Positions 1-64,000 of a stretch of 64,000 nucleotides of DNA are shown piece after piece; the first letter of the stretch is position 1, and every line of letters starts with the position of its first letter. The notes below the pieces were generated by a model. It was not told the DNA's origin, made no database searches, and worked only from the letters and a program-made list of their open reading frames with translations. Location: the NCBI GenBank assembly GCA_947488905.1, contig CANLBJ010000003.1, positions 310,001 through 374,000 on the forward strand, in the 5' to 3' direction. Origin of the DNA: Ulvibacter algarum (lineage in GTDB: Bacteria; Bacteroidota; Bacteroidia; Flavobacteriales; Flavobacteriaceae). A program made the position numbers and the translations under genes.

Positions 1-177
1 ATCTGCACTAATAATCTTGTATAAGTCTATAGGTGCTTTCTTTTGTTTATTTACACCGTTTTGATAATTAGGATTATTATTTTGGTTTGTGCCTTGCTGG
101 TTGTTATTGCCACCTATTTGCCCAAAAGAAAGTAGAGGCAAAAGTATTATTGATAAATGTAGCAAGCAGTTTTTCAT
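1..177 (-). CDS. Putative porin, N-terminal fragment (cut by window edge)
   Basis: The minus strand is open from an ATG at 177 to the window edge, giving 59 residues. It starts with a signal peptide (MKNCLLHLSIILLPLLSFGQ), followed by an Asn/Gln-rich stretch and then APIDLYKIISAD. The 'IDLYKI' segment after a low-complexity mature N-terminus resembles what I recall of Bacteroidota putative outer-membrane porins (Porin_10 type), and such genes often sit next to rnhB. That is family knowledge; the sequence itself shows only a secreted protein start. It is divergent from rnhB, with about 90 bp between them. The C-terminal part, which would show a beta barrel, lies outside the window. Confidence 0.6.
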   Translation of the reverse strand, partial: MKNCLLHLSIILLPLLSFGQIGGNNNQQGTNQNNNPNYQNGVNKQKKAPIDLYKIISAD

Positions 178-268
178 AGTCTATAATAGAATAGGCAAAT
201 ATAAATGTTTAGATACTATTACAGAAAGAACGATGGTTTAATAGAAATCTTATTTGTAATTTGCCTTT

Positions 269-868
269 GTGTTACAATTAAAAATAAATAAGTCACTTAT
301 AGAATGCGGCACAGATGAAGCTGGTCGCGGTTGTTTATCAGGTCCTGTGACTGCTGCTGCAGTTATTTTACCAGATGATTTTTCGCACCCCTGGCTTACA
401 GACTCTAAACAACTGAGTCATAAAAAAAGAATGGAATTAAAACCCATAATTGAAGCAGAAGCTATAAGTTTTGGCGTATGTCACGTGATGATGGATGAGA
501 TTGATAAAATTAACATCTTAAACGCCTCTATTCTTGGCATGCATCGCTCTATTGATCAACTCACTCCTACCCCACAATTTATAGCCATAGACGGTAACAG
601 ATTTAAACCCTATTCTAAAATACCCTACGAGTGCGTTGTTAAAGGCGACGGAAAGTTTCTGCACATTGCTGCCGCTTCTATTTTAGCAAAAACATATAGA
701 GATATTTACATGCAAGAACTGCACGAAGAATTTCCTATGTATAACTGGCAGCAAAACAAAGGCTACCCCACAAAAGAGCATCGAGCAGCTATTAGAAAAC
801 ACGGTTCAACACCTTATCACCGCAAAAGTTTTAGACTACTGCCAGAGCAACTTAAATTAAAAGTATAA
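269..868 (+). CDS. rnhB: Ribonuclease HII
   Basis: Endoribonuclease that nicks RNA in RNA-DNA hybrids and removes misincorporated ribonucleotides in the cytoplasm. The protein has 199 residues, normal for the family. The first catalytic Asp-Glu pair is in GTDEAGRG (D16, E17), another acidic residue is in FIAIDGNRF (D108), and the segment [18 protein letters not shown] carries the conserved Ser/Lys region. Start is GTG at 269; no in-frame ATG precedes the conserved core, so GTG is the best choice. No Shine-Dalgarno sequence is visible. It stands alone, 71 bp before the next gene. Confidence 0.95.
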
Positions 869-927
869 GTGTTGAAAACCATCTAAAAACTTTCATATGA
901 GAAGACCTATCTCTGCTCCTTGTTCGT

Positions 928-935
928 TATTTTTG
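928..935 (+). promoter_or_regulatory. TAnnTTTG -7 box, four bases before the start codon
   Basis: TATTTTTG at 928-935 is a perfect match to the Bacteroidota -7 box. Only four bases (TAGG) separate it from the ATG at 940, which would put the transcription start at or next to the A of ATG, giving a leaderless mRNA. No good TTG lies at the usual -33 distance. Confidence 0.55.
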
Positions 936-939
936 TAGG

Positions 940-3348
940 ATGAAGAAGGTGTTTATTCTAGTATGGTTTACCATTATCACGTGTGTTTTTAGCTGCACAA
1001 ACAGCAAAAACTACAAAGGCCTGCCTTATGATTACCTAGGCAATGACACTACAAACATCTTAAAAGTAACCAACCCAGAGCAACTTGCACTAGACATTAA
1101 AGCTAATGATCTTTTAAACAAAACTGGCAATCCCATTTTATCATTTATAAGTACTTCGGAAATATTAAGCAACTGGAAATCGCAACATCCATTTTACTTT
1201 AGCACAAAAGATGATGGTGAGAATACAAGCATTGTGTTTACAAAAATAAAAGATACGCTCTCTTTTAAAGCAGATTCAATACCTAAAGCTATTATTGAAA
1301 ACTTCTCAATTAAAGAAAGATTGGCTCAAAAAATAGTATTAAACAAAGACTCTCTGTTTATGACAGAAAAAGATAGTGTGACTATTTTTTCTACAAGCAG
1401 GCAATCTTTGATCTCTATAGTAGAACAAAAGGAAAACCATATAGATCAAGACCTAATAAAACTACTTGAGTTTTCTAAGGACGGAGAGATTGTATCAACA
1501 GGAATAACAAGTTTATATGCTCATAACGTTTCCGAAGTAAAAAACATGAAGCGCTCTCAAGAGATGCATATTTTGCCAGACGGCATTCAAGTTTCTGGTA
1601 TCATAAAAAGTAAAGACAGCAGCCTAATAGATGTATTTAAAGGTCAAACTCCTCAAGCTAGTAAAGTTGCTGCAATTGTGCCCAGTGATTTTAATACCGT
1701 AAAAGGTTTTACGTTTTCTGACGCAGGTCTTTTAATTAAATCTCTAAAAAGATATAAAAAAGACACTACAATAACCGCGGTACACCCACTGCTAGAAACA
1801 ATAACAGAAATTGCAGAAGTTCATCTCTCAAAAGACCGCACACTCATAATGTCTAGTATAGATATGCCTCAATCACTAGCTTCTATTGATATAGATATTA
1901 AAGAGTTTGAAACTTTTAGAGACATTACTATTTATGAGAATAACATCTCTAGCTTATTAGTTGCATCTTTTGAGCCACTACTGTCTGGTTCAGACTATCC
2001 TTATCTTATAATGTTAGACTCTTACTTAGTTTGCACGAGTTCATTAGAGGCTGCAAAAAATAGCATCAGCACATTTCAAAACAAAAATGTGTTAGAACAA
2101 ACATCTTATTTTTCTTTAATAAATACAGAGATGTTGTCTACATCTTCTTTGTATTATTTAGGGCAAGAAGAAGCAGTGTCAAAAATCACTAATGCGGTTT
2201 TAAATACAGCTATTCTAGAAAAACAAAAAAGCATATATCCGTTTGCAGCATTGCAGTATAGTTATGACAACAGTTTTGCTCATCTTAACTTTGTTACAAA
2301 AGAAGTCTCAAAAAGAAAGCAAGTTGTGGGCACAGTATCACAAAAATTCTCATTAACGACAGAACAAACTATTCTAGGCAGCCCTCAGTTTTTCACAAAC
2401 CATCGTACTGGTGGTAAAGATGTGATTTTTCAAGATATCACAAATACGCTTTTTCTGTATTCTAGCGCTGGCAAAAAATTATGGAGCAAAAAAATAGACG
2501 GAGCCATCATAGGCGATATCAATGAAATAGACCTTTTACGCAATGGCAAAAAACAATTAACATTTACAACCCAAAGCACCTTTTATGTATTAGACAGAAA
2601 TGGTAAAGAAGTGGCACCATTTCCTTTAGAGTTTAAAGACAAAATCACTCAACCCCTTGCTGTATTTGATTATGATAATAATAGAAAGTATCGTTTTATT
2701 ATCACACAAGGTAAAAACATATTAATGTATGACGGTAAAAGCAAAAAGGTAAAAGGCTTCACATTTAAGAAAACCGAAAGCCCGCTAGTATTTGCCCCAA
2801 AACACATACGTAGTGGCAGAAAAGACTATATTATTCTTGCAGAAGAAAACGGTAAAACCACCTTCTTATCTAGAACCGGAAAAGAAAGAATTAAAGTAAA
2901 AGAGACTTTTAATTTTGGAGAAATACCTATACAAAAAGAAGGTGCAAATTTTGTGGTAATTACTGCAGACAAAAAGAAACACTTGATCACATCTTCTGGC
3001 GGGACTTCTACGCAAAACTTAAATGTTTCTGGTAGTTATTACTATAACAACCTCGGTAAAACTAGAGTTACTCTTGACGATAACCTATTGCGTATTAATG
3101 ATGTACTTGTAGAACTTCCTTTTGGTATATATAGTGAACCTCAACTAATTAATCATAATAGAAACACTTATGTTGCTGTTACAGACATGCAAGAGCACAA
3201 AGTATACGTCTATGATAAGAACAGAAAACTTTTAGAGGGGTTCCCTGTTTTTGGAACCTCGGCACCTAAACTTGGCACTAATAGCACAAAGTTACTAATT
3301 GTCACTTTAGGGAGTGATAAAGATGTACTTTGTTATCAGGTTAATTAA
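940..3348 (+). CDS. Large lipoprotein of unknown function, flavobacterial type
   Basis: 802 residues. A lipoprotein signal ends at a lipobox-like FSC (Cys19), so the protein should be lipid-anchored in the envelope. Roughly residues 470-800 are rich in short beta-strand segments (for example DVIFQDITNTLFLYSSAGKK and KYRFIITQGKNILMYDGKSK), as expected for a beta-propeller with PQQ/WD-like blades. The N-terminal 450 residues are mixed alpha/beta without a motif I recognise. It follows rnhB by 71 bp but has its own promoter box. Convergent with lipB, with a 4-bp gap. Function unknown; a propeller suggests binding or scaffolding, which is inference. Confidence 0.8.
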   Translation: MKKVFILVWFTIITCVFSCTNSKNYKGLPYDYLGNDTTNILKVTNPEQLALDIKANDLLNKTGNPILSFISTSEILSNWKSQHPFYFSTKDDGENTSIVFTKIKDTLSFKADSIPKAIIENFSIKERLAQKIVLNKDSLFMTEKDSVTIFSTSRQSLISIVEQKENHIDQDLIKLLEFSKDGEIVSTGITSLYAHNVSEVKNMKRSQEMHILPDGIQVSGIIKSKDSSLIDVFKGQTPQASKVAAIVPSDFNTVKGFTFSDAGLLIKSLKRYKKDTTITAVHPLLETITEIAEVHLSKDRTLIMSSIDMPQSLASIDIDIKEFETFRDITIYENNISSLLVASFEPLLSGSDYPYLIMLDSYLVCTSSLEAAKNSISTFQNKNVLEQTSYFSLINTEMLSTSSLYYLGQEEAVSKITNAVLNTAILEKQKSIYPFAALQYSYDNSFAHLNFVTKEVSKRKQVVGTVSQKFSLTTEQTILGSPQFFTNHRTGGKDVIFQDITNTLFLYSSAGKKLWSKKIDGAIIGDINEIDLLRNGKKQLTFTTQSTFYVLDRNGKEVAPFPLEFKDKITQPLAVFDYDNNRKYRFIITQGKNILMYDGKSKKVKGFTFKKTESPLVFAPKHIRSGRKDYIILAEENGKTTFLSRTGKERIKVKETFNFGEIPIQKEGANFVVITADKKKHLITSSGGTSTQNLNVSGSYYYNNLGKTRVTLDDNLLRINDVLVELPFGIYSEPQLINHNRNTYVAVTDMQEHKVYVYDKNRKLLEGFPVFGTSAPKLGTNSTKLLIVTLGSDKDVLCYQVN

Positions 3349-3352
3349 TAAT

Positions 3353-4057
3353 TTATTTCTTAACCATTTCCGCAGAAAATAAGACGGCAAAGTGTTTAAG
3401 TAATTTTTCTTTAACCTCTTCCATATCAACCTCTTTTTTACCTAGCTCCACTTGTAAAGAAGTCACAGCTTTGCCTTTAATCCCACAAGGAATCATGTTG
3501 TCAAAATAACCCAAATCTGCATTTACATTAAGTGCAAAACCATGCATAGTCACCCATCTACTTGCACGTACGCCCATTGCACAAATTTTACGAGCAAATG
3601 GAGTACCAACATCAAGCCAAACACCAGTTTCTCCTTCACTTCGAGTTGCTTTTAAACCATACTCTGCAAGTGTAAGAATTACCATTTCTTCAAGAAATCT
3701 AAGGTATTTATGGATGTCTGTAAAAAAGTTTTCTAGATCTAATATAGGATAGCCCACAATCTGTCCTGGCCCGTGATACGTAATATCGCCACCACGATTT
3801 ATTTTGTAATAAGTTGCATTTATTTCTGCCAGCCTTTCTTCTGAAATAAGCAAGTTTGAAATATCGCCGCTCTTACCTAAAGTGTACACGTGAGGATGCT
3901 CAACAAACAAAAAATGATTTTCAGTTTCTAAACCTGCATCTTCTCTCTTATTTTTAATTTTTGTATCAATAACCTCTTTAAAAATGGTTTCTTGATACTC
4001 CCAAGTTTCCTTGTAATCTTTATATCCTAAATCTTGTAACTGTACTTTCTTGTTCAA
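3353..4057 (-). CDS. lipB: Lipoyl(octanoyl) transferase
   Basis: Transfers octanoate from acyl carrier protein to the lipoyl domains of E2 and GcvH proteins, the first step of lipoate synthesis; cytoplasmic. 234 residues. The family signature RGGDITYHGPGQIVGYPILD is present, and the catalytic Cys and Lys lie in MIPCGIKGKAVTSL. The start is TTG at 4057; a TAnnTTTG box (4078-4085) lies 20 bp upstream and no ATG intervenes. The E2 encoded at 47152-48465 is a plausible substrate. Confidence 0.95.
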   Translation of the reverse strand: MNKKVQLQDLGYKDYKETWEYQETIFKEVIDTKIKNKREDAGLETENHFLFVEHPHVYTLGKSGDISNLLISEERLAEINATYYKINRGGDITYHGPGQIVGYPILDLENFFTDIHKYLRFLEEMVILTLAEYGLKATRSEGETGVWLDVGTPFARKICAMGVRASRWVTMHGFALNVNADLGYFDNMIPCGIKGKAVTSLQVELGKKEVDMEEVKEKLLKHFAVLFSAEMVKK

Positions 4058-4077
4058 ACCTTAAGCTTTTTATTTTA

Positions 4078-4085
4078 CAAAAATA
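4078..4085 (-). promoter_or_regulatory. lipB: -7 box upstream of lipB
   Basis: Reading the minus strand, TATTTTTG is a full match to TAnnTTTG and lies 20 bp before the TTG start codon. It supports that start. Confidence 0.5.
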
Positions 4086-4127
4086 CGGCAATATTTACTT
4101 TAATGAGCAGAACACTTTGATAGCTTT

Positions 4128-4913
4128 TTAATCTTCTAGAATAACTTCAAAATTCTCTAGTAACTTTTTGTTATCCATCAATGTTTTCCAGTCTACCTCA
4201 AAGGTAACCGTCTTACCATCTGGAGATATTTGCGCTCCATCCATAGACACAGATTTTACTTTTTTAGGAAACACGTATTCTAGAGTCATTTTACTATCTG
4301 AAAGCATATCATCAAACTCTGCCATCATCCCTTTCATCATCATATCTTCTTCTACTTCCTCTTCTACTTCACCACCCTCTTCTGCGTTCACCAACTTTTC
4401 ATCTACTCTTCTAAAGATGTTATTCTCATAATAATAGCGTACTTTTTCTGTCTTTAACATATCGCCGCCAGGTCCTGCTGCAGGTGACCCAGTTGTATTG
4501 TCTTTAGCAAGATTCATCATTTCATCCATCTCATAACTCACAAACTCAATATCACTAAATGATTTAAAATCTTTACCAATATTCATTTTAAAAATATTCT
4601 TACTCTCATCCATTTGCATACGTAAAGTCATGTCTTTCATCTTCTGGAGCTGCTCTTGTTTTTCTTTTGGCAAGGTTGCAATACTATCTTTATATTTTAC
4701 AAGCACATCATTAAAAACAATAACTGTGTCCATTACTTTTGATGGTTTGTCTGAGCTTGATGGCCCCATACTACCTGCAGCTTCTAGCATACTAGATAGA
4801 TCAAAGCTTGTTTGATAAGTACCTCCCATATTTTCATTAAAGACAATACGCTCTTGCACATTACAACTTACAACAGCAATCACAACTACAGCAATTAACA
4901 ATAACTTTTTCAT
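4128..4913 (-). CDS. Lipoprotein of unknown function
   Basis: 261 residues starting with a lipoprotein signal peptide and lipobox VVSC (Cys17). The mature part has a Met/Gly-rich stretch, an acidic run around residues 178-190 and a C-terminal beta-rich segment ending LENFEVILED. I recognise only that proteins of this kind are common in flavobacteria; no function can be given. It starts four bases after the stop of the Pmp3-like gene (4918-5076), so the two are probably co-transcribed. Confidence 0.75.
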   Translation of the reverse strand: MKKLLLIAVVVIAVVSCNVQERIVFNENMGGTYQTSFDLSSMLEAAGSMGPSSSDKPSKVMDTVIVFNDVLVKYKDSIATLPKEKQEQLQKMKDMTLRMQMDESKNIFKMNIGKDFKSFSDIEFVSYEMDEMMNLAKDNTTGSPAAGPGGDMLKTEKVRYYYENNIFRRVDEKLVNAEEGGEVEEEVEEDMMMKGMMAEFDDMLSDSKMTLEYVFPKKVKSVSMDGAQISPDGKTVTFEVDWKTLMDNKKLLENFEVILED

Positions 4914-4917
4914 GGAT

Positions 4918-5076
4918 TTAATTTTTAGGGTTATTAAGTATAATTAAAGCAGCGATTACTCCTGGAACCCAGCCACAAAGGGTTAAAATAGTCACAATAA
5001 CTATAGAGCCACACCCTTTGTCAAGGACAGCAAGTGGTGGTAAAATAATAGATAGTAACACTCTCCAAATACTCAT
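4918..5076 (-). CDS. Pmp3/YqaE-family small membrane protein
   Basis: 52 residues. The sequence MSIWRVLLSIILPPLAV followed by LDKGCG and then LCGWVPGVIAALII has the two hydrophobic helices and the PP/CG/GWxPGxxAA signature of the Pmp3 (UPF0057) family, proteolipids linked to membrane potential and cation stress in other organisms. A TAnnTTTG box (TAAATTTG, 5084-5091) lies 7 bp upstream of the ATG. It is the first gene of a two-gene operon with the lipoprotein at 4128-4913. Confidence 0.88.
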   Translation of the reverse strand: MSIWRVLLSIILPPLAVLDKGCGSIVIVTILTLCGWVPGVIAALIILNNPKN

Positions 5077-5083
5077 ATATAAA

Positions 5084-5091
5084 CAAATTTA
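5084..5091 (-). promoter_or_regulatory. -7 box upstream of the Pmp3-like gene
   Basis: TAAATTTG on the minus strand, an exact TAnnTTTG match seven bases before the ATG at 5076; the transcript leader would be only a few bases long. Confidence 0.5.
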
Positions 5092-5176
5092 CAATTAAAC
5101 TACTACTATAAGTACGGTAGATAGCAAATTTGTTACAAAGGTTATTTTAAAAAAAGCATATAACCATGAACCCATA

Positions 5177-5212
5177 ATGTTACATCTGTAACTTATTATG
5201 TTACAATAGTCA
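5177..5212 (+). promoter_or_regulatory. Direct-repeat operator upstream of the hybrid regulator
   Basis: ATGTTACA occurs at 5177-5184 and again at 5198-5205, a 21-bp period (two helical turns). The second copy is followed after three bases by GTCA (5209-5212). The same arrangement lies upstream of the secreted protein gene at 8338. A candidate -33 TTG (5226-5228) and -7 box TATCTTTA (5246-5253) follow, so the repeat sits where an AraC-type activator would bind. Likely the binding site of the regulator encoded at 5276-8227. Confidence 0.6.
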
Positions 5213-5275
5213 CAGCTGTAAACAATTGATTTGTTTAGTATTGCGTATCTTTAGTATAACATTATACACTAACTT

Positions 5276-8227
5276 GTGAAAAAATTATTCTTTTACAGCT
5301 GTCTTTTATTTTCTGTTTTTAGTCTTGCACAAGAACATCATTATGTTGATACCATAACTGCACAAGATTCTATAAAAATAGCGACCTATCGTGCAAAATT
5401 ATCACAGTATGTTAACCCCATTCCTGACAGTGCTTTTTTCTACGGAAATAAAATAAAAACATTAGCTACTCAATTAAACTATGGCAAAGCAATTGCAGAC
5501 TCAGATTATTTCTTAGGAGCTTGTTTTAAACGTGTTCAAGAAAATGATAGCGCAATAACTAGTTTTAAAAAATCTTTAGCTCTCTCCGAAACATTAAATT
5601 ATAATATAGGTATAAGTCGTGCATACAATAGCCTAGGCCGAACCTATTATTTGCTTGGTAAGATGGACAGTTCTATTATAGCTTGCAAAAAAGCCATTAG
5701 TACTATTAAAGCAGATTCTAAAACAGCTATAATGATTATTGCTGACTCTCACACAGCAGTGGCGACTGCGTACTCTAGAAAAAACGACATGAACAATGCC
5801 ATAATCCATCTATTAAAAGTAGATTCTATGCATCAAAAATCTTCATTACGCCCAGATATTATTGCCGCAGCATATCAAAACCTGGGTAGTATTTATTTAG
5901 ATTTAGAGGAGTACCCAACTGCAATAGAACAATTTAAAAAAGCGAATGATCAATTTGAAAAACTACCAAATGTTGTTTCTCAATTTTATAAAAACACCAC
6001 AAATATTTTTTTAGGGAAAGCATATTTAAAAACTGAAAAGACCGAAAAAGCAGATAGTTTACTAACTAAGTCTTACTCATATTTTAAACAAGCAGATGAT
6101 AAAAGACTAGTCGCAGAAATAGCAGGATACCTAGGGCAATTAGCGTTAAAAAAAAATGAACCGCTTAAAGCAGAAACATTTTTTATTGAAAGTTTCACTA
6201 TACACAAAGATAATGACCAGCCATTAGAAGCTGCTCAAGGAGCACTCAAAATTGCTAAACTAGAATTATATAAAAACCAACCCAAAAGCGCGCTTAACTA
6301 TTTAAAAGAAGCCAATTACTTAAATCTTACGGCAGACAACAGCAAACTAAAACAAGAATTATTATTCTACAAAGCTCAAGCATACAACCAACAAGGAAAC
6401 TACAAAGAAGCATACAAGTATAGTAACCAAGCAAAAAAACTACAAGACTCTTTACAGAATGTACAAAGTGCAGAAAAAATAAAAGAGATTGAAAGCATTT
6501 ACCAAACAGAGAGAAGAGATAAAGAGATAGCCCTACTCATAACACAAAACAACCTAGCAGAAGAACAAAAAGCAAACCAGCGCAATCTTTTTATTGCAGC
6601 AATTTCAGTTACATCTTTAGCAGCTTTATTCTTCTTTTTCCAATATAGAAATAGACAAAAGACAAACCAAAAACTTAGAGAACTAGATGCTGCAAAATCA
6701 ACATTTTTTACAAATATTTCGCACGATTTTAGAACACCCCTCACCTTAATAAAAGGACCTATAGAAGATCAACTAGAAAACCCTTCATTATCTTTAATTA
6801 ACCGTAAAAACTTAAACGCAGCTTTTAAAAATACAGAAAGATTAGAAAACTTGGTAAGTCAACTTATGTCTTTATCAAAACTAAACAGCAGCGCTATACC
6901 TTTACAGGTACAGCCTGTAAATATCGACGCATTTTTAAAAGTGAACACTCAAGGTTTTCAATACCAAAGCGAAGAACAAGGACTCCATTTTTCTCTAACC
7001 ACAAATGTAGAAAATAACGAAATTTGGTTAGACCAAGATATTCTTGAGAAAATTTTATATAACCTATTAGGAAACGCACTAAAATACACTTCAGAAAATG
7101 GAAATATTGAAATAAATGGCTCTACTTCAAATGGGGTTTTTCAATTAAATGTTTATAATACTGCTCAGGCTATTTCAGAAAAAGAAAAAAAATTATTGTT
7201 TAAACGTTTTTATCAAGCTAACCCCTATAATCAAGGTGCAGGTATTGGTTTATCTCTTATCAAGCAACTTGTAACCCTTCATAAAGGGTCTATAACTGTA
7301 AAAAACAAAAAAGAAGGTATTGTTTTTATAGTAGAAATACCAATAAACAAAGGAGCATACAATCAAAACGAAATTTTAAATGAAAGCCTTTATTCTAATA
7401 TAGAAACAAAAATAGAAGACGTAGAAGAAAACACTCCATTAATAGAAATGGCTGATGACGCTCCTGTATTACTTGTCGTTGATGATACTAAAGATATTCA
7501 AGATTACATTAAAAGTATTTTTCAAGATGAATATAAAGTGTTTACTTCTAATGACGGAGAAGAAGGTTGCAAACTAGCAAATAAACATATACCAGATATT
7601 ATTATAAGTGACATAATGATGCCTGTAATGGATGGTTATGACTTAACTAAACATATTAAAGAAAACCCTATTACCTCACATATTCCTATTATTCTGCTCA
7701 CTGCAAAAAATAAAGAAGTGGATCAACTAGAAGCGATGGGTATTGGAGCAGATATTTATATCACAAAACCTTTTAGCTCTAAGATATTAAAAGCCAATGT
7801 TGCAAGTCTTATTGAAAACAGAAGAAAATTACAGGAACGCTTTTCACAAGAGTTAATACTTACACCTAAGGATATAGCAGTAACAACAGCAGATGAAGAA
7901 TTTTTAAGTAGACTACAAGAAATACTTGACAAATACATAACGCAAACAGATTTTACAGCTTCAAAATTTAGCGAAGTAATGCTAATGAACCGTATGCAAT
8001 TACACAGAAAATTAAAGGCATTAACAGGATTGTCATCTTCAGAATTTATTAAAAACCAGAGGCTAAAAATTGCAGCCCAACTTATAAAAACCAAAGACCT
8101 CAACATCTCTGAAGTAGGCTATAGCATAGGCTTTAATGACCCTTCATATTTCGCTAAATGCTTTAAACAAGAATATGGCATTTCTCCTAAAGAGTTTGCC
8201 AAGAAACATACACAAAACCCCTTGTAA
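5276..8227 (+). CDS. Hybrid two-component regulator (TPR sensor, kinase, receiver, AraC-type DNA-binding domain)
   Basis: 983 residues combining sensor, kinase and transcription factor. Signal peptide (1-18); TPR-like helical repeats about 50-400, probably periplasmic; coiled segment; membrane span about 438-456; HisKA with the phosphorylated His in NISHDFRTPL (H483); HATPase with N box around N600 and GAGIGLSL at 654-661; receiver domain with phosphoacceptor D779 in SDIMMPVMDG; and a C-terminal AraC/XylS helix-turn-helix ending SYFAKCFKQEYGISPKEF. Unlike polysaccharide-utilisation HTCS proteins the sensor is TPR, not a beta-propeller. Start is GTG at 5276. Matching repeats upstream of it and of the next gene suggest autoregulation and control of 8338. 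Confidence 0.92.
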   Translation: MKKLFFYSCLLFSVFSLAQEHHYVDTITAQDSIKIATYRAKLSQYVNPIPDSAFFYGNKIKTLATQLNYGKAIADSDYFLGACFKRVQENDSAITSFKKSLALSETLNYNIGISRAYNSLGRTYYLLGKMDSSIIACKKAISTIKADSKTAIMIIADSHTAVATAYSRKNDMNNAIIHLLKVDSMHQKSSLRPDIIAAAYQNLGSIYLDLEEYPTAIEQFKKANDQFEKLPNVVSQFYKNTTNIFLGKAYLKTEKTEKADSLLTKSYSYFKQADDKRLVAEIAGYLGQLALKKNEPLKAETFFIESFTIHKDNDQPLEAAQGALKIAKLELYKNQPKSALNYLKEANYLNLTADNSKLKQELLFYKAQAYNQQGNYKEAYKYSNQAKKLQDSLQNVQSAEKIKEIESIYQTERRDKEIALLITQNNLAEEQKANQRNLFIAAISVTSLAALFFFFQYRNRQKTNQKLRELDAAKSTFFTNISHDFRTPLTLIKGPIEDQLENPSLSLINRKNLNAAFKNTERLENLVSQLMSLSKLNSSAIPLQVQPVNIDAFLKVNTQGFQYQSEEQGLHFSLTTNVENNEIWLDQDILEKILYNLLGNALKYTSENGNIEINGSTSNGVFQLNVYNTAQAISEKEKKLLFKRFYQANPYNQGAGIGLSLIKQLVTLHKGSITVKNKKEGIVFIVEIPINKGAYNQNEILNESLYSNIETKIEDVEENTPLIEMADDAPVLLVVDDTKDIQDYIKSIFQDEYKVFTSNDGEEGCKLANKHIPDIIISDIMMPVMDGYDLTKHIKENPITSHIPIILLTAKNKEVDQLEAMGIGADIYITKPFSSKILKANVASLIENRRKLQERFSQELILTPKDIAVTTADEEFLSRLQEILDKYITQTDFTASKFSEVMLMNRMQLHRKLKALTGLSSSEFIKNQRLKIAAQLIKTKDLNISEVGYSIGFNDPSYFAKCFKQEYGISPKEFAKKHTQNPL

Positions 8228-8245
8228 ACAGCCGTAAATAAGAGG

Positions 8246-8281
8246 ATGTTACAAGAGTACCTCAATATGTTACACACGTCA
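8246..8281 (+). promoter_or_regulatory. Direct-repeat operator upstream of the secreted T9SS protein
   Basis: ATGTTACA at 8246-8253 and 8267-8274, again with a 21-bp period, followed after three bases by GTCA at 8278-8281. The layout is identical to that at 5177-5212. A -7 box TAAGTTTG (8305-8312) follows, 25 bp before the ATG at 8338. Confidence 0.6.
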
Positions 8282-8337
8282 TAATCAATTGGATATTACA
8301 CAACTAAGTTTGTTGTATAATTTTAAAACCAAATATT

Positions 8338-9435
8338 ATGAAAACTTTATTCTCTATTATTATTGCGCTTATTTGCACTTCAATTTTTGCACAAGATGCA
8401 ATGTATGTGCACACCACAACAGCAAGTAACATTACTGGCAACTTTACAACATTAGACCACCCAGATTTAAATAATAACCCCTCTGCCTGTATCAATTATG
8501 TTCATAATTGGAATCCTGAAGGACCTACAGGTGTGTATAATGACAATCCAGATGGGTTGTGGTATAATCCCGGTAGTGAAAAATGGACCATATATAATGA
8601 AATCACAGCTAATGATATGATAGTAGGCGCAAGCTTCAATATATACATCGCAGAAGATGGCCAGTGTATTGACCATATTGCAACCGAAGCAAATATTTTT
8701 GGAAGCTCTACAGATATTGATGACGTACTTTTTAATGGCGCAAACCCAGGCCCTTATGCTTTTATGAACACATACTTTAACCCTAATCAAGTGTATAACT
8801 CAGGGAACTGGGCAACCTATTTTTATACAACAGGTGATGTGAGGAGCATATTTGAGCAAAATAATGGAGATGTACCTGTAGGTGCCGCTTTTAAAATAGC
8901 GATTCCTAGTGCAAGCACCTCTAGATTCACACACATTGCAACCGCTGCAAATACTAGCTCAAATTCTACAACAATAGACCATCCGGACCTTAATGGTAAC
9001 CAAAATGCAACCTTTCTATTTATGCACTACTTTGGGGTTGAACCTGGGACTTCTGTGCAACTAGATGCTAGATTAAGTGTATGGTATGACGGAAGTAACT
9101 GGAATATTTACAGAGAAGACTTAGGTGATATGCCAGAAGGAGTTGCATTTGACATAGCGGTGGCTCCCAACGAAACACTAGGTATAGAATCAAATGAGTT
9201 AATAGATCAAACAAATATATTTCCCAATCCCGCTATAGACACAATTACTATTTCGGCACCAAACAAGCAATTAAAACGTATCACTATATACTCCATTTTA
9301 GGAACAGAAATAAGTGTTTATGATGCAAATACTTCAGGAAAAACAATAAACATATCAAGCCTACCAAGTGGCACTTATTTGGCAAAAATAGAAACCGACA
9401 GTACTACTAAGACTATGAAATTTATTAAAAGCTAA
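8338..9435 (+). CDS. Secreted repeat protein with T9SS sorting tail
   Basis: 365 residues. Signal peptide about 1-18 (…TSIFAQ). Three related units follow, each starting with a phrase like MYVHTTTASNITGN, HIATEANIFGSS or HIATAANTSSNS and each with a Trp/Tyr/Asn-rich core (WYNPGSEKWTIYNE, WYDGSNWNIYRE). Residues about 290-365 form a type A T9SS C-terminal domain (NIFPNPAIDTITIS … GTYLAKIETDS … FIKS), so the protein should be exported through the T9SS and anchored at or released from the surface. Its promoter carries the repeat also found before the hybrid regulator at 5276. Role unknown; the repeat units may bind a ligand. Confidence 0.85.
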   Translation: MKTLFSIIIALICTSIFAQDAMYVHTTTASNITGNFTTLDHPDLNNNPSACINYVHNWNPEGPTGVYNDNPDGLWYNPGSEKWTIYNEITANDMIVGASFNIYIAEDGQCIDHIATEANIFGSSTDIDDVLFNGANPGPYAFMNTYFNPNQVYNSGNWATYFYTTGDVRSIFEQNNGDVPVGAAFKIAIPSASTSRFTHIATAANTSSNSTTIDHPDLNGNQNATFLFMHYFGVEPGTSVQLDARLSVWYDGSNWNIYREDLGDMPEGVAFDIAVAPNETLGIESNELIDQTNIFPNPAIDTITISAPNKQLKRITIYSILGTEISVYDANTSGKTINISSLPSGTYLAKIETDSTTKTMKFIKS

Positions 9436-9481
9436 ATTCAATTTTATCAACTAATACCCAAGATAATATTCAACTCCTCTG

Positions 9482-9634
9482 ATGTCAAAAAGCCCAAAAA
9501 AATATTATGGTGATCTGCCTGTAATACCTAGCAGGCAGATTTACCTAAATATTAATCATCTAGAGAAAGGCGAGTATCTTTTAAAAATAGTAGACAAAAA
9601 CAAAGTTATCAAACACATAAGATTTAAAAAATGA
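9482..9634 (+). CDS. Conserved-looking mini-protein (50 residues), T9SS-tail-like C-terminus
   Basis: A 50-residue reading frame starts MSKSPKKYYGDLPVIPSR. Its TGA overlaps the ATG of the next gene (ATGA, 9631-9634), which suggests translational coupling. Its last 30 residues (LEKGEYLLKIVDKNKVI then HIRFKK) resemble the end of a T9SS type A sorting domain, yet there is no signal peptide or export partner. Either a real small cytoplasmic protein or the remnant of a larger gene. The coupling and dense coding character favour a real gene. Confidence 0.55.
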   Translation: MSKSPKKYYGDLPVIPSRQIYLNINHLEKGEYLLKIVDKNKVIKHIRFKK

Positions 9635-10278
9635 AATCAATTATCACCACACTCATACTAGCTTCTATTATATTTTTTTTAGGTTGTAAAGAAGAAAATA
9701 AAACAGATACAATAACTGCTTCGACAACTTCGGAAATTTTAAAAACCGAAACACCTACTAAAAAACAACCAACTAATAATGGTTTAAAACAAAACGGAGA
9801 TTACACTTCATTGTTTAATAGAGCACCTAAAGATTGTAGTTTTATTACTCCCGAAAAATTAGCAACTGCTATAGATGTAAATAAGACAACAATTAAGAGC
9901 AAAAGCAATCCTTGCACCTATATTCATACTCAAGCAAATGGTCAAGAAACACGCTTTCATTTTGTCATTGAAAAATGGGGAAATCAAAAAATTAAAAAAG
10001 AAATAAAAACAGCCTTAAAAAACGCCGAAATGTTTGGCGAAGATTCCACATTAAGTCAATATAGAATTAGTGAAACAGGAGACACCTATCTATCCATGCA
10101 TCAAAACAGAATGGTTCGTATATTAAATGAGACTAGCGATACAGTTATTGTCATACTATACTCCCCTACTATAGACCCTGCAGAGCCAGATATAGAAAAA
10201 AGGAAAAACCTAAAAGAAGCTGCAAGAATGCAAGCATACGCTATTGCTAATCACTTACTTAATACCAACCAGAAATAA
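9631..10278 (+). CDS. Lipoprotein of unknown function
   Basis: 215 residues; lipobox FLGC with Cys at about 19, then a Lys/Thr-rich linker (residues 20-55) and a folded part of about 150 residues containing SFITPEKLATAIDV and CTYIHTQANGQETRFHFVIE. I recognise no family. Its start overlaps the stop of the mini-gene and its TAA overlaps the ATG of the next gene by one base, so it is clearly part of an operon running to 14737. The N-terminus is paralogous in style to the next gene (both have GCKEE after the lipobox). Confidence 0.75.
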   Translation: MKSIITTLILASIIFFLGCKEENKTDTITASTTSEILKTETPTKKQPTNNGLKQNGDYTSLFNRAPKDCSFITPEKLATAIDVNKTTIKSKSNPCTYIHTQANGQETRFHFVIEKWGNQKIKKEIKTALKNAEMFGEDSTLSQYRISETGDTYLSMHQNRMVRILNETSDTVIVILYSPTIDPAEPDIEKRKNLKEAARMQAYAIANHLLNTNQK

Positions 10279-10709
10279 TGAAAACTAAAACTATACTAAT
10301 ACTAGCATGTTCGGTTTTTACAGCACTATTTTTTGGTTGTAAAGAAGAACAATTAAAACCACAGACAGTAATACAATCTTCAGAAGAAATAACAAGCCAG
10401 CATATTTCCGAAGAAAAAACAGCAATCACAACTGCCGTAACAAAAACGAAAACAGACCCAGTTAAAACCGAAGACCCAATGAATCTGTTAGACACCCAAG
10501 CAAAAATCTATACAGATATTTTTGGCAACTTAGGCGGCGTAGAAGAACTGCAAGGCATTGAAGGCTTTATGGATCTTGTCAAAAAAATGGACGCCACACC
10601 AGAAACCAAAAAGCAACTCACCGAGCAATACAAACTGTACTCTAACAGCTTAGACCCAAAGAAAAAGGAAGAACTAAAAGCAGCACTTTTAAAAGCGATG
10701 AAACAATAA
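10278..10709 (+). CDS. Small lipoprotein of unknown function
   Basis: 143 residues. Lipobox FFGC (Cys21), Lys/Glu/Thr-rich linker to about residue 70, then a predicted helical C-terminal half (MNLLDTQAKIYTDIFGNLGG … LKAALLKAMKQ). Starts on the last base of the previous stop (TAATG). Probably anchored in the envelope with its partners in this operon. Function unknown. Confidence 0.75.
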   Translation: MKTKTILILACSVFTALFFGCKEEQLKPQTVIQSSEEITSQHISEEKTAITTAVTKTKTDPVKTEDPMNLLDTQAKIYTDIFGNLGGVEELQGIEGFMDLVKKMDATPETKKQLTEQYKLYSNSLDPKKKEELKAALLKAMKQ

Positions 10710-10720
10710 AACTAAAGGTT

Positions 10721-12301
10721 ATGAGATCAAATACATTAAAATCCATCTTATTTATAATTTTCCTATCCATTAGTTTTATAGGAAATGCACAATTAATCGA
10801 CCCTTTTGGGAAAATAATAACCCACGAGATTAAACTCGAAAAACTAAAAGATGGTACTTATGCAGGTGCGGTAGAATGGACTACAGGTGGCTTAGACTCG
10901 CTGCAACGCTTTATTATTAATGGTCTTGATGTAAAAGCTCCTGTAATGGTAAGAATTATATCTAAAGCTCCAGACCATAATATTGACCTTGGCTTTTATA
11001 AATCTGGATGGGATAAGGTAGAGTCTAAAATTGCTACAGATGGAGAAAAATTTGCAGAAAAAACTTTTAGAACCATGAACACTGCAGGGCTTGGAGTTTA
11101 TTCTAGGGTAGCCGGTATCCCATATATTATTTCGGTTAAAGTAGGGTTGCAGTTTCCGTCCACTCAATCTTTAATTCGTATTACAGATGATAAAGATGAG
11201 TATTCCCGACACATGAGAAAAATGGGTTTTGGCGGTCAGCTTTTTAGTGATGATGGTTCTAATAATTCTAATGTCACAAATACTAATGACAGTAATAATA
11301 CCCTCACTTATATTGTTATTGGACTTTTAGTAATCATTATCCTTCTTCTTGCGATATTCTTATTGAAAAAAAAGAGTTCAAAAAACACCACGCTCCTAAT
11401 AGTAATCTTTGGGCTTAGTCAATTTTGTTTGGCTCAATCTAGCCAACCCAAATTGATACCCATAGATGGTCAAGGTAACTCACCTGTTTTTTATGAATAC
11501 AGTACTCAAAATGTAGGGAGCCAAAAAACAGTGCCAATAGATAAGCCGCGCGTGAGAGACACAAATGTAACTATCTCGATAGACGAGTCTGGTACTTTTG
11601 TAGAAACTCACCCAGTGCGAATAGAATCTAATCCTGGCTCCATAGAATTATCGCCAGCAGAAGCAGAAGATATAATGAGAAGAATGGGAGGTGCAGATGA
11701 TGCTTTTAATAGAGATTATGGAGAAGATAGCCCAGGTGATGACACACAAGGAGATCAAAGAACATTAGACATAAGCAGAAATACTGAAGAATTAAATAGG
11801 CTTAGAAGGCAAATAGAACAACTGCAACAACAAGTAGATTTATTATCACAGGAAGATCAAGAATACGATCAAGACGATTTTGGTGCAGGTGAAATACTAC
11901 TATACTGTGAAGACTTAAGAGCTTGTAGAGAGTGTATACAAGATGGGGCTCGTGCTTTTAACACACATCGCGCATATTTTGCTTTTCTTCAGAAATATTA
12001 TTTAAGAAAAACTACAGAATTAAATGACTGGATAACATATGGAAACTCATTAGCGTCTATTCCTAATGCTGGTTTAGGTTGGGGACCCATATATTTAAAT
12101 GTGGTGGTACCTGCAATGGAGGATTTAAAATCTGCCTACGACAAAAAATTTGATGAATACATAACATCTATGGAAAGTGATCTCGAAATGATTAGTACCT
12201 GTTACAGTAACGGTAGTGGCAGTTTTAGAAGTAGAGATGGATATGAAGCACAGGTGTTTTCAATAATTGAGGCATTAAAAGCTTCAAAAATTCATAAATA
12301 A
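10721..12301 (+). CDS. Membrane protein with internal signal-peptide-like segment and coiled coil
   Basis: 526 residues. Signal peptide 1-24 (…SFIGNAQ), a periplasmic beta-rich domain 25-190, a strong membrane span 195-215, a basic patch KKKSSKNTT (216-224), then a second hydrophobic stretch ending FCLAQ (225-239) that looks like a signal peptide with a cleavage site. The second half (240-526) has a coiled coil near 342-380 (ELNRLRRQIEQLQQQVDLL) and a Cys cluster (CEDLRACREC). It reads like two exported proteins joined head to tail in one frame. No family recognised. It lies 11 bp after the previous gene and 10 bp before the OmpA-type lipoprotein, inside the operon. Confidence 0.8.
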   Translation: MRSNTLKSILFIIFLSISFIGNAQLIDPFGKIITHEIKLEKLKDGTYAGAVEWTTGGLDSLQRFIINGLDVKAPVMVRIISKAPDHNIDLGFYKSGWDKVESKIATDGEKFAEKTFRTMNTAGLGVYSRVAGIPYIISVKVGLQFPSTQSLIRITDDKDEYSRHMRKMGFGGQLFSDDGSNNSNVTNTNDSNNTLTYIVIGLLVIIILLLAIFLLKKKSSKNTTLLIVIFGLSQFCLAQSSQPKLIPIDGQGNSPVFYEYSTQNVGSQKTVPIDKPRVRDTNVTISIDESGTFVETHPVRIESNPGSIELSPAEAEDIMRRMGGADDAFNRDYGEDSPGDDTQGDQRTLDISRNTEELNRLRRQIEQLQQQVDLLSQEDQEYDQDDFGAGEILLYCEDLRACRECIQDGARAFNTHRAYFAFLQKYYLRKTTELNDWITYGNSLASIPNAGLGWGPIYLNVVVPAMEDLKSAYDKKFDEYITSMESDLEMISTCYSNGSGSFRSRDGYEAQVFSIIEALKASKIHK

Positions 12302-12311
12302 AATAAGCGCC

Positions 12312-14036
12312 ATGAAAAAAATATTTTTTGTTTTAGTACTCATTTTTGGCATGTATTCCTGTGTTGAAAAGCAAAAAGACAAGTCTGGACTTGATGGCAA
12401 AAACACTCAAACCAGCAATCCAGAATTTGCAGTCACAGATGATCAGGACCGTAAACTTTCTTTAAAAGACCTTATGGGAGATATGGAAGAAGAAGGTTGG
12501 GAGTTTGAAGGCGAAAACTCAAAAGAAGGCAGCAATAAAAATGCAATGGAAACCATTTTTTCAACTTCTGAAATTTTAGATATGCTGGAATCTAGCGGCG
12601 CCTCTAGAGAAGACTTAGAAAAACTAATAAACAATCCTGACAGTCTTAAAATCTTAGCTCAAAAAGTCATAGAAAACAGAAAAAATGAGCAGCAAGAAAA
12701 AAAGGAAAATGCCACAAAAGGCAAAATAACTAAGGCACAGTTAACCTCAAAAAATACACCAACAGGAGTTTCACTAGAAGAAGCCATATTAATAGTCCAA
12801 GCAGAATCTGGCCCAGAAGCAACTATGGCAAAGTTGAAGATAATAGATTCTATAGCAGGTACAAACGTTATGGAGCAAATAGACATGACAGAAGCTCGTT
12901 ACATTATGGGCGATATTGAAAGAAAACATGAACAAAAAGCCAGCCCAGAAGAAGAAATAGAAATGAAGCTGCTACGCGATAAGTCTGGGCAAATGCATAG
13001 CGAAAAAGAAGCAAAAGTACTTTTGGAAGCATTAGAACAAACAGAAGAAGATATCGCTTCTGGAAAAATAAAGGTGAGCCCTAAATACGAGCGAACGATA
13101 AAACACCAAAAAGGAAAAGTCAAGATTTTTTACAATTCAATTGTAAGAAAATCAAAGGCAGCAAAAGCAAAATTTCAACAACTAAATCCAGATTTATATT
13201 TTGGAGAGCAAGTAGGCAACACCTATATAGGTATGAGTAACACTGCAGTGTATTTACCTTTAGGAAACCTCTCTTTTGCAGACCAAGTGATTTCTGCACA
13301 CCACCCGCTATTATTAACTCAAGAGGTTAATAATGTGATAGGGGCACCAGATAAAGTGGAAACCTTTGATGATGTTACAGGTATTTATAGTCTAGGTCTC
13401 GGGGGAGATTTAACAGTTCGATTTACAGACAATGCATTAACTAATGTTAACGGACCCGATTTATATATTTTTGAAATTGGACAAATAGAACCTACTGATC
13501 TCGAAATCTCAAAGGATGGAAAAAACTGGATTAAAGTAGGTAAGATTGATGGTGGTGTTTCCGAAGTAGATATTGAAGCATTTGTAAAACAGGATGAATT
13601 ATTTTACTACGTGCGTCTTAAAGATTTAAAACAAAAGAGCGCATTGCCAGGCGCAGATGTAGATGCCATTGCAGCCATTGGCGCTGCTATGCGCTTAAAC
13701 CTAGATAGTAATGTGCTTTTTGACTCAGGTAAATCACAATTGAAACCAGCAGGCATTGAAGCTTTAAAAAAACTAGCAAATAGCATTAAAGTATTAAAGA
13801 GAGGGAGCGTTATAATTGAAGGTCACACAGATGATGTGGGTAGCGAGCAATCTAACCAAACGTTATCACTCGCTAGAGCTAAAAGTGTTTCTTCTGAATT
13901 AAAAAAACTGATTACCTCTAGTACATTTAAATGGCGAGAAAAAGGTATGGGAGAATCAAAACCATTAATCGAGAATATTTCTGAAGAAAACAGAGCGAAA
14001 AACAGAAGGGTTGAGATTTTAGTCCTACCCAATTAA
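12312..14036 (+). CDS. OmpA-type peptidoglycan-binding lipoprotein with extra sandwich domain
   Basis: 574 residues. Lipobox YSC (Cys17), then a long charged helical region (about 30-260), a beta-sandwich-like domain (about 310-455) with SLGLGGDLTVRF, NGPDLYIFEIG and EISKDGKNWIKVG, and a C-terminal OmpA domain (about 460-574) with LFDSGKSQLKPAG, IIEGHTDDVGSEQSN and a terminal NRRVEILV. The OmpA part should bind peptidoglycan while the lipid anchors the outer membrane. The sandwich resembles galactose-binding-type domains of surface proteins; its ligand is unknown. Co-transcribed with neighbours on both sides (10 and 17 bp gaps). Confidence 0.88.
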   Translation: MKKIFFVLVLIFGMYSCVEKQKDKSGLDGKNTQTSNPEFAVTDDQDRKLSLKDLMGDMEEEGWEFEGENSKEGSNKNAMETIFSTSEILDMLESSGASREDLEKLINNPDSLKILAQKVIENRKNEQQEKKENATKGKITKAQLTSKNTPTGVSLEEAILIVQAESGPEATMAKLKIIDSIAGTNVMEQIDMTEARYIMGDIERKHEQKASPEEEIEMKLLRDKSGQMHSEKEAKVLLEALEQTEEDIASGKIKVSPKYERTIKHQKGKVKIFYNSIVRKSKAAKAKFQQLNPDLYFGEQVGNTYIGMSNTAVYLPLGNLSFADQVISAHHPLLLTQEVNNVIGAPDKVETFDDVTGIYSLGLGGDLTVRFTDNALTNVNGPDLYIFEIGQIEPTDLEISKDGKNWIKVGKIDGGVSEVDIEAFVKQDELFYYVRLKDLKQKSALPGADVDAIAAIGAAMRLNLDSNVLFDSGKSQLKPAGIEALKKLANSIKVLKRGSVIIEGHTDDVGSEQSNQTLSLARAKSVSSELKKLITSSTFKWREKGMGESKPLIENISEENRAKNRRVEILVLPN

Positions 14037-14053
14037 TAAAAAATATAAAAATC

Positions 14054-14737
14054 ATGAAAACACTAAAAACAACACTACTCATTTTACTAATTACCGCTAC
14101 TACACTAGCACAAGACTGTAGCACTTTTTATCCATTTACACCTGGAGCGGTTACTACCGTTACTTCTTACGATAAAAAAGACAAAGTGATTGGCACCCAA
14201 GAAACCACTATTAAAGAAGTAGCTACCATTGATGGTTACACTACTGCAAATGCAACCGCTATATTAAAAGATAAAAAAGGAGACACAATAACCGAAACAG
14301 ATTTTAAGGTTACCTGTAAAAACGATGGCGTAGAGATAGACATTGCTTCAATAATGAGCCCAGATCTTTTTGAGCAGTTTAGAGGTATGGAGACAGATAT
14401 TTCTGGCACAAATGTGATACTGCCCAACAACCTAACAGTAGGTGACAACCTCCCAGATGCAGACATGCTAATGAAAATAGACATGAGTGGTATTACCATG
14501 AACATGACCGTTACAATGACAGATAGAAAAGTAACCGCTCAAGAACAACTAACCACGCCTGCTGGTACTTTTGATTGTTATGTGATAGAATACACATCAA
14601 AAGTAAAAATGGGAATGGCAAGAACTGGTAAAGCAAAACAATGGATCGCAAAAGGCGTAGGTCTTGTAAAACAAATAGATTACAATAAAAAAGGAAAGAT
14701 TACCGGCAGTAGTTTACTAACTGCATTCTCAAAATAA
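14054..14737 (+). CDS. TapB/DUF3108-like secreted protein
   Basis: 227 residues with a signal peptide (…TTLAQ, about 19). The order FYPFTPGAVTTVTSYDKKDK, a central DFKVTCKNDGVEID, PAGTFDCYVIEYTSKV and a C-terminal AKQWIAKGVGLVKQIDYNKK matches what I know of TapB/DUF3108-type periplasmic proteins. Last gene of the envelope operon; a terminator follows at 14759-14799. Exact role unknown. Confidence 0.8.
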   Translation: MKTLKTTLLILLITATTLAQDCSTFYPFTPGAVTTVTSYDKKDKVIGTQETTIKEVATIDGYTTANATAILKDKKGDTITETDFKVTCKNDGVEIDIASIMSPDLFEQFRGMETDISGTNVILPNNLTVGDNLPDADMLMKIDMSGITMNMTVTMTDRKVTAQEQLTTPAGTFDCYVIEYTSKVKMGMARTGKAKQWIAKGVGLVKQIDYNKKGKITGSSLLTAFSK

Positions 14738-14758
14738 TTTTACCTCAGCACTTTAACT

Positions 14759-14799
14759 AACCGTAGTACACTTAAACAAGAGCGCTACGGTTTTGTTGT
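14759..14799 (+). terminator. Intrinsic terminator of the envelope operon
   Basis: AACCGTAG (14759-14766) pairs perfectly with CTACGGTT (14785-14792), an 8-bp stem with an 18-base loop, followed by TTGTTGTTT. It lies 21 bp after the TapB-like gene's stop. Confidence 0.7.
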
Positions 14800-14865
14800 T
14801 TCATAGAATATCCTCTGATTATTAAAAATGAAAAACTGTATATTCGTGTTAACAAACTTCTATAA

Positions 14866-15912
14866 ATGAGACCGTATTTCTTTCTTTTACTATTCGTATT
14901 ACCGTTTTGTAGTTATGGGCAATATCAATTTTCTGGAAAAGTAAATGAAGAACATATAGATGGCACTATTTATCTTTCTGTGGTTGATAATTACAGGAAA
15001 ATTTCTGGCGTATTTCCGGAGCAAATAGTAGACAAAACTACGGCAGATGTAAATGGCGCATTTGTTTTTAATGGCGACTTACTGCCTGCAGAAAACAGAA
15101 TCTATCGCATTCACATAGATGCGTGCAATGATGATGAAGCAGCAAATAATCACTTTACTGGGCATTGTCTTAATAGCCAAGAGGTTGTTTTTATAGCAAA
15201 CAATACCTCAACACTAGAACTCCCTTTTAGTTTTGAAAACGAGATGTTTTGCAAAGTAGTTTCTAAAGACGAGCGTGCAAATGCCTTCTTAAAAATAGAC
15301 TCTCTTAAAAATGATATGCGTTTTGCCTTTGGGACTTTTAGAAGCGAAGCAAATCGTAAATTGAACTCTCAAAAGTGGTTTACGGTGTTGCAAAATTATG
15401 GCGAAAAAATAAACGAACCACTCGCAGAACTTTACAGTTATGCTTTCTTTAGTGACCGCACCAGCAATCTTTACGGCTACTATCTAGAAGATTTAAAGAA
15501 CAGTGACTACTATGATAATTTGCTCGCTAGACTTGAAGCTAAATACCCAAATGCCCCATACACCACACAATATCGCGCAGAATTACAGGCAGACAAAAAC
15601 ATTTTGAGCCCATCAGCAAAAGCAAGTATTCCTTGGTGGGTGTATTTTTTAGGAACTATTACGTTGCTCTCTATTATTGCAAATTTTTATTTCTTCGGAA
15701 AGGTTAAAAACGGGAAGCATATTTCAGAAAAAAAACAATCGCTCTCTGCCCAAGAACAAAAGGTGCTCGATCTTATTCTAGCAGATAAAAGCAATAAAGA
15801 GATCGCTGCCGAAATTTTTGTGAGTGTAAGCACCGTAAAAACGCATATAAATAATCTTTATAAAAAACTTGGTGTTAAAAATCGTGATGCTGTTAAGGGG
15901 CTTTATAACTAA
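14866..15912 (+). CDS. Membrane-spanning LuxR-type transcription regulator
   Basis: 348 residues. Signal-peptide-like start (…FCSYGQ), an exported domain (about 20-255) with paired Cys residues, a membrane span 257-277 (WWVYFLGTITLLSIIANFYF), a short basic linker, and a LuxR helix-turn-helix at 293-348 (LSAQEQKVLDLI, EIFVSVSTVKTHINNLYKKL). This puts a sensor outside and DNA binding inside without a kinase: a one-component receptor. The DNA-binding domain retains the features of the family. Targets unknown; the envelope operon ending at 14737 is the nearest candidate. A weak -7 box (TATATTCG) lies upstream. Confidence 0.87.
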   Translation: MRPYFFLLLFVLPFCSYGQYQFSGKVNEEHIDGTIYLSVVDNYRKISGVFPEQIVDKTTADVNGAFVFNGDLLPAENRIYRIHIDACNDDEAANNHFTGHCLNSQEVVFIANNTSTLELPFSFENEMFCKVVSKDERANAFLKIDSLKNDMRFAFGTFRSEANRKLNSQKWFTVLQNYGEKINEPLAELYSYAFFSDRTSNLYGYYLEDLKNSDYYDNLLARLEAKYPNAPYTTQYRAELQADKNILSPSAKASIPWWVYFLGTITLLSIIANFYFFGKVKNGKHISEKKQSLSAQEQKVLDLILADKSNKEIAAEIFVSVSTVKTHINNLYKKLGVKNRDAVKGLYN

Positions 15913-15929
15913 TTAGCATTAATTAAAAT

Positions 15930-16484
15930 ATGAAGTTACTATTTATTTTTATTGGACTACTCGGTTTAATACTCTTGATTTACTCAATTATAATTTTATA
16001 TAAAATGAGTAGAACAAAAAAGATTGTAGAATTTCCCTTAGACTCAGAAACTAGATCATTAGAACTGAATGCAACAGGTCTTTTTTCCATTTGTATTTTA
16101 GGAGCAGGGTTTACTCATAATAGAGGAAGTTTTAGTGCCGAATTAAAGACTGAAAACGGTAGATTAATAAAATTAAATCAAGATCTCTACGGTTATCGCT
16201 TTCGACAAAAAGGAGTAATCGGTTTAGAATATTATCATTTTAAAATTAATGAGACTGGAAAACACACCCTTGTCTTTAAAAATTTGAAAGATTTATCTGC
16301 AAAAAAATCAATGCTTTATTCAAAAAGAATATTTCAAAAAGAAATAGATTCTAAGTTCCTAAAAATTATTGTGAAAGAAACTGTTACAACAACGAATAGA
16401 ATGTTTTCAATAATCGGTTTAGTAGTAGGAACTAACGCTTTAGCATGGGGTATTTTGTTAGGATTGACAGATTTGTTTTCATAA
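15930..16484 (+). CDS. Membrane protein of unknown function
   Basis: 184 residues with an N-terminal membrane span (2-24), a beta-rich middle (about 40-140) and a second span near the C-terminus (MFSIIGLVVGTNALAWGIL). Follows the LuxR-type gene by 17 bp in the same direction, so it may be its operon partner. No family recognised. Confidence 0.7.
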   Translation: MKLLFIFIGLLGLILLIYSIIILYKMSRTKKIVEFPLDSETRSLELNATGLFSICILGAGFTHNRGSFSAELKTENGRLIKLNQDLYGYRFRQKGVIGLEYYHFKINETGKHTLVFKNLKDLSAKKSMLYSKRIFQKEIDSKFLKIIVKETVTTTNRMFSIIGLVVGTNALAWGILLGLTDLFS

Positions 16485-16627
16485 GAGCACCCCACTTTAA
16501 AGCCTCTAAATACTAACATTTAAGTTATTTCCACCCAGGACTAGTCCCTTATTCAAACCCTATTTTTATTGAATTACCTTTCATAACTCAGATGTTTGTG
16601 GTGTATTAATCACAAAACTATTTAATT

Positions 16628-17050
16628 ATGAAAACAGTACAAAACACAGTAAAAACGGCAACCCTTTTATGCCTATTCTTAGTAGCAACTTCTTTAAGCT
16701 ATGGTCAGATGGCACTAGACAAATTAGATGTCAATGCTGCCATTATTACTTTTGACATGGAAACTATGGATTATGGTACCATTGCCCAAAACAGCGACGG
16801 GCTGCGCACTTTTACATTTACTAATAAAGGGAATGCTCCTTTAATTATTAGCAATGTAAAATCTAGTTGCGGTTGCACAGTGCCTAGTTTTTCTAAAACA
16901 CCAATAATGGTTGGAGAAAAAGGCGAAATCACCGTAAAGTATGACACAAAACGCGTGGGTGCTTTTAGCAAAACCATCACGGTAACTTCAAACGCGACAG
17001 AGACCAGCACAAAGCTTAAAGTAAAAGGTAACGTGCTAGCCACAAAGTAA
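16628..17050 (+). CDS. DUF1573 secreted protein
   Basis: 140 residues. Signal peptide (…SLSYGQ, about 26), then a single immunoglobulin-like DUF1573 domain (FDMETMDYGTIAQNSDG, FTFTNKGNAPLIISNVKSS, CGCTVPSFSK, VKYDTKRVG). The CGC motif is typical. The family is abundant in Bacteroidota envelopes but has no settled function. A near-match -7 box (GATGTTTG, 16591-16598) lies 30 bp before the ATG. Confidence 0.85.
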   Translation: MKTVQNTVKTATLLCLFLVATSLSYGQMALDKLDVNAAIITFDMETMDYGTIAQNSDGLRTFTFTNKGNAPLIISNVKSSCGCTVPSFSKTPIMVGEKGEITVKYDTKRVGAFSKTITVTSNATETSTKLKVKGNVLATK

Positions 17051-17196
17051 TTTATGTAAGAGCAAAGCGGTTAAGAAATAAGATATTTAAGCAATCTATA
17101 TTTCTTTTCCGTTTTGTTTTTTTTTATGCAAAATAACTTCAGAAATGAGCTAGTTTTCAAGTTTGAATATTTCCGAAGTAAAAATAGCGTTAGCCG

Positions 17197-17227
17197 TTGA
17201 TACACTCCCCCACTATCATTATCTTTG
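17197..17227 (+). promoter_or_regulatory. lysS: lysS promoter (TTG-N20-TATCTTTG)
   Basis: TTG at 17197-17199 and TATCTTTG at 17220-17227 are separated by exactly 20 bp, an ideal Bacteroidota housekeeping promoter. It lies inside the in-frame upstream extension of lysS and so rules out starts upstream of 17251. Confidence 0.75.
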
Positions 17228-17250
17228 CGGCTTATTTTTTAACAAACATT

Positions 17251-18942
17251 ATGCAGTTATCTGAACTTGAAATCATTCGTAGAGAAAAACTCGAACAAAT
17301 TAGAAACCTTGGAATCAACCCTTACCCAGCAGATTTATTTCCAGTAGACACTTTGACTTCTGAAATAAAACAGAACTTTGAAGAAGGTAAAAAGGTGGTG
17401 ATTGCAGGACGTTTAATGCGTAAAAAGATTCAAGGGAAAGCTTCTTTTGGTGAACTTCAAGATAGTGAAGGTCGCATACAAGTATACTTTAACCGTGATG
17501 AGATTTGTGAAGGTGAAGACAAAACACTTTACAATGACGTGTTTAAAAAATTACTAGATCTTGGTGATTTTATAGGTATTGAGGGAACACTTTTTGAAAC
17601 TCAAGTAGGTGAAAAGACGGTTTTAGTAAAAGATTTTAAATTATTATCTAAAGCACTACGCCCTTTACCACTGCCTAAAACAGATGCTGAAGGAAATACA
17701 CACGATGAGTTTAATGACCCAGAACTACGTTACAGACAACGTTATGTAGATCTTGTGGTAAACCCAAAAGTAAAAGAGGTCTTTAAAAAACGTACCAAGC
17801 TATATAACGCGATGCGTACCTTTTTTAACGAGCGTGACTACTTTGAGGTAGAAACACCTATACTACAACCTATTGCTGGTGGTGCTGCGGCACGCCCATT
17901 TATCACACACCACAACTCGCTAGACATTCCATTATATATGAGAATTGCAAATGAGTTGTACTTAAAGCGATTAATCGTTGGTGGTTTTGATGGTGTCTAT
18001 GAGTTTTCTAAAAACTTTAGAAATGAAGGGATGGATCGCACACACAACCCAGAGTTTACAGCTATGGAAATCTATGTTTCTTACAAAGATTATAACTGGA
18101 TGATGGACTTCTGTGAGAAGTTATTAGAATTCTGTGCAATACAAGTAAACGGAACGTCTAAAACTACATTTGGCGAACACGAGATTGACTTTAAAGCACC
18201 GTATGCTAGAGTAACAATGGCAGATTCTATAAAGCACTTTACAGGTTTTGACATTACTGGTAAAAGTGAAGATGAGTTAAGAGCTGCAGCAAAAGACATG
18301 GGTATCGCAGTTGATGCTACAATGGGAAAAGGAAAACTGATTGATGAGATTTTTGGTGAAAAATGTGAAGGAAACTATATACAGCCTACCTTCATCACAG
18401 ATTACCCAAAAGAGATGAGCCCTTTATGTAAAGAGCATAGAGACAACCCAGAATTAACAGAACGTTTTGAGCTTATGGTTTGCGGTAAAGAAATTGCAAA
18501 TGCATATAGTGAATTAAACGATCCAATAGATCAACGTGAGCGTTTTGAAGCTCAATTAAAGCTTGCAGAAAAAGGAGACGATGAAGCAACTGCTTTTATT
18601 GACCATGACTTTTTACGCGCTTTAGAATACGGTATGCCACCTACAAGTGGAATGGGTATAGGGATGGACCGTTTGATAATGTATCTTACAAACAATCCTT
18701 CTATACAAGAAGTATTATTCTTCCCTCAAATGAGACCGGAGAAAAAAGCAGTTGCTTTAAATGATGAAGAAAAAGCAGTACTTGCTATCTTAAAAGCAAA
18801 CTCACCTTTAGAGTTAAACGCACTTAAAGAACAGTCTGGCTTGAGCAATAAAAAGTGGGATAAAACCATCAAAGGTTTAACGAAGCACGGTGTTGCAAAA
18901 GTAGAAAAGACAGATGATGGCTTGTTTGTAAAAACAGCTTAA
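17251..18942 (+). CDS. lysS: Lysyl-tRNA synthetase, class II, with C-terminal extension
   Basis: Charges tRNA-Lys. 563 residues from the ATG at 17251 (MQLSELEIIRREKL). The frame stays open further upstream, but that part contains the promoter. The N-terminal OB fold (about 45-150) is followed by the class II core with motif 2 FRNEGMDRTHNPEFTAME and motif 3 GMGIGMDRL. The usual enzyme ends near FFPQMRPE. Here about 65 further residues follow (from KKAVALNDEEKAVLAILK to TDDGLFVKTA) that look like a small winged-helix domain, an extension I associate with flavobacterial LysRS. Monocistronic; terminator-like hairpin at 19002-19025. Confidence 0.95.
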   Translation: MQLSELEIIRREKLEQIRNLGINPYPADLFPVDTLTSEIKQNFEEGKKVVIAGRLMRKKIQGKASFGELQDSEGRIQVYFNRDEICEGEDKTLYNDVFKKLLDLGDFIGIEGTLFETQVGEKTVLVKDFKLLSKALRPLPLPKTDAEGNTHDEFNDPELRYRQRYVDLVVNPKVKEVFKKRTKLYNAMRTFFNERDYFEVETPILQPIAGGAAARPFITHHNSLDIPLYMRIANELYLKRLIVGGFDGVYEFSKNFRNEGMDRTHNPEFTAMEIYVSYKDYNWMMDFCEKLLEFCAIQVNGTSKTTFGEHEIDFKAPYARVTMADSIKHFTGFDITGKSEDELRAAAKDMGIAVDATMGKGKLIDEIFGEKCEGNYIQPTFITDYPKEMSPLCKEHRDNPELTERFELMVCGKEIANAYSELNDPIDQRERFEAQLKLAEKGDDEATAFIDHDFLRALEYGMPPTSGMGIGMDRLIMYLTNNPSIQEVLFFPQMRPEKKAVALNDEEKAVLAILKANSPLELNALKEQSGLSNKKWDKTIKGLTKHGVAKVEKTDDGLFVKTA

Positions 18943-19001
18943 TATAAAAAAAACGACTCCATTCCCTGTAAAGAAAAAGAGCCGTTCCAATCATCAAAAT
19001 T

Positions 19002-19025
19002 AACACCCAGTTACAGCTGGGTGTT
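19002..19025. terminator. Bidirectional terminator containing the stop codon of the minus-strand operon
   Basis: AACACCCAG (19002-19010) and CTGGGTGTT (19017-19025) form a perfect 9-bp stem with loop TTACAG. On the plus strand it is followed by TTCTTTT, terminating lysS. On the minus strand the loop holds the TAA stop of the gene ending at 19011. Confidence 0.75.
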
Positions 19026-19586
19026 TTCTTTTATATGCTTTGCCACATAGTCCTTTATGGGTTCATCATCTATCATCACATTGTCTAAAACCGCTCTGTC
19101 GTCTTTTACATACACTAGCCCGTAGCAGTTATTTAAAATACTATCGCGATTTGCTTGTCTCACTAAAGTTTCTGCAGGGTAGGCTTTACTTTCTTCCATA
19201 TAAAAAGTGTTAAAAGGAACACTAAAACTTATGGAGTCTTCATAATAATAGTTTGCCTCCACCTTAATATAATCTTGTTTTAAGTCAAGTTTTTCTCTGC
19301 TTGCAATAGTAGCTTTAGCAAAACCGTCTGCATCATTTTTAAGATACACGTACAAGTCATTCCCATAATCAATCATACTATCTTTTGTAAACGCCCTTTG
19401 CATTTCAAAATTAAGGTTGATGTATTTCCCTCTCAAAGGATCACTTGGGTCTATAGGCATCGTCTTAAACTTATAAGCCGTCCCATCTTTTAATACGCTC
19501 TCTTGTTCTACAATCATTTGCCCTGGGACAAACCACTGTGCGGCTACCATTATCACAAAGCCTATTATTAAATATATCTTATTCAT
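19011..19586 (-). CDS. GDYXXLXY-domain protein
   Basis: 191 residues. A signal/anchor helix at 2-22 (KIYLIIGFVIMVAAQWFV) is followed by a beta-rich exported domain containing DPSDPLRGKYINLNFEM, a form of the GDYxxLxY motif, and later GLVYVKDDRAVLDNVMI. In other bacteria this family is encoded with or fused to a DUF2157 membrane protein; here the DUF2157 gene lies directly upstream with an 8-bp overlap, supporting a complex. Function unknown. The stop codon lies in the terminator loop. Confidence 0.85.
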   Translation of the reverse strand: MNKIYLIIGFVIMVAAQWFVPGQMIVEQESVLKDGTAYKFKTMPIDPSDPLRGKYINLNFEMQRAFTKDSMIDYGNDLYVYLKNDADGFAKATIASREKLDLKQDYIKVEANYYYEDSISFSVPFNTFYMEESKAYPAETLVRQANRDSILNNCYGLVYVKDDRAVLDNVMIDDEPIKDYVAKHIKENTQL

Positions 19587-20886
19587 CGTTTTTCATTTTC
19601 TGGTTAACACTAACTTCGGAAACACTCTTTCGGGAAGCCTTCTTATACATAAAATAATTTGCCCCAAAGAATCCTGCGCCTATGGCTACAAATAACAATC
19701 CTCTTAAAACAAAAGAGATATCTGTATCAAAGAATCTGCACGTAATGAGTCCTGTGATAATAAGCAAGCCATAGTTTAAAACACTAAAGAGGTTTTTACG
19801 TGCGCCCATTTCTACCGTAAATACACCAAGGGCTAGAATGAGAATATTAATAAGTACTGTAGGCACAAAACTTCCTTCTGTTTTAAAAACACATATCCCA
19901 ATAAAGAGGATAAACACATATTGAAAAAGGTTGAAGGGTCTTAATCTTTTTTTAGAAAACAAAAATGCAATCACTGCTAGCGTAACAACCCCTATAACAA
20001 CAGTTGTAACAGAATCATTAATGCTCAAAAATTCATTTATAAATTCGTCCCAGACAAACCTAAAACTTGTAATAAACAATGTGATTACTGTCCCTAAAGA
20101 GCCTAAAATTAAATACCCATTGGTACGCAATTTTTGATTTTCAAAAACTGGTAATTTCCCAAGATTATAAAACAAACCAAAAAGAAAAATATACGTCAAG
20201 AAAACAAAGCTATTATCCCATTGTATAAATGCGCCAAGCGAAATAAGCATACTTAACGGCAAGAACCAATTGAAAATTCCCGTGATATTATCACTTGTTC
20301 TAGATTTTAATTGCATCCAATAGTAAGGTGCCAACCACCCCAACATTAAAAGATATAAGTAGGGACTGGCATCATAAAAGTATCCTGCATTACACGCATA
20401 AATTGTAGCAAACAGTATATGTAATAATGCTGCCGCGTGAGATTTAAGTAAATAAACTAAGGGAGCCGCAAGTATAATCCAAGTAAGTAAAAATGAAGAC
20501 ATCTCTCCCGGAATATTATAAATCTGGCTCACTAACGCAATACTCGACCCAATGGCAAAAAACAGAAATACTGCCGCGGTTTCTTTCCAGGCATTGCTCT
20601 TCTTTTTAAATAAAGTATACGCTACTAATAACTGCCCCACTACTAATGGTGCAAATGCCCATATTGTTTTTGTTGCCCGCGAAAAATCGTCCCAGTTATG
20701 AGCGAGTATCAAGATGACTCCTAGTCCTGTGAGCAACGAACCTAACACCCCAAAAATGGCAAATAACTTATTAGGCTGTGCTACTTTCTCTCTGGCATAA
20801 TACTGCCTTATATCTTGTTCAACTATAGGCGTGATCACTTTTGCAGTGACCAGCTCGTCAAGTTCTCTTTCTATTTTTGAGTTCAT
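19579..20886 (-). CDS. DUF2157 multi-pass membrane protein
   Basis: 435 residues. The N-terminal helical domain (IERELDELVTAKVITPIVEQ, then QYYARE) is the DUF2157 signature and is followed by about twelve hydrophobic helices. The C-terminal tail is charged (SRKSVSEVSVNQKMKNDE). It overlaps the GDYXXLXY gene by 8 bp and follows the lipoprotein gene by 11 bp. Probably an inner-membrane component of unknown role. Confidence 0.88.
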   Translation of the reverse strand: MNSKIERELDELVTAKVITPIVEQDIRQYYAREKVAQPNKLFAIFGVLGSLLTGLGVILILAHNWDDFSRATKTIWAFAPLVVGQLLVAYTLFKKKSNAWKETAAVFLFFAIGSSIALVSQIYNIPGEMSSFLLTWIILAAPLVYLLKSHAAALLHILFATIYACNAGYFYDASPYLYLLMLGWLAPYYWMQLKSRTSDNITGIFNWFLPLSMLISLGAFIQWDNSFVFLTYIFLFGLFYNLGKLPVFENQKLRTNGYLILGSLGTVITLFITSFRFVWDEFINEFLSINDSVTTVVIGVVTLAVIAFLFSKKRLRPFNLFQYVFILFIGICVFKTEGSFVPTVLINILILALGVFTVEMGARKNLFSVLNYGLLIITGLITCRFFDTDISFVLRGLLFVAIGAGFFGANYFMYKKASRKSVSEVSVNQKMKNDE

Positions 20887-20897
20887 ACACTTAAAAT

Positions 20898-21518
20898 TTA
20901 GTTGTTGTTTTTAATTCTAGATTCAAAAACCATTCGTTGCGATGAGCTAGAAATACCTCCGTACAAAATCATCATTGCCGCATAACTACCCTCTGCATTA
21001 TCAATTACTAAATCATTATTATCATTTACTGTAAGCCGTATTCGTTTTTGGTCATAACCACCTGCAATACCAGGTAGCCCTATTATTTTTAAATTTTTAT
21101 TCTTGAGTTGAATATATCCTTTATTTGTCAATCTTGTTTTCAAATTCCGTTCTCTAAAAACACTGTCGTTTTTCAAATAAAGTACACGTAAAGATTTTTG
21201 TGAACGTGCTTCTAACCTAAAAGAATACTCACTCACAGTATCTAAGCCAAGAGTATCTTTCCATAATTTGCGATCTATCTCATGTAAAAAATTATAGTCG
21301 TACACATACCAATCACCAGTACTAAAACGGAAGCTGTCTTTCTTTGTATTTGCCAGATATGTGCCATTCAATTTTTTATAATTAGTCTTGTTTAAAAAAG
21401 ACGGATTTTCTACACTTTTGTCATAACTCGCACAACTCGCCATCCCTATCATTACAGATAAAGAAAAGAGCAGCCTGGAAAACCAAGCCACTCTTTTTCT
21501 AACCAACCCACTACTCAT
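20898..21518 (-). CDS. Lipoprotein of unknown function
   Basis: 206 residues from the ATG at 21518 ([17 protein letters not shown]). This start is chosen because it overlaps the upstream gene's stop by only 8 bp (ATGAGTAG); an earlier ATG at 21536 would overlap by 26 bp. Signal sequence ending GMASC suggests lipidation. The mature part is beta-rich ([35 protein letters not shown]). No family recognised. Second gene of the operon that starts at 22014. Confidence 0.7.
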
Positions 21519-22014
21519 TATCCTGTACTTTATCATTAAAGAACTTCACGTCTCTCGTATTTTTCTGAACCGCTACAGCAGAAAATATAGCGAGCATAAA
21601 ACTTATCCCGTAAAAGCCTTTCTCGCTTAATTCTAGATCTGCATTCCATAACCCAACTACAAGTAGTAGAATAGATGCAATAGTGGTAAACCAACTTATT
21701 CCATAATAGATATCTGTCACTGGGATGCCTTCCATCTTATCACGCACACTTTTTTGTACCGAAATAACTGAGAACAACCCAAACAGTAATATGGTAAAAT
21801 AATAGCCCTTCTCGTTGAGCCACATTTCTGCGTTCCAGAGACCAATACAAAAGGCGGTCATTCCCACAAAAAGTGCCGTCCATGAGGCGCCTATAAATGC
21901 TGGCGTAGGTTTACAATTAAACTTCTCAACTTTTTTAGTTGACTTCTTATTAGTGATGCTTTCTATTAAAGGAGCGTTCACTGGTTTCTTGTCATTTGAA
22001 AATGTATTTTCCAT
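21511..22014 (-). CDS. YiaA/YiaB-type inner membrane protein
   Basis: 167 residues. After a polar N-terminus (1-38) there are two repeats of a two-helix unit: [24 protein letters not shown] with [18 protein letters not shown], and a matching [16 protein letters not shown] with [14 protein letters not shown]. This internal duplication is the yiaAB two-helix domain. First gene of a four-gene membrane operon. A near-consensus -7 box (CATCTTTG, 22052-22059) lies 37 bp upstream. Confidence 0.87.
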
Positions 22015-22177
22015 AATTTTAAATTTTGATGATTTATTATTTATGTTGGTACAAAGATGCGATGCATTAATAGCTTCAGAAATGTCAATTATTTAAACAA
22101 CTTATGTTTTAATTTTACATTATTTTACATTTTAACCTATTTTTACTGAAATTAATCACAAATTTACTTACGATTAA

Positions 22178-23638
22178 ATGAGCAGTATATCACCTATCTT
22201 ACAGCAGTTTTCTGAAGAAGAACAACAAGAATTTGTACGTTACCTAAAGCAAAAGAACCGAAGAGGCGACACAAAAAATGTACAGTTATTTAAATTAATA
22301 CTTGCTGGCAACACAGATAAGATAGACGAACAGCTTTATGGAAAACCAGCCAGAAATACTTACCACGCTTTACATAAAAGACTGCAAGATGCGGTAATAG
22401 ACTTTGTGGCCTCTCAGAGTATTAAAGGAGAAACCTCTGAAGAGCTTGACATCTTGCGATTATTATTAGCCGCACGTATCTTCTTTGAACAGAAACATTA
22501 TAAAATTGCATTAAAAACTCTCGCCAAAGCAGAACAACTAGGGTTACAATATGAGATTTATGCATTGCTCACAGAAATCTATCACACAAAGATCCAGTAT
22601 GCACACTTACAGACTAACACACCATTACAAAGCATAATCACTGCAGCAGAGCAAAACTTAAAGTACTTTAATCAAGAACAACATCTTGCTATGGCATATG
22701 CCACTATTAAAGCAAGACTAGCAGACAATCCAAAGGTTTCTGCAAAACGAGTGATTATTGAAGTATTAGACACCTATTCAATATCACCAAACACGGGCTT
22801 TACTTTTAAGTCATTGTTTCAATTAATGAACGTACTAGTTACTGCAGCAGAAATGCACCGTAACTATTTTGAGATTGCAAGCTACATGAGTGAGTTGTAC
22901 ACGATAGTTTCAGAAAAAGCAGCACTAGCAGAAAAGCATTTATATTATCATATTTTAATCTTGCATTTAATGGCTGTGAGCTATTTCAGAAATAAAAATT
23001 TTACCGCTTCATTATCATTTACAGAAAAAATGAAGCAAGAGATGGAAAAACAAAAAGGAAAATACAAACGTCTCTTTGAAGAAAAATGGACTACTCTACA
23101 GGCGCTTAACCTCAATTATAATAATACTGCAATAGATGCAATCTCTCTACTAAGCAATAACAAACTACTATCTCTAGACGGGCAGATTACACTTATTATG
23201 TGTCACTTTCAGCAATCTCAATTTACAGAGGGTTATACCATTTTTAGAGGACTAAATCACAGTGATCAATGGTACGAGAAAAAAATGGGGTGGACTTGGG
23301 TGGTAAAAAAATCTATTATTGAGATTCTGTTACTTGTAGAACTTGACAAGCTCGAACTGGTTTGGTCACGATTAGAAAGTTTTAAAAAACGCTTTGCGCC
23401 ACGACTTAAAAAAGCAGGCGAAGAAAAAGCGCTCACCTTTATTAAACTTGTTACTCTTTATTATGACAACCCTAATCAAGTAATAACATCTAAGTTTGAA
23501 GAAAAAGTTGAGTCTTCTTTTAAATGGATAGGAACAGAACGAGAAGATATTTTTGTGATGAGTTTTTACGCCTGGCTAAAAGCTAAGATGACACAACGCA
23601 ATCTTTATGAGGTCACTCTAGAGCTTGTGAATAGTTGA
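22178..23638 (+). CDS. Conserved helical-repeat protein of unknown function
   Basis: 486 residues, soluble, no signal peptide, almost entirely alpha-helical with TPR-like alternation (for example KTLAKAEQLGLQYEIYALLT and MAVSYFRNKNFTASLSFTEK). The N-terminus (LQQFSEEEQQEFVRYLKQK) may be a small death-fold-like or helical cap. I know such single-copy cytoplasmic proteins from flavobacteria but not their role. Divergent from the operon at 22014. A three-stem terminator follows at 23703. Confidence 0.75.
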   Translation: MSSISPILQQFSEEEQQEFVRYLKQKNRRGDTKNVQLFKLILAGNTDKIDEQLYGKPARNTYHALHKRLQDAVIDFVASQSIKGETSEELDILRLLLAARIFFEQKHYKIALKTLAKAEQLGLQYEIYALLTEIYHTKIQYAHLQTNTPLQSIITAAEQNLKYFNQEQHLAMAYATIKARLADNPKVSAKRVIIEVLDTYSISPNTGFTFKSLFQLMNVLVTAAEMHRNYFEIASYMSELYTIVSEKAALAEKHLYYHILILHLMAVSYFRNKNFTASLSFTEKMKQEMEKQKGKYKRLFEEKWTTLQALNLNYNNTAIDAISLLSNNKLLSLDGQITLIMCHFQQSQFTEGYTIFRGLNHSDQWYEKKMGWTWVVKKSIIEILLLVELDKLELVWSRLESFKKRFAPRLKKAGEEKALTFIKLVTLYYDNPNQVITSKFEEKVESSFKWIGTEREDIFVMSFYAWLKAKMTQRNLYEVTLELVNS

Positions 23639-23702
23639 TATAAAACCCTTCAGTCAATGCATACAACTATAGTGTGCTTAGTATTCTTATATTTAAAAAT
23701 AT

Positions 23703-23778
23703 AAAAAACCGTTCAAAAAACCGTCCTTTTGGCATAGGCGGCCCGCAAACTAATGCGGTAATCTGAACGGTTTTTTTT
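23703..23778 (+). terminator. Structured terminator with possible three-way junction
   Basis: Outer stem AAAAAACCGTTC (23703-23714) pairs with GAACGGTTTTTT (23765-23776), 12 bp and followed by more T. The 50 enclosed bases can form two further stems: CCGTC/GGCGG (23721-23725 / 23737-23741, one G-U pair) and CCGC/GCGG (23743-23746 / 23755-23758). Works as a bidirectional terminator between the convergent genes ending at 23638 and 23849. Confidence 0.65.
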
Positions 23779-23848
23779 CTAACAAACTGTCTAATCAACT
23801 AAACATATTATTAAGACGGTGTCATTCTCTTTAGTGTTTCAGAAAAAA

Positions 23849-25150
23849 TTAATTTTCTCCAATTTTACTTAAAAAGTCTATGTCATTTTCTACTGTAAGC
23901 AACAATACACTTGTCGCTGTACAAAATACTGGGCTTGTAATACAATGGTGACCATTCCAGCTTCCATCTTCATTTTGTATTTTTAAAATGCGGCCACTCA
24001 TACTATTATACCAATCTTTCCAATCATCATCCTTATTAACCACTAAAGATTCTCCAGTCTGTAAAAAACTTAAAAACTCTTCGCCACCATTATTCCCAAA
24101 ACCGCTTAAAACATCATCATTCTGTGCTCTTTTCTTTGCAGAATTGTACACATTATATGAGGTTGCATATTCTGCTGCCTCTGCTTCACTCATTCCTGCT
24201 TGCTGTAAATTTGCTGCGGAAACATCTGCATTTTTAAGCTTGCCCTCTTTATTTGCTTTTGCAATATACTCTTTTGCTTTACGAGCATCTTTTGCCGTAC
24301 CACGCACACTACCACTCACAGCATATAGCATTACTCCTGCGCCATCTGCCGTACTTACATTGCCTGTCTCATCATCAAAATTTCCTTTTTGATAATTTCT
24401 AGACTTTTCTATTACTTCTTCATTTACTCTCGCTCCCACGGCTTGCGCAGACTCTAATGCACTTGTTGCAAGACCGCTTTGTAAAACACCGGCCCATCCT
24501 GCATTTTTCTGCTTTCCGTTTTCATCTGTTCCTTCTTCTATTTTTGCAATACAAATATCTAGACATCTTATGACGCGCTTCTTATCTATTCCTTTCAAAT
24601 TTCTGTCTAAAAGATTAGAAAATAACTGCGCCGTCATTACCGCATCAATGTTTTGACCCAACTTAGATTGTATTTGAGTGCCTCTTACATCTGTAATATA
24701 TGGGCTGTCCTTGGCGCTGCCCTCTACTGTTTCTAATAAATAGTTGATGGCTCCTAATAGATTTTTAGAGTATGTACCTTTCTTTATAGTATTTCCACTT
24801 CTTAAAAGTGCCATGGCAACAGTTGCCGTCGTGGCAGGATCTGCGATAACCGCATGCGGATCCATCACGCCTTGCGCACTATGACTGCCTGCTCCATAAC
24901 CACCATTTTTAGCCTGTGCATTTGATAACCAAGAAAGACCATCTCTAACTGAGAGCTGAATATTTTCATTTGTTTTAAAGACTTCAAAACCATCTGAAGA
25001 CTGCTCACCCATTGTAGTCATAAAAACACAACCATCAATAGACGCAAGTGTGCGTTTTGTTTCTGAAATTTTATCACTAGAAAATAGTGAAGGAATAGTA
25101 AAACCTAAGATTAATACTGGAAGACCCAGCAGTAGCATTTTTGTTTTCAT
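23849..25150 (-). CDS. Secreted protein with alpha/alpha-toroid (terpenoid cyclase/prenyltransferase-like) fold
   Basis: 433 residues. A signal or anchor sequence (MLLLGLPVLILGFTIPSLF) precedes a helical protein with repeats typical of the squalene-cyclase/prenyltransferase toroid: GLSWLSNAQAKNGGYGAGS near the start, ATTATVAMALLRSG, SGLATSALESAQAVGARV and the closing LKIQNEDGSWNGHHC … CTATSVLLLTVEN. The pattern 'nGgyG … a.Ta.a..aLl' and 'q..dGsW' is the toroid signature, but catalytic Asp-rich motifs of cyclases are not apparent, so a binding or structural role, as in alpha-2-macroglobulin-type toroids, is as likely. Monocistronic. Confidence 0.78.
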   Translation of the reverse strand: MKTKMLLLGLPVLILGFTIPSLFSSDKISETKRTLASIDGCVFMTTMGEQSSDGFEVFKTNENIQLSVRDGLSWLSNAQAKNGGYGAGSHSAQGVMDPHAVIADPATTATVAMALLRSGNTIKKGTYSKNLLGAINYLLETVEGSAKDSPYITDVRGTQIQSKLGQNIDAVMTAQLFSNLLDRNLKGIDKKRVIRCLDICIAKIEEGTDENGKQKNAGWAGVLQSGLATSALESAQAVGARVNEEVIEKSRNYQKGNFDDETGNVSTADGAGVMLYAVSGSVRGTAKDARKAKEYIAKANKEGKLKNADVSAANLQQAGMSEAEAAEYATSYNVYNSAKKRAQNDDVLSGFGNNGGEEFLSFLQTGESLVVNKDDDWKDWYNSMSGRILKIQNEDGSWNGHHCITSPVFCTATSVLLLTVENDIDFLSKIGEN

Positions 25151-25306
25151 AATTTTATCTTTTATGTATTTATATCTGTAAACCTATAAAAGACAATAGG
25201 TTATTAAAACTACCGTTTAGTAAACACTACGTATCAGTGAGTAAAATATGAGATTGAATGAGGTAAAATTGTGTGTCCCAATTAATTAAGTATGCAGGTA
25301 ATTTTA

Positions 25307-25314
25307 TACATTTG
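25307..25314 (+). promoter_or_regulatory. -7 box upstream of the diheme-type lipoprotein
   Basis: TACATTTG, an exact TAnnTTTG match, 14 bp before the ATG at 25329. Confidence 0.5.
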
Positions 25315-25328
25315 GAAAAATTGGTTTT

Positions 25329-26594
25329 ATGAAAAAGTTACATCTGTTTTTGGTATTGAGTGTAGCCACGCTGCTTTATAGCTGTGGTGGCGATGATGAT
25401 TATGTAGCTACTCCAGATCCAGAAGCACCCCAAAATCTAGTTGCAACAGTTTTAAGTGAAAATTCTTTAGAACTAACATGGAACACTGCAGCAAATACTA
25501 CGGGAGTATCTGGCTATAATGTATATCAAGATGATACCATACTATTTAATAATGTTGCTGGAACCTCAAAAACAGTTTTAGCACTAGAAGCAAACAGCAC
25601 CTATTCTTTTTACGTTACTGCAATTGATTCTAATAGCAATGAATCTGAACCAAGCAACACTGTTACTGCAACTACAGACGAGTTACCATTAAGCTTTAAA
25701 ACCAACCTGTCTGAAATGGGCATTTTTCAAGGAAGCTTTTCTAGTTTAACACCTGCAGACAATGTACAATTGTATGAAATAAACAGCACCTTATTTACAG
25801 ACTACGCCTCAAAGCAACGTTTAATTAGACTCCCAGAAGGAAAGACAATGCAATATGCTGGCAGTGATTTATTACCAGATTTTCCAAACAACACATTAAT
25901 CTCTAAAACTTTTTATTACAACTTAAATGATAGTGACCCTACTTTAGGGAAGAAAATAATAGAAACTCGTGTATTTTTAAAAATTAATGGAGTATGGAAT
26001 TCTGGAAATTATAAATGGAACAATGAGCAAACTGAAGCAACCTATACAGAAAACTCTAGTGTAGAAAACATATCATACATAGATACTGATGGTATGACTC
26101 AAAATGTTGATTATGAAATACCGTCTAAACAAGATTGCGCTACTTGTCATAATAATGGTGGCAAAATATTCCCTATTGGCTTAAAACTAAGAAGTATGAA
26201 CTTTAACCCAATGAATGAATCTATTAACCAAAATCAATTACAAGCTTTTATTGACAATGGGGTTTTAACAGGGCTTTCTAACCCAGGAGAAATAAGTGTT
26301 TTGCCAGACTGGACAGATGATGCAACTTATGATATTTTGCAAAGAGGAAGGGCATATATTGATATCAACTGCGCACATTGCCATCAACCTGGAGGAGAAG
26401 TAAGTAATTTCTCTTTAGATTTTAGATTCGAAACACCTTTTGATGATACAGGTATATATGCCAATAGAGGAGAAATTGAAGCAAGAACACAAAGCACAAT
26501 ACCAACGTATAGAATGCCACAAATAGGAAGAAGTATTGTTCACGACGAAGCCGTGACTATGCTATTAGAATATCTACAAGCAATAGAAGATTAG
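25329..26594 (+). CDS. Lipoprotein with fibronectin type III domain and two CxxCH haem motifs
   Basis: 421 residues. Lipobox YSC (Cys19), then a fibronectin type III domain at about 31-117 (APQNLVATVLSENSLELTWN … SNTVTATT), then a 300-residue region of the SO_2930-type diheme cytochrome family with CATCH (270-274) and CAHCH (348-352). The haem sites suggest an envelope electron carrier or an oxidase-linked partner; the substrate is unknown. The end of the gene (YRMPQIGRSIVHDEAV … LLEYLQAI) is the usual C-terminus of such cytochromes. Monocistronic with its own terminator (26607-26639). Confidence 0.87.
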   Translation: MKKLHLFLVLSVATLLYSCGGDDDYVATPDPEAPQNLVATVLSENSLELTWNTAANTTGVSGYNVYQDDTILFNNVAGTSKTVLALEANSTYSFYVTAIDSNSNESEPSNTVTATTDELPLSFKTNLSEMGIFQGSFSSLTPADNVQLYEINSTLFTDYASKQRLIRLPEGKTMQYAGSDLLPDFPNNTLISKTFYYNLNDSDPTLGKKIIETRVFLKINGVWNSGNYKWNNEQTEATYTENSSVENISYIDTDGMTQNVDYEIPSKQDCATCHNNGGKIFPIGLKLRSMNFNPMNESINQNQLQAFIDNGVLTGLSNPGEISVLPDWTDDATYDILQRGRAYIDINCAHCHQPGGEVSNFSLDFRFETPFDDTGIYANRGEIEARTQSTIPTYRMPQIGRSIVHDEAVTMLLEYLQAIED

Positions 26595-26606
26595 TCTTAA
26601 AATGTG

Positions 26607-26639
26607 ATATATTAGACACTCTTGCCTAATATATTAGCT
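26607..26639 (+). terminator. Terminator after the cytochrome-like lipoprotein
   Basis: ATATATTAG (26607-26615) pairs with CTAATATAT (26626-26634); the sequence then runs TAGCTTTTT. Confidence 0.6.
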
Positions 26640-26720
26640 TTTTAACTTATTTTGGCTCAATAATTGAATATAGTTAAACAAAATAATTATTTTAGTACCA
26701 TAAAATTAAATCAACATAGA

Positions 26721-27068
26721 ATGAAAAAATTTTTATCAGTAGTCGCATTTGCATTTATTATAGCCTTAGGTGGACAAACAATGCAAGCACAGAGCTTATC
26801 GCAAAACGGTAATAGACCAGAAGCAGTAGCTAAAATTCAGTTAGCAGAATTAGACAAATCATTAGATTTTACTGCTGAACAAGAACGTTCACTTTTTAGA
26901 GCTTTAGTTCAAAAGGAAGTAAACTATAAAAGATACGTAAACAGTGCAGAAACATCTCCAGAAGATGCAAAAGCAAATAAAGCAAAATACGATACTGCTT
27001 TTGACCAAGCTATGCGTGAAGTACTTACGGATGGGCAATACTCTAAGTGGAAAGCAATGAAAAACTAA
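26721..27068 (+). CDS. Small secreted protein of unknown function
   Basis: 115 residues from the ATG at 26721, which begins a clean signal peptide (MKKFLSVVAFAFIIALGG … MQAQ). The frame is open further upstream, but starting there would bury the signal peptide. A near-match -7 box (TATTTTAG) lies about 25-30 bp before this ATG. The mature part is helical (AVAKIQLAELDKSLDFTAEQ … VLTDGQYSKWKAMKN), resembling the Spy/LTxxQ-like helical periplasmic proteins of Bacteroidota. Role unknown. Confidence 0.78.
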   Translation: MKKFLSVVAFAFIIALGGQTMQAQSLSQNGNRPEAVAKIQLAELDKSLDFTAEQERSLFRALVQKEVNYKRYVNSAETSPEDAKANKAKYDTAFDQAMREVLTDGQYSKWKAMKN

Positions 27069-27096
27069 TTAAGTTCAACAAAACTTAATTATATAT

Positions 27097-27143
27097 AAAA
27101 TTCCGCTATACTTTGAATTGAATTCAAAGTATAGCGGAATTTT
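27097..27143. terminator. Near-perfect 47-bp palindrome between convergent genes
   Basis: Arms 27097-27119 and 27121-27143 (23 bp each, no mismatch) are separated by a single G. The core includes TTCCGCTATACTTTG and its complement, and both strands end in T-runs. It ends 12 bp before the hemL stop, so it probably terminates both hemL and the gene ending at 27068. A second small hairpin (ATTAAGTT/AACTTAAT) precedes it. Confidence 0.8.
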
Positions 27144-27155
27144 TGTTGCCAAATA

Positions 27156-28442
27156 CTACCAAGCTGCTACAATCTCACCTACGGCTGCTATTGTATTATC
27201 AATATCTTCATTGCTTAATGCATCTGAAATAAACCAAGTTTCAAAAGCACTTGGAGCTATATAAATACCGTGTTCTAATAAACCATGAAAGAATAGGTTA
27301 AACCTTTCTCCACTAGCTGCAGATGCAGATGCAAAATCTACCACTGGATCATTAGAAAAATGCACAGATATCATAGAACCTACCCTATTAATAGTGTGTG
27401 GTATATTATGCTTTATTAACGCTGCCTGCATACCTAGGTGCAAACGTTTTGTTTTTATATTTATAGAAGAAAAAATCTCTGGTTTCTCATTCAGCTCATT
27501 TAACATTGTGATACCTGCAGCCATAGCTAACGGGTTACCACTTAATGTTCCTGCTTGATACACTGGTCCAATAGGGGCTAGATAATTCATAATTTCTTCT
27601 CTTGCTGCAAATGCACCTACTGGTAGCCCTCCACCTATCACTTTTCCGAAGGTAATAATATCTGCGTTGACACCGTATAACTCTTGTGCACCACCTTTTG
27701 CAAGACGGAAACCAGTCATTACCTCATCAAAAATCAATAGAGTATTATGCTCATCACATAAAGAACGGAGTCCTTCAAGAAATCCTGAAGCCGGTGGTAT
27801 ACACCCCATGTTTCCTGCTACTGGCTCTATAATAATACAAGATATCTCATCTTTATTTGCTTCAAAAATGGCTTTTACTTGCTCAAGGTTATTGTAATCT
27901 GCTAGTAAAGTATCTTTTGCTGTACCTGCTGTTACTCCTGGGCTATTAGGAACACCCAGTGTAATTGCCCCACTACCAGCTTGTATTAAAAACGAATCAC
28001 TATGACCGTGATAACAACCAGCAAATTTTATTATTTTTTCTCTAGAAGTATATCCTCGTGCTAATCTAACAGCACTCATACATGCCTCTGTACCACTATT
28101 TACAAAACGTATTTTATCAATATTAGGCACCATACTAACTGCTAGTTGTGCTATCTCGGTCTCTAAAACTGTAGGCGCCCCAAAAGAGGTTCCTTTTTTT
28201 GCTGTGGCAGTAATAGCATCTACTACAGGATCAAATGCGTGACCTAAAATCATAGGTCCCCAAGAGTTTATATAATCAATGAGTTTGTTTCCATCTTCAT
28301 CAAATAAATAGGCTCCTTTTGCACTATTAATAAAAACTGGGTGTCCACCTACGCCTTTAAACGCTCTTACTGGTGAGTTAACTCCTCCCGGAATTACTTG
28401 TTGCGCTTCAGAAAAAAGCGCGCTACTCCTTTTATATTGCAT
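27156..28442 (-). CDS. hemL: Glutamate-1-semialdehyde 2,1-aminomutase
   Basis: PLP enzyme that makes 5-aminolevulinate for haem synthesis; cytoplasmic. 428 residues, full length. The PLP lysine is K267 in [20 protein letters not shown]; substrate and cofactor motifs [18 protein letters not shown] and GCYHGHSD are intact. Last gene of an operon with the glucosaminidase upstream (10-bp gap). Confidence 0.96.
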
Positions 28443-28452
28443 GGTATTTATT

Positions 28453-29307
28453 TTATTGAGACTGCAAATATAATGTTTGCCCTATTGAAATATCATTAGA
28501 ATTTAATCCATTTAAGGCGCGCAGTTCATCAACAGTTAAACGATGTTTTTTTGCTATAGAATATAAGGTGTCTCCTTTTTTTACGGTATGTGATTTAACA
28601 GCTATTTCCGAAGTTATTTTTCTAGGTTTATAACCACTATTATTACCTAAAACCTCATTATCATATCGCTCAAGATCGTATCGCTCAATAATACTTATCA
28701 ATTTTGCCGGATACTTTAGGTCTGTTGCATAACCTGCTTTTCTAAGTCCTTTTGCCCAGCCCTTATAATCGTCTTTATCAAGGCTAAACAAAGATTTATA
28801 ACGACTACGTTCTGATAAGAATAATGAGTGATCTCTAAAAGAGTTTTCTGGGTCATCATATTTTCTAAAACACTCTTGTGCTTCATCATCATCATGATAC
28901 ACACGACCTCCGGTCCAGCCTTTATGACATTTAATGCCAAAATGATTTTGAGCTTTGCGGGTTAACTCTCCTCTTCCTGCACCGCTTTCAAGAATTCCTT
29001 GTGCTAATGTGATACTTGCTGGTATTCCATAAACAGCCATTTCTTCTTTAGCAATCCCACTATATGTACCTATATAATTAGCTACAGCATCTTTATAAGG
29101 TGTGTTTGGTGTAACAGGGGTTGCAGGAGGCGTCACAACTTTTGGCACAACAACTACGGGTTGCGTTACTTTTGGTTTTTCTTTTTTTGTATCTACGACT
29201 ACTCTTGGAGCTCTATCTTTTGCGACTACTTTTTTCTTAGTCTTACAAGCTCCTAAAGATAAGAGCAGCACTAATAAAAAGGTCATGTTTTTTAAACTTT
29301 TATTCAT
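28453..29307 (-). CDS. Glucosaminidase lipoprotein with LysM domain
   Basis: 284 residues. Lipobox GAC (Cys20), a basic/Pro-rich linker (to about 75), a glucosaminidase (GH73-type) domain about 80-220 with [45 protein letters not shown] and [17 protein letters not shown], and a C-terminal LysM at about 235-284 ([16 protein letters not shown] … GQTLYLQSQ). It should cleave peptidoglycan from the outer-membrane side. Overlaps the upstream PLP gene by 4 bp. Confidence 0.92.
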
Positions 29308-30194
29308 TGTATAATAGGTAAATTTTTTCTTTTTAAGGTTTGATTCATACCAGCGATACCCTGCAGTCCCCCTGTATGAATGGCTAAAATACGGCTATTT
29401 TTCTTGAAATAGCCTTTATCCATAAGGTCTACAATACCGTACATCATCTTTCCTGTATATATTGGGTCTAGTTGAACATCGTGCGTTTCTTTAAACTCAT
29501 TTATAAAACGAACAAGTTGGCCATCTATTTTAGCGTATCCGCCAAAATTATAGGTATCAAGTATTTGATAATTAGCATTACTTGTATATGCATCTACTAT
29601 TTCTTTCTGAAATGTTCCTTTTAAAGCAGAAAAACCTACAGCTTGTTGATGTGGCAATAAACTAGAAACGATACCAGCTAGAGTGCCACCTGTACCTACA
29701 GAGACACAGATATAATCATAATCAGTATCTTCATTATTTAATATTTCGGCACAACCTTTTACTGCTAATGCATTTGTACCTCCTTCTGGAATTAGATAAA
29801 AGTCACCGTGTTTTTCTTTCAATTGGCTTATATAAGACTCTGTTTCTTTTTGTCTATAAACTTCTCTGGTTACAAACTCAAATTCCATCCCTTGCTTCTT
29901 TGCATAGCTTAAGGTTGGGTTTTCAGAAATTTTAGATTCGAGTTCATCTCCTCTAATAACACCAATAGTTCTTAAATTATTTATTTTCCCTAAAAGAGCT
30001 ACAGCGGCTATATGGTTAGAATAAGCACCACCAAAAGTCAAAATTGTTTTAGTCTTTGTCTCAACAATTTTCTGTAATTGGTATTTAAGTTTCCTGTACT
30101 TATTGCCACTAATTTCTGGAAACAAAAGGTCCTCTCTTTTTATAAAGAGATCACCTTTGTTAGATTTTGTTAGAGATTGTATAATTGATTTCAT
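29304..30194 (-). CDS. PLP-dependent deaminase / D-cysteine desulfhydrase family enzyme
   Basis: Start at 30194 (MKSIIQSLTK) gives 296 residues; an ATG 39 bp further upstream would add a tail overlapping the promoter (TTG-N22-TATCTTTT). The PLP lysine is in FPEISGNKYRKLKYQL and the phosphate-binding loop in VSVGTGGTLAGIVSS. The family includes 1-aminocyclopropane-1-carboxylate deaminase and D-cysteine desulfhydrase; the sequence alone does not settle the substrate. First gene of a three-gene operon with the glucosaminidase and hemL. Confidence 0.87.
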   Translation of the reverse strand: MKSIIQSLTKSNKGDLFIKREDLLFPEISGNKYRKLKYQLQKIVETKTKTILTFGGAYSNHIAAVALLGKINNLRTIGVIRGDELESKISENPTLSYAKKQGMEFEFVTREVYRQKETESYISQLKEKHGDFYLIPEGGTNALAVKGCAEILNNEDTDYDYICVSVGTGGTLAGIVSSLLPHQQAVGFSALKGTFQKEIVDAYTSNANYQILDTYNFGGYAKIDGQLVRFINEFKETHDVQLDPIYTGKMMYGIVDLMDKGYFKKNSRILAIHTGGLQGIAGMNQTLKRKNLPIIQ

Positions 30195-30382
30195 ATAGTA
30201 AAAAGATACTTTTCTACTCATTATAAAAATCAATTAAAATTGACACTCCTTATAAAAAGTTGCAAATATTTTAGCAAAATTACATAAAATAAACACATAA
30301 AATAAGCCGCCAAAATCGACGAAATACACAAAACAAGGTCATATTGCGATAATTATGTTAAAATATAGTGCGTTTCAACGAT

Positions 30383-30390
30383 TATATTTG
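30383..30390 (+). promoter_or_regulatory. -7 box upstream of the paralog cluster
   Basis: TATATTTG, exact TAnnTTTG, 65 bp before the ATG at 30456. The sequence between 30234 and 30455 holds no gene; it is AT-rich divergent promoter space. Confidence 0.55.
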
Positions 30391-30455
30391 TTTTTAATCG
30401 TGGCTTAGCCATATATTTGATTTAAACCAAACCAGATCAAATTAAATTAATCTAC

Positions 30456-31304
30456 ATGAGAATAAATACAAAGCTTTTAAAACCAAGGTATTTAGCGACT
30501 CTATTCTTCTCTATGAGTGTTGCCGTTTCTATTGCACAAGTAGGCATAAATACAACAACCCCAGATGGAGTTTTAGACTTAAACTCTGATGAAGAGAAAT
30601 ATAATGGTGGTGTAAATAAATACGGTCTTGTTTTACCTAGAGTAGCATTAATAAAAAATGACATTTCAAGTCCAGTTGTAGATCCAAGTACTGGCACTCC
30701 AGGTTCATTACCTATAGGCACGGTAGTATACAATACAGCAACTACAAACTACGGAAGCAATAGTGTATACCCAGGCATATATATGTGGGACGGTATTGAT
30801 TGGATAAATGAATTTCCTAAAAAAGATGCCGAGATTTTTAAACAAACACCTCCTCTTACTGCTCTTAGAACAGTAACTAGTGGATCTTACCAGAACATAC
30901 CTAATCTTGCAAACCGAACTTTTACACCAGAATACTCTGGCACTTATAAAGTAGAACTCAGTATGAACTGGGGTGGTGGGATCATTCAAAATTTAGGAAC
31001 AGGAACAGATGTCGCAGTTCAATCTGGCATATTCAAATTTGAATTTAATAGTGACCCAGATAAACTAATCCCTATGCATACTTGGTCTGCTAGACATGGT
31101 TCTGGAACTAATTACTATGACATCTGGGAACAAACAACAATAGTTATTTACAAAGAACTCGTGGCTGGCACTAGTTACCCATTTAGTTTAAGCTTTGATC
31201 AAACTAATTCTGACGGGTTTACTAATAACGGAAATTCTGGCGATGGAATGGGCTGGTTAGGTGGTGATATACCTTGTACCGTAGAATTTGTTTACCTAGA
31301 TTAA
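30456..31304 (+). CDS. Secreted paralog 1 (VGINTTTP type, jelly-roll-like C-terminus)
   Basis: 282 residues. After a signal sequence (…AVSIAQ, about 27) comes VGINTTTPDGVLDLNS, GLVLPRVALI, GTVVYNTATTNYG and VYPGIYMWDGIDWINEF. This N-terminal unit is common in Bacteroidota surface proteins. The C-terminal half is beta-rich with FTPEYSGTYKVELSMNWGGG and an ending DIPCTVEFVYLD, resembling C1q/jelly-roll folds. First of three tandem paralogs leading to the choice-of-anchor B gene. No T9SS tail. Function unknown. Confidence 0.8.
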   Translation: MRINTKLLKPRYLATLFFSMSVAVSIAQVGINTTTPDGVLDLNSDEEKYNGGVNKYGLVLPRVALIKNDISSPVVDPSTGTPGSLPIGTVVYNTATTNYGSNSVYPGIYMWDGIDWINEFPKKDAEIFKQTPPLTALRTVTSGSYQNIPNLANRTFTPEYSGTYKVELSMNWGGGIIQNLGTGTDVAVQSGIFKFEFNSDPDKLIPMHTWSARHGSGTNYYDIWEQTTIVIYKELVAGTSYPFSLSFDQTNSDGFTNNGNSGDGMGWLGGDIPCTVEFVYLD

Positions 31305-31325
31305 TAATAAGCAGAAAAATAAAGT

Positions 31326-32666
31326 ATGAAAAAAATTACTCTTACCCAAAGTATAAATTTACTTGTCCTCTTGTTTATTTCTAGCTTAACATTTGCACAA
31401 GTAGGTATTAACACTACAGACCCAAAAGGTGTCTTAGACATAAACAGTCCTTCTTTAGGTGTGGTTTACCCAAATGTAGCTTTACTAGCTACAGATAATC
31501 CGGCGCCAGTAGTAAACCCTCAAGGAGGCAATATCGTTGAAGGAACAGTAGTATATAACACAAACTCTACAAGCACTGGCTTGAGTACAGAAGTTTTCCC
31601 TGGTATCTATGTTTGGAATGGATCTGAATGGGTGGTACATTATAAAAAAAGACATTCAGAATTACACAACCAGACAGCTGTATTAAGATCAGAAGCTAAT
31701 TATGCACTTGACTGGCAAGACGTTCCTGGACTGGGTGTGAGTGACTTAAAAACATTTACTGCAAAGTATTCTGGTCTTTATAGAATAGAAGTAAAAACTA
31801 ACTTTGGAGGAGGTAAAACAGAATCGAACAGCAGTATTTTTGTAAGTCAAGCTTCTGGTGAATTTCGTTTTCTATTTGACGGCGTTGCAAATGATTTTTC
31901 TACAACAGCCTTTTCTGCATACTCAAGCTATATCAATTCGGGTACTTATTATGAGTCTATATGGAAAGAAACTTCAGAAACAAAATATGTAAAACTTATA
32001 GCTGGACAGACATACCCATTTTCATTGACGTTTGATGCTTTTGATGCTCCTGGTTTTATAGGTAATGGGTCTACATCTGGCTTCACACCACCAGCATCAA
32101 TTGATTTAGTTAATGAAGACTTTGAAGGTTCATATACTGTTGTGCAAAATCACGTACCAGATGGTGGTTGTGCTACCAACGGTTGGGAAGTTTACAACAC
32201 TAGTCTTCGCTGCACCGCATGTAGTGATAATGTTCTTTTAATCTATTCATTTAACAATTCGTGCACACAAGATGCAACTGCAATTATCAATTTCACTCCA
32301 TCAACAACCAGTGTAGATTTAAATTTCGATTTTGGTTTTAGAGAGAGAAGCGGCAGATTAGACACATTTAGAGTGTATGTTCATAACGGAGTATCTCAAG
32401 TAGGAGCAGATTTAGTAAATATAAATAATTCTGGAAATGCCCACACAAATTCTTCTTACAGTGGATCTATCTCTGTTACCCCTGGCTTAACACATTCAAT
32501 TCGTTTTGAATACTATAATGGTATAAACAAAGCTCGTTATGCTTCAATTGACAATATAGTAATAAGTGAAAATTCAGGTGTACCTGGCCCACCATCTTCA
32601 GAGGGCAGAGGCTATGTTGGAAACGACGTTGATTGCCAAATTGAGTTCACATACATAGGTGAATAA
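31326..32666 (+). CDS. Secreted paralog 2 with inserted domain
   Basis: 446 residues. Same N-terminal unit (VGINTTDPKGVLDINSPSLG, VFPGIYVWNGSEWVVHYKK) and same closing strand (GRGYVGNDVDCQIEFTYIGE) as its neighbours, but about 170 extra residues (about 250-425) sit in the loop just before the final strand. The insert (EDFEGSYTVVQNHVPDGGC … YASIDNIVISE) has the style of a beta-sandwich carbohydrate-binding or MAM-like module with several Cys residues. It follows paralog 1 by 21 bp. Confidence 0.8.
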   Translation: MKKITLTQSINLLVLLFISSLTFAQVGINTTDPKGVLDINSPSLGVVYPNVALLATDNPAPVVNPQGGNIVEGTVVYNTNSTSTGLSTEVFPGIYVWNGSEWVVHYKKRHSELHNQTAVLRSEANYALDWQDVPGLGVSDLKTFTAKYSGLYRIEVKTNFGGGKTESNSSIFVSQASGEFRFLFDGVANDFSTTAFSAYSSYINSGTYYESIWKETSETKYVKLIAGQTYPFSLTFDAFDAPGFIGNGSTSGFTPPASIDLVNEDFEGSYTVVQNHVPDGGCATNGWEVYNTSLRCTACSDNVLLIYSFNNSCTQDATAIINFTPSTTSVDLNFDFGFRERSGRLDTFRVYVHNGVSQVGADLVNINNSGNAHTNSSYSGSISVTPGLTHSIRFEYYNGINKARYASIDNIVISENSGVPGPPSSEGRGYVGNDVDCQIEFTYIGE

Positions 32667-32700
32667 CCTTAAGTAAAGTCCCCACCTAAAAACCAAAATA

Positions 32701-33528
32701 ATGAAAAAAACATACATATATAAAATCTTATTAATTGTCATTTTCTTGACAGTATCTTTTTCTTGTTTAGCGCAAGTATCTATTAGTAACAACACACCTA
32801 CTAATACTCCCGGAGGAATCTTAGACATGCAAAATAGTACTGCAGGTGTTATTTACCCAAGATTTGCGTTAACCTCAAAAATTATAGAGGCACCAGTACA
32901 AAATCCTGACGGAAGCGGAAGCCTAGTAGAAGGCACTGTAGTTTATAACACTAACACTACCACTAATGGCACAGACGATGTCTACCCAGGTATTTATGCT
33001 TGGAATGGTACTGAGTGGACCACACAATATATAAAGGAAGATTCAGAAATCTCATACCAATCTAGTTTAGGGCAAAGAGTCGTTACCAGCAACAATTATG
33101 TAGATGTTACTGGTTTAGGTGCTGGCTCTTCTTTCACCCCTAAATACACAGGAACATACAGAGTAAAGGCAAATTTTAATTTTGGGGCAGGAGAAATCAC
33201 TCCAGCTTCAGGATATGCTACCTCAATGGCAACACAAGAAGGCTATTTTAGAATAACCTTAGGTTCTGACCAACGCGAAATCTATACACATGCCTACTCT
33301 GTACACAATGATGACATAGATGGAGGCACATATTTTGAGCAATTTAGACACGACACCTCTTTAATTGAATATGTAGATTTAGTTGCAGGTGTACCCTTTC
33401 CGTATCAATTTGAAATTGATGTTTTTGTTTCAGACAATTTTGTGAATGGAGGTAACTCAGGTACCGGAAGAGCCTACGTTGGTATAGGAATACCTTGCAC
33501 AATAGAGTTTACCTACTTAGAAGAATAA
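32701..33528 (+). CDS. Secreted paralog 3
   Basis: 275 residues. Signal sequence (…FSCLAQ, about 26), ISNNTPTNTPGGILDMQNS, GVIYPRFALTSK, GTVVYNTNTTTNG, VYPGIYAWNGTEWTTQYIKE, and C-terminal FTPKYTGTYRVKANFNFGAG with GIGIPCTIEFTYLEE. Aligns with paralog 1 along its whole length and with paralog 2 outside the insert. 34 bp after paralog 2 and 39 bp before the choice-of-anchor B gene, so probably one transcript. Confidence 0.8.
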   Translation: MKKTYIYKILLIVIFLTVSFSCLAQVSISNNTPTNTPGGILDMQNSTAGVIYPRFALTSKIIEAPVQNPDGSGSLVEGTVVYNTNTTTNGTDDVYPGIYAWNGTEWTTQYIKEDSEISYQSSLGQRVVTSNNYVDVTGLGAGSSFTPKYTGTYRVKANFNFGAGEITPASGYATSMATQEGYFRITLGSDQREIYTHAYSVHNDDIDGGTYFEQFRHDTSLIEYVDLVAGVPFPYQFEIDVFVSDNFVNGGNSGTGRAYVGIGIPCTIEFTYLEE

Positions 33529-33567
33529 AACCAAACCTATTAAACATACTTACTCAACCCTTTTTTT

Positions 33568-36500
33568 ATGAAAAAAATTACTCAAAAATTAACGCTACTT
33601 GCCATTTTTACAAGTTACATTTTATTAGCTCAAACACCTTGCTCTGGTGGTATGGCTGGAGGTTTTCCTTGTGACGGAATCACATTACAAAGCCAACTAA
33701 CCATTGCCCAAATGGGAGGTCAAAGTTACGGAGGCAATGATCCTGCCGAGGCAACTGACTCTTGGGGCTGGACAGACTCTTTAACTGGTAAAGAATATGC
33801 CATTGTAGGGATGAATGACCAAACAGCATTTGTAGATATAAGCAATCCAAACAATCCTGTTTACTTGGGTAAATTAGATTCTCACGACGTTGGCAGAACA
33901 AGTTGGTGGCGAGATATTAAAACCTACCAAAACTATGCTTTTATTGTTAGCGATGATAACAGAAACCATGGTATGCAGGTATTTGATTTAGAAAACTTAA
34001 GAGGTTTAACTGGTAGTCCAGTTGTAAATTTTTCTGAAGACAATCATTTAACTTGGGGTTCTGGCACAACAAAAGGTGTAGCTCATAATATTATTATTAA
34101 TGAAGACACTGGTTTTGCATATATTTTAGGGTCTTCTGTAAATGCTGGTCGCCCTTTAATGGTAGATATTAGTAACCCACTCGCAAATCTATCTTATACC
34201 TCTGTTCCTTCTTCAATACCTTCTCCATCTGGTAATGTTAATATAGGGTATTGTCACGACGCTCAAGTACTTATCTATAATGGTCCAGATACAGAACACC
34301 ACGGTAAAGAATTAATGATTGGTGCTTTTAGTGGTAGTCAAGACTTTGTAAGAATATTAGATGTAACAGATAAAAACAACATAATAATATTAGGTAACAT
34401 AGACTACAGTAACAAATACTACACACATCAAGGATGGTTTACAGAAGATGAGCGTTTCTTTATCGTAGGAGATGAATTAGATGAAACAAATGGACCGGGT
34501 TTTAATACAAGAACATTAGTTTTTGATATGGAAGATTTAGATAACCCGTCACTGCATTATACGCATTATGGAGCTACACCTGCAATAGACCACAATGGGT
34601 ATGTTAAAGGGAATAGATTTTACCTAGCTAACTATAAAGCAGGAATGAGGGTGTTTAAAGTTGACGGTTTATATGATGAAGTAAACCCTAGTATGGTAGA
34701 GGTTGAAAAATTTGACACGCATCCAAGTAGTGACAGTGCAGATTACCATGGAGCCTGGAATGTATATCCATTTTTTGAAAGCGGAAACATAATTATAAGT
34801 GATCTAGACGAAGGACTTTTTGTAGTAAAAGACCCTAATTTTGACAACACTGCTCCAAGCATCAATATACAAAACATTAATGTAACACTAGCCCACACAG
34901 GGGCTGTCACTGTAGACGCGATTGATGTAGACAATGGCTCTACAGATGATCAAGGTATTATAAAACGTCAAATAAATGATCAAAACTCATTAACATATAC
35001 TTGTGATGACTTAGGAGATCATGTAGTCACATATAAAATAGAAGATGACTACGGAAATGTGAGTACTCAAGACGTAACAATTACTGTTGAAGCTCAAATT
35101 ACTACCTGGAATGGAAGCTCATGGTCAGGAGTTATAACTCCAGGACCAGGTTCTCATGCTAGAATAAATGAATCTTACAGTACACAAACAAATGGTCCTA
35201 TTAACAGTTGCGAATGCAGTATTAATGCAAATAAAGAATTAACGGTTGATCAAGACTCATATATTGAAATTCAAAAAAACATAACTGTAAACGGATCTTT
35301 AATTGTAGAACATACAGGTAATGTAGTGCAAACTGATGAAGATGCAGTAGTAATTAACAACGGAAGCATTGATGTAAAAATAACTACCCCAACATTAGAT
35401 GCTAGAAATTTTATGATTGTAGGTAATCCTATGACAGCTCAAGACCATACAGTTTATAATAACCCTTATCAATTATTAAAGCACACTACAGAAAATTTTG
35501 ACCCATACACAGGTGTTCCTGCTGTAAATGGAGTTAATTTTATTGACGATGATACAAATGACTTTACGCCTCACTCAGGTTCTTTAAACCCAGGAGAAGG
35601 TTATTTTTTAAGACCGTCATTTACAGAAGGAGGTAGTTATGATTACACTTTTAACCAAGGTACACTTAACTCTGGTGCTATCACTTATGATGCTTATTAT
35701 GGTAGCTCTAAAAACGATAGCCCTAATGTTTTATCAAACCCATACGCATCTGCACTTGATGCATCTATGTTTATTGCAGAAAACCCAGCAGTGAGTGAAG
35801 TATATTTTTGGGAACACAACATTACTCCTAGCTCTAGCATTCCTGGACCCAATTCTGCTAACTTTAGTATGGAAGATGTGTCTATGTATAATGGCACAAT
35901 GGGAGTTGCAGCTGCAAGTGGTGGCGACACACCTAATGGCATAATAGCAACTGGACAAGGTTTTGGTATTAAAGCAAATAATCCTGGAGGGACTATTAAT
36001 TTTTCTAACGCAATGCGTCTATCATCTGGAAACACAACATTAAGAGCTCCAGATGATACAAGAGATCTTTTATGGTTGTCAATTAGCGATACAGAATATG
36101 ATCTTAGCAGCACTGCGGGTATAGGCTTTTTACCAGCAGCAACAGATGATTTTGACACAGGTTATGATTCAGAGCGTTTAGGGACCATAATATCATTGTT
36201 CTCACACTTAGAAGATGGCACAGAACAATTAGGTATACAAGGATTGAACAATTTTGATATTAGCAGAGAGATTTCTTTTGGTTTTGAAAGTCTTATAGAT
36301 AATATTGATCACGAATACACTATTTCTTTAGAAGATTTTGAAGGTCCACAAATAGACAATGTATATGTTTTTATACTAGATCACGCTACCGGAAAATCAA
36401 CAAACCTAAGTAACAGTAAATATGTTTTTACAGAATCAAACGGTATATTCAATAACAGGTTCACTGTTTATTTTAGACAAAAGACTTTTGGGATAGACAA

Positions 36501-36744
36501 CACACCCCTTCAAGCAATTATTTTATACCCTAATCCAGCAGATAATCAATTTACTATAGTATCACCGCACACTAAAATAATAGACTTCAACTTTTTTGAC
36601 GCGCGAGGTAGAAGAGTAATAAAAATTATAGAACAGACTAACACTAGCTACACATTAGACATTGCTAAGTTAGAAACAGGTATTTATTATATAGAAGTGA
36701 TAACAGAAGAAGGGACAATCACAAAAAAAATAATTAAGAATTAG
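33568..36744 (+). CDS. Choice-of-anchor B family protein with T9SS tail
   Basis: 1058 residues. Signal peptide (…YILLAQ, about 22). Residues about 25-430 match the choice-of-anchor B domain: DSWGWTDSLTGKEYAIVGMN, VDISNPNNPVYLGKLDSH, WWRDIKTYQNYAFIVSDDN, HNIIINEDTGFAYILGSS, a propeller-like module repeating 'v.dis.p..p'. A short bacterial Ig-like unit (about 430-505) and a large beta-rich region follow. The last 75 residues (ILYPNPADNQFTIVSPH … GIYYIEVITEEGTITKKIIK) are a type A T9SS sorting domain. Cell-surface or released protein; ligand unknown. Confidence 0.9.
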   Translation: MKKITQKLTLLAIFTSYILLAQTPCSGGMAGGFPCDGITLQSQLTIAQMGGQSYGGNDPAEATDSWGWTDSLTGKEYAIVGMNDQTAFVDISNPNNPVYLGKLDSHDVGRTSWWRDIKTYQNYAFIVSDDNRNHGMQVFDLENLRGLTGSPVVNFSEDNHLTWGSGTTKGVAHNIIINEDTGFAYILGSSVNAGRPLMVDISNPLANLSYTSVPSSIPSPSGNVNIGYCHDAQVLIYNGPDTEHHGKELMIGAFSGSQDFVRILDVTDKNNIIILGNIDYSNKYYTHQGWFTEDERFFIVGDELDETNGPGFNTRTLVFDMEDLDNPSLHYTHYGATPAIDHNGYVKGNRFYLANYKAGMRVFKVDGLYDEVNPSMVEVEKFDTHPSSDSADYHGAWNVYPFFESGNIIISDLDEGLFVVKDPNFDNTAPSINIQNINVTLAHTGAVTVDAIDVDNGSTDDQGIIKRQINDQNSLTYTCDDLGDHVVTYKIEDDYGNVSTQDVTITVEAQITTWNGSSWSGVITPGPGSHARINESYSTQTNGPINSCECSINANKELTVDQDSYIEIQKNITVNGSLIVEHTGNVVQTDEDAVVINNGSIDVKITTPTLDARNFMIVGNPMTAQDHTVYNNPYQLLKHTTENFDPYTGVPAVNGVNFIDDDTNDFTPHSGSLNPGEGYFLRPSFTEGGSYDYTFNQGTLNSGAITYDAYYGSSKNDSPNVLSNPYASALDASMFIAENPAVSEVYFWEHNITPSSSIPGPNSANFSMEDVSMYNGTMGVAAASGGDTPNGIIATGQGFGIKANNPGGTINFSNAMRLSSGNTTLRAPDDTRDLLWLSISDTEYDLSSTAGIGFLPAATDDFDTGYDSERLGTIISLFSHLEDGTEQLGIQGLNNFDISREISFGFESLIDNIDHEYTISLEDFEGPQIDNVYVFILDHATGKSTNLSNSKYVFTESNGIFNNRFTVYFRQKTFGIDNTPLQAIILYPNPADNQFTIVSPHTKIIDFNFFDARGRRVIKIIEQTNTSYTLDIAKLETGIYYIEVITEEGTITKKIIKN

Positions 36745-36748
36745 CACC

Positions 36749-37075
36749 TTATAGATATTTAATAAATGCCCAAAAAGATCGCTTCTTTAAAAAGTCGCGG
36801 TCTTTTTCTTTTGCATACGCCTCGCGTTCAAAACTTATATTTCTATAAGCTACATGTCTATTTTTGTACTGTAGTAGTCTAACAACAAACTCTAGCACAT
36901 ACCATAAATAAAAAGGGAGTATTAGCATTTCTAATTGCTGCCTCAAATGAATTTTTTCGTGATTCACAAAAACACTATCCTCTTTTAGTTGCTTCTCTCT
37001 AGCAATAACAAAAGGCCAGATGGTAATACCATTAAAACCTTTTCGCACTAAAAAAGCACTCACAATAAAAATCAT
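36749..37075 (-). CDS. Membrane-associated HExxH protein
   Basis: 108 residues from the ATG at 37075 (MIFIVSAFLVRKGFNGITIW). A -7-like box (TATATTTA) on the minus strand between 37075 and 37105 supports this start over an upstream ATG. VNHEKIHLRQQLEMLI contains HEKIH, a zinc-protease-type HExxH motif, followed by a hydrophobic helix (LPFYLWYVLEFVVRLL). The size and layout suggest a minimal M56/SprT-like metallopeptidase or a metal-binding relative. Convergent with the 1058-residue protein gene, with a 4-bp gap. Confidence 0.72.
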   Translation of the reverse strand: MIFIVSAFLVRKGFNGITIWPFVIAREKQLKEDSVFVNHEKIHLRQQLEMLILPFYLWYVLEFVVRLLQYKNRHVAYRNISFEREAYAKEKDRDFLKKRSFWAFIKYL

Positions 37076-37176
37076 TTTTTCTGAAATTTTAAATAAATAT
37101 AACATAATTCATTCCATTATAATTTCGGCGAAAGCTTAACACTCAATAATACCTAAGTTCTGAAATTTTAAATGTT

Positions 37177-37184
37177 TATTTTTG
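37177..37184 (+). promoter_or_regulatory. -7 box four bases before the DUF5522 start
   Basis: TATTTTTG, exact TAnnTTTG, then TGCT and the ATG at 37189. The spacing predicts a leaderless transcript. Confidence 0.55.
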
Positions 37185-37188
37185 TGCT

Positions 37189-37359
37189 ATGTTGTTTCCT
37201 AAGAAGAAAATAGAAATTGAAGAAGGTGACTTTTACCTCACCCCAGAAGGCTACAAATGCTTTACAGAGCAATTCCACTTAAAACGTGGTTATTGTTGTG
37301 AAAGCGGCTGCCGTCATTGCCCGTATGGTTACAATAAAAAGACAAACAAACAAAACTAA
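37189..37359 (+). CDS. DUF5522 small protein
   Basis: 56 residues starting MLFPKKKIEIEEGDFYLTPE. The segment FTEQFHLKRGYCCESGCRHC followed by PYGY is the DUF5522 signature, with four Cys and one His that could hold a metal. Abundant in Bacteroidota as a short stand-alone gene; function unknown. Followed by hutU 71 bp later, in the same direction. Confidence 0.88.
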   Translation: MLFPKKKIEIEEGDFYLTPEGYKCFTEQFHLKRGYCCESGCRHCPYGYNKKTNKQN

Positions 37360-37430
37360 CGCTGCGTCATTGCTTCTCTGCAGTTTTATTTTATCTGCTA
37401 AGCATTATGCATCGTAAAGAAATAATATTT

Positions 37431-39407
37431 ATGGATTTTAAAGCAGAAATACTACAAGGCATACCAGCGCAACTTCCAGAAGTTAAGGCTTACGACAAAG
37501 ACGTAAACCACGCCCCAAAACGTAAAAAAATTCTTTCTTCGGAAGAAGAAATTTTGGCTTTAAAAAATGCTTTACGTTATTTTGAACCTCAACATCACGC
37601 TACCCTCCTACCAGAGTTTAAACAAGAATTAGAAGATTACGGTCGTATTTACATGTATCGTTTTAGACCAGACTATAAAATTTATGCCCGCCCTATCTCA
37701 GAATATCCTGGAGAAAGCGAGCAAGCAAAAGCGATTATGTTAATGATTCAAAACAACTTGGATCACGCTGTCGCACAACACCCACATGAGTTAATTACTT
37801 ATGGTGGTAATGGAGCCGTTTTCCAGAACTGGGCACAATATCGCTTAATAATGGCTTATTTAGGACAAATGAATAATGAGCAAACACTAGTAGTGTATTC
37901 TGGGCATCCATTAGGTTTATTTCCTTCACACAAAGATGCACCCCGCGTTGTAGTAACAAACGGGATGATGATCCCTAACTACTCTAAACCTGATGACTGG
38001 GAAAAGTTTAATGCACTTGGCGTTACACAATATGGCCAGATGACAGCTGGTAGCTATATGTACATAGGCCCACAAGGTATTGTACATGGTACAACTATCA
38101 CAGTTCTTAATGGATTTAGAAAAATTAAAAAATCACCTAAAGGTGGCTTATTCGTAACCTCTGGATTAGGCGGTATGAGTGGTGCGCAACCCAAAGCAGG
38201 AAACATTGCTGGATGTGTTACAGTTTGCGGCGAAGTCAATGAAAAAGCAACGCACACAAGACATTCTCAAGGCTGGGTAGACGAGGTAATAAGCGATCTA
38301 GATCAACTGGGTAAAAGAGTAAAAGAAGCACTTGCAACAAAAGAAACAGTCTCTATCGCTTGGGATGGCAATATTGTAGATGTGTGGGAGCATTTTGACA
38401 AAGAAAACATTCATGTAGATCTTGGTAGCGATCAAACCTCGTTACACAACCCGTGGGCAGGAGGTTATTATCCTGTTGGCCTCTCTTATGAGAAGTCTGT
38501 AGCTATGATGGCAAACGACCCAGACCAATTTAAAAAAGAAGTACAACGTTCTTTAGTGAGACACGCTGCTGCCATTAACAAACATACTGAAAAAGGCACC
38601 TACTTTTTTGACTACGGAAATGCCTTTTTATTAGAAGCCTCGCGAGCGGGTGCAGATATCATGGCAGATAATGGCATAGACTTTAAATACAACTCTTACG
38701 TGCAAGACATTATGGGACCTATGTGTTTTGATTATGGTTTTGGACCTTTTAGATGGGTTTGCGCTTCGGGTAATCCAGAAGATCTTGCAAAGACAGACGC
38801 TATTGCTTGTGAAGTTTTAGAAGAGATTATGAAAAATTCTCCTGTAGAAATTCAGCAACAAATGCAAGATAATATCACGTGGATTAAAGGAGCCCAAGAA
38901 AACAAACTTGTCGTGGGTAGTCAAGCACGTATACTATATGCAGATGCAGAAGGTAGAACAAAAATAGCAAGTGCATTTAATAAGGCTATTTCCGAAGGAA
39001 TAATTGACACTGTTATTCTTGGTCGCGATCATCACGATGTTTCTGGTACAGATTCTCCTTATAGAGAAACCAGCAATATTTATGACGGTAGTAGGTTTAC
39101 AGCAGATATGGCAATACATAACGTAATAGGTGACAGTTTTAGAGGTGCCACTTGGGTGAGTATTCACAACGGTGGTGGCGTAGGCTGGGGCGAGGTTATT
39201 AACGGTGGTTTTGGTATGGTACTTGATGGTAGTAATGACGCACAGCGACGTCTAGAATCTATGCTTTTCTGGGATGTAAATAACGGAATCGCAAGACGCA
39301 GCTGGGCACGAAACGAAGAAGCAGTGTTTGCTATTAAAAGAGAAATGGAACGCAATCCATCTTTAAAAGTAACGCTTCCTAATTTTGTAGATGAATCATT
39401 ATTTTAA
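37431..39407 (+). CDS. hutU: Urocanate hydratase
   Basis: Hydrates urocanate to imidazolonepropionate in histidine breakdown; NAD-dependent, cytoplasmic. From the ATG at 37431 (MDFKAEILQGIPAQLPEVKA) 658 residues; an in-frame ATG at 37407 would add eight. Motifs intact: YGGNGAVFQNWAQYRLIMAY, TVLNGFRKIKKSPKGGLFVT, the catalytic-Cys region FDYGFGPFRWVCASGNPEDL, and GRDHHDVSGTDSPYRETSNI near the end. It is about 100 residues longer than the classical bacterial form. No other hut gene is nearby. A DUF4136 lipoprotein follows 12 bp later. Confidence 0.95.
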   Translation: MDFKAEILQGIPAQLPEVKAYDKDVNHAPKRKKILSSEEEILALKNALRYFEPQHHATLLPEFKQELEDYGRIYMYRFRPDYKIYARPISEYPGESEQAKAIMLMIQNNLDHAVAQHPHELITYGGNGAVFQNWAQYRLIMAYLGQMNNEQTLVVYSGHPLGLFPSHKDAPRVVVTNGMMIPNYSKPDDWEKFNALGVTQYGQMTAGSYMYIGPQGIVHGTTITVLNGFRKIKKSPKGGLFVTSGLGGMSGAQPKAGNIAGCVTVCGEVNEKATHTRHSQGWVDEVISDLDQLGKRVKEALATKETVSIAWDGNIVDVWEHFDKENIHVDLGSDQTSLHNPWAGGYYPVGLSYEKSVAMMANDPDQFKKEVQRSLVRHAAAINKHTEKGTYFFDYGNAFLLEASRAGADIMADNGIDFKYNSYVQDIMGPMCFDYGFGPFRWVCASGNPEDLAKTDAIACEVLEEIMKNSPVEIQQQMQDNITWIKGAQENKLVVGSQARILYADAEGRTKIASAFNKAISEGIIDTVILGRDHHDVSGTDSPYRETSNIYDGSRFTADMAIHNVIGDSFRGATWVSIHNGGGVGWGEVINGGFGMVLDGSNDAQRRLESMLFWDVNNGIARRSWARNEEAVFAIKREMERNPSLKVTLPNFVDESLF

Positions 39408-39419
39408 AACAATACTGCT

Positions 39420-39968
39420 ATGAAAATTTTAAAACTATTACCTGTTTTTGCTATTCTAGTATTAGCTTCTTGCTCTTCTGTGAGAGTAGCTACAGATTAT
39501 GATAGAGAAGCAACTTTTACAAGCTACAGCACATATGCTTTTTTTAAACCAGGCATTGATAAAGCTAAAGTTTCTGATCTTGACAAGCGCCGTATTTTAC
39601 GCGCAATAGACGCAGACTTGACCGCAAAAGGTATGTCTAAGTCTGAAACACCAGATCTTTTGGTTAGTATTTTTACTAAAGAAAACGAACGTGTAGATGT
39701 CTACAACAACAACTTTGCTTGGGGTCGTGGCGCTTGGGGCTGGGGACCAGGCTTTGGTTATGGAGGCAACTGGGGTAACAATGTCTCTACTACCACAGAA
39801 GGAAGTCTTTACATTGATTTAATTGATGCTAAAACCAAAGAACTTGTATGGCAAGGAGTAGGTAGATCTTCTTTATACACCGGTAGTAATATTGACAAAA
39901 AAGAAGAACGCATTAATTTAATAGTTTCTGAAATTTTAATGGAATACCCACCTGGGCAAGAAAAATAA
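39420..39968 (+). CDS. DUF4136 lipoprotein
   Basis: 182 residues. Lipobox ASC (Cys18), then SVRVATDYDREATFTSYSTY, a typical DUF4136 start, a Gly/Trp-rich loop (WGRGAWGWGPGFGYGG) and a C-terminal IDLIDAKTKELVWQGVGR. Envelope protein of unknown role. It is 12 bp after hutU, so probably read through from it, and is followed by a strong terminator. Confidence 0.87.
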   Translation: MKILKLLPVFAILVLASCSSVRVATDYDREATFTSYSTYAFFKPGIDKAKVSDLDKRRILRAIDADLTAKGMSKSETPDLLVSIFTKENERVDVYNNNFAWGRGAWGWGPGFGYGGNWGNNVSTTTEGSLYIDLIDAKTKELVWQGVGRSSLYTGSNIDKKEERINLIVSEILMEYPPGQEK

Positions 39969-39986
39969 AAAATACATATAGAAATT

Positions 39987-40012
39987 AAAAACCTCCTTTG
40001 GGAGGTTTTTTT
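39987..40012. terminator. Strong intrinsic terminator
   Basis: AAAAACCTCC (39987-39996), loop TTTG, GGAGGTTTTT (40001-40010) and more T. A perfect 10-bp stem between convergent genes; works in both directions. Confidence 0.9.
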
Positions 40013-40048
40013 ATTGCTGCGTTTTATTTAAACATAATAAAAATATGA

Positions 40049-42403
40049 TTATTTACTAGTAAAAGCTTGATACCAGGTACATTCTTTTAAAACGAGCTTC
40101 TCATACTCAGTATCGCCATAATCTTCCTTTAAGCTTTTAAAATAGGTATAATGCTCGCCACAAACCTCTACCCTATGCTCATAATTAGCATTCTGAAAGT
40201 ACTCTGCACATCTATGTGTTTTTGCTAACATAAAAGTTGCACTTGCTTTTGTTTCTTTATTTCCGTTAGTTTCTAGTGCCTTTTTAAAGTAGACAATACT
40301 TTGATTAATAAAAGACGAATCTTGTTGATCAAACGCTGCATCTGTATCATAATTATAAGATAAGAAGGTATTGCGATCATTGTTACTTAAATATTGAAGA
40401 CCGTTTACAAACCATCCCTCTTCACTTAAATTATACCAGCCGTTACCCAACATTAAATAGTAATCTGCTGCATTCACAGGATCATTAACAACCTGCCTTT
40501 CTAGCATCAAGAAGGTCTGCGCTAATTTTAATTTATTGTCATTGTAATATTCTCCCATAACGACACCCTCCTCTATTTGCTCAGGAAATAGCGTCGCATA
40601 TTTATCTGCAAACCCATCTGACTGACTTTTAAAAGAAACATTAAAATACTCAGTTATTGAACCCGAAAATAATTGATGTCTTATATTTTCGCCATAAAAA
40701 TCAAATGGTCTTTCTATTTTATTAAATACTTCTATTGCCTCAGACAATCTATTTTCTTGAAAATATAATGTACCCTTTAAATCATAAACAAAATCTTGAG
40801 GGCTACCCTTTAATTGTTTTAAGATTAGTTTTTCATAATCTGTTTTACTTTGAGAATCAATTAATCGCTGTAAAGGGTTTATAGCATCTTCTGCAACAAA
40901 ATTATTTTTATATTGTAATTCATAAGCACTTCCTAAAGTACCAATGGCAGTGGCCCAGGTTTGATCTTTGGGATTCATATAATGACTTGACCTTCCTAAT
41001 AACCCAAACACTAAGTTTTCTTTTCCATAAATAGCAGCCATTCTGTTAAAGAAAAAAGAAGATACCGCCTCTTTAGAATAAAGATCAGCATCATTTTTAA
41101 GTTTTAAAAACAAGGTGTTAATTCTAGATCGGTCTTTTGTTTTTACTTGTAATACATTAATACTAAATGCTAATTGCTTTGCCTGAACCTTCATCTCACT
41201 TTTTGCATCAATAGTCTTTAAGATTGACAATGCGTCTGTATAATTTTTATCACTTAACTGACTACTTGCTAAAATCACTTTCCAAAAATCTGTGTCTTTG
41301 TTTTTGAAATTGTTTAGTTGTCTTTTTGCTAAACCCTGTAACGCTTCAATATTTTTTATATCAGATTTTTCAAGATCATAATAGATATAACCTTCATTCA
41401 AGTCTTGAAAAACTGTGTATTGCAATTTATCTACTTGGCGTATTGCCATTACTTTAAGTAATTTACTTTGCGGGTTCAATTTTTCAAGTGATAACATTTC
41501 AGCAGCAACATTACCTCCTTGATTAAAAGCCCTTAAAAAATAGTAAGCATCAAGTTCGTTTTTATCTAGATCAAACTCTGTTGTAGTGTTTAAATTTCCG
41601 AAGCCAGAAAAGCGCAAACTAGCGGCACACTCTAGACGTCGCGAAGGCAAATTAACATACACATCAAGAAATCCTTTAGTGGCTTGTGGCATATCTTCTA
41701 AATTATATGCCGCTCCAGATTTCTGCTCTAAAGCCCTATAATACATATATGGGAAGGCAGGATCTAAGGTCACATAATTATTAAAAAAAGCAATTGAAGC
41801 TTCACTCTCTTGTAAATAATGAGCTAGACGTACCATCTGAAAACCGTATCTATTCTTTAAAAAAGGGCTATTCACTTCTCCGTAACTTTTTAATGCTTTT
41901 TCTAGCAATTGCTGCATTCTTCCTGTCTCATCATCAGTCTGCTCTCCTTGTCGCCAACCAGAACCACCACTTCTTACACTTTGAACGTATTCGCTGGCTT
42001 TTGCAAATAACATATAGCGTAAAAAACCATCTCTTTTATCTTCAGTAATAGCAGCTATAGTAACTGTGGTATCACCATCTAAAGATTGCTGATACGTCTC
42101 TAATGGTGTATTATAGATAAGCTCTTTTAATTTCTCTTCTGAAATATTAATGTCTAGAAAGCGTCTCCATTCTTTTAAATTTTCCGAAGTACTATTTAAT
42201 GCATCTGTATCATAGCAATAGGTACTCAAAGGACAATGAAAAAACGGACTCATTGAAGGATCTCCCATTATAAATTGATCAACTATTGGGTAATACAACT
42301 CAACATACTCAGGAGAATAACCACAAAAATGAACAACATCTTTTGCTGCAACACTTGTTATTATAAAAAGGCAGATTGCACTAAAGAGCGTTTTTAATTT
42401 CAT
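40049..42403 (-). CDS. Large exported TPR-like protein of unknown function
   Basis: 784 residues. Signal peptide (…FIITSVAA, about 20) followed by HFCGYSPEYVELYYPIVDQF and several hundred residues of helical repeats (for example LYFQENRLSEAIEVFNKIER and AADYYLMLGNGWYNLSEEGW), giving a TPR superhelix in the periplasm. A Cys pair near residues 57-63 (CPLSTYC) could form a disulfide. Its start overlaps the end of the upstream lipoprotein by 23 bp, so the two are translationally linked. Confidence 0.78.
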   Translation of the reverse strand: MKLKTLFSAICLFIITSVAAKDVVHFCGYSPEYVELYYPIVDQFIMGDPSMSPFFHCPLSTYCYDTDALNSTSENLKEWRRFLDINISEEKLKELIYNTPLETYQQSLDGDTTVTIAAITEDKRDGFLRYMLFAKASEYVQSVRSGGSGWRQGEQTDDETGRMQQLLEKALKSYGEVNSPFLKNRYGFQMVRLAHYLQESEASIAFFNNYVTLDPAFPYMYYRALEQKSGAAYNLEDMPQATKGFLDVYVNLPSRRLECAASLRFSGFGNLNTTTEFDLDKNELDAYYFLRAFNQGGNVAAEMLSLEKLNPQSKLLKVMAIRQVDKLQYTVFQDLNEGYIYYDLEKSDIKNIEALQGLAKRQLNNFKNKDTDFWKVILASSQLSDKNYTDALSILKTIDAKSEMKVQAKQLAFSINVLQVKTKDRSRINTLFLKLKNDADLYSKEAVSSFFFNRMAAIYGKENLVFGLLGRSSHYMNPKDQTWATAIGTLGSAYELQYKNNFVAEDAINPLQRLIDSQSKTDYEKLILKQLKGSPQDFVYDLKGTLYFQENRLSEAIEVFNKIERPFDFYGENIRHQLFSGSITEYFNVSFKSQSDGFADKYATLFPEQIEEGVVMGEYYNDNKLKLAQTFLMLERQVVNDPVNAADYYLMLGNGWYNLSEEGWFVNGLQYLSNNDRNTFLSYNYDTDAAFDQQDSSFINQSIVYFKKALETNGNKETKASATFMLAKTHRCAEYFQNANYEHRVEVCGEHYTYFKSLKEDYGDTEYEKLVLKECTWYQAFTSK

Positions 42404-43442
42404 CTATATTGTCTGTATTTAAATCTGACGAATTGATATGATACAAAATTATATCTAATTCTTTTTTAGCAGCAGTTTCTATCATCTCAAAGAGTGCACT
42501 TAACTCTTCTATTGTCACTTTTTCTACACGTAACATATCACCTTTATAAATAAAAGTTTTATCAATATAAGTATCCACTCTTGCCACATATTTATTGCTA
42601 TTAGCAACGGGGTCAAAATTAGTGGTTAATTGTTCTTCTGAGAGTGAACCTAATATACGAACAATCTCATCATCTCTATATAAAACAGCCCAACTGTAGA
42701 TAGGCAAGGCTAGATTATATGACAGAGGATACTCAGATAATCTATTAATATATTGTGCAGTAGCTTTATTATTTATAATAGAATTTGTCTCATTACTATC
42801 GCCTAGATTGCCCACGTTGTATGCCATTAAAGTTACAGAATCTACAGGAGGGATTCCTGTGCGCTCCATAAATTTAACTTGGTGTAGCCTTAAGGTTGCA
42901 GAAAGTTTTGGCGGGGTGTTTTTTGTAACATCTCCCAGATCTTTAAAATATTGTTGTTCTTTTAGCTTCTCTAAAAATTCAAAATACCCCGCTTTTGTAC
43001 TTAGTGTCCAGTCACAATCTATTTGCACCTCATCAAAAGAATAGCCTTCTTGAAAATGAGTGTTTTTTAATCTAGCTATTTTCCAAGCCACATTCTTAGC
43101 GAGCTCAACAATTGCGATACTGTCTGTGGTTTGTTTAAAAACATTATTTGTAATATAAACAACAGGAATAATTTTAATAGAAGAGTCCCAAGAAGGATCT
43201 TTCATTTGCAAAGTTGCAACCGGTAACACTTCTTTTTTTGTTGCATTATACACCAAATCAAAAAACCGAACATACAGTTTTTCTGTGTGGCTTGATTTTA
43301 ATATATCCTTTTCGTTTTCACCTATTTTGAAGTCTGTTTTCCAATGGTAAAAATCAATCTTTTCTCTTGGAACATTTTTAGTACAAGAGCACCATAAGAA
43401 ACTTGTAAGACAAAAAACTAGCAACAAATAATTTTTAAGCAT
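42381..43442 (-). CDS. Lipoprotein with a TIM-barrel-like, DUF3142-type domain
   Basis: 353 residues from the ATG at 43442 (MLKNYLLLVFCLTSFLWC); this start lies 4 bp after the stop of the nuclease gene and gives a clean lipobox, whereas upstream in-frame ATGs fall inside that gene. Lipobox WCSC (about 19). The core contains FDEVQIDCDWTLSTKAGYFE and LSATLRLHQVKFMERTGIPP then VDSVTLMAYNVGNL, the strand-loop pattern of a TIM barrel of the DUF3142 kind, with an acidic D-W pair where hydrolases often have a catalytic acid. Activity unproven. Overlaps the TPR gene downstream by 23 bp. Confidence 0.75.
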   Translation of the reverse strand: MLKNYLLLVFCLTSFLWCSCTKNVPREKIDFYHWKTDFKIGENEKDILKSSHTEKLYVRFFDLVYNATKKEVLPVATLQMKDPSWDSSIKIIPVVYITNNVFKQTTDSIAIVELAKNVAWKIARLKNTHFQEGYSFDEVQIDCDWTLSTKAGYFEFLEKLKEQQYFKDLGDVTKNTPPKLSATLRLHQVKFMERTGIPPVDSVTLMAYNVGNLGDSNETNSIINNKATAQYINRLSEYPLSYNLALPIYSWAVLYRDDEIVRILGSLSEEQLTTNFDPVANSNKYVARVDTYIDKTFIYKGDMLRVEKVTIEELSALFEMIETAAKKELDIILYHINSSDLNTDNIDEIKNAL

Positions 43443-43446
43443 ATTT

Positions 43447-43773
43447 TTAAGGAACATAAACAGTAGCGTGCCCATTATCAACAAGCCATTGATTAAGATC
43501 TAATCCATCAATTTTAATGGTCGCTAGATATCTACCAAATTTCCCTTGCTTATCTTTATAAGTATCTATCTCTACCTCTTTATCTAATATCATTGCTCTC
43601 ACAATATCTCTAACAATTAAGCCTTGCTCTCTTTCTTCTCCTCTTAATTCTGGGGTATCAATACCATAGAGTCTTAACTTCATAATCTGAAAATGAAGAA
43701 ACCCTAAATCTACTTGAGCCGTAACGGTATCGCCGTCATACACAGCGATAATTTTTGCTTTATAATTGTACAT
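43447..43773 (-). CDS. Staphylococcal-nuclease-like (thermonuclease) domain protein
   Basis: 108 residues, a single SNase fold. KIIAVYDGDTVTAQVDLGF carries the Ca-binding Asp; KLRLYGIDTPELRGEEREQG the catalytic Arg and Glu; KFGRYLATIKIDGLDLNQWL the second Arg. No signal peptide is visible, so a cytoplasmic location is more likely than secretion. First gene of an operon with the two envelope proteins downstream. Confidence 0.9.
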   Translation of the reverse strand: MYNYKAKIIAVYDGDTVTAQVDLGFLHFQIMKLRLYGIDTPELRGEEREQGLIVRDIVRAMILDKEVEIDTYKDKQGKFGRYLATIKIDGLDLNQWLVDNGHATVYVP

Positions 43774-44261
43774 GATTGAATATTTAATGGTTTAAAGTTA
43801 CAAAACTTATTATCAACTACTCAAAGAGGTTACTTTTTACTTAAAACAAAAAGAAAATTATGTTAAGCAAGTAAGACACTTTTTTATCTAAACCTATTTA
43901 AAAAAACTATCTGAATTACAAGTTAATAACCGTTTAACAATCAAAGCTTTTGAAAATCAGACATTTATATAAAGGAGGGAAAAAACTACACTTCTAAAAA
44001 AATATTTTGAGTAGTTGATGCGTAGTTCAAAAATGGCACTTACAGTAAGTAATCTCTAATTTTGACTCTGTCATCAATAAGATTTAATATTTGATTTTAT
44101 TATTGATGCAAAGCTCTAATGACAAACAATAATTCTTGATTACCCAATGCAGGATAAAAGGTTGAAGACTAGATATGATGCTTATTTAAAAATAACAACT
44201 AGTTATAAAAAATAGAATAGACGAAATCAAAGCTTATTATTAAACACAGTTTAACATATTT
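43774..44261. other. Gene-poor spacer upstream of the nuclease operon
   Basis: About 490 bp of AT-rich sequence with no convincing gene on either strand. It contains promoter-like elements for the minus-strand nuclease near 43800-43830 (TAAGTTTTG on the minus strand) and a 9-bp hairpin arm pair CATCAATAA / TTATTGATG near 44070-44107. Nothing else recognisable. Confidence 0.6.
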
Positions 44262-44363
44262 ATGAAATCACAAAACACGTATGCGAAAACATTATTTTTC
44301 GCTGCAATAATTATTGGTGTCGTTTGGTTGATATTCTTAGCAGCACAGTACTATTGTTATTAA
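44262..44363 (+). CDS. Possible single-span membrane micro-protein (33 residues)
   Basis: A 33-residue frame MKSQNTYAKTLFFAAIIIGV continues VWLIFLAAQYYCY, a short polar start followed by one hydrophobic helix. A T-run hairpin follows the stop (44361-44381). In a 740-bp gap with no other gene this is the only frame that looks biological. No family recognised. Confidence 0.4.
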   Translation: MKSQNTYAKTLFFAAIIIGVVWLIFLAAQYYCY

Positions 44364-44460
44364 AAAAGAGCCTTTTTTTTTACAACTCAATCACCTCATC
44401 TGTTTATAAAAAATTCTGTTTACCTGCAGCAAAAACTTATTCTTAACTCTCTATCTATTT

Positions 44461-44500
44461 AGAAAAGAAGCACAACATTAACTCGCAGTACTTCTTTTCT
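44461..44500. terminator. Terminator downstream of the E1 gene
   Basis: AGAAAAGAAG (44461-44470) and CTTCTTTTCT (44491-44500) form a perfect 10-bp stem with a 20-base loop, 11 bp past the E1 stop on the minus strand. It marks the end of the long paa operon. Confidence 0.6.
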
Positions 44501-44510
44501 TTAGTTTATA

Positions 44511-46586
44511 TTAATAATTCAAGATCTCTTCAATCTTAGCTTTCACTTTTTCAGTTGAAGGAATCATTGTTTCTTCTAAAACAGAGTTTAATGGTATTGC
44601 AGGCATATTTTCAGAACCTATAATCATAACCGGTGCATCAAGCGACTGAAAACATTCTTCTTGTATTCTTCCTTGCAATGCTCTACTAAAGCTATTTTCG
44701 CTTGGCTCTTCAGTAACAACTAGACATTTACCACATTTATTTACAGACTTAAAAACTGTATCATAATCTAATGGATGTAATGTTCTTAAATCTACAATCT
44801 CTACACGGTCTGTAATTCCCATTTCTCTTGTGGCATTATAAGCCCAATGCACTCCCATTCCATATGTTATGATAGAAAGGGTTTCTTCATCTTCTTGAGG
44901 CCATATTTCTTGTAACACCCAAGCTTTACCAAAAGGCAACATATAATCTTCACTTGGCTCAATACTCGTAGCTCCTTTTGTGCCTTTCACTTTACTCCAG
45001 TACAAACCTTTGTGCTCAAAAATAACCACAGGATTAGGATCATAATAAGCAGCTTTCATCAGTCCTTTTAGATCGGCTCCGTTTGAAGGGTATGCTATTT
45101 TAACTCCGCGAATATTACTCACCACACTCTCCATAGATGAAGAATGATAAGGACCACCGCTTCCGTAGGCACCAATAGGCACTCTTAAAATCATAGAGAC
45201 TGGCCATTTACCATTTGATAAATAACAACTCCTAGAAACCTCTGTAAATAATTGATTAAGCCCAGGCCAAATATAATCTGCAAACTGAACCTCAACAATA
45301 GGTTTCAATCCCACAGCACTCATACCAACGGTAGAACCAACAATAAATGCTTCTTGAATAGGCGTATTAAAAACACGATTGTCTCCAAACTTTTGAGCCA
45401 AAGTAGCCGCTTCTCTAAACACACCTCCTAGCCTTCCTCCTACATCTTGCCCATATAACAAACACTCAGGGTGTTTTGCCATTAACTCTTCTATAGCAAA
45501 CAGCGCACAATCAACCATCACCACTTTATCACCACCCTCAGGAGCACGTACTCCCACTTCTTCCGTAACTGGAGTTGGCGCAAAATCGTGCGTAAATAAA
45601 TCTTCAGGTTTAGGATCTTCTGCCTCAAGCGCGCGATCAAGACTTTTTCGAACTTCGATTTCGATTTCGGTTTCGATTTCCTTTATTTCTTCTTCGGAAA
45701 TATTATAATCTGAAAGTAATTTAAGCATTTTAGGATATGGGTCTCGCGATCTAGCTTCATCTAGATCATCGCGATAAAACTCCATCCTAACACCTGAAGT
45801 ATGATGATTTAATAAAGGCACTTTTGCATGAACCAAAAATGGTCTTCGCTCAGTTCTTATTTTCTCAATAACTTCATTAATCGTTTTATAACTTTCTTCA
45901 AAATCAGTTCCGTCAATAGATATTGATTCAAGACCGTGAAATCCAGCTGCATATTCTGCTGCATTCTGTGCTCTGGTTTCTGCTGCATTTGCAGAAATAT
46001 CCCAACCATTATCTTGTACTAAATAAAGTATAGGAAGTTGCTTTAAAGCAGCCATCTGGAACGCTTCAGCAATCTCACCTTCTGTCACACTTGCATCACC
46101 TAAAGAACAAACAACTATAGGTTTATCTTCAAATACCTGCTTAGCAATTGCTTCGTTAATCCCTAAAGACTCTTTATATCTAAAACCTAAAGCAACTCCA
46201 GTTGCAGGGATTGCCTGCATTCCTGTTGCACTACTTTGGTGAGGTATTTTAGGTTTATCAATATCGTTTAAACTTGGGTGCGAATAGTAGGTACGTCCAG
46301 CAGAAAATGGGTCATCTTTTTTAGCTAATACTTGCAACATTAACTCATAAGGAGTCATCCCTATCGCAAGCAACATAGAGTCATCTCTGTAATACGGAAA
46401 CATATAATCCTGTGGTTGCAATTGCATACCAACAGCTGTCTGTATTATCTCGTGACCACGCGAAGTTGCGTGCACATATTTTGAAACTACTTTAAAATTC
46501 TCCTCATATAACGCTGTCATTGCTTTTGCAGTGACTAGGTTTTTAAAGGCTTTTAAAACTAGGTCTTTGGATACTAATCTATTCAT
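44511..46586 (-). CDS. 2-Oxoacid dehydrogenase E1, alpha and beta subunits fused (branched-chain type)
   Basis: Thiamine-diphosphate enzyme decarboxylating 2-oxoacids and acylating the E2 lipoyl group. 691 residues; alpha part about 1-310 with TPP motif VVCSLGDASVTEGEIAEAFQ ending at QDNGWDISAN, beta part about 345-691 with LYGQDVGGRLGGVFREA, EVQFADYIWPG and a transketolase C domain. The linker holds the charged repeat EIETEIEIEV encoded by GAAATC tract 45653-45681. The fused layout is common in Bacteroidota. It is the last gene of the paa run, after E2 and a four-helix gene. I infer a role in phenylpyruvate or branched-chain oxidation. Confidence 0.9.
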   Translation of the reverse strand: MNRLVSKDLVLKAFKNLVTAKAMTALYEENFKVVSKYVHATSRGHEIIQTAVGMQLQPQDYMFPYYRDDSMLLAIGMTPYELMLQVLAKKDDPFSAGRTYYSHPSLNDIDKPKIPHQSSATGMQAIPATGVALGFRYKESLGINEAIAKQVFEDKPIVVCSLGDASVTEGEIAEAFQMAALKQLPILYLVQDNGWDISANAAETRAQNAAEYAAGFHGLESISIDGTDFEESYKTINEVIEKIRTERRPFLVHAKVPLLNHHTSGVRMEFYRDDLDEARSRDPYPKMLKLLSDYNISEEEIKEIETEIEIEVRKSLDRALEAEDPKPEDLFTHDFAPTPVTEEVGVRAPEGGDKVVMVDCALFAIEELMAKHPECLLYGQDVGGRLGGVFREAATLAQKFGDNRVFNTPIQEAFIVGSTVGMSAVGLKPIVEVQFADYIWPGLNQLFTEVSRSCYLSNGKWPVSMILRVPIGAYGSGGPYHSSSMESVVSNIRGVKIAYPSNGADLKGLMKAAYYDPNPVVIFEHKGLYWSKVKGTKGATSIEPSEDYMLPFGKAWVLQEIWPQEDEETLSIITYGMGVHWAYNATREMGITDRVEIVDLRTLHPLDYDTVFKSVNKCGKCLVVTEEPSENSFSRALQGRIQEECFQSLDAPVMIIGSENMPAIPLNSVLEETMIPSTEKVKAKIEEILNY
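45653..45681 (-). repeat. GAAATC hexamer tract inside the E1 gene
   Basis: On the minus strand the stretch is built of GAAATC/GAAACC units and encodes part of EIETEIEIEV in the alpha-beta linker. Related tracts lie at 54346-54376 and 61866-61895. Confidence 0.6.
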
Positions 46587-46612
46587 TTGTTGTAATATTA
46601 TTCTATTGTTGG

Positions 46613-46721
46613 ACGTTTTGAATCACGATCGCAAACTGCGTTTGCTGCACGAAACACGACTTATTAAATTTTTATCGTGGGTCGTGCAGCTTGCTTTGCC
46701 AGAGGTCGTGACTCAAAACGT
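46613..46721. repeat. Inverted repeat (copies 1 and 2) at one end of the four-helix cassette
   Basis: Copy 1 (46613-46660) begins ACGTTTTGAATCACGATC; copy 2 (46674-46721), inverted, ends GGTCGTGACTCAAAACGT. The outer 18 bases match at 16 positions. Inner parts share CTGCACGA and CACGA, while the centre differs and in copy 1 forms its own hairpin GCAAACTGCGTTTGC. A third copy lies beyond the gene at 47112-47160. Confidence 0.7.
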
Positions 46722-46735
46722 TTTTTTTTTAAATT

Positions 46736-47095
46736 TTAAGCATCTAATGTGCTCATAAAATTAGAAATCTTACTTTGAACTGCCTGAACCTTATCTTCAA
46801 GAATTTTAAAACGTTCCTCTGAAATAAAGCCTTGCCTTAAACAAATATTTAATTGCGTCTCCCATTCAAAAGCAGAACCCAAGCTATCATCTAAATATTT
46901 TAAAAAATGCTTGTCTGTCCTTTTACTTGAACCCTCAGAAATATTTGAGGCAATAGAAACTGAACATCTATTCATTTGTGTTCTCAACCCGAACCTCTCA
47001 TAGTCTGGTAAAGTCTTTGTTAAGACATAATTCTCATCAATCAAATCCATCGCTTCCGTCCAAATCCTTAACTTCTTAAAATTATGCCTTCTCAT
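46736..47095 (-). CDS. Four-helix-bundle protein (S23/Avd-like), copy A
   Basis: 119 residues. FKKLRIWTEAMDLIDENYVL, GLRTQMNRCSVSIASNISEG and EWETQLNICLRQGFISEERF are the four-helix-bundle (TIGR02436-type) signature, the same family as the S23 proteins encoded within 23S rRNA intervening sequences. Family members are basic and bind nucleic acid in the cases studied. It is squeezed between E2 and E1 and bracketed by inverted repeats (46613-46721, 47112-47160), while its paralog at 54845-55225 sits elsewhere in the same operon. Probably a transposed cassette, not a paa gene. Confidence 0.9.
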   Translation of the reverse strand: MRRHNFKKLRIWTEAMDLIDENYVLTKTLPDYERFGLRTQMNRCSVSIASNISEGSSKRTDKHFLKYLDDSLGSAFEWETQLNICLRQGFISEERFKILEDKVQAVQSKISNFMSTLDA

Positions 47096-47111
47096 TTATT
47101 AATCGTTAATT

Positions 47112-47160
47112 GTCGTGTATCGTGTAGTGAGCGTCAGCGAACGGTCGTGAGTCAAAACGT
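47112..47160 (-). repeat. Third copy of the cassette repeat, providing the E2 stop codon
   Basis: Reading the minus strand it starts ACGTTTTGACTCACGACC and ends GATACACGAC, matching copy 1 in the outer 18 bases with two or three changes. The E2 reading frame runs into it and ends there (ACG TTT TGA gives Thr-Phe-stop). Confidence 0.7.
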
Positions 47161-48465
47161 CCTTTCCACATCAAAATTCTCCATATTATCTGCTATTCTC
47201 TTTAAGAAAGATCCTGCTAGATATCCATCAACAATTCTATGATCAAATGATAGCGACAAGTACATCATGCTTCTAATTTCAATAGTATCTCCTTCTGGTT
47301 TTTCAATTACCTCAGCACGTTTTTTAATAATCCCCGTTGCTAAAATTGCTGCTTCTGGCTGGTTGATTATTGGAGTACCCATCAAGCTGCCAAAAGTTCC
47401 TACATTACTAATGGTAAATGTGCTTCCTTTCATATCATCGCCTTTCAAATTTCCGGAGCGAGATTTACCAACTAGCTCATTTGTTGCAGCTGCCAAACCT
47501 TTTAAGTCTTTCTTATCTGCATTTTTTACTACAGGAACAATTAAGTTTCCTGATGGTAAAGCGGTTGCCATCCCTATATTAATATCTTCTTTTACAATAA
47601 TATTTTTACCGTCTAATGACGAGTTTATCATCGGGAAATCTTTGATAGCATTTGCTACAGCTTCAATAAACAAAGGAGTAAAGGTTAGTTTTTCTCCGTG
47701 TTTTTCCTGAAATTTTAATTTATTAGCATTTCGCCAAGTCACCATATCTGTTAGGTCTGCCTCAACATATGCGGTAACGTGTGGTGAAGTGTGTTTGCTA
47801 TACACCATATGGTCTGCAATCATCTCGCGCATACGATCCATTTCTACTATCTTCCCGGTTCCTTTATCAAACTTTAAGTCTGGAACTTGAAAGCCTGACG
47901 GCTCAACAACTGGTTGTGCAAACTGAAATGATCTACCTTCATTTAAATAATTAGTAACATCACTTTTACGTAATCTTCCATCTTTACCTGTTCCTGTAAT
48001 GCGAGCTAACTCTTCATACGAAATATGATTTTTTCTAGCTACGGCATCTACTAAAGGAGATATAAAAAGGTTTTCATTAACCTTATAAGCTTTTGAACTG
48101 GAATTGGCTTGGGCGACTACCCCTCTCTGCCCTTTGGGCATCTCTCCCCGAGGGAGAGAATTATCATCCCTTTGTTTTTTATTTGAGCTAGTTTCAGCCT
48201 GTGACATTTTCGCGGAAGCTGTATCGCTCAACTCAAGAATTGCGATAGTATCACCCACAGGCACCACATCTTTTGAGGCTACCTTGTGTGATATCATTGT
48301 TCCTGCAGATGGAGCAGGCACTTCATTGTCCACTTTATCTGTTGCTACTTCAACTAAAATATCTCCCTCTTCAAAAGTATCGCCCTCCTGAACCAACCAA
48401 TTAAGGATTGTTCCTTCTGTGATACTTTCGCCCATTTTAGGCATTCTAAATTCTGTTTTTGACAT
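47152..48465 (-). CDS. 2-Oxoacid dehydrogenase E2 (lipoamide acyltransferase)
   Basis: 437 residues. N-terminal lipoyl domain with the modified Lys in VATDKVDNEV (K44), a linker about 82-132, a peripheral subunit-binding domain about 135-174 (ISPLVDAVARKNHISYEELA), and the catalytic acyltransferase core ending SFDHRIVDGYLAGSFLKRI with the HxxxDG motif. It acts with the fused E1 at 44511. The linker contains SLPRGEMPKGQRGVV, encoded by a palindromic repeat. The C-terminus ends inside a cassette repeat. Six bp after paaY. Confidence 0.93.
   Translation of the reverse strand: MSKTEFRMPKMGESITEGTILNWLVQEGDTFEEGDILVEVATDKVDNEVPAPSAGTMISHKVASKDVVPVGDTIAILELSDTASAKMSQAETSSNKKQRDDNSLPRGEMPKGQRGVVAQANSSSKAYKVNENLFISPLVDAVARKNHISYEELARITGTGKDGRLRKSDVTNYLNEGRSFQFAQPVVEPSGFQVPDLKFDKGTGKIVEMDRMREMIADHMVYSKHTSPHVTAYVEADLTDMVTWRNANKLKFQEKHGEKLTFTPLFIEAVANAIKDFPMINSSLDGKNIIVKEDINIGMATALPSGNLIVPVVKNADKKDLKGLAAATNELVGKSRSGNLKGDDMKGSTFTISNVGTFGSLMGTPIINQPEAAILATGIIKKRAEVIEKPEGDTIEIRSMMYLSLSFDHRIVDGYLAGSFLKRIADNMENFDVERTF
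48119..48163. repeat. Palindromic intergenic-type repeat inside the E2 coding sequence
   Basis: The plus strand reads CCCTCTCTGCCC, TTTGGGCATCTCTCCC and CGAGGGAGAGA, with nested inverted repeats (CTCTC/GAGAG, TGCCC/GGGCA). The layout is that of the short palindromic elements scattered between genes in many Bacteroidota. Here it lies in frame in the flexible E2 linker. Confidence 0.65.
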
Positions 48466-48471
48466 TTCGTC

Positions 48472-49077
48472 TTATGCTTTATTGTTCGACTTCATCTCTT
48501 GAAGCGTTTTATAAAAATCTTCTTGTTTTGGTCTATCTGCTGGAATCGCTCTAAGTGGTTCCACTTCTCTTAAACTCTCGTGACAATCTGCTGGTAATTG
48601 CTGGTACAATTTAGTTCCAGCAGTCTTCCAAGCAATCATCGCTTCTGAAACTTCTTTGATAGCTTTAGCAGGATTCCCAACTATTAACTTTCTTTTCTCA
48701 AACTTGGTTTCTGCTTTTACAAAAGCCATTGCTCCCACGATACACTCCTCACCTATTTCTGCATCATCCATAATCACACTGTTCATGCCAATGAGGCAAT
48801 TACGACCTAAATTAGCTCCGTGAATTACCGCGCCGTGACCTACATGTGCTCCTTCTTTTAAAACAATACTCTTACCCGGAAACATATGTACGGTACAGTT
48901 TTCTTGCACGTTAACTCCGTCTTCAAGTATTATTTCTCCCCAATCACCACGTATTGCAGCGCCAGGACCTATGTAGCAATTCTTGCCAATAATCACGTTA
49001 CCCGTGACGGCAGCTAAAGGATGTACAAAGCTAGATTCGTGTACTACTGGTATGTGACCTTTGAAGGAGTATATCAT
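48472..49077 (-). CDS. paaY: PaaY-type hexapeptide acyl-CoA thioesterase / gamma-carbonic-anhydrase-like protein
   Basis: 201 residues, the usual PaaY length. Left-handed beta-helix hexapeptides run from ESSFVHPLAAVTGNVIIGKN to GVNVQENCTVHMFPG and GAHVGHGAVIHGANLGRNCL, with three metal-ligand His residues. The C-terminal tail (REVEPLRAIPADRP) is PaaY-specific. In other species PaaY removes dead-end CoA esters of the pathway. Part of the paa run, 6 bp before E2. Confidence 0.88.
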   Translation of the reverse strand: MIYSFKGHIPVVHESSFVHPLAAVTGNVIIGKNCYIGPGAAIRGDWGEIILEDGVNVQENCTVHMFPGKSIVLKEGAHVGHGAVIHGANLGRNCLIGMNSVIMDDAEIGEECIVGAMAFVKAETKFEKRKLIVGNPAKAIKEVSEAMIAWKTAGTKLYQQLPADCHESLREVEPLRAIPADRPKQEDFYKTLQEMKSNNKA

Positions 49078-49173
49078 GTTAAATGTAAAATTTCAAACTA
49101 AAAAATTGAAAATGTAAAATATATCAAACTTTAAAAGTTTAGATTTTTCAGTTTTACATTTTGCTGTTTCTTA

Positions 49174-49926
49174 TTATTTAAATCTTTTAAGTGTTTCTTT
49201 TGTAAAATCTGAAAGCACAAGTCTTCCTGAAATGACTGCTCTTTCAGCAAGTAATGTATCCCAGTTTTCAGTTCCTGACCACATTATCTTTTTCATTTCT
49301 TTCATTGCTTCAGGGTTATACGTACACAGGTTTTCTGCAAAAGCTTGTACTGCTTCGTCTAATGCTTCGGTGCTTTCGTGAACACTTGCATACAGACCTT
49401 TTTGTCTTGCCCACTCGGCATCATAAAACGTATTTGCATCAATTGCTATCTGGCTCATCCCAGTTAAGCCTAGCTTTCTTTCAACAGCTGGCCCAACAAC
49501 AAAAGGTCCTATCCCAATGTTTAATTCACTTAGTTTAATGCTTGCAAATTTGCTAGCCATACAGTAATCTGTTGCACTTGCAACACCTACTCCACCACCT
49601 ACAGTTTTTCCTTGTACGCGACCAATGATGAATTTAGGGCATTTTCGCATTGCGTTAATTACGTTTGCAAATCCGCTAAAGAAAACGCGTCCTGTCTCTG
49701 CATCATTAATACTTATAAGTTCTTTAAAACTTGCTCCTGCACAGAAAGTACGCTCTCCTCCACTTTTTAATATAATCACTTTTACAGCGTCATTCTCTCC
49801 TGCATCAGTAATTGTTTTTCTCAATTTTTCTAAAATATCTCCTGGCAAACTATTGTGTGCTGGGTGGAAAAATTCTATAGTTGAGATTCCATTATTTATT
49901 TCTTCTTTTACGTATGGTGCTGTCAT
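49174..49926 (-). CDS. Enoyl-CoA hydratase/isomerase family (PaaF-like position)
   Basis: 250 residues of crotonase fold. The oxyanion-hole segment FCAGASFKEL is clear, and SELNIGIGPFVVGPAVERKL retains one catalytic Glu region, but the first-Glu segment reads GGGVGVASATDYC, with Val where the classic hydratase has Glu. That may mean isomerase or altered hydratase activity. By position it could fill the PaaF (dehydroadipyl-CoA hydratase) role, an inference. Between the MarC gene and paaY. Confidence 0.82.
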   Translation of the reverse strand: MTAPYVKEEINNGISTIEFFHPAHNSLPGDILEKLRKTITDAGENDAVKVIILKSGGERTFCAGASFKELISINDAETGRVFFSGFANVINAMRKCPKFIIGRVQGKTVGGGVGVASATDYCMASKFASIKLSELNIGIGPFVVGPAVERKLGLTGMSQIAIDANTFYDAEWARQKGLYASVHESTEALDEAVQAFAENLCTYNPEAMKEMKKIMWSGTENWDTLLAERAVISGRLVLSDFTKETLKRFK

Positions 49927-49964
49927 CGTTTAGATTGTAATTACTTATTATTTTATAATTCTTT

Positions 49965-50567
49965 TTAAAAGAAATCTTTTATTCCTGTTAATATACTTTG
50001 TACTGCGTATGATGCTAAAATTAACCCCATCACTTTACTAATTACAGTAATCCCGTATGACCCTATTTTTTCTTGAATAGAGCTTGCTGCTAATAACATA
50101 ATTGATGTTAGCACTATAACCACTAACACTAAACCTGTGGTTAATAGTTGTTGCTCTATGCTATAAACATGGTTATCGGTCAACAATACAACCGCCATTA
50201 TTGCTCCCGGAGAAGCAATTGATGGTATAGCCACAGGAAATATTGTTACGTGCTTATAATCTGTAATTTTATTTTTTTCTATTTCTGGTTTTCCATCTCC
50301 AAAAATCATAGTCAATGCAAACAGAAATAAAATAACTCCTCCCGAAATTTGAAATGCATCTAATGACACCTCCATTCCCTCTAATATTAATTGACCTATT
50401 ACTATAAAAAACAACAAGATTAAAAAGGCAATAAAAGAAGCTCTTATTGCAATTTTACGTTTGTGCTTTTTATCAAACTCCTTTGTTGCCTCAAGATAAA
50501 CAGGCACTGAACCTATAGGGTCTATCACTGCAAAAAGGAAAAATATTGATGTTAATATTTCAGTCAT
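49965..50567 (-). CDS. MarC-family integral membrane protein
   Basis: 200 residues with six hydrophobic segments. FLFAVIDPIGSVPVYLEATK, ALTMIFGDGKPEIEKNKITD and VAIPSIASPGAIMAVVLLTD are MarC-family landmarks. The family is often called a multidrug transporter but has no proven activity. Its presence between paaZ and the hydratase gene (11 and 38 bp gaps) is odd; it may export aromatic acids or be a passenger. Confidence 0.88.
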   Translation of the reverse strand: MTEILTSIFFLFAVIDPIGSVPVYLEATKEFDKKHKRKIAIRASFIAFLILLFFIVIGQLILEGMEVSLDAFQISGGVILFLFALTMIFGDGKPEIEKNKITDYKHVTIFPVAIPSIASPGAIMAVVLLTDNHVYSIEQQLLTTGLVLVVIVLTSIMLLAASSIQEKIGSYGITVISKVMGLILASYAVQSILTGIKDFF

Positions 50568-50578
50568 TAAAATTGGTT

Positions 50579-53119
50579 TTATAGTACATTAAACTGCTCA
50601 AAATGATGATTTAAATGTTTTCGTTCTAATAAATAAGACTCGTATTTATTTAATTCACCAAACACTAAATTCTTTAAAACAGCATCTGGATTTTCCTTAA
50701 AAAATGCTAAATATTTAAAACGTTGTTCTAAAAATTTATCTTTTGCTGTTTGCAAATCTGCGTGAACTAAAGGTGCCAACGTATCTTTTTCTAATGTTGG
50801 AAATTTAGAATTCTGCGGAAATTTTTCAAAGTTATAAAGGCTATCATGGACAACATCCAAATACTTTTCTGGTGTTGCAATATCAAAATCTTGAATTTCT
50901 CCCGAAGCAATTTTGTAGGTGTATTCTAAATGCTCTAACATATGCTGTGGAGTCATAATTCCCCATTGTGGTTTGCTGTCTTCTGAAAGTTTATGGAGAC
51001 ACGACTGGATCGTTTCATTTGTCATTTCGGTAAAAACCTCTTGTTTCTTTTCTACCATTGTTAAAATGGTTGCAACACAAACTAATGGCTCTTCCTTTTC
51101 TGCACCGGCTGGTAAAATAGCGTTTGCAGCATCTACATTCGTATCAAAAACCTCAACGTACCATTTTACAATACCACTTGGATGTTCTGTACCTCTAGAA
51201 TCTCTATCTACTTTTTGCTTACATGTTAAACGCACGTACAATGTATCACCATCATAAATAGGGCGTAAGAATCTAATTTCTTCTAAACCGTAATTTGCTG
51301 CAACTGGGCCCTTGTTTGGGTATACAAAAAGACCTGCTGCCATAGAAATAATAAAATATCCGTGGGCCGTTCGCTTTTCAAAAATGCTTCCGTCAAGGCT
51401 TGTTATATCGGTGTGTGCATAAAAATGATCCCACGTAATATTTCCGAAGTTTACAATATCTGTGTCTGTAATTGTACGGTTATGAGTTTTTAGTGACATC
51501 CCTGGCTCAATATCTTCCCAATGGTAAGCAAAAGGATGCTTTGGTGATTCTTTATAATCAGCTTTTGGCTGGTACATTCCAGTTACTTCTGTCAATGTGG
51601 TTGGACTTCCTTGAATGGCACAACGTTGTAAGTAATGCTTAATACCACGCATTCCACCCATTTCTTCTCCTCCACCTGCACGTCCTGGGCCACCGTGAAT
51701 TAATCCTGGTAATGGACTACCATGCCCTGTACTTTGCTTTGCAGATTCTCTATTTAAGATTAATATACGTCCGTGATGACTTGCGGCATTTACGGCATAT
51801 TCTGTTGCTATTTTATCATCATTGGTTACGATTGAACTCACTAAAGATCCTTTCCCCATTTTTGCTAAAGTGATCGCATCTTCTAGCGTATCATAAGGCA
51901 TTAAGGTACTTACAGGTCCAAAAGCTTCGGTCACGTGGGCATTCTCATTTTTTAAAGGATTATCCTCACGCATCAATATAGGTTTCATAAAAGCACCTTT
52001 CTGTGAATCTGCGCCTATCGCTTCAAAGTCATTAAAATTTCCGTAGACCATCTCTGCAGTTTTGGCAATCTTAGCCACTTGCTCTTTTACACTATTACGT
52101 TGTGCATCATTTACTAAACTTCCCATTCGCACCTCTTTTAAACGAGGGTCACCAATGGTCACTTTATCAAGTTGTTTTATCAATGCATTTTGCACATCTC
52201 CAACCAAATTTTGAGGAACAATAATACGACGTATTGCCGTACATTTTTGACCACATTTTGTTGTCATTTCATTACGAACTTCTTTTACAAATAAGTCAAA
52301 TTCGGGTGTTCCTGGCACTGCATCTTTTCCTAGAATCGCCGCATTTAAACTATCTGCTTCCATTGTAAATGGCACCGACTCTGCAGTTAATTGTGGATGG
52401 TTTTTAAGAATACGACCTATTTTAGCAGATCCCGTAAATGTTACTACATCTTGAGATTCTACCGTATCTAATATATTTTTTGCTGTTCCTGAAATAAGCT
52501 GCAAAGATCCTTCGGGTAAAATACCCGAAGCAATGATTTCTCTTACTACGGCCTCAGTCAAATATGCTGTTTGTGGCGCTGGTAATACAACTGCTGGCAT
52601 TCCTGCCATCCAGTTTACGGCACATTTTTCTAACATTCCCCAAACTGGAAAATTGAACGCGTTGATATGCACTGCAACACCCTCACGAGGCACCATAATA
52701 TGATGCGCCATAAAACGACCACCGCGAGATAAATCTATAGGATCTCCTTCTACGTGATATGTCTGATTAGGGAATAATTTACGTAAAGATGCATTGGCAA
52801 AAAGATTACCAAAACCCCCTTCAATATCAACCCAACTATCACGTTTTGTTGCACCTGTGCGGTAACTTATTTCATAAAAGGCTTGCTTTCTTTTTTCAAG
52901 ATATAGCGCAAGGCTTTTTAGCATGTTACCACGTTGTTGAAACGTCATTTTACGAAGTGTTGCTCCTTGGTCACGACCATATTGCAAAATAGACGGAACA
53001 TCTAATCCCTCTACTGTTGTACTTGTAAAATGTTCTCCAGTGATAGAATCAAAAACAGGAATTCCTTCGCCGTTTCCAGATTGCCATTGGCCTTGTACGT
53101 AATGTTGTGTTTTATTCAT
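50579..53119 (-). CDS. paaZ: PaaZ, aldehyde dehydrogenase + MaoC hydrolase + C-terminal DUF1569 domain
   Basis: Ring-opening enzyme: MaoC part hydrolyses oxepin-CoA and the dehydrogenase oxidises the semialdehyde product. 846 residues against about 680 in the enterobacterial protein. Dehydrogenase 1-520 with catalytic Glu (E254, FTMEADSLN) and Cys (C293, GQKCTAIRR); MaoC domain about 540-690 with FGNITWDHFYAHTD. Residues 700-846 are an added DUF1569/DinB-like helical domain (WGIMTPQHMLEHLEYTYKIA … HLNHHFEQF) with several His. Function of the third domain unknown. 9 bp after paaJ. Confidence 0.93.
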   Translation of the reverse strand: MNKTQHYVQGQWQSGNGEGIPVFDSITGEHFTSTTVEGLDVPSILQYGRDQGATLRKMTFQQRGNMLKSLALYLEKRKQAFYEISYRTGATKRDSWVDIEGGFGNLFANASLRKLFPNQTYHVEGDPIDLSRGGRFMAHHIMVPREGVAVHINAFNFPVWGMLEKCAVNWMAGMPAVVLPAPQTAYLTEAVVREIIASGILPEGSLQLISGTAKNILDTVESQDVVTFTGSAKIGRILKNHPQLTAESVPFTMEADSLNAAILGKDAVPGTPEFDLFVKEVRNEMTTKCGQKCTAIRRIIVPQNLVGDVQNALIKQLDKVTIGDPRLKEVRMGSLVNDAQRNSVKEQVAKIAKTAEMVYGNFNDFEAIGADSQKGAFMKPILMREDNPLKNENAHVTEAFGPVSTLMPYDTLEDAITLAKMGKGSLVSSIVTNDDKIATEYAVNAASHHGRILILNRESAKQSTGHGSPLPGLIHGGPGRAGGGEEMGGMRGIKHYLQRCAIQGSPTTLTEVTGMYQPKADYKESPKHPFAYHWEDIEPGMSLKTHNRTITDTDIVNFGNITWDHFYAHTDITSLDGSIFEKRTAHGYFIISMAAGLFVYPNKGPVAANYGLEEIRFLRPIYDGDTLYVRLTCKQKVDRDSRGTEHPSGIVKWYVEVFDTNVDAANAILPAGAEKEEPLVCVATILTMVEKKQEVFTEMTNETIQSCLHKLSEDSKPQWGIMTPQHMLEHLEYTYKIASGEIQDFDIATPEKYLDVVHDSLYNFEKFPQNSKFPTLEKDTLAPLVHADLQTAKDKFLEQRFKYLAFFKENPDAVLKNLVFGELNKYESYLLERKHLNHHFEQFNVL

Positions 53120-53128
53120 TATAAAGAA

Positions 53129-54340
53129 TTATAAATTCACATTTTCAATAATAGCAGCATATCCTTGCCCTACACCTATACACATAGTAATAAGTGCATA
53201 TCTTTTATTTGTTTCTTGTAATTGTAATGCCGCTGAATATGCGATTCTAGCACCTGTAACTCCTAGTGGGTGTCCTATTGCAATAGAACCTCCATTTGGG
53301 TTTATTCTTGCATCATCATCTGCTAAGCCCCATTCCCTAATACACGCTAAAGCTTGCGAAGCAAATGCCTCATTAAGCTCAATTACATCCATATCTTCCA
53401 TTTTTAAACCAGCTTTTGCTAACGCTTTATTTGATGCGTTGACAGGACCGATCCCCATAATTCTTGGTTCTACTCCAACCACAGCAGAACTAACTATTCT
53501 AGCCATTGGTTTTAGATTATATTTTTTTACCGCAGCTTCGCTAGCTATAATTGTAGCTGCTGCTCCATCATTTAAACCAGAGGCATTACCAGCAGTAACA
53601 CTACCACCTTCTTTTTTAAATGCTGGTCGTAATTTTGCCAATATTTCTTTTGAAGAATTCGGTTTAATAAACTCATCATCTTTAAAGATAATTGGGTCTT
53701 TTTTTCGCTGCGGAATTTCAACAGCAACAATTTCTTTTGCTAATCGACCAGACTTTTGAGCCGCGGCTGCTTTCATCTGGCTGTTATAAGCAAATGCATC
53801 TTGATCTTCTCTTGAAATATTATATTTCTCAACCAAGTTTTCTGCCGTCGTTCCCATACCATCGACACCATATAACTCTTGCATTTTTGGGTTTACAAAA
53901 CGCCATCCAAATGTAGAATCGTACATTTTACTATCACCACCAAAAGCTGTTGAAGGTTTTGCCATCACGTATGGCCCACGTGTCATATTCTCAACACCAC
54001 CAGCAATAAATAAGTCACCGTCTCCAGCTTTTATTGCTCTGTTAGCATGAATAATTGCAGACAAACCACTACTACATAATCTGTTTACTGTTTCGCCAGG
54101 AACCGAAAAAGGCAATCCTGCAAGAAGTAAACTCATACGAGCAACATTACGGTTATCTTCACCCGCTTGATTTGCACAACCCATAATCACATCTTCATAC
54201 GCATCTAATGGAATGTTCGGGTTTTTATCAGTTACCGCTTTTATAACAAGTGCACCTAAATCATCTGTTCTCACAGCGCTAAGTGTTCCTTTATAGTTTC
54301 CTATTGGAGTTCTTACTCCGTCAATTATATATGCTTCCAT
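53129..54340 (-). CDS. paaJ: PaaJ-type thiolase
   Basis: Thiolase releasing acetyl-CoA and succinyl-CoA in the last step(s) of phenylacetate catabolism. 403 residues. Nucleophilic Cys in VNRLCSSGLSAI (C89), His in GGSIAIGHPLGVTGARIAYS, second Cys in MCIGVGQGYAAI. Its family name (3-oxoadipyl-CoA / dehydrosuberyl-CoA thiolase) comes from context plus sequence. A GAAATC tract lies immediately upstream of its ATG. Confidence 0.92.
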   Translation of the reverse strand: MEAYIIDGVRTPIGNYKGTLSAVRTDDLGALVIKAVTDKNPNIPLDAYEDVIMGCANQAGEDNRNVARMSLLLAGLPFSVPGETVNRLCSSGLSAIIHANRAIKAGDGDLFIAGGVENMTRGPYVMAKPSTAFGGDSKMYDSTFGWRFVNPKMQELYGVDGMGTTAENLVEKYNISREDQDAFAYNSQMKAAAAQKSGRLAKEIVAVEIPQRKKDPIIFKDDEFIKPNSSKEILAKLRPAFKKEGGSVTAGNASGLNDGAAATIIASEAAVKKYNLKPMARIVSSAVVGVEPRIMGIGPVNASNKALAKAGLKMEDMDVIELNEAFASQALACIREWGLADDDARINPNGGSIAIGHPLGVTGARIAYSAALQLQETNKRYALITMCIGVGQGYAAIIENVNL

Positions 54341-54345
54341 TTTAT

Positions 54346-54376
54346 GAAATTGAAATCGAAATTGAAATCGAAAACG
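54346..54376 (-). repeat. GAAATC hexamer tract upstream of paaJ
   Basis: On the plus strand GAAATTGAAATCGAAATTGA continues AATCGAAAACGAA; mixed GAAATT/GAAATC units in the paaI-paaJ gap, 5 bp from the paaJ start. Confidence 0.65.
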
Positions 54377-54410
54377 AATGCTTCGAAAACAAATTTCTAA
54401 TTATTTTTTT

Positions 54411-54845
54411 TTATTCTTCCCAGTCTTTATTCGTTCTATATACGACTCCTTTAAAGAGCGCTACTAACTCATCATCGCGTTTAACTTCTACGATATTAAA
54501 ACCTACTTTATTCTTTTGTACATCTAATGTTGCCTCTGCGGTAATATAATCCCCTTCATTTAAAGCCTCTATATGATTGATGCTTGTTTCAATAGACACA
54601 GCATATTTTCCGTGGGTATTTGCTGTAAACCCAAAAGCAGTATCTGCAAGCGAATAACTAATACCACCGTGTGCTTTATCCATACTATTTAGCATTTCTT
54701 TACGAATGGTCATGCCTACTTTTACGTGCCCAACTTTGCATTCTAGTATTTCAATTCCTAACCAAGTTGAGTAAGCATCTTGAGCTAGCATTTTATGTGG
54801 TATTCTCTCTCCTGCAAGAGGTATTAGGGATTTGGTATTAGGCAT
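54411..54845 (-). CDS. paaI: PaaI-type hotdog thioesterase
   Basis: 144 residues. Hotdog-fold thioesterase acting on pathway CoA esters. NSMDKAHGGISYSLADTAFG contains the HGG motif, and VSIETSINHIEALNEGDYIT the second conserved segment. The annotated ATG overlaps the four-helix gene's stop (TAATG). The first 18 residues (MPNTKSLIPLAGERIPHK) are encoded by a CCTAATnCC repeat, and the conserved protein may begin at Met19 (54791, MLAQDAYSTWLGIEIL). Confidence 0.88.
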   Translation of the reverse strand: MPNTKSLIPLAGERIPHKMLAQDAYSTWLGIEILECKVGHVKVGMTIRKEMLNSMDKAHGGISYSLADTAFGFTANTHGKYAVSIETSINHIEALNEGDYITAEATLDVQKNKVGFNIVEVKRDDELVALFKGVVYRTNKDWEE

Positions 54846-54848
54846 TAG
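54820..54848 (-). repeat. Terminal repeat of four-helix cassette B, paaI side
   Basis: Plus strand GGTATTAGGGATTTGGTATT followed by AGGCATTAG. Complementary to the CTAATCCC repeat at the other end of the cassette (55236-55258). Encodes the first residues of PaaI and the stop of the four-helix gene. Confidence 0.6.
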
Positions 54849-55225
54849 TTTTTATTTATTCTTTTAGTAATTGTACTTCTTAAAGAAGATAGCATCTTAG
54901 TAATTTCAGAAACCATTCTCCTATTTTCTTCGTCCATTTCAAAATCGATATAAGATCTTCTTCTCGATTTAGTACTACAACTTACACATTCATTTGCACT
55001 ATAAATTGCGTGATTAATGTGTTTCACAAATTGCGCATCAGAACCTGGATACCCTTCAGCTATATTAAGTGCTATAGAATCTGAGGCTCTTCTAAATTGT
55101 GATGAAAGCGCATATAACTCGTAGTTTGGGTATATTTTGACTTGCTCGTTTACAACCTCTCCATAATCCATGGCCTTTTGGTAAACATTCAAATCTTCAA
55201 ACTTAAAATGATAGTGACTTTTCAT
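54845..55225 (-). CDS. Four-helix-bundle protein (S23/Avd-like), copy B
   Basis: 126 residues. FKFEDLNVYQKAMDYGEVVN, LSSQFRRASDSIALNIAEGY and HINHAIYSANECVSCSTKSR are the family's landmarks. Same family as copy A (46736) but clearly diverged. It lies between paaH and paaI and its stop overlaps paaI's ATG, so it shares the transcript. Flanked by inverted TTAGGGA/TCCCTAA repeats. Not needed for phenylacetate degradation as far as known. Confidence 0.9.
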   Translation of the reverse strand: MKSHYHFKFEDLNVYQKAMDYGEVVNEQVKIYPNYELYALSSQFRRASDSIALNIAEGYPGSDAQFVKHINHAIYSANECVSCSTKSRRRSYIDFEMDEENRRMVSEITKMLSSLRSTITKRINKN

Positions 55226-55235
55226 ACTGATTTTT

Positions 55236-55258
55236 CTAATCCCTAATCCCTAATTCCC
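55236..55258 (-). repeat. Terminal repeat of four-helix cassette B, paaH side
   Basis: Plus strand CTAATCCCTAATCCCTAATT then CCC, three tandem units. The paaH frame ends within it (GGG AAT TAG). Inverted relative to 54820-54848. Confidence 0.6.
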
Positions 55259-56419
55259 AAAAAACTGTTTATTTTCTTTATTCATCCTTCTTAATAAAGG
55301 AGAACAACGATATCTATCTTCGCCATATTCCTCATACAACGCGTCTAGCGCATGCACGCAATTATCAATACCTAACTCATCTGCCCAAGTCAATAATCCT
55401 TTTGGATAATTAACACCTTTAGTCATTGCATTATCAATATCTTGAGCACTAGCAACATTTAAAAACAAAGCATCTGCAGCTTCATTGATCAACATCACCA
55501 CTATCCTATTCTTTATACTTTCTAATAGGTTTTGATCTTTAGATGGTTCTGGCCTAACACTTTCTTCTGAGTAATTATAAAAACCTCTTCCAGTTTTCCT
55601 ACCTAAATATCCTGCTTCTGCAAAACGTTTTTGAGTAAATGCTGGCTTGTATCTTGGATCATAATAAAATGCTGTAAAAACGGTTTCGGTAACAGTATAA
55701 TTCACATCGTTACCTATAAAATCCATTAACTCAAAAGGTCCCATTTTAAAACCTCCAACAGATTTCATTGCATAATCAATGGTTACAAAATCTGCTATTC
55801 CTTCTTCATAAATACGGAGTGCTTCACCATAAAATGGTCTTGCTACTCTATTCACAATAAAGCCTGGAGTATCCTTTGCTACTGCAACCACTTTTTTCCA
55901 ACTCTTAATTGTTTTTTCTGAAATTTTAAGCACATCATCACTTGTCTGAATTGCTGGAATAACCTCAACAAGTTTCATCAATGGCGCAGGATTAAAAAAG
56001 TGAATTCCTACACAGCGTTCAGGTTTTTGTAATGACGATGCTATTGAAGCAATTGACAATGAAGAAGTATTTGATGCAATTATACAGGCATCAGAAACAT
56101 AACTTTCTAACTCTTGAAAAACCTTTTTCTTTATGTCGAGATTCTCAACAATAGCCTCGATAGTCAAATCACTATCTGCTAACTCTTTTAAAGAATTTAC
56201 ATAGCTAATGTTCTCTTGAATACGTGTTTTTTCTTCGGAAGTAACACGGCCTTTTTCAACGAGTCGCGTCATTATTTTCTCTAAACTAGCTTTAGCTTTA
56301 TCAAGTGCAGCTTGGTTTAAATCAAATAATTTAACTGTACAACCTGCCGTGGATGCTACTTGTGCGATCCCAGAACCCATTGTTCCTGCTCCTATTATTC
56401 CTATGTTGGTTATTTTCAT
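55250..56419 (-). CDS. paaH: PaaH, 3-hydroxyacyl-CoA dehydrogenase
   Basis: Oxidises 3-hydroxyadipyl-CoA with NAD. 389 residues. Dinucleotide-binding loop GAGTMGSGIAQVAS (9-22); catalytic His in CVGIHFFNPAPLMKLVEVIP; NAD/substrate segment KDTPGFIVNRVARPF; two helical dimerisation domains after residue 190, the second (290-389) with NEAADALFLNVASAQDIDNA. The stop codon lies in a cassette repeat. Confidence 0.93.
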   Translation of the reverse strand: MKITNIGIIGAGTMGSGIAQVASTAGCTVKLFDLNQAALDKAKASLEKIMTRLVEKGRVTSEEKTRIQENISYVNSLKELADSDLTIEAIVENLDIKKKVFQELESYVSDACIIASNTSSLSIASIASSLQKPERCVGIHFFNPAPLMKLVEVIPAIQTSDDVLKISEKTIKSWKKVVAVAKDTPGFIVNRVARPFYGEALRIYEEGIADFVTIDYAMKSVGGFKMGPFELMDFIGNDVNYTVTETVFTAFYYDPRYKPAFTQKRFAEAGYLGRKTGRGFYNYSEESVRPEPSKDQNLLESIKNRIVVMLINEAADALFLNVASAQDIDNAMTKGVNYPKGLLTWADELGIDNCVHALDALYEEYGEDRYRCSPLLRRMNKENKQFFGN

Positions 56420-56443
56420 TTAAATTAGGTCTATTACATCAAA

Positions 56444-56468
56444 CCTCTCGACTGCGCTCGAGGAGACA
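56444..56468 (-). repeat. Intra-operon hairpin element, copy 1
   Basis: Plus strand CCTCTCGACTGCGCTCGAGG then AGACA. CTCGA/TCGAG arms around CTGCGC. Between paaG stop (7 bp) and paaH start (24 bp). Confidence 0.75.
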
Positions 56469-56475
56469 TAGTGAT

Positions 56476-57258
56476 TTACTTCCCTTTAAATACGGGTTTT
56501 CTTTTTTCTACAAACGCGGCTACACCTTCTGCATAATCTTCTGTAGAAGCTGATTCAATTTGTAATTTACTTTCTAATTTTAATTGCTCTTCAAGATTGT
56601 TATTCATTGATTGATTAAGCAATCTTTTTGTTAAGCCCAATGCCTTTGTTGGCATATTAGCTAATGTCAATGCTTTTAAATTAACTTCTTCCATTAAAGT
56701 TTCCGAAGCAACCACACTATAAATCATACCCATCTGCTCTGCTTTTTCTGCGGAAATTTTATCCCCTAACATCATTATTGCAGATGCTTTTCCAAACCCT
56801 ATTAATCGAGGTAAAAAGAATGTCCCAGCACTATCTGGCACTAAGCCAATTTTACTAAAAGCTTGTATAAAACTTGCTCTATCACTTGCAATTACTACAT
56901 CACAAGCTAATGCTATATTTGCTCCAGCACCTGCTGCAACACCATTTACACCACAAATTATTGGTTTTTCAATAGCTCTGATTCTGTTAACGATAGGGTT
57001 ATAATGGTCGTCAAGTATTTTTTTAAACCCTGGGTTCAAATCTGGATTTGTAATCTCACCAATATCTTGTCCCGCACAAAAAGCTTTTCCGTTTCCGGTT
57101 AAGATAATAGCTCTTACGTCATCATCTTTTTCACAAGCATCAAGTTCATCTTGAAGCAAAAAAGCCATCTCTCTATTAAAGCTATTAAAAACCTCTGGAC
57201 GGTTAAGAGTTAAGGTTGCAACTCCGTTTTTTATTTCTTTCGTTATTGGTTGATTCAT
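56476..57258 (-). CDS. paaG: PaaG, ring 1,2-epoxyphenylacetyl-CoA isomerase
   Basis: Isomerises the epoxide to oxepin-CoA. 260 residues of crotonase fold. FCAGQDIGEITNPDLNPGFK and IGLVPDSAGTFFLPRLIGFG are PaaG-type, the second including the Asp that replaces the usual hydratase Glu. The first Glu position is Ala/Asn (GVAAGAGANIALACD), as expected for PaaG. Confidence 0.9.
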   Translation of the reverse strand: MNQPITKEIKNGVATLTLNRPEVFNSFNREMAFLLQDELDACEKDDDVRAIILTGNGKAFCAGQDIGEITNPDLNPGFKKILDDHYNPIVNRIRAIEKPIICGVNGVAAGAGANIALACDVVIASDRASFIQAFSKIGLVPDSAGTFFLPRLIGFGKASAIMMLGDKISAEKAEQMGMIYSVVASETLMEEVNLKALTLANMPTKALGLTKRLLNQSMNNNLEEQLKLESKLQIESASTEDYAEGVAAFVEKRKPVFKGK

Positions 57259-57284
57259 AGTATTATTTTAAAACTGAAAAATTC

Positions 57285-57319
57285 TAGGTGTAAAAACTAA
57301 GATTAATCTTTACACCTAA
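57285..57319. repeat. Perfect 10-bp hairpin in the paaD-paaG gap
   Basis: TAGGTGTAAA and TTTACACCTA enclose 14-15 bases. No T-run on the minus strand, so more likely an mRNA stability or processing element than a terminator. Confidence 0.5.
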
Positions 57320-57342
57320 AATTTACATTTTTAGGTTATTAT

Positions 57343-57846
57343 TTATTTCAAACATTTAAAGTAATCAAATGGCTCAAGGCAATCATCGCATTTAAATAAT
57401 GCTTTGCAAGCGGTAGAACCAAACTGACTTACTAAATGCGTATTTGTACTTTTACATTGCGGACAGATTACTTTTTTGGCATTTCCTAAAAGCACCTCTT
57501 TGTCTGCAGATTCTGAAAGTGGTCTCGCGATACCATACTCTTCCATTTTTAATAATCCTGCTTCACTTATCCAGTCTGTACTCCACGCCGGACTTAAAAT
57601 TAACTCCACCTCAACAGATTTACCTAAAGGATTAAAAGCAGCTTTTAAGTCATCACCAATCACATCCATTGCTGGGCAACCGCTATAGGTTGGGGTTAAC
57701 TTCACTTTAATGACTCCATCTACCTCAATCGCCTCTCTAATAACTCCCAGGTCTAAAACCGTCAACACGGGAATTTCAGGATCACTTACTTGTTCCAGAA
57801 TCGGAATTAAGTGTTGGTCGATATTTACGGTTTGAGTTAGTGCCAT
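57343..57846 (-). CDS. paaD: PaaD, phenylacetyl-CoA epoxidase maturation subunit
   Basis: 167 residues. N-terminal MIP18/DUF59 domain with SDPEIPVLTVLDLGVIREAI and TPTYSGCPAMDVIGDDLKAA; C-terminal zinc-ribbon-like segment VICPQCKSTNT … ACKALFKCDDCLEPFDYFKC. Thought to act in cluster assembly for the epoxidase. Lies after paaC with hairpin element copy 2 in the gap. Confidence 0.92.
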   Translation of the reverse strand: MALTQTVNIDQHLIPILEQVSDPEIPVLTVLDLGVIREAIEVDGVIKVKLTPTYSGCPAMDVIGDDLKAAFNPLGKSVEVELILSPAWSTDWISEAGLLKMEEYGIARPLSESADKEVLLGNAKKVICPQCKSTNTHLVSQFGSTACKALFKCDDCLEPFDYFKCLK

Positions 57847-57870
57847 TACAATTTATGCAGTTTCATTTAA

Positions 57871-57895
57871 CTTCTCGATTGCGCTCGATGAGACA
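57871..57895 (-). repeat. Intra-operon hairpin element, copy 2
   Basis: Plus strand CTTCTCGATTGCGCTCGATG then AGACA. Matches copies 1 and 3. 24 bp before the paaD start. Confidence 0.75.
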
Positions 57896-57927
57896 AACAA
57901 AAGTTCATCAGTTTCGGTTTCACAGGA

Positions 57928-58683
57928 TTACCATTCCATGTTAGGATAAGTACGTTGCATATATTGCAAATCACTTAATATATACCCCATATGCTCGCTG
58001 TGAATTCCTTTTTTACCACCTCTTGTAAAGTATTTACCTTCTGGAACAGTTAGATTTGCTTCTTTTAATAATTCTGAAATTTCAGCGTAATAAAGCTCCT
58101 TAAGTTTTGAAGTGTCAACACCTATACCATCAGCGATCATTGCTTTATCTGCTTCGGTTAGATCAAAAAGCTCATCTGTGTATACCCACAAATCATCAAT
58201 TGCTTCTTGCATTTTAGCATTACTTTCTTCTGTACCGTCACCTAATCTTTTTACCCAGTCGCCTGAAAAACGCTTGTGGTAGCTTACTTCTTTAATTCCT
58301 TTTTTTGCAATTGCAGCGAGTGTTTCGTCTTTACTATTTAGCATTTCTGTCATAAATAATAGGTGAAACACATCAAATAAATATTGACGCCCCATGACAA
58401 AACCAAAATGATCATTTGGCTGTTCTACTAATAACACATTTTTATATTCGCGTTCTAACCTTAGAAAAGCAAGATCGTCTTCTGTCTTTCCTTCACCTTG
58501 AATTTTCGCTGCGTATTGATAGTAATTTCTTGTCTGACCAATTAAATCTAATGAAATATTGGTACCTGCTATATCTGTTTCAAGCGTTGGACCGTGGCCA
58601 CACAGTTCACCTAAGCGTTGCGCTAGGATAAGACTGTTGTCTGCTATTGATATTATGTAATTGTATAGATTGTTCTGTTTCAT
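57928..58683 (-). CDS. paaC: PaaC, structural subunit of phenylacetyl-CoA epoxidase
   Basis: 251 residues, helical ferritin-like. DNSLILAQRLGELCGHGPTL, VEQPNDHFGFVMGRQYLFDV and KEVSYHKRFSGDWVKRLGDG are PaaC landmarks. It pairs with PaaA as the non-catalytic homologue; some iron ligands are expected to be missing. Confidence 0.93.
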   Translation of the reverse strand: MKQNNLYNYIISIADNSLILAQRLGELCGHGPTLETDIAGTNISLDLIGQTRNYYQYAAKIQGEGKTEDDLAFLRLEREYKNVLLVEQPNDHFGFVMGRQYLFDVFHLLFMTEMLNSKDETLAAIAKKGIKEVSYHKRFSGDWVKRLGDGTEESNAKMQEAIDDLWVYTDELFDLTEADKAMIADGIGVDTSKLKELYYAEISELLKEANLTVPEGKYFTRGGKKGIHSEHMGYILSDLQYMQRTYPNMEW

Positions 58684-58710
58684 TTAAAATAGTGATGTGT
58701 TTGTCAGAGA

Positions 58711-58735
58711 CCTTTCGACTGCGCTCAAGGAGACA
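58711..58735 (-). repeat. Intra-operon hairpin element, copy 3
   Basis: Plus strand CCTTTCGACTGCGCTCAAGG then AGACA; CCTT/AAGG arms show compensatory change relative to copy 1. 27 bp before the paaC start. Confidence 0.75.
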
Positions 58736-58747
58736 AACAATTTACAT

Positions 58748-59032
58748 TTACATATGTTTTACCTCGTCTGGTAAATCATAGAAAGTAGGATGACGATACA
58801 CCTTATCTTGTGCTGGTTCAAATAACTCGCCATTATGTTCTGGGTTGCTAGCTGTAATATTTGTGCTTTCTACGACCCAAATACTTACACCTTCACTTCT
58901 TCTTGTATATACATCACGTGCATTTTCTAAAGCCATTTCTGCATCACTTGCATGTAGACTTCCAAAATGACGGTGCTCTAATCCGTTTTTACTTCTTACG
59001 AAGATTTCCCATAAGGGCCAGTTCTTACTCAT
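58748..59032 (-). CDS. paaB: PaaB, subunit of phenylacetyl-CoA epoxidase
   Basis: 94 residues, normal length. NWPLWEIFVRSKNGLEHRHF and DAEMALENARDVYTRRSEGV then SIWVV are the family's fixed features. Bridges PaaAC heterodimers in the known complex. The 84-bp gap to paaA contains short direct repeats of AGTATTGAG-like units. Confidence 0.94.
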   Translation of the reverse strand: MSKNWPLWEIFVRSKNGLEHRHFGSLHASDAEMALENARDVYTRRSEGVSIWVVESTNITASNPEHNGELFEPAQDKVYRHPTFYDLPDEVKHM

Positions 59033-59116
59033 ATTTTTAAAGTATTGAGATGTGAGTATTGAGTTATAAGCAGAGAATTATCTTCTCAAGACTAACAACT
59101 AAAAACTCACTACTAT

Positions 59117-60073
59117 TTATATAGCTTCTTTTAATTTTCTTGCTTCCTTTTTGTCTGCATATGCCATTGCTGCATCACGAACCCATTCTCCATTTTCCCA
59201 GGCACTTACTCTAGCTTTCATTCTTTGCTTATTGCAAGGACCGTGGCCTTTTACAACTTGCCAGAATTCATCCCAGTTAATTTCACCAAAATCATAAACT
59301 CCCTTTTCATCGTTCCATTTTAAATCTGGATCTGGAATTGTTAAACCAAGTAGTTCTGCTTGAGGTACCGTTTGATCTATAAATTGCTGACGAAGATCAT
59401 CATTAGATTTTCTTTTTAGCTTCCATTTCATAGACTGCTCCGTGTGTATACTTTCTGCATCTGTTGGCCCCAACATCATTAGACTTGGCCACCACCATCT
59501 ATTTAGCGCATCTTGCGCCATGTCTTTTTGCTCTTGAGACCCATTACAGAGTTTCAACATAATTTCAAACCCTTGTCTCTGATGAAAAGACTCTTCTTTA
59601 CAAACACGAACCATTGCTCTTGCATAAGGCCCAAATGATGTATTACATAGTGGTACTTGATTGATAATGGCTGCACCATCAACTAACCAACCTACTGCTC
59701 CCATATCTGCCCAAGTGACTGTTGGGTAATTGAAAATAGAAGAATATTTTGCCTTACCAGAATGTAATTGCTCATATAATTCATCACGAGAAACTCCTAA
59801 AGTCTCACATGCCGAATATAAATACAAACCGTGACCAGCTTCATCTTGAACCTTCGCTAACAATGCTGCTTTTCTTCTTAACGAAGGAGCTCTTGTTATC
59901 CAGTTTCCTTCTGGCAACATTCCTACAATTTCACTATGCGCGTGTTGCGACATCTGCCTAATATGTGTCTTACGATACTTTTCTGGCATCCAATCTTTAG
60001 GTTCAATCTTCTCATCTCGCGCTATGCGTGCCTCAAAAATTTCTTCAAGATTTTTAATTTGTTCGTTGCTCAT
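59117..60073 (-). CDS. paaA: PaaA, catalytic diiron subunit of phenylacetyl-CoA epoxidase
   Basis: Epoxidises the aromatic ring of phenylacetyl-CoA using a diiron centre. 318 residues. Iron-ligand helices [20 protein letters not shown] and [20 protein letters not shown] each carry ExxH. C-terminal [20 protein letters not shown] is family-typical. 41 bp after paaE. Confidence 0.95.
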
Positions 60074-60114
60074 TTTATTCTGCTTTATGCTTTTGGCCTT
60101 AAACCATAAGCTAA

Positions 60115-61188
60115 TTAGACATCAAAATCTACTATTACTTTATCTGTGGTTGGTACTGCTTGGCAGCTCAACACTAGGTTTTGCGATACTTCTTTATCAC
60201 TCAACGCATAATTTATTTTCATCTCGACAGCTCCTTCTTTCACCTCACATTTACATGTACTACAAACGCCACCTTTACAAGCAAAAGGCAAATCTGCCCC
60301 TGCACCTAAAGCGGCATCAAGAATATTATCGTATTCTTTAGTCATCACAAAAGAAAACTCTTTCCCGCCATCAACAATAGTGATTTCTGTACCCTCTACA
60401 TTTTGTTGTGCTAAACGTTCTGCTCTTGCTATATCCTCTTCAGTTAATCCTGTTACAAATAACTCAAAATGCACATTCTCTTTTGGCAATCCTGCTTTCA
60501 CTAAATAGTCACTAACAAAGTTTACCATTTTTTCTGGTCCGCATAAAAACACTTCGTTTGTATCAGGAATATCAATAAAAGTCTTTGTTAAAACCTCCAT
60601 CTTTTCTTCATCAAAACGACCATTAAACAACTCGATATCTCTTTTCTCTTTGGTTAAGAAATAGTTGATTTCAAAACGTCCAAAATACTTATTACGCAAT
60701 TGCTCTAACTCTTCTTTAAAGATAATAGATTTTGCCGTTTTATTCACATAAAAAAGCTTGCAAGTAGACTGAGGTTCAGCCGCTAAGTGCGCTTTTACCA
60801 TTGATAAAACTGGTGTAATACCACTACCTGCTGCAAAGAATAAATAGTTTTTTGCTTCGGAAGGTTGACACGCTACTCCAAAATTTCCACTTGGGGCCAT
60901 TACTTCTAAAGTATCACCAGCTTTTAAAGTAGTGTTTACAAAAGTTGAAAACACACCTCCTAGAATCTGCTTTACAGCAACTTTCCATTCGCCATCTGCA
61001 GGACCCGAACATAGACTATAAGAACGTCTTGTGTCTTTGCCATCAATATCAGCTTTTAGCGTTAAGTGTTGTCCTTGACGAAACTTAAATTCATTTACAA
61101 TTTCCGAAGGAACATCAAACGTTATTACTGATGTATCATCCGTCTCTTTATAAATATCTTTTATTTTGAGTTTGTGAAATATAGCCAC
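60115..61188 (-). CDS. paaE: PaaE, reductase of phenylacetyl-CoA epoxidase
   Basis: Transfers electrons from NAD(P)H through FAD and a 2Fe-2S cluster to PaaA. 357 residues. FAD-binding [20 protein letters not shown] (56-75), NAD domain with [20 protein letters not shown]-terminal ferredoxin with [17 protein letters not shown] and VLSCQAVP (four Cys). Start is GTG at 61188. First gene of the operon; its promoter contains the PaaR-type palindrome. Confidence 0.95.
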
Positions 61189-61210
61189 AGGTTTTTTGGT
61201 TTTAAGTAAA

Positions 61211-61241
61211 CAAAACTAACGATTGTTAGTTAGATATGCAA
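61211..61241 (-). promoter_or_regulatory. paaE: paaE promoter with overlapping operator
   Basis: On the minus strand TTG (61241-61239) and TAGTTTTG (61218-61211) are 20 bp apart, a full match to the Bacteroidota promoter. The palindrome AACTAAC-GATT-GTTAGTT (61214-61231 on the plus strand) lies between and overlaps the -7 box, so bound repressor would block RNA polymerase. Confidence 0.8.
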
Positions 61242-61278
61242 ATACACAAAAAAAGGCTTTAAAAGAGTAGGCTGCTTA

Positions 61279-61845
61279 CTAGACAATTCCGTTAATTAGC
61301 ACAGAAACCATATCTTTTTTAAGCACATTTACATCCATCTTACCCCTTTTTTCGTTCCAGAGATATAGGGTTCTCAGTGTTGAAAGAATTGAAAACAAAA
61401 TAACCTCTGGGTGTTGGGGTTTTATTTGTTTTTCTGAAATGCCCTGTTTTATGATATTCCTAAAATTATCTTCATAATCCTCTCTCATCTTTACCACTCT
61501 TTTTAAAGAAACACCCTCAAGATGTATCCAGTCGTTATTAAGTGTAGCGATATGTTCAGAAAAATTTACGGTGATATCAATATGCACTTCAATTACTTTT
61601 TTAATTTTTTGTAATGGAGTGGACGTTTCCGAAGCAATTGAATTCATTTTTTCTGTAAACTCTTCTGCCACTTCAAGAATGAGTGTTGCTAGAATTTCTT
61701 GTTTGCCAGAAATATGGTTGTACAAACTTGCCGCTTTCATATCCATAGCTTGTGCAATGTCGCGCATTGAGACTGCATTATAGCCGCGTTCTTTAAAAAG
61801 ACGGGAGGCTATGTTTATTATTTCTTGTTTGCGGGTGGAGTTCAT
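61279..61845 (-). CDS. TetR-family regulator, probable PaaR
   Basis: 188 residues. N-terminal TetR helix-turn-helix YNAVSMRDIAQAMDMKAASL then YNHISGKQEIL; C-terminal helical ligand domain. By position directly upstream of paaE it is the likely phenylacetyl-CoA-responsive repressor of the operon. A -7-like box (TATCTTCG, 61852-61859) is only 6 bp from its ATG. Confidence 0.88.
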   Translation of the reverse strand: MNSTRKQEIINIASRLFKERGYNAVSMRDIAQAMDMKAASLYNHISGKQEILATLILEVAEEFTEKMNSIASETSTPLQKIKKVIEVHIDITVNFSEHIATLNNDWIHLEGVSLKRVVKMREDYEDNFRNIIKQGISEKQIKPQHPEVILFSILSTLRTLYLWNEKRGKMDVNVLKKDMVSVLINGIV

Positions 61846-61865
61846 TTAAAACGAAGATACGTTTT

Positions 61866-61895
61866 GAAATCGAAACTGAAATCGAAATCGAAACG
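61866..61895 (-). repeat. GAAATC hexamer tract upstream of the TetR gene
   Basis: Plus strand GAAATCGAAACTGAAATCGA continues AATCGAAACG; lies just upstream of the TetR gene's -7-like box, in the region where -33 would be. Confidence 0.65.
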
Positions 61896-61923
61896 GATTT
61901 TTTACTTTTCAAGGTTTGTAAAA

Positions 61924-62724
61924 CTAAAGTTGATCTGTTTTAATTTTATTAATCTTATTAAAAGAAGCCACCATTCCTTGTATTAATGATGAGCTCAAGC
62001 CTTTGTGCTCCATCTCATTTAGGCCCTCTATTGTGCAGCCCTTTGGGGTGGTTACTCGGTCTATTTCTTCTTCTGGGTGTTTGCCGCTTTCTATTAATAA
62101 ACTAGCAGCCCCTTCGCTAGTAAACATGGCTAATTGTTGTGCTTCTTTTGCGTCAAAACCTAATTGTATTGCCGCCTGTGTTGTCGCTCTAATGAGTCGC
62201 ATCCAGAATGCAATACCACTAGCGCAAACTACTGTTGCCGCTTGCATTTGAGATTCTGGTATTAATAAAGAATGTCCTAAGGTGTTAAATATATCTTGCG
62301 CGATGCTCACCCTTTTTTCTGCAGAAACGTTACTACAAATACATGTCATAGATTTACCCACTGCAATGGCGGTGTTTGGCATCGCTCTAATAATGGCTTG
62401 TTTTGCACTTAATTGTTCTTCAATTTTTGCTATCGAATATCCTGTGATGGTAGATATGATAATGTGCTTATCTGTAATGTGAGGTTTAATTTCTTTTAAG
62501 ACATCTTCAAAATGTGCTGGCTGAACTGCAAATATTATTATTTCAGAATGCTGCACAGCTTCTACATTATCTGTAGTAATCACTACATTTTTATCCGCCT
62601 TAAATTCTGAAATTTCAGACAAATTTCTTTTTGTGATATATAATGAGGTAGCAGTCTCGTTAAGCAACAATCCCTTTGCGATTGACTGCCCTAAGTTACC
62701 TGCTCCTATAATTGCAATTTTCAT
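61924..62724 (-). CDS. proC: Pyrroline-5-carboxylate reductase
   Basis: Last step of proline synthesis, NAD(P)H-dependent. 266 residues from the ATG at 62724 (MKIAIIGAGNLGQSIAKGLL), chosen because the nucleotide-binding Rossmann loop should begin at residue 6; an ATG 9 bp upstream is possible. RAMPNTAIAVGKSMTCICSN and the terminal DRVTTPKGCTIEGLNEMEHK are the family's signatures. Divergent from phhA. Confidence 0.94.
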   Translation of the reverse strand: MKIAIIGAGNLGQSIAKGLLLNETATSLYITKRNLSEISEFKADKNVVITTDNVEAVQHSEIIIFAVQPAHFEDVLKEIKPHITDKHIIISTITGYSIAKIEEQLSAKQAIIRAMPNTAIAVGKSMTCICSNVSAEKRVSIAQDIFNTLGHSLLIPESQMQAATVVCASGIAFWMRLIRATTQAAIQLGFDAKEAQQLAMFTSEGAASLLIESGKHPEEEIDRVTTPKGCTIEGLNEMEHKGLSSSLIQGMVASFNKINKIKTDQL

Positions 62725-62800
62725 ATCGATCATATTTTGCTGTCTAATTTACAACACTTCTATAAGTTTATGTTAATCACATCTATAATTACTCATTTTA

Positions 62801-62832
62801 TTGTAAGTTTTATCAATAACTTCCTACTTTTG
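62801..62832 (+). promoter_or_regulatory. phhA: phhA promoter (TTG-N21-TACTTTTG), leaderless
   Basis: TTG at 62801-62803 and TACTTTTG at 62825-62832 with a 21-bp spacer; four bases (AAGT) then the ATG at 62837. Predicted start site is at the initiator codon. Confidence 0.7.
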
Positions 62833-62836
62833 AAGT

Positions 62837-64000
62837 ATGATAGAAGAGCGCATAGAAAGCAACGAGTTACTTGATAGATTGCCACCACATTTAAAGCAAT
62901 ACATTAAGCCACAAAATTATGAACATTACACACCCATTAACCAAGCGGTATGGCGATTTGTAATGCGTAAAAATGTAGATTATTTAAGCAAAGTAGCACA
63001 CGAGAGTTATCTAGATGGATTAAAACAAACCGGTATTTCTATTGATAACATCCCGTCTATGTATGGGATGAATCGCATATTAAAGGAAATAGGCTGGGCA
63101 GCTGTTGCCGTAGATGGGTTTATACCACCTAATGCATTTATGGAGTTTCAAGCCTACAAAGTGCTTGTTATTGCGAGTGATATAAGACAGCTAGAAAATA
63201 TAGAATACACGCCTGCGCCAGACATCATTCATGAAGGAGCGGGTCATGCACCTATCATTGCTAGCCCTGATTATGCAGAATATTTGAGACGTTTTGGAGA
63301 GATTGGGGCAAAAGCCATCTCTTCTGCTCATGACATGGAGATGTATGAAGCCGTTAGAGAATTATCTATTTTAAAAGAAGCTGAAGGTATTTCAGAAGAA
63401 AAAATTGAAGCTTCAGAAAAACGCGTGGAAGATTTACAAAACAAAGAGGTAATTGCTTCGGAAATATCACTGATAAGAAACCTGCACTGGTGGACTGTTG
63501 AGTATGGTATGGTAGGGACGATAGAAGACCCAAAAATTTATGGTGCCGGTTTGCTCTCTTCTATAGGTGAGAGTGAATGGTGCATGAAAGACGAAGTAAA
63601 AAAACTGCCCTACTCTATTGACGCGGCATACCAAGATTTTGATATCACTAAGCCGCAACCTCAACTATATGTAACACCAGATTTTGCTTACCTACAACAG
63701 GTACTAGAAGAGTTTGCAAACACGATGGCAGTGCGTAAAGGTGGCTGGAGAGGACTCAGTAAACTCATAGAATCTAAACAACTAGGAACCATAGAAATCT
63801 CTACAGGATTACAAGTTTCTGGTGTATTTACAAGAATGATACGCAATGAAGATAATGAAGTAGTATATTTTGAGACAGAAGGAGATACAGCGCTCGCATA
63901 CCGCGAGAAAGAAGTAATTGGTCACGGTGTCTCAAGACACAAAAATGGTTTTAGAAGCCCTTTAGGAAAACTAAAAGGTATTAACCTCGCCATAGAAAAT
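62837..64000 (+). CDS. phhA: Phenylalanine 4-hydroxylase (C-terminus beyond window)
   Basis: Open from ATG 62837 to the edge, 388 codons, no stop. Non-haem iron, pterin-dependent enzyme converting phenylalanine to tyrosine. Iron ligands are seen: H132 and H137 in IIHEGAGHAP, and Glu222 in HWWTVEYGMVG. Flavobacterial forms are longer than the classical 260-300 residues, with an added C-terminal part that starts here after about residue 260 (TPDFAYLQQVLEEFANTMAV). Confidence 0.93.
   Translation, partial: MIEERIESNELLDRLPPHLKQYIKPQNYEHYTPINQAVWRFVMRKNVDYLSKVAHESYLDGLKQTGISIDNIPSMYGMNRILKEIGWAAVAVDGFIPPNAFMEFQAYKVLVIASDIRQLENIEYTPAPDIIHEGAGHAPIIASPDYAEYLRRFGEIGAKAISSAHDMEMYEAVRELSILKEAEGISEEKIEASEKRVEDLQNKEVIASEISLIRNLHWWTVEYGMVGTIEDPKIYGAGLLSSIGESEWCMKDEVKKLPYSIDAAYQDFDITKPQPQLYVTPDFAYLQQVLEEFANTMAVRKGGWRGLSKLIESKQLGTIEISTGLQVSGVFTRMIRNEDNEVVYFETEGDTALAYREKEVIGHGVSRHKNGFRSPLGKLKGINLAIEN

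Follow-up and report, generated by a model that had tools for sequence, protein, structure and literature searches.

An octamer with AT-rich flanks repeated throughout a flavobacterial genome, a candidate self-recognition signal of the DNA-uptake-sequence kind

What keeps one short word, TTCCGAAG, recurring along a bacterial chromosome at many times its chance frequency? The window, the whole 64-kb stretch of DNA that was analyzed, comes from a genome whose genus is most likely Patiriisocius (Flavobacteriaceae) and contains 22 exact copies of the octamer, 13 on the plus and 9 on the minus strand, against a mean of 1.01 and a maximum of 5 in 100 dinucleotide-preserving shuffles. The first-pass annotation had counted 21; all of those positions were found again, and the single omission was the copy at 10406-10413 (+). 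Its statement that most copies carry an extra 5′ T also holds, as this base precedes 19 of the 22 and is lacking only at 37537, 56233, and 60855.

As re-called here, 17 of the 22 copies lie in the Ser-Glu frame, eight of them reading TCC GAA (1530-1537, +; 10406-10413, +; 13559-13566, +; 19614-19621, -; 38990-38997, +; 45692-45699, -; 56233-56240, -; and 60855-60862, -) and nine TCG GAA (1154-1161, -; 9728-9735, -; 28606-28613, +; 37537-37544, -; 42182-42189, +; 56701-56708, +; 61102-61109, +; 61627-61634, +; and 63456-63463, -). Four are in the Phe-Gly frame (15693-15700, -; 27644-27651, +; 41596-41603, +; and 51442-51449, +) and one is intergenic (17171-17178, +), which is close to the 16, 4, and 1 given earlier. 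The copy at 1154 lies in the gene at 949-3348, that at 13559 in an OmpA-domain gene, those at 37537 and 38990 in the urocanase gene, and that at 45692 in a dehydrogenase E1 gene. The strong Ser-Glu bias is a peculiarity of the window and is absent from a wider, 464-kb sample of the genome.

The excess first noticed in the window extends to the whole genome of 3,548,518 bases, where 865 copies (0.24 per kb) were counted and an order-3 Markov model predicts about 21; the same word read backwards occurs 120 times. The near equality of the two orientations, already remarked on for the window, is closer still genome-wide, with 431 plus and 434 minus copies. Within the 464-kb sample, TTCCGAAG scores highest by the order-3 model among all 8-mers with at least 15 copies (122 versus 2.8 expected). 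It loses first rank under an order-5 model (122 versus 71), a weak excess that is to be expected when the 6-mers used for training are for the most part pieces of the word itself. By home-made gene calls, 84 of these 122 copies fall in genes and 38 between them; the intergenic share is thus 31%, compared with 11.4% of the DNA, a 2.7-fold preference (p 4e-9). In genes, all six combinations of frame and orientation are occupied (2, 10, and 23 copies in sense and 4, 22, and 23 in antisense, for frames 0, 1, and 2, respectively).

The repeated unit is longer than the octamer. It extends over about 30 bp, with TTTCCGAAG as its core and AT tracts on either side, and the preferences for T or A lie at positions -18 to -12, -7 to -2, and +9 to +16 (150 of 151 aligned sites), the tract just downstream of TTTCCGAAG being A-rich. 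Perfect copies of TTTCCGAAG are not in the majority, there being 116 of them versus 162 with a single mismatch, and the ratio of the two is nonetheless the highest of any of the 2,778 nine-mers that contain four G/C and occur 10 times or more. Where two copies lie less than 150 bp apart, seven of eight pairs are inverted, with one common arrangement. No regular spacing was found over 102 gaps, the coefficient of variation being 0.95 as against 0.94 for random placement.

Conservation of individual sites among relatives is uneven. In the congener G008, 9 of 14 sites are conserved, compared with 15% of control 8-mers (p 3e-5), the control being every third 8-mer of the alignment, unmatched for composition or codon position; conservation is weak in the congener G005 (p 0.04), and in the congener P. 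marinus it does not reach significance (p 0.22). Site by site, the copies at 38990 (with differing flanking bases), 51442, and 56701 are kept in G005, G006, and G008; those at 27644 and 61627 in G005 and G008 but not G006; that at 60855 in G006 and G008 but not G005; and that at 45692 in G006 and G008 but not in G005, G003, or G007. The copies at 56233 and 63456 are kept in G008 but not in G005 or G006, that at 61102 in G006 but not in G005 or G008, and that at 1530 in G005. Those at 15693, 28606, and 37537 are kept in none of G005, G006, and G008; those at 13559, 17171, and 1154 are not kept in G005, the sole aligned relative in the last case; and that at 19614 is not kept in G008, where the alignment is poor. 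At 9728, 10406, 41596, and 42182 the relatives are unaligned.

Further afield, the octamer alone proved a poor phylogenetic marker and was dropped as such, and the extended motif was used for comparisons because the genera g13 and g79 are rich in 8-mers and poor in extended motifs. G022, for example, has 9 copies of ANATTTCCGAAGNAA compared with 2,187 8-mers, and G274 has 12, which still exceeds the counts of the reversed controls (0 and 1, respectively). In a survey of 65 genome handles, most of them selected for their high counts, five of the 11 genomes in the same genus showed the extended motif strongly, as did certain members of genera g87 and g155; G017, represented by only 7 kb of partly masked sequence, was left out of the flank analysis, and the counts for named genomes took in 46 of 80 loci. 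The other sampled genera show the octamer at just 4-8 times the order-3 expectation and with a weaker 5′ T context. Outside the family, no genome of 223 in the order-level sample exceeds 11 copies of the extended motif, compared with 225 for the genome studied here. Clear occurrence of this motif is thus confined to a single family, and to some of its members.

Within the genome, the word is unevenly distributed in one respect. An island of 84.4 kb has 3 copies of TTCCGAAG versus 21.6 expected; because the region (C3:20001-100000) was picked for containing a 20-kb stretch, L020, with zero copies, the p value for this deficit is post hoc. All 16 copies of a second word, GCTTTCGCGAAAGC, in this genome lie in the same island; five Dokdonia/Nonlabens-type genomes contain it 408-857 times each, and the word of that lineage is also given as a 16-bp palindrome, CGCTTTCGCGAAAGCG. 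A recombinase and these 16 words of foreign type are independent signs of an island. Tyrosine-recombinase matches number five, including those on contigs C2, C3 (C3:1011), C4, C6, and C9. Copies are few at 150001-209132 of C6 (3 in 59 kb) and normal in number in the recombinase neighborhood at 50001-90000 of C9 (12 in 40 kb), and the 20-kb sampled stretch that includes the recombinase at C3:1011 has 8 copies. Depletion is therefore true of one island, and perhaps of the C6 region too, and not of every recombinase neighborhood.

The first-pass annotation had suggested a DNA-level signal of genome-wide extent, and such a signal is supported by the frame independence, the intergenic enrichment, the constant core with AT-rich flanks, and the restriction to a lineage. 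As to its nature, sequence does not decide among uptake, recombination, nucleoid organization, and methylation; uptake fits best. Our preferred reading, to which we assign a probability of roughly 0.55, is that TTTCCGAAG with its AT tracts serves as a self-recognition signal specific to the lineage, akin to the DNA uptake sequences. An uptake protein would then read it: a DNA-binding competence protein at the surface or in the periplasm would prefer double-stranded DNA carrying the site of about 30 bp, and DNA of the cell's own lineage would be imported and recombined more often. Copies would in consequence build up where they do little harm, that is, in all frames and preferably between genes, and newly arrived islands would be without them.

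Several of the same observations might be expected of a site for an abundant nucleoid or chromosome-organizing protein, with the AT tracts aiding DNA bending. A fixed core set in AT tracts, the many intergenic copies, several of which adjoin terminator-like hairpins, and the conservation in a congener would all be in keeping with this. An exact core of 8-9 bp within coding sequence in all frames would, however, be unusual for the site of a housekeeping protein, as would a patchy distribution in close relatives, and a depleted island that bears the word of another lineage would better suit a marker of self; we consider this explanation unlikely. Hairpins with UUCG tetraloops were considered separately and rejected, since only 5 of the 22 window copies have the base needed to extend the stem by one pair (judged from a column table).

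A Chi-like hotspot, in which the word regulates an enzyme of the RecBCD/AddAB type and is enriched in core DNA for the sake of repair, would account for a short and asymmetric word that is core-enriched and, in the one island looked at in detail, scarce. Strand polarity would then be anticipated, but there is none by contig: the sampled contigs carry 36 plus and 34 minus copies (C1), 14 and 8 (C2), and 15 and 15, and the figure for C1, whose two sampled parts give 21/16 and 15/18, departs from a 75% bias with p 2e-5 (a comparison made by contig). Furthermore, we know of no Chi sites with AT-tract flanks or inverted close pairs, both of which are features of TTTCCGAAG. A role of this type is decidedly unlikely.

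The high copy number, in genes and between them, also brings to mind an iterated word akin to HIP1, maintained either through repair linked to methylation or through mutation bias, and the palindromic word of the sister lineage is HIP1-like in that respect. However, TTCCGAAG differs from its own reverse complement and so is not palindromic, the flanks stretch the information to about 30 bp, and mutation bias is a poor account of the intergenic preference and of the gap at the island, leaving this a very unlikely origin for the word.

Codon or dipeptide bias, by which the rare Ser codons TCC and TCG would be favored ahead of Glu, draws on the 17 Ser-Glu copies of the window, and the two codons, earlier expected to be rare, are indeed so (166 TCC and 281 TCG among the 8,700 Ser codons of the 464-kb sample). 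Synonymous shuffling of the same sample, in 100 rounds, gave a mean of 4.7 and a maximum of 10 in-gene copies as against the 84 counted. The count is thus far from the codon-aware expectation on which the first-pass annotation had hung its own refutation, and codon use does not explain TTCCGAAG. With 38 of the 122 copies intergenic and all frames and orientations in use, the idea is contradicted in this genome and highly improbable, although codon bias may contribute to the octamer in other genera. Spread of a short repeated element by transposition would explain the many identical cores, but the 38 intergenic sites share nothing that could be seen by eye in 50 + 40 flanking bases beyond their AT context, and some in-gene sites occupy orthologous positions inside aligned coding sequence, so that this last alternative has next to no probability.

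If an uptake signal is the right reading, the machinery becomes of interest. No PF00437 (PilB/T2SSE) match over the cut-off was found in any of 11 genomes of the same genus (six with a completeness of 59-90%); among 74 genome handles, 13 have one, two of these being marginal fragments (G459 and G243). As the genomes of the genus yielded no type IV pilus ATPase, DNA would have to be taken up independently of a pilus. The type IV pilus was rejected as the partner of the signal, since PF00437 is present or absent both with and without it. ComEC was likewise rejected as a correlate: it is present in 68 of 71 handles, signal or no signal, and in 10 of 11 in the same genus, and being nearly everywhere it shows no correlation. 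In both surveys, G003/G430 and G004/G460 are each one genome entered twice; the duplicates G319/G433, G092/G436, and G388/G439 stand in the pilus survey and were left out of the ComEC survey. One report (PMC7965970) describes transformation in Riemerella, placed in the Flavobacteriaceae, where transformation of R. columbina was competed by its own DNA and not by the same amount of DNA from E. coli or R. anatipestifer, and the top k-mers that it gives for R. anatipestifer, R. columbina, and Flavobacterium johnsoniae all resemble A/T runs. Riemerella genetics suggests pilus-independent uptake.

A broader and more tentative proposal, which we hold at a little below even odds, is that the Flavobacteriaceae take up DNA without a type IV pilus by means of genome-wide self-recognition words that differ from lineage to lineage, TTTCCGAAG with its AT tracts in Patiriisocius and a number of its relatives, and CGCTTTCGCGAAAGCG in Dokdonia/Nonlabens. 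We infer that GCTTTCGCGAAAGC serves the same function as TTTCCGAAG; the words would act as birth certificates of DNA, and the island would still be carrying that of Dokdonia/Nonlabens. If this is true, the origin of horizontally moved islands can be read from sequence. Titles and abstracts on uptake sequences, Chi, over-represented octamers, and highly iterated palindromes in flavobacteria or Bacteroidetes yielded no earlier report of either word, including the string CTTTCGCGAAAG, with TTCCGAAG being too common as a string of letters for one to be excluded.

How, then, does the word compare with systems already described? HIP1 of cyanobacteria, which is palindromic (GCGATCGC), shares with it the hundreds of copies in genes and between them and, of the two words considered here, resembles that of Dokdonia/Nonlabens more closely than TTTCCGAAG. 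Chi shares its brevity, asymmetry, and enrichment in core DNA; the present word differs from Chi in showing no strand polarity by contig and in having AT-tract flanks. According to PMC1626085, the traits of the uptake sequences of Pasteurellaceae (USS) and Neisseriaceae (DUS) are the absence of orientation bias, a preference for noncoding DNA, inverted pairs, a clade-specific type, somewhat regular spacing, a density of about 1 per kb, and perfect copies in excess of single mismatches; AT-rich flanks belong to the USS, and the DUS is without flanking motifs. The DUS (GCCGTCTGAA) resembles the present word in being genome-wide, on both strands, and divided into lineage dialects, and differs in that TTTCCGAAG has flanking motifs. 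The USS (for example, AAGTGCGGT) comes closer, with a sharp 9-bp core, AT-rich flanks, no orientation bias, genic and intergenic copies with a noncoding preference, inverted close pairs, and clade-specific variants. A word shared within a clade, with a different one in its sister clade, is also what we find (TTTCCGAAG versus GCTTTCGCGAAAGC). Unlike the USS, the word has another core, T/A tracts on both sides of it, a density of 0.24 per kb where the USS has about 1, spacing that is random, and single mismatches in the majority, and it belongs to a genus with no pilus ATPase over the cut-off. To our knowledge, uptake signal words are established only in the Pasteurellaceae and Neisseriaceae. 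Both families are pilus users, and the DUS is read by a pilus-associated receptor. If TTTCCGAAG is an uptake signal, it could serve as bait for finding its receptor and as a tool for transforming marine flavobacteria, and a signal comparable with the USS and DUS, in Bacteroidota genomes that yielded no pilus ATPase, would lead one to ask by what means flavobacteria select and import DNA.

The octamer TTCCGAAG is a real, genome-wide and lineage-specific DNA signal. The genome that carries the window (as C3:310001-374000 of 3,548,518 bases assembled) is most likely that of a Patiriisocius species, since one protein encoded in the window shares 97% identity with its counterpart in Patiriisocius marinus KCTC 32322T. 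It contains 865 copies, divided 431/434 between the strands, and 120 copies of the same word read backwards, its reversed control. In a 464-kb sample (the window and twenty 20-kb stretches, 13% of the genome) the octamer occurs 122 times where an order-3 Markov model predicts 2.8, and no other 8-mer found there 15 times or more scores as high; extrapolated genome-wide, about 21 copies would be expected, so the excess is 40-fold. Trained on this sample, and hence on fragments of the word itself, an order-5 model predicts 71. By home-made gene calls (392 genes covering 88.6% of the sample), 84 copies are genic and 38 intergenic, such that the 11.4% of the sample lying between these genes has 31% of the copies (2.7-fold, p = 4e-9). 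The genic copies fill all six classes of frame and orientation, with 2, 10 and 23 in sense frames 0, 1 and 2 and 4, 22 and 23 in the antisense ones. The first-pass annotation had proposed such a signal, naming a frequency close to a codon-aware expectation as evidence to the contrary. Shuffling synonymous codons within each gene (100 shuffles) left a mean of 4.7 and a maximum of 10 copies against the 84 observed; in this genome the enrichment is not a codon artefact, and the proposal is upheld by frames, intergenic excess and shuffles. TCC and TCG are seldom used for Ser, as it had expected, accounting for 166 and 281 of the sample's 8,700 Ser codons. Words of the TTCAGAA/TTCTGAAA type also exceed the order-3 expectation in this genome and rank among the top words in five (G391, G421, G060, G274 and G008) of the seven relatives sampled, for which common Ser-Glu codons may be the explanation.

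Within the window, all 21 positions originally listed are correct, but the total was one short, a copy at 10406 having been overlooked; dinucleotide-preserving shuffles give a mean of 1.0 and a maximum of 5 against these 22. Most copies do have the additional 5' T (19 of 22), and a recount with the report's own gene calls changes the original tally of 16 Ser-Glu, four Phe-Gly and one intergenic only in its first figure, now 17. Positions 33568-36744 of the window encode a 1058-residue protein with the C-terminal secretion-sorting domain PF18962, which we take to be a likely type IX secretion substrate.

The anatomy of the site was derived from 150 of the 151 sites in a 663-kb collection from the same genome, one being too near an end. 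A T precedes the octamer in 94%, giving the nine-base core TTTCCGAAG. Upstream of it are T/A preferences at -18 to -12 and -7 to -2 (T 64% at -6, A 67% at both -4 and -2), including two T tracts about one helical turn apart, and downstream an A-rich tract at +9 to +16 (A 76% at +10). Judged by eye, the 38 intergenic sites differ in sequence and have AT context alone in common, with several adjoining hairpins followed by T runs (e.g. at locus L019). Of eight pairs closer than 150 bp, seven are inverted with their T sides face to face, the eighth is tandem, and inverted pairs with the T sides outermost are absent (p = 4e-4 for a chance of one in four); examples are L010:13469/13497 and L004:19125/19212, and the tightest inverted pairs could form hairpins. 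Perfect copies of TTTCCGAAG number 116 and single-mismatch copies 162; no other of the 2,778 nine-mers that contain four G/C and occur 10 times or more has so high a ratio.

Five genomes of the genus are rich in the octamer (865, 714, 499, 1,010, and 342 in the 59%-complete G009), and six of 1.7-2.1 Mb have 21-63 copies, each fewer than its reversed control. The extended motif ANATTTCCGAAGNAA helps to tell carriers apart: there are 170 copies (2 reversed) in the window's genome, 239 (0) in the congener G008 and, in other genera, 52, 62, 56 and 75 in G277, G391, G319 and G421 (0-1), with sparse occurrence in congeners of the latter carriers (8 versus 1 in G100, 1 versus 4 in G168). Intermediate values are found in genera g47 (Aequorivita), g65 and g72 (14-24 versus 0-2) and in several further genomes among the 65 searched (9-19 versus 0-1). 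In stretches from other genera the octamer is only 4-8-fold over the order-3 model, and the 5' T is present at 73% of 22 sites in G391, 64% of 42 in G421, 61% of 44 in G060 and 38% of 69 in G274. A survey of 46 genomes with named loci, each with its reversed control, found ATTTCCGAAGNA high in P. marinus (190 versus 5) and the genome of L042 (148 versus 5), moderate in four Aequorivita (40-73 versus 3-6), Ulvibacter litoralis (58 versus 9), Marixanthomonas (63 versus 8) and some MAGs, a little above control in Mesonia mobilis (24 versus 5) and Bizionia myxarmorum (16 versus 5), and no higher than control in the genomes searched from Winogradskyella, Psychroflexus, Nonlabens and Dokdonia. Outside the family, ANATTTCCGAAGNA has at most 11 copies in each of 223 genomes (296 of the order were searched), compared with 225 in the window's genome. 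The genus of U. litoralis, g79, has many octamers (2,187 in G022, 1,255 in G017 and 69 in 100 kb of G274) with a weaker 5' T context, reflecting an ancestral signal, a relaxed or different one, or some other cause.

Alignment of the window to orthologous regions of congeners, with other 8-mers in the alignment as control, showed 9 of 14 aligned sites kept in G008 (control 14.7%, p = 3e-5), 6 of 17 in G005 (16.1%, p = 0.04) and 6 of 13 in P. marinus (32.6%, p = 0.22). Of the three comparisons, that with G008 thus shows conservation clearly over background, that with G005 is weak and that with P. marinus not significant; the small-genome congeners G003, G007 and G010, with 1, 1 and 0 aligned sites, were left out. 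At some sites (38990, 56701) the core is constant and adjacent bases have changed.

A second genome-wide word, genic and intergenic, is the 16-bp palindrome CGCTTTCGCGAAAGCG (e.g. at loci L050, L053, L058 and L133). Its inner 14 bp, GCTTTCGCGAAAGC, occurs 857, 664, 609, 578 and 408 times in G210, G242, G367, G020 and G196, which represent three genera, and 0-19 times in the remaining 389 genomes of the family sample. We call the rich genomes Dokdonia/Nonlabens-type because the word is dense in named loci of these genera. In 286 kb of such genomes and loci, 31 of 72 sites (43%, against 12% of the DNA) lie outside ORFs; the other 41 occupy three frames, and synonymous shuffling leaves 0.2 (at most 1 in 20 shuffles). 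TTTCCGAAG is scarce in the five rich genomes (31 in G210, 2 in G242, 4 in G367, 5 in G020 and 39 in G196) and below its reversed control in each. Over 20 kb of locus L051, words of the AGAAGATTC type recur 27 times and may form a local repeat array.

The two words meet in an acquired island on contig C3 of the window's genome, at about 31.5-115.9 kb (31,500-115,900; stretches L160-L163 and L020), recognized by octamer scarcity (3 against 21.6 expected, p = 8e-7, post hoc), a serine recombinase near ftsZ (named by eye) and GCTTTCGCGAAAGC, all 16 genomic copies of which lie within it (32,331-110,016). It also encodes a multicopper oxidase, an RND-type efflux set, a type IIG restriction-modification gene, a Zot/A32-like ATPase, an OloB-like protein and a weakly JetB-like one. 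Parts of it match stretches of G319, G109 and G104 that hold GCTTTCGCGAAAGC, with 67-83% DNA identity among the matches listed, so relatives of the island are present in other genera too. The metal-resistance part is related to G319:C5:40001-120000 (L169-L172), L173-L174 of G109 and L175 of G104, and a 933-bp spacing of two palindrome copies recurs in the window's genome, G109 and G104 and among the positions listed for G121 and G218. Most simply, the island would have been acquired from the Dokdonia/Nonlabens lineage.

As to function, natural transformation has been reported in Riemerella, assigned to the Flavobacteriaceae in papers, and in R. columbina own DNA competes at an amount where foreign DNA does not (PMC7965970). 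The available portion of an R. anatipestifer screen lists ComEC, DprA, RecA, ComF, an outer-membrane barrel and a helix-hairpin-helix protein among essential genes and names no pilus gene among them (PMC8459023). ComEC is encoded in 10 of the 11 genomes of the window's genus, the incomplete G009 being the exception, and a PilB-type ATPase over cut-off in none of the 11. Given the uptake-type traits of the octamer, transformation in Riemerella and ComEC without a PilB-type ATPase, we put the probability that TTCCGAAG would act as a pilus-independent, self-recognition signal for DNA uptake slightly above even, at roughly 0.55. It may instead be a site for a nucleoid protein, or a HIP1-like word. 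A Chi-like role is less likely because there is no strand polarity by contig (36/34, 14/8 and 15/15 in those sampled). A limited literature search found no report of the signal, and an earlier one is possible.

The uptake reading can be set against known uptake sequences as described in the available portion of PMC1626085. Those are also described as regularly spaced, at about one copy per kb, with perfect copies outnumbering single mismatches, whereas the 102 gaps between octamers are random-like, their density is 0.24 per kb and single mismatches of TTTCCGAAG outnumber perfect copies. In the remaining traits of that account the likeness is close: like uptake sequences, the octamer is abundant, without orientation bias, biased towards noncoding DNA yet often genic, found in inverted pairs, flanked by AT-rich DNA and of a clade-specific type.
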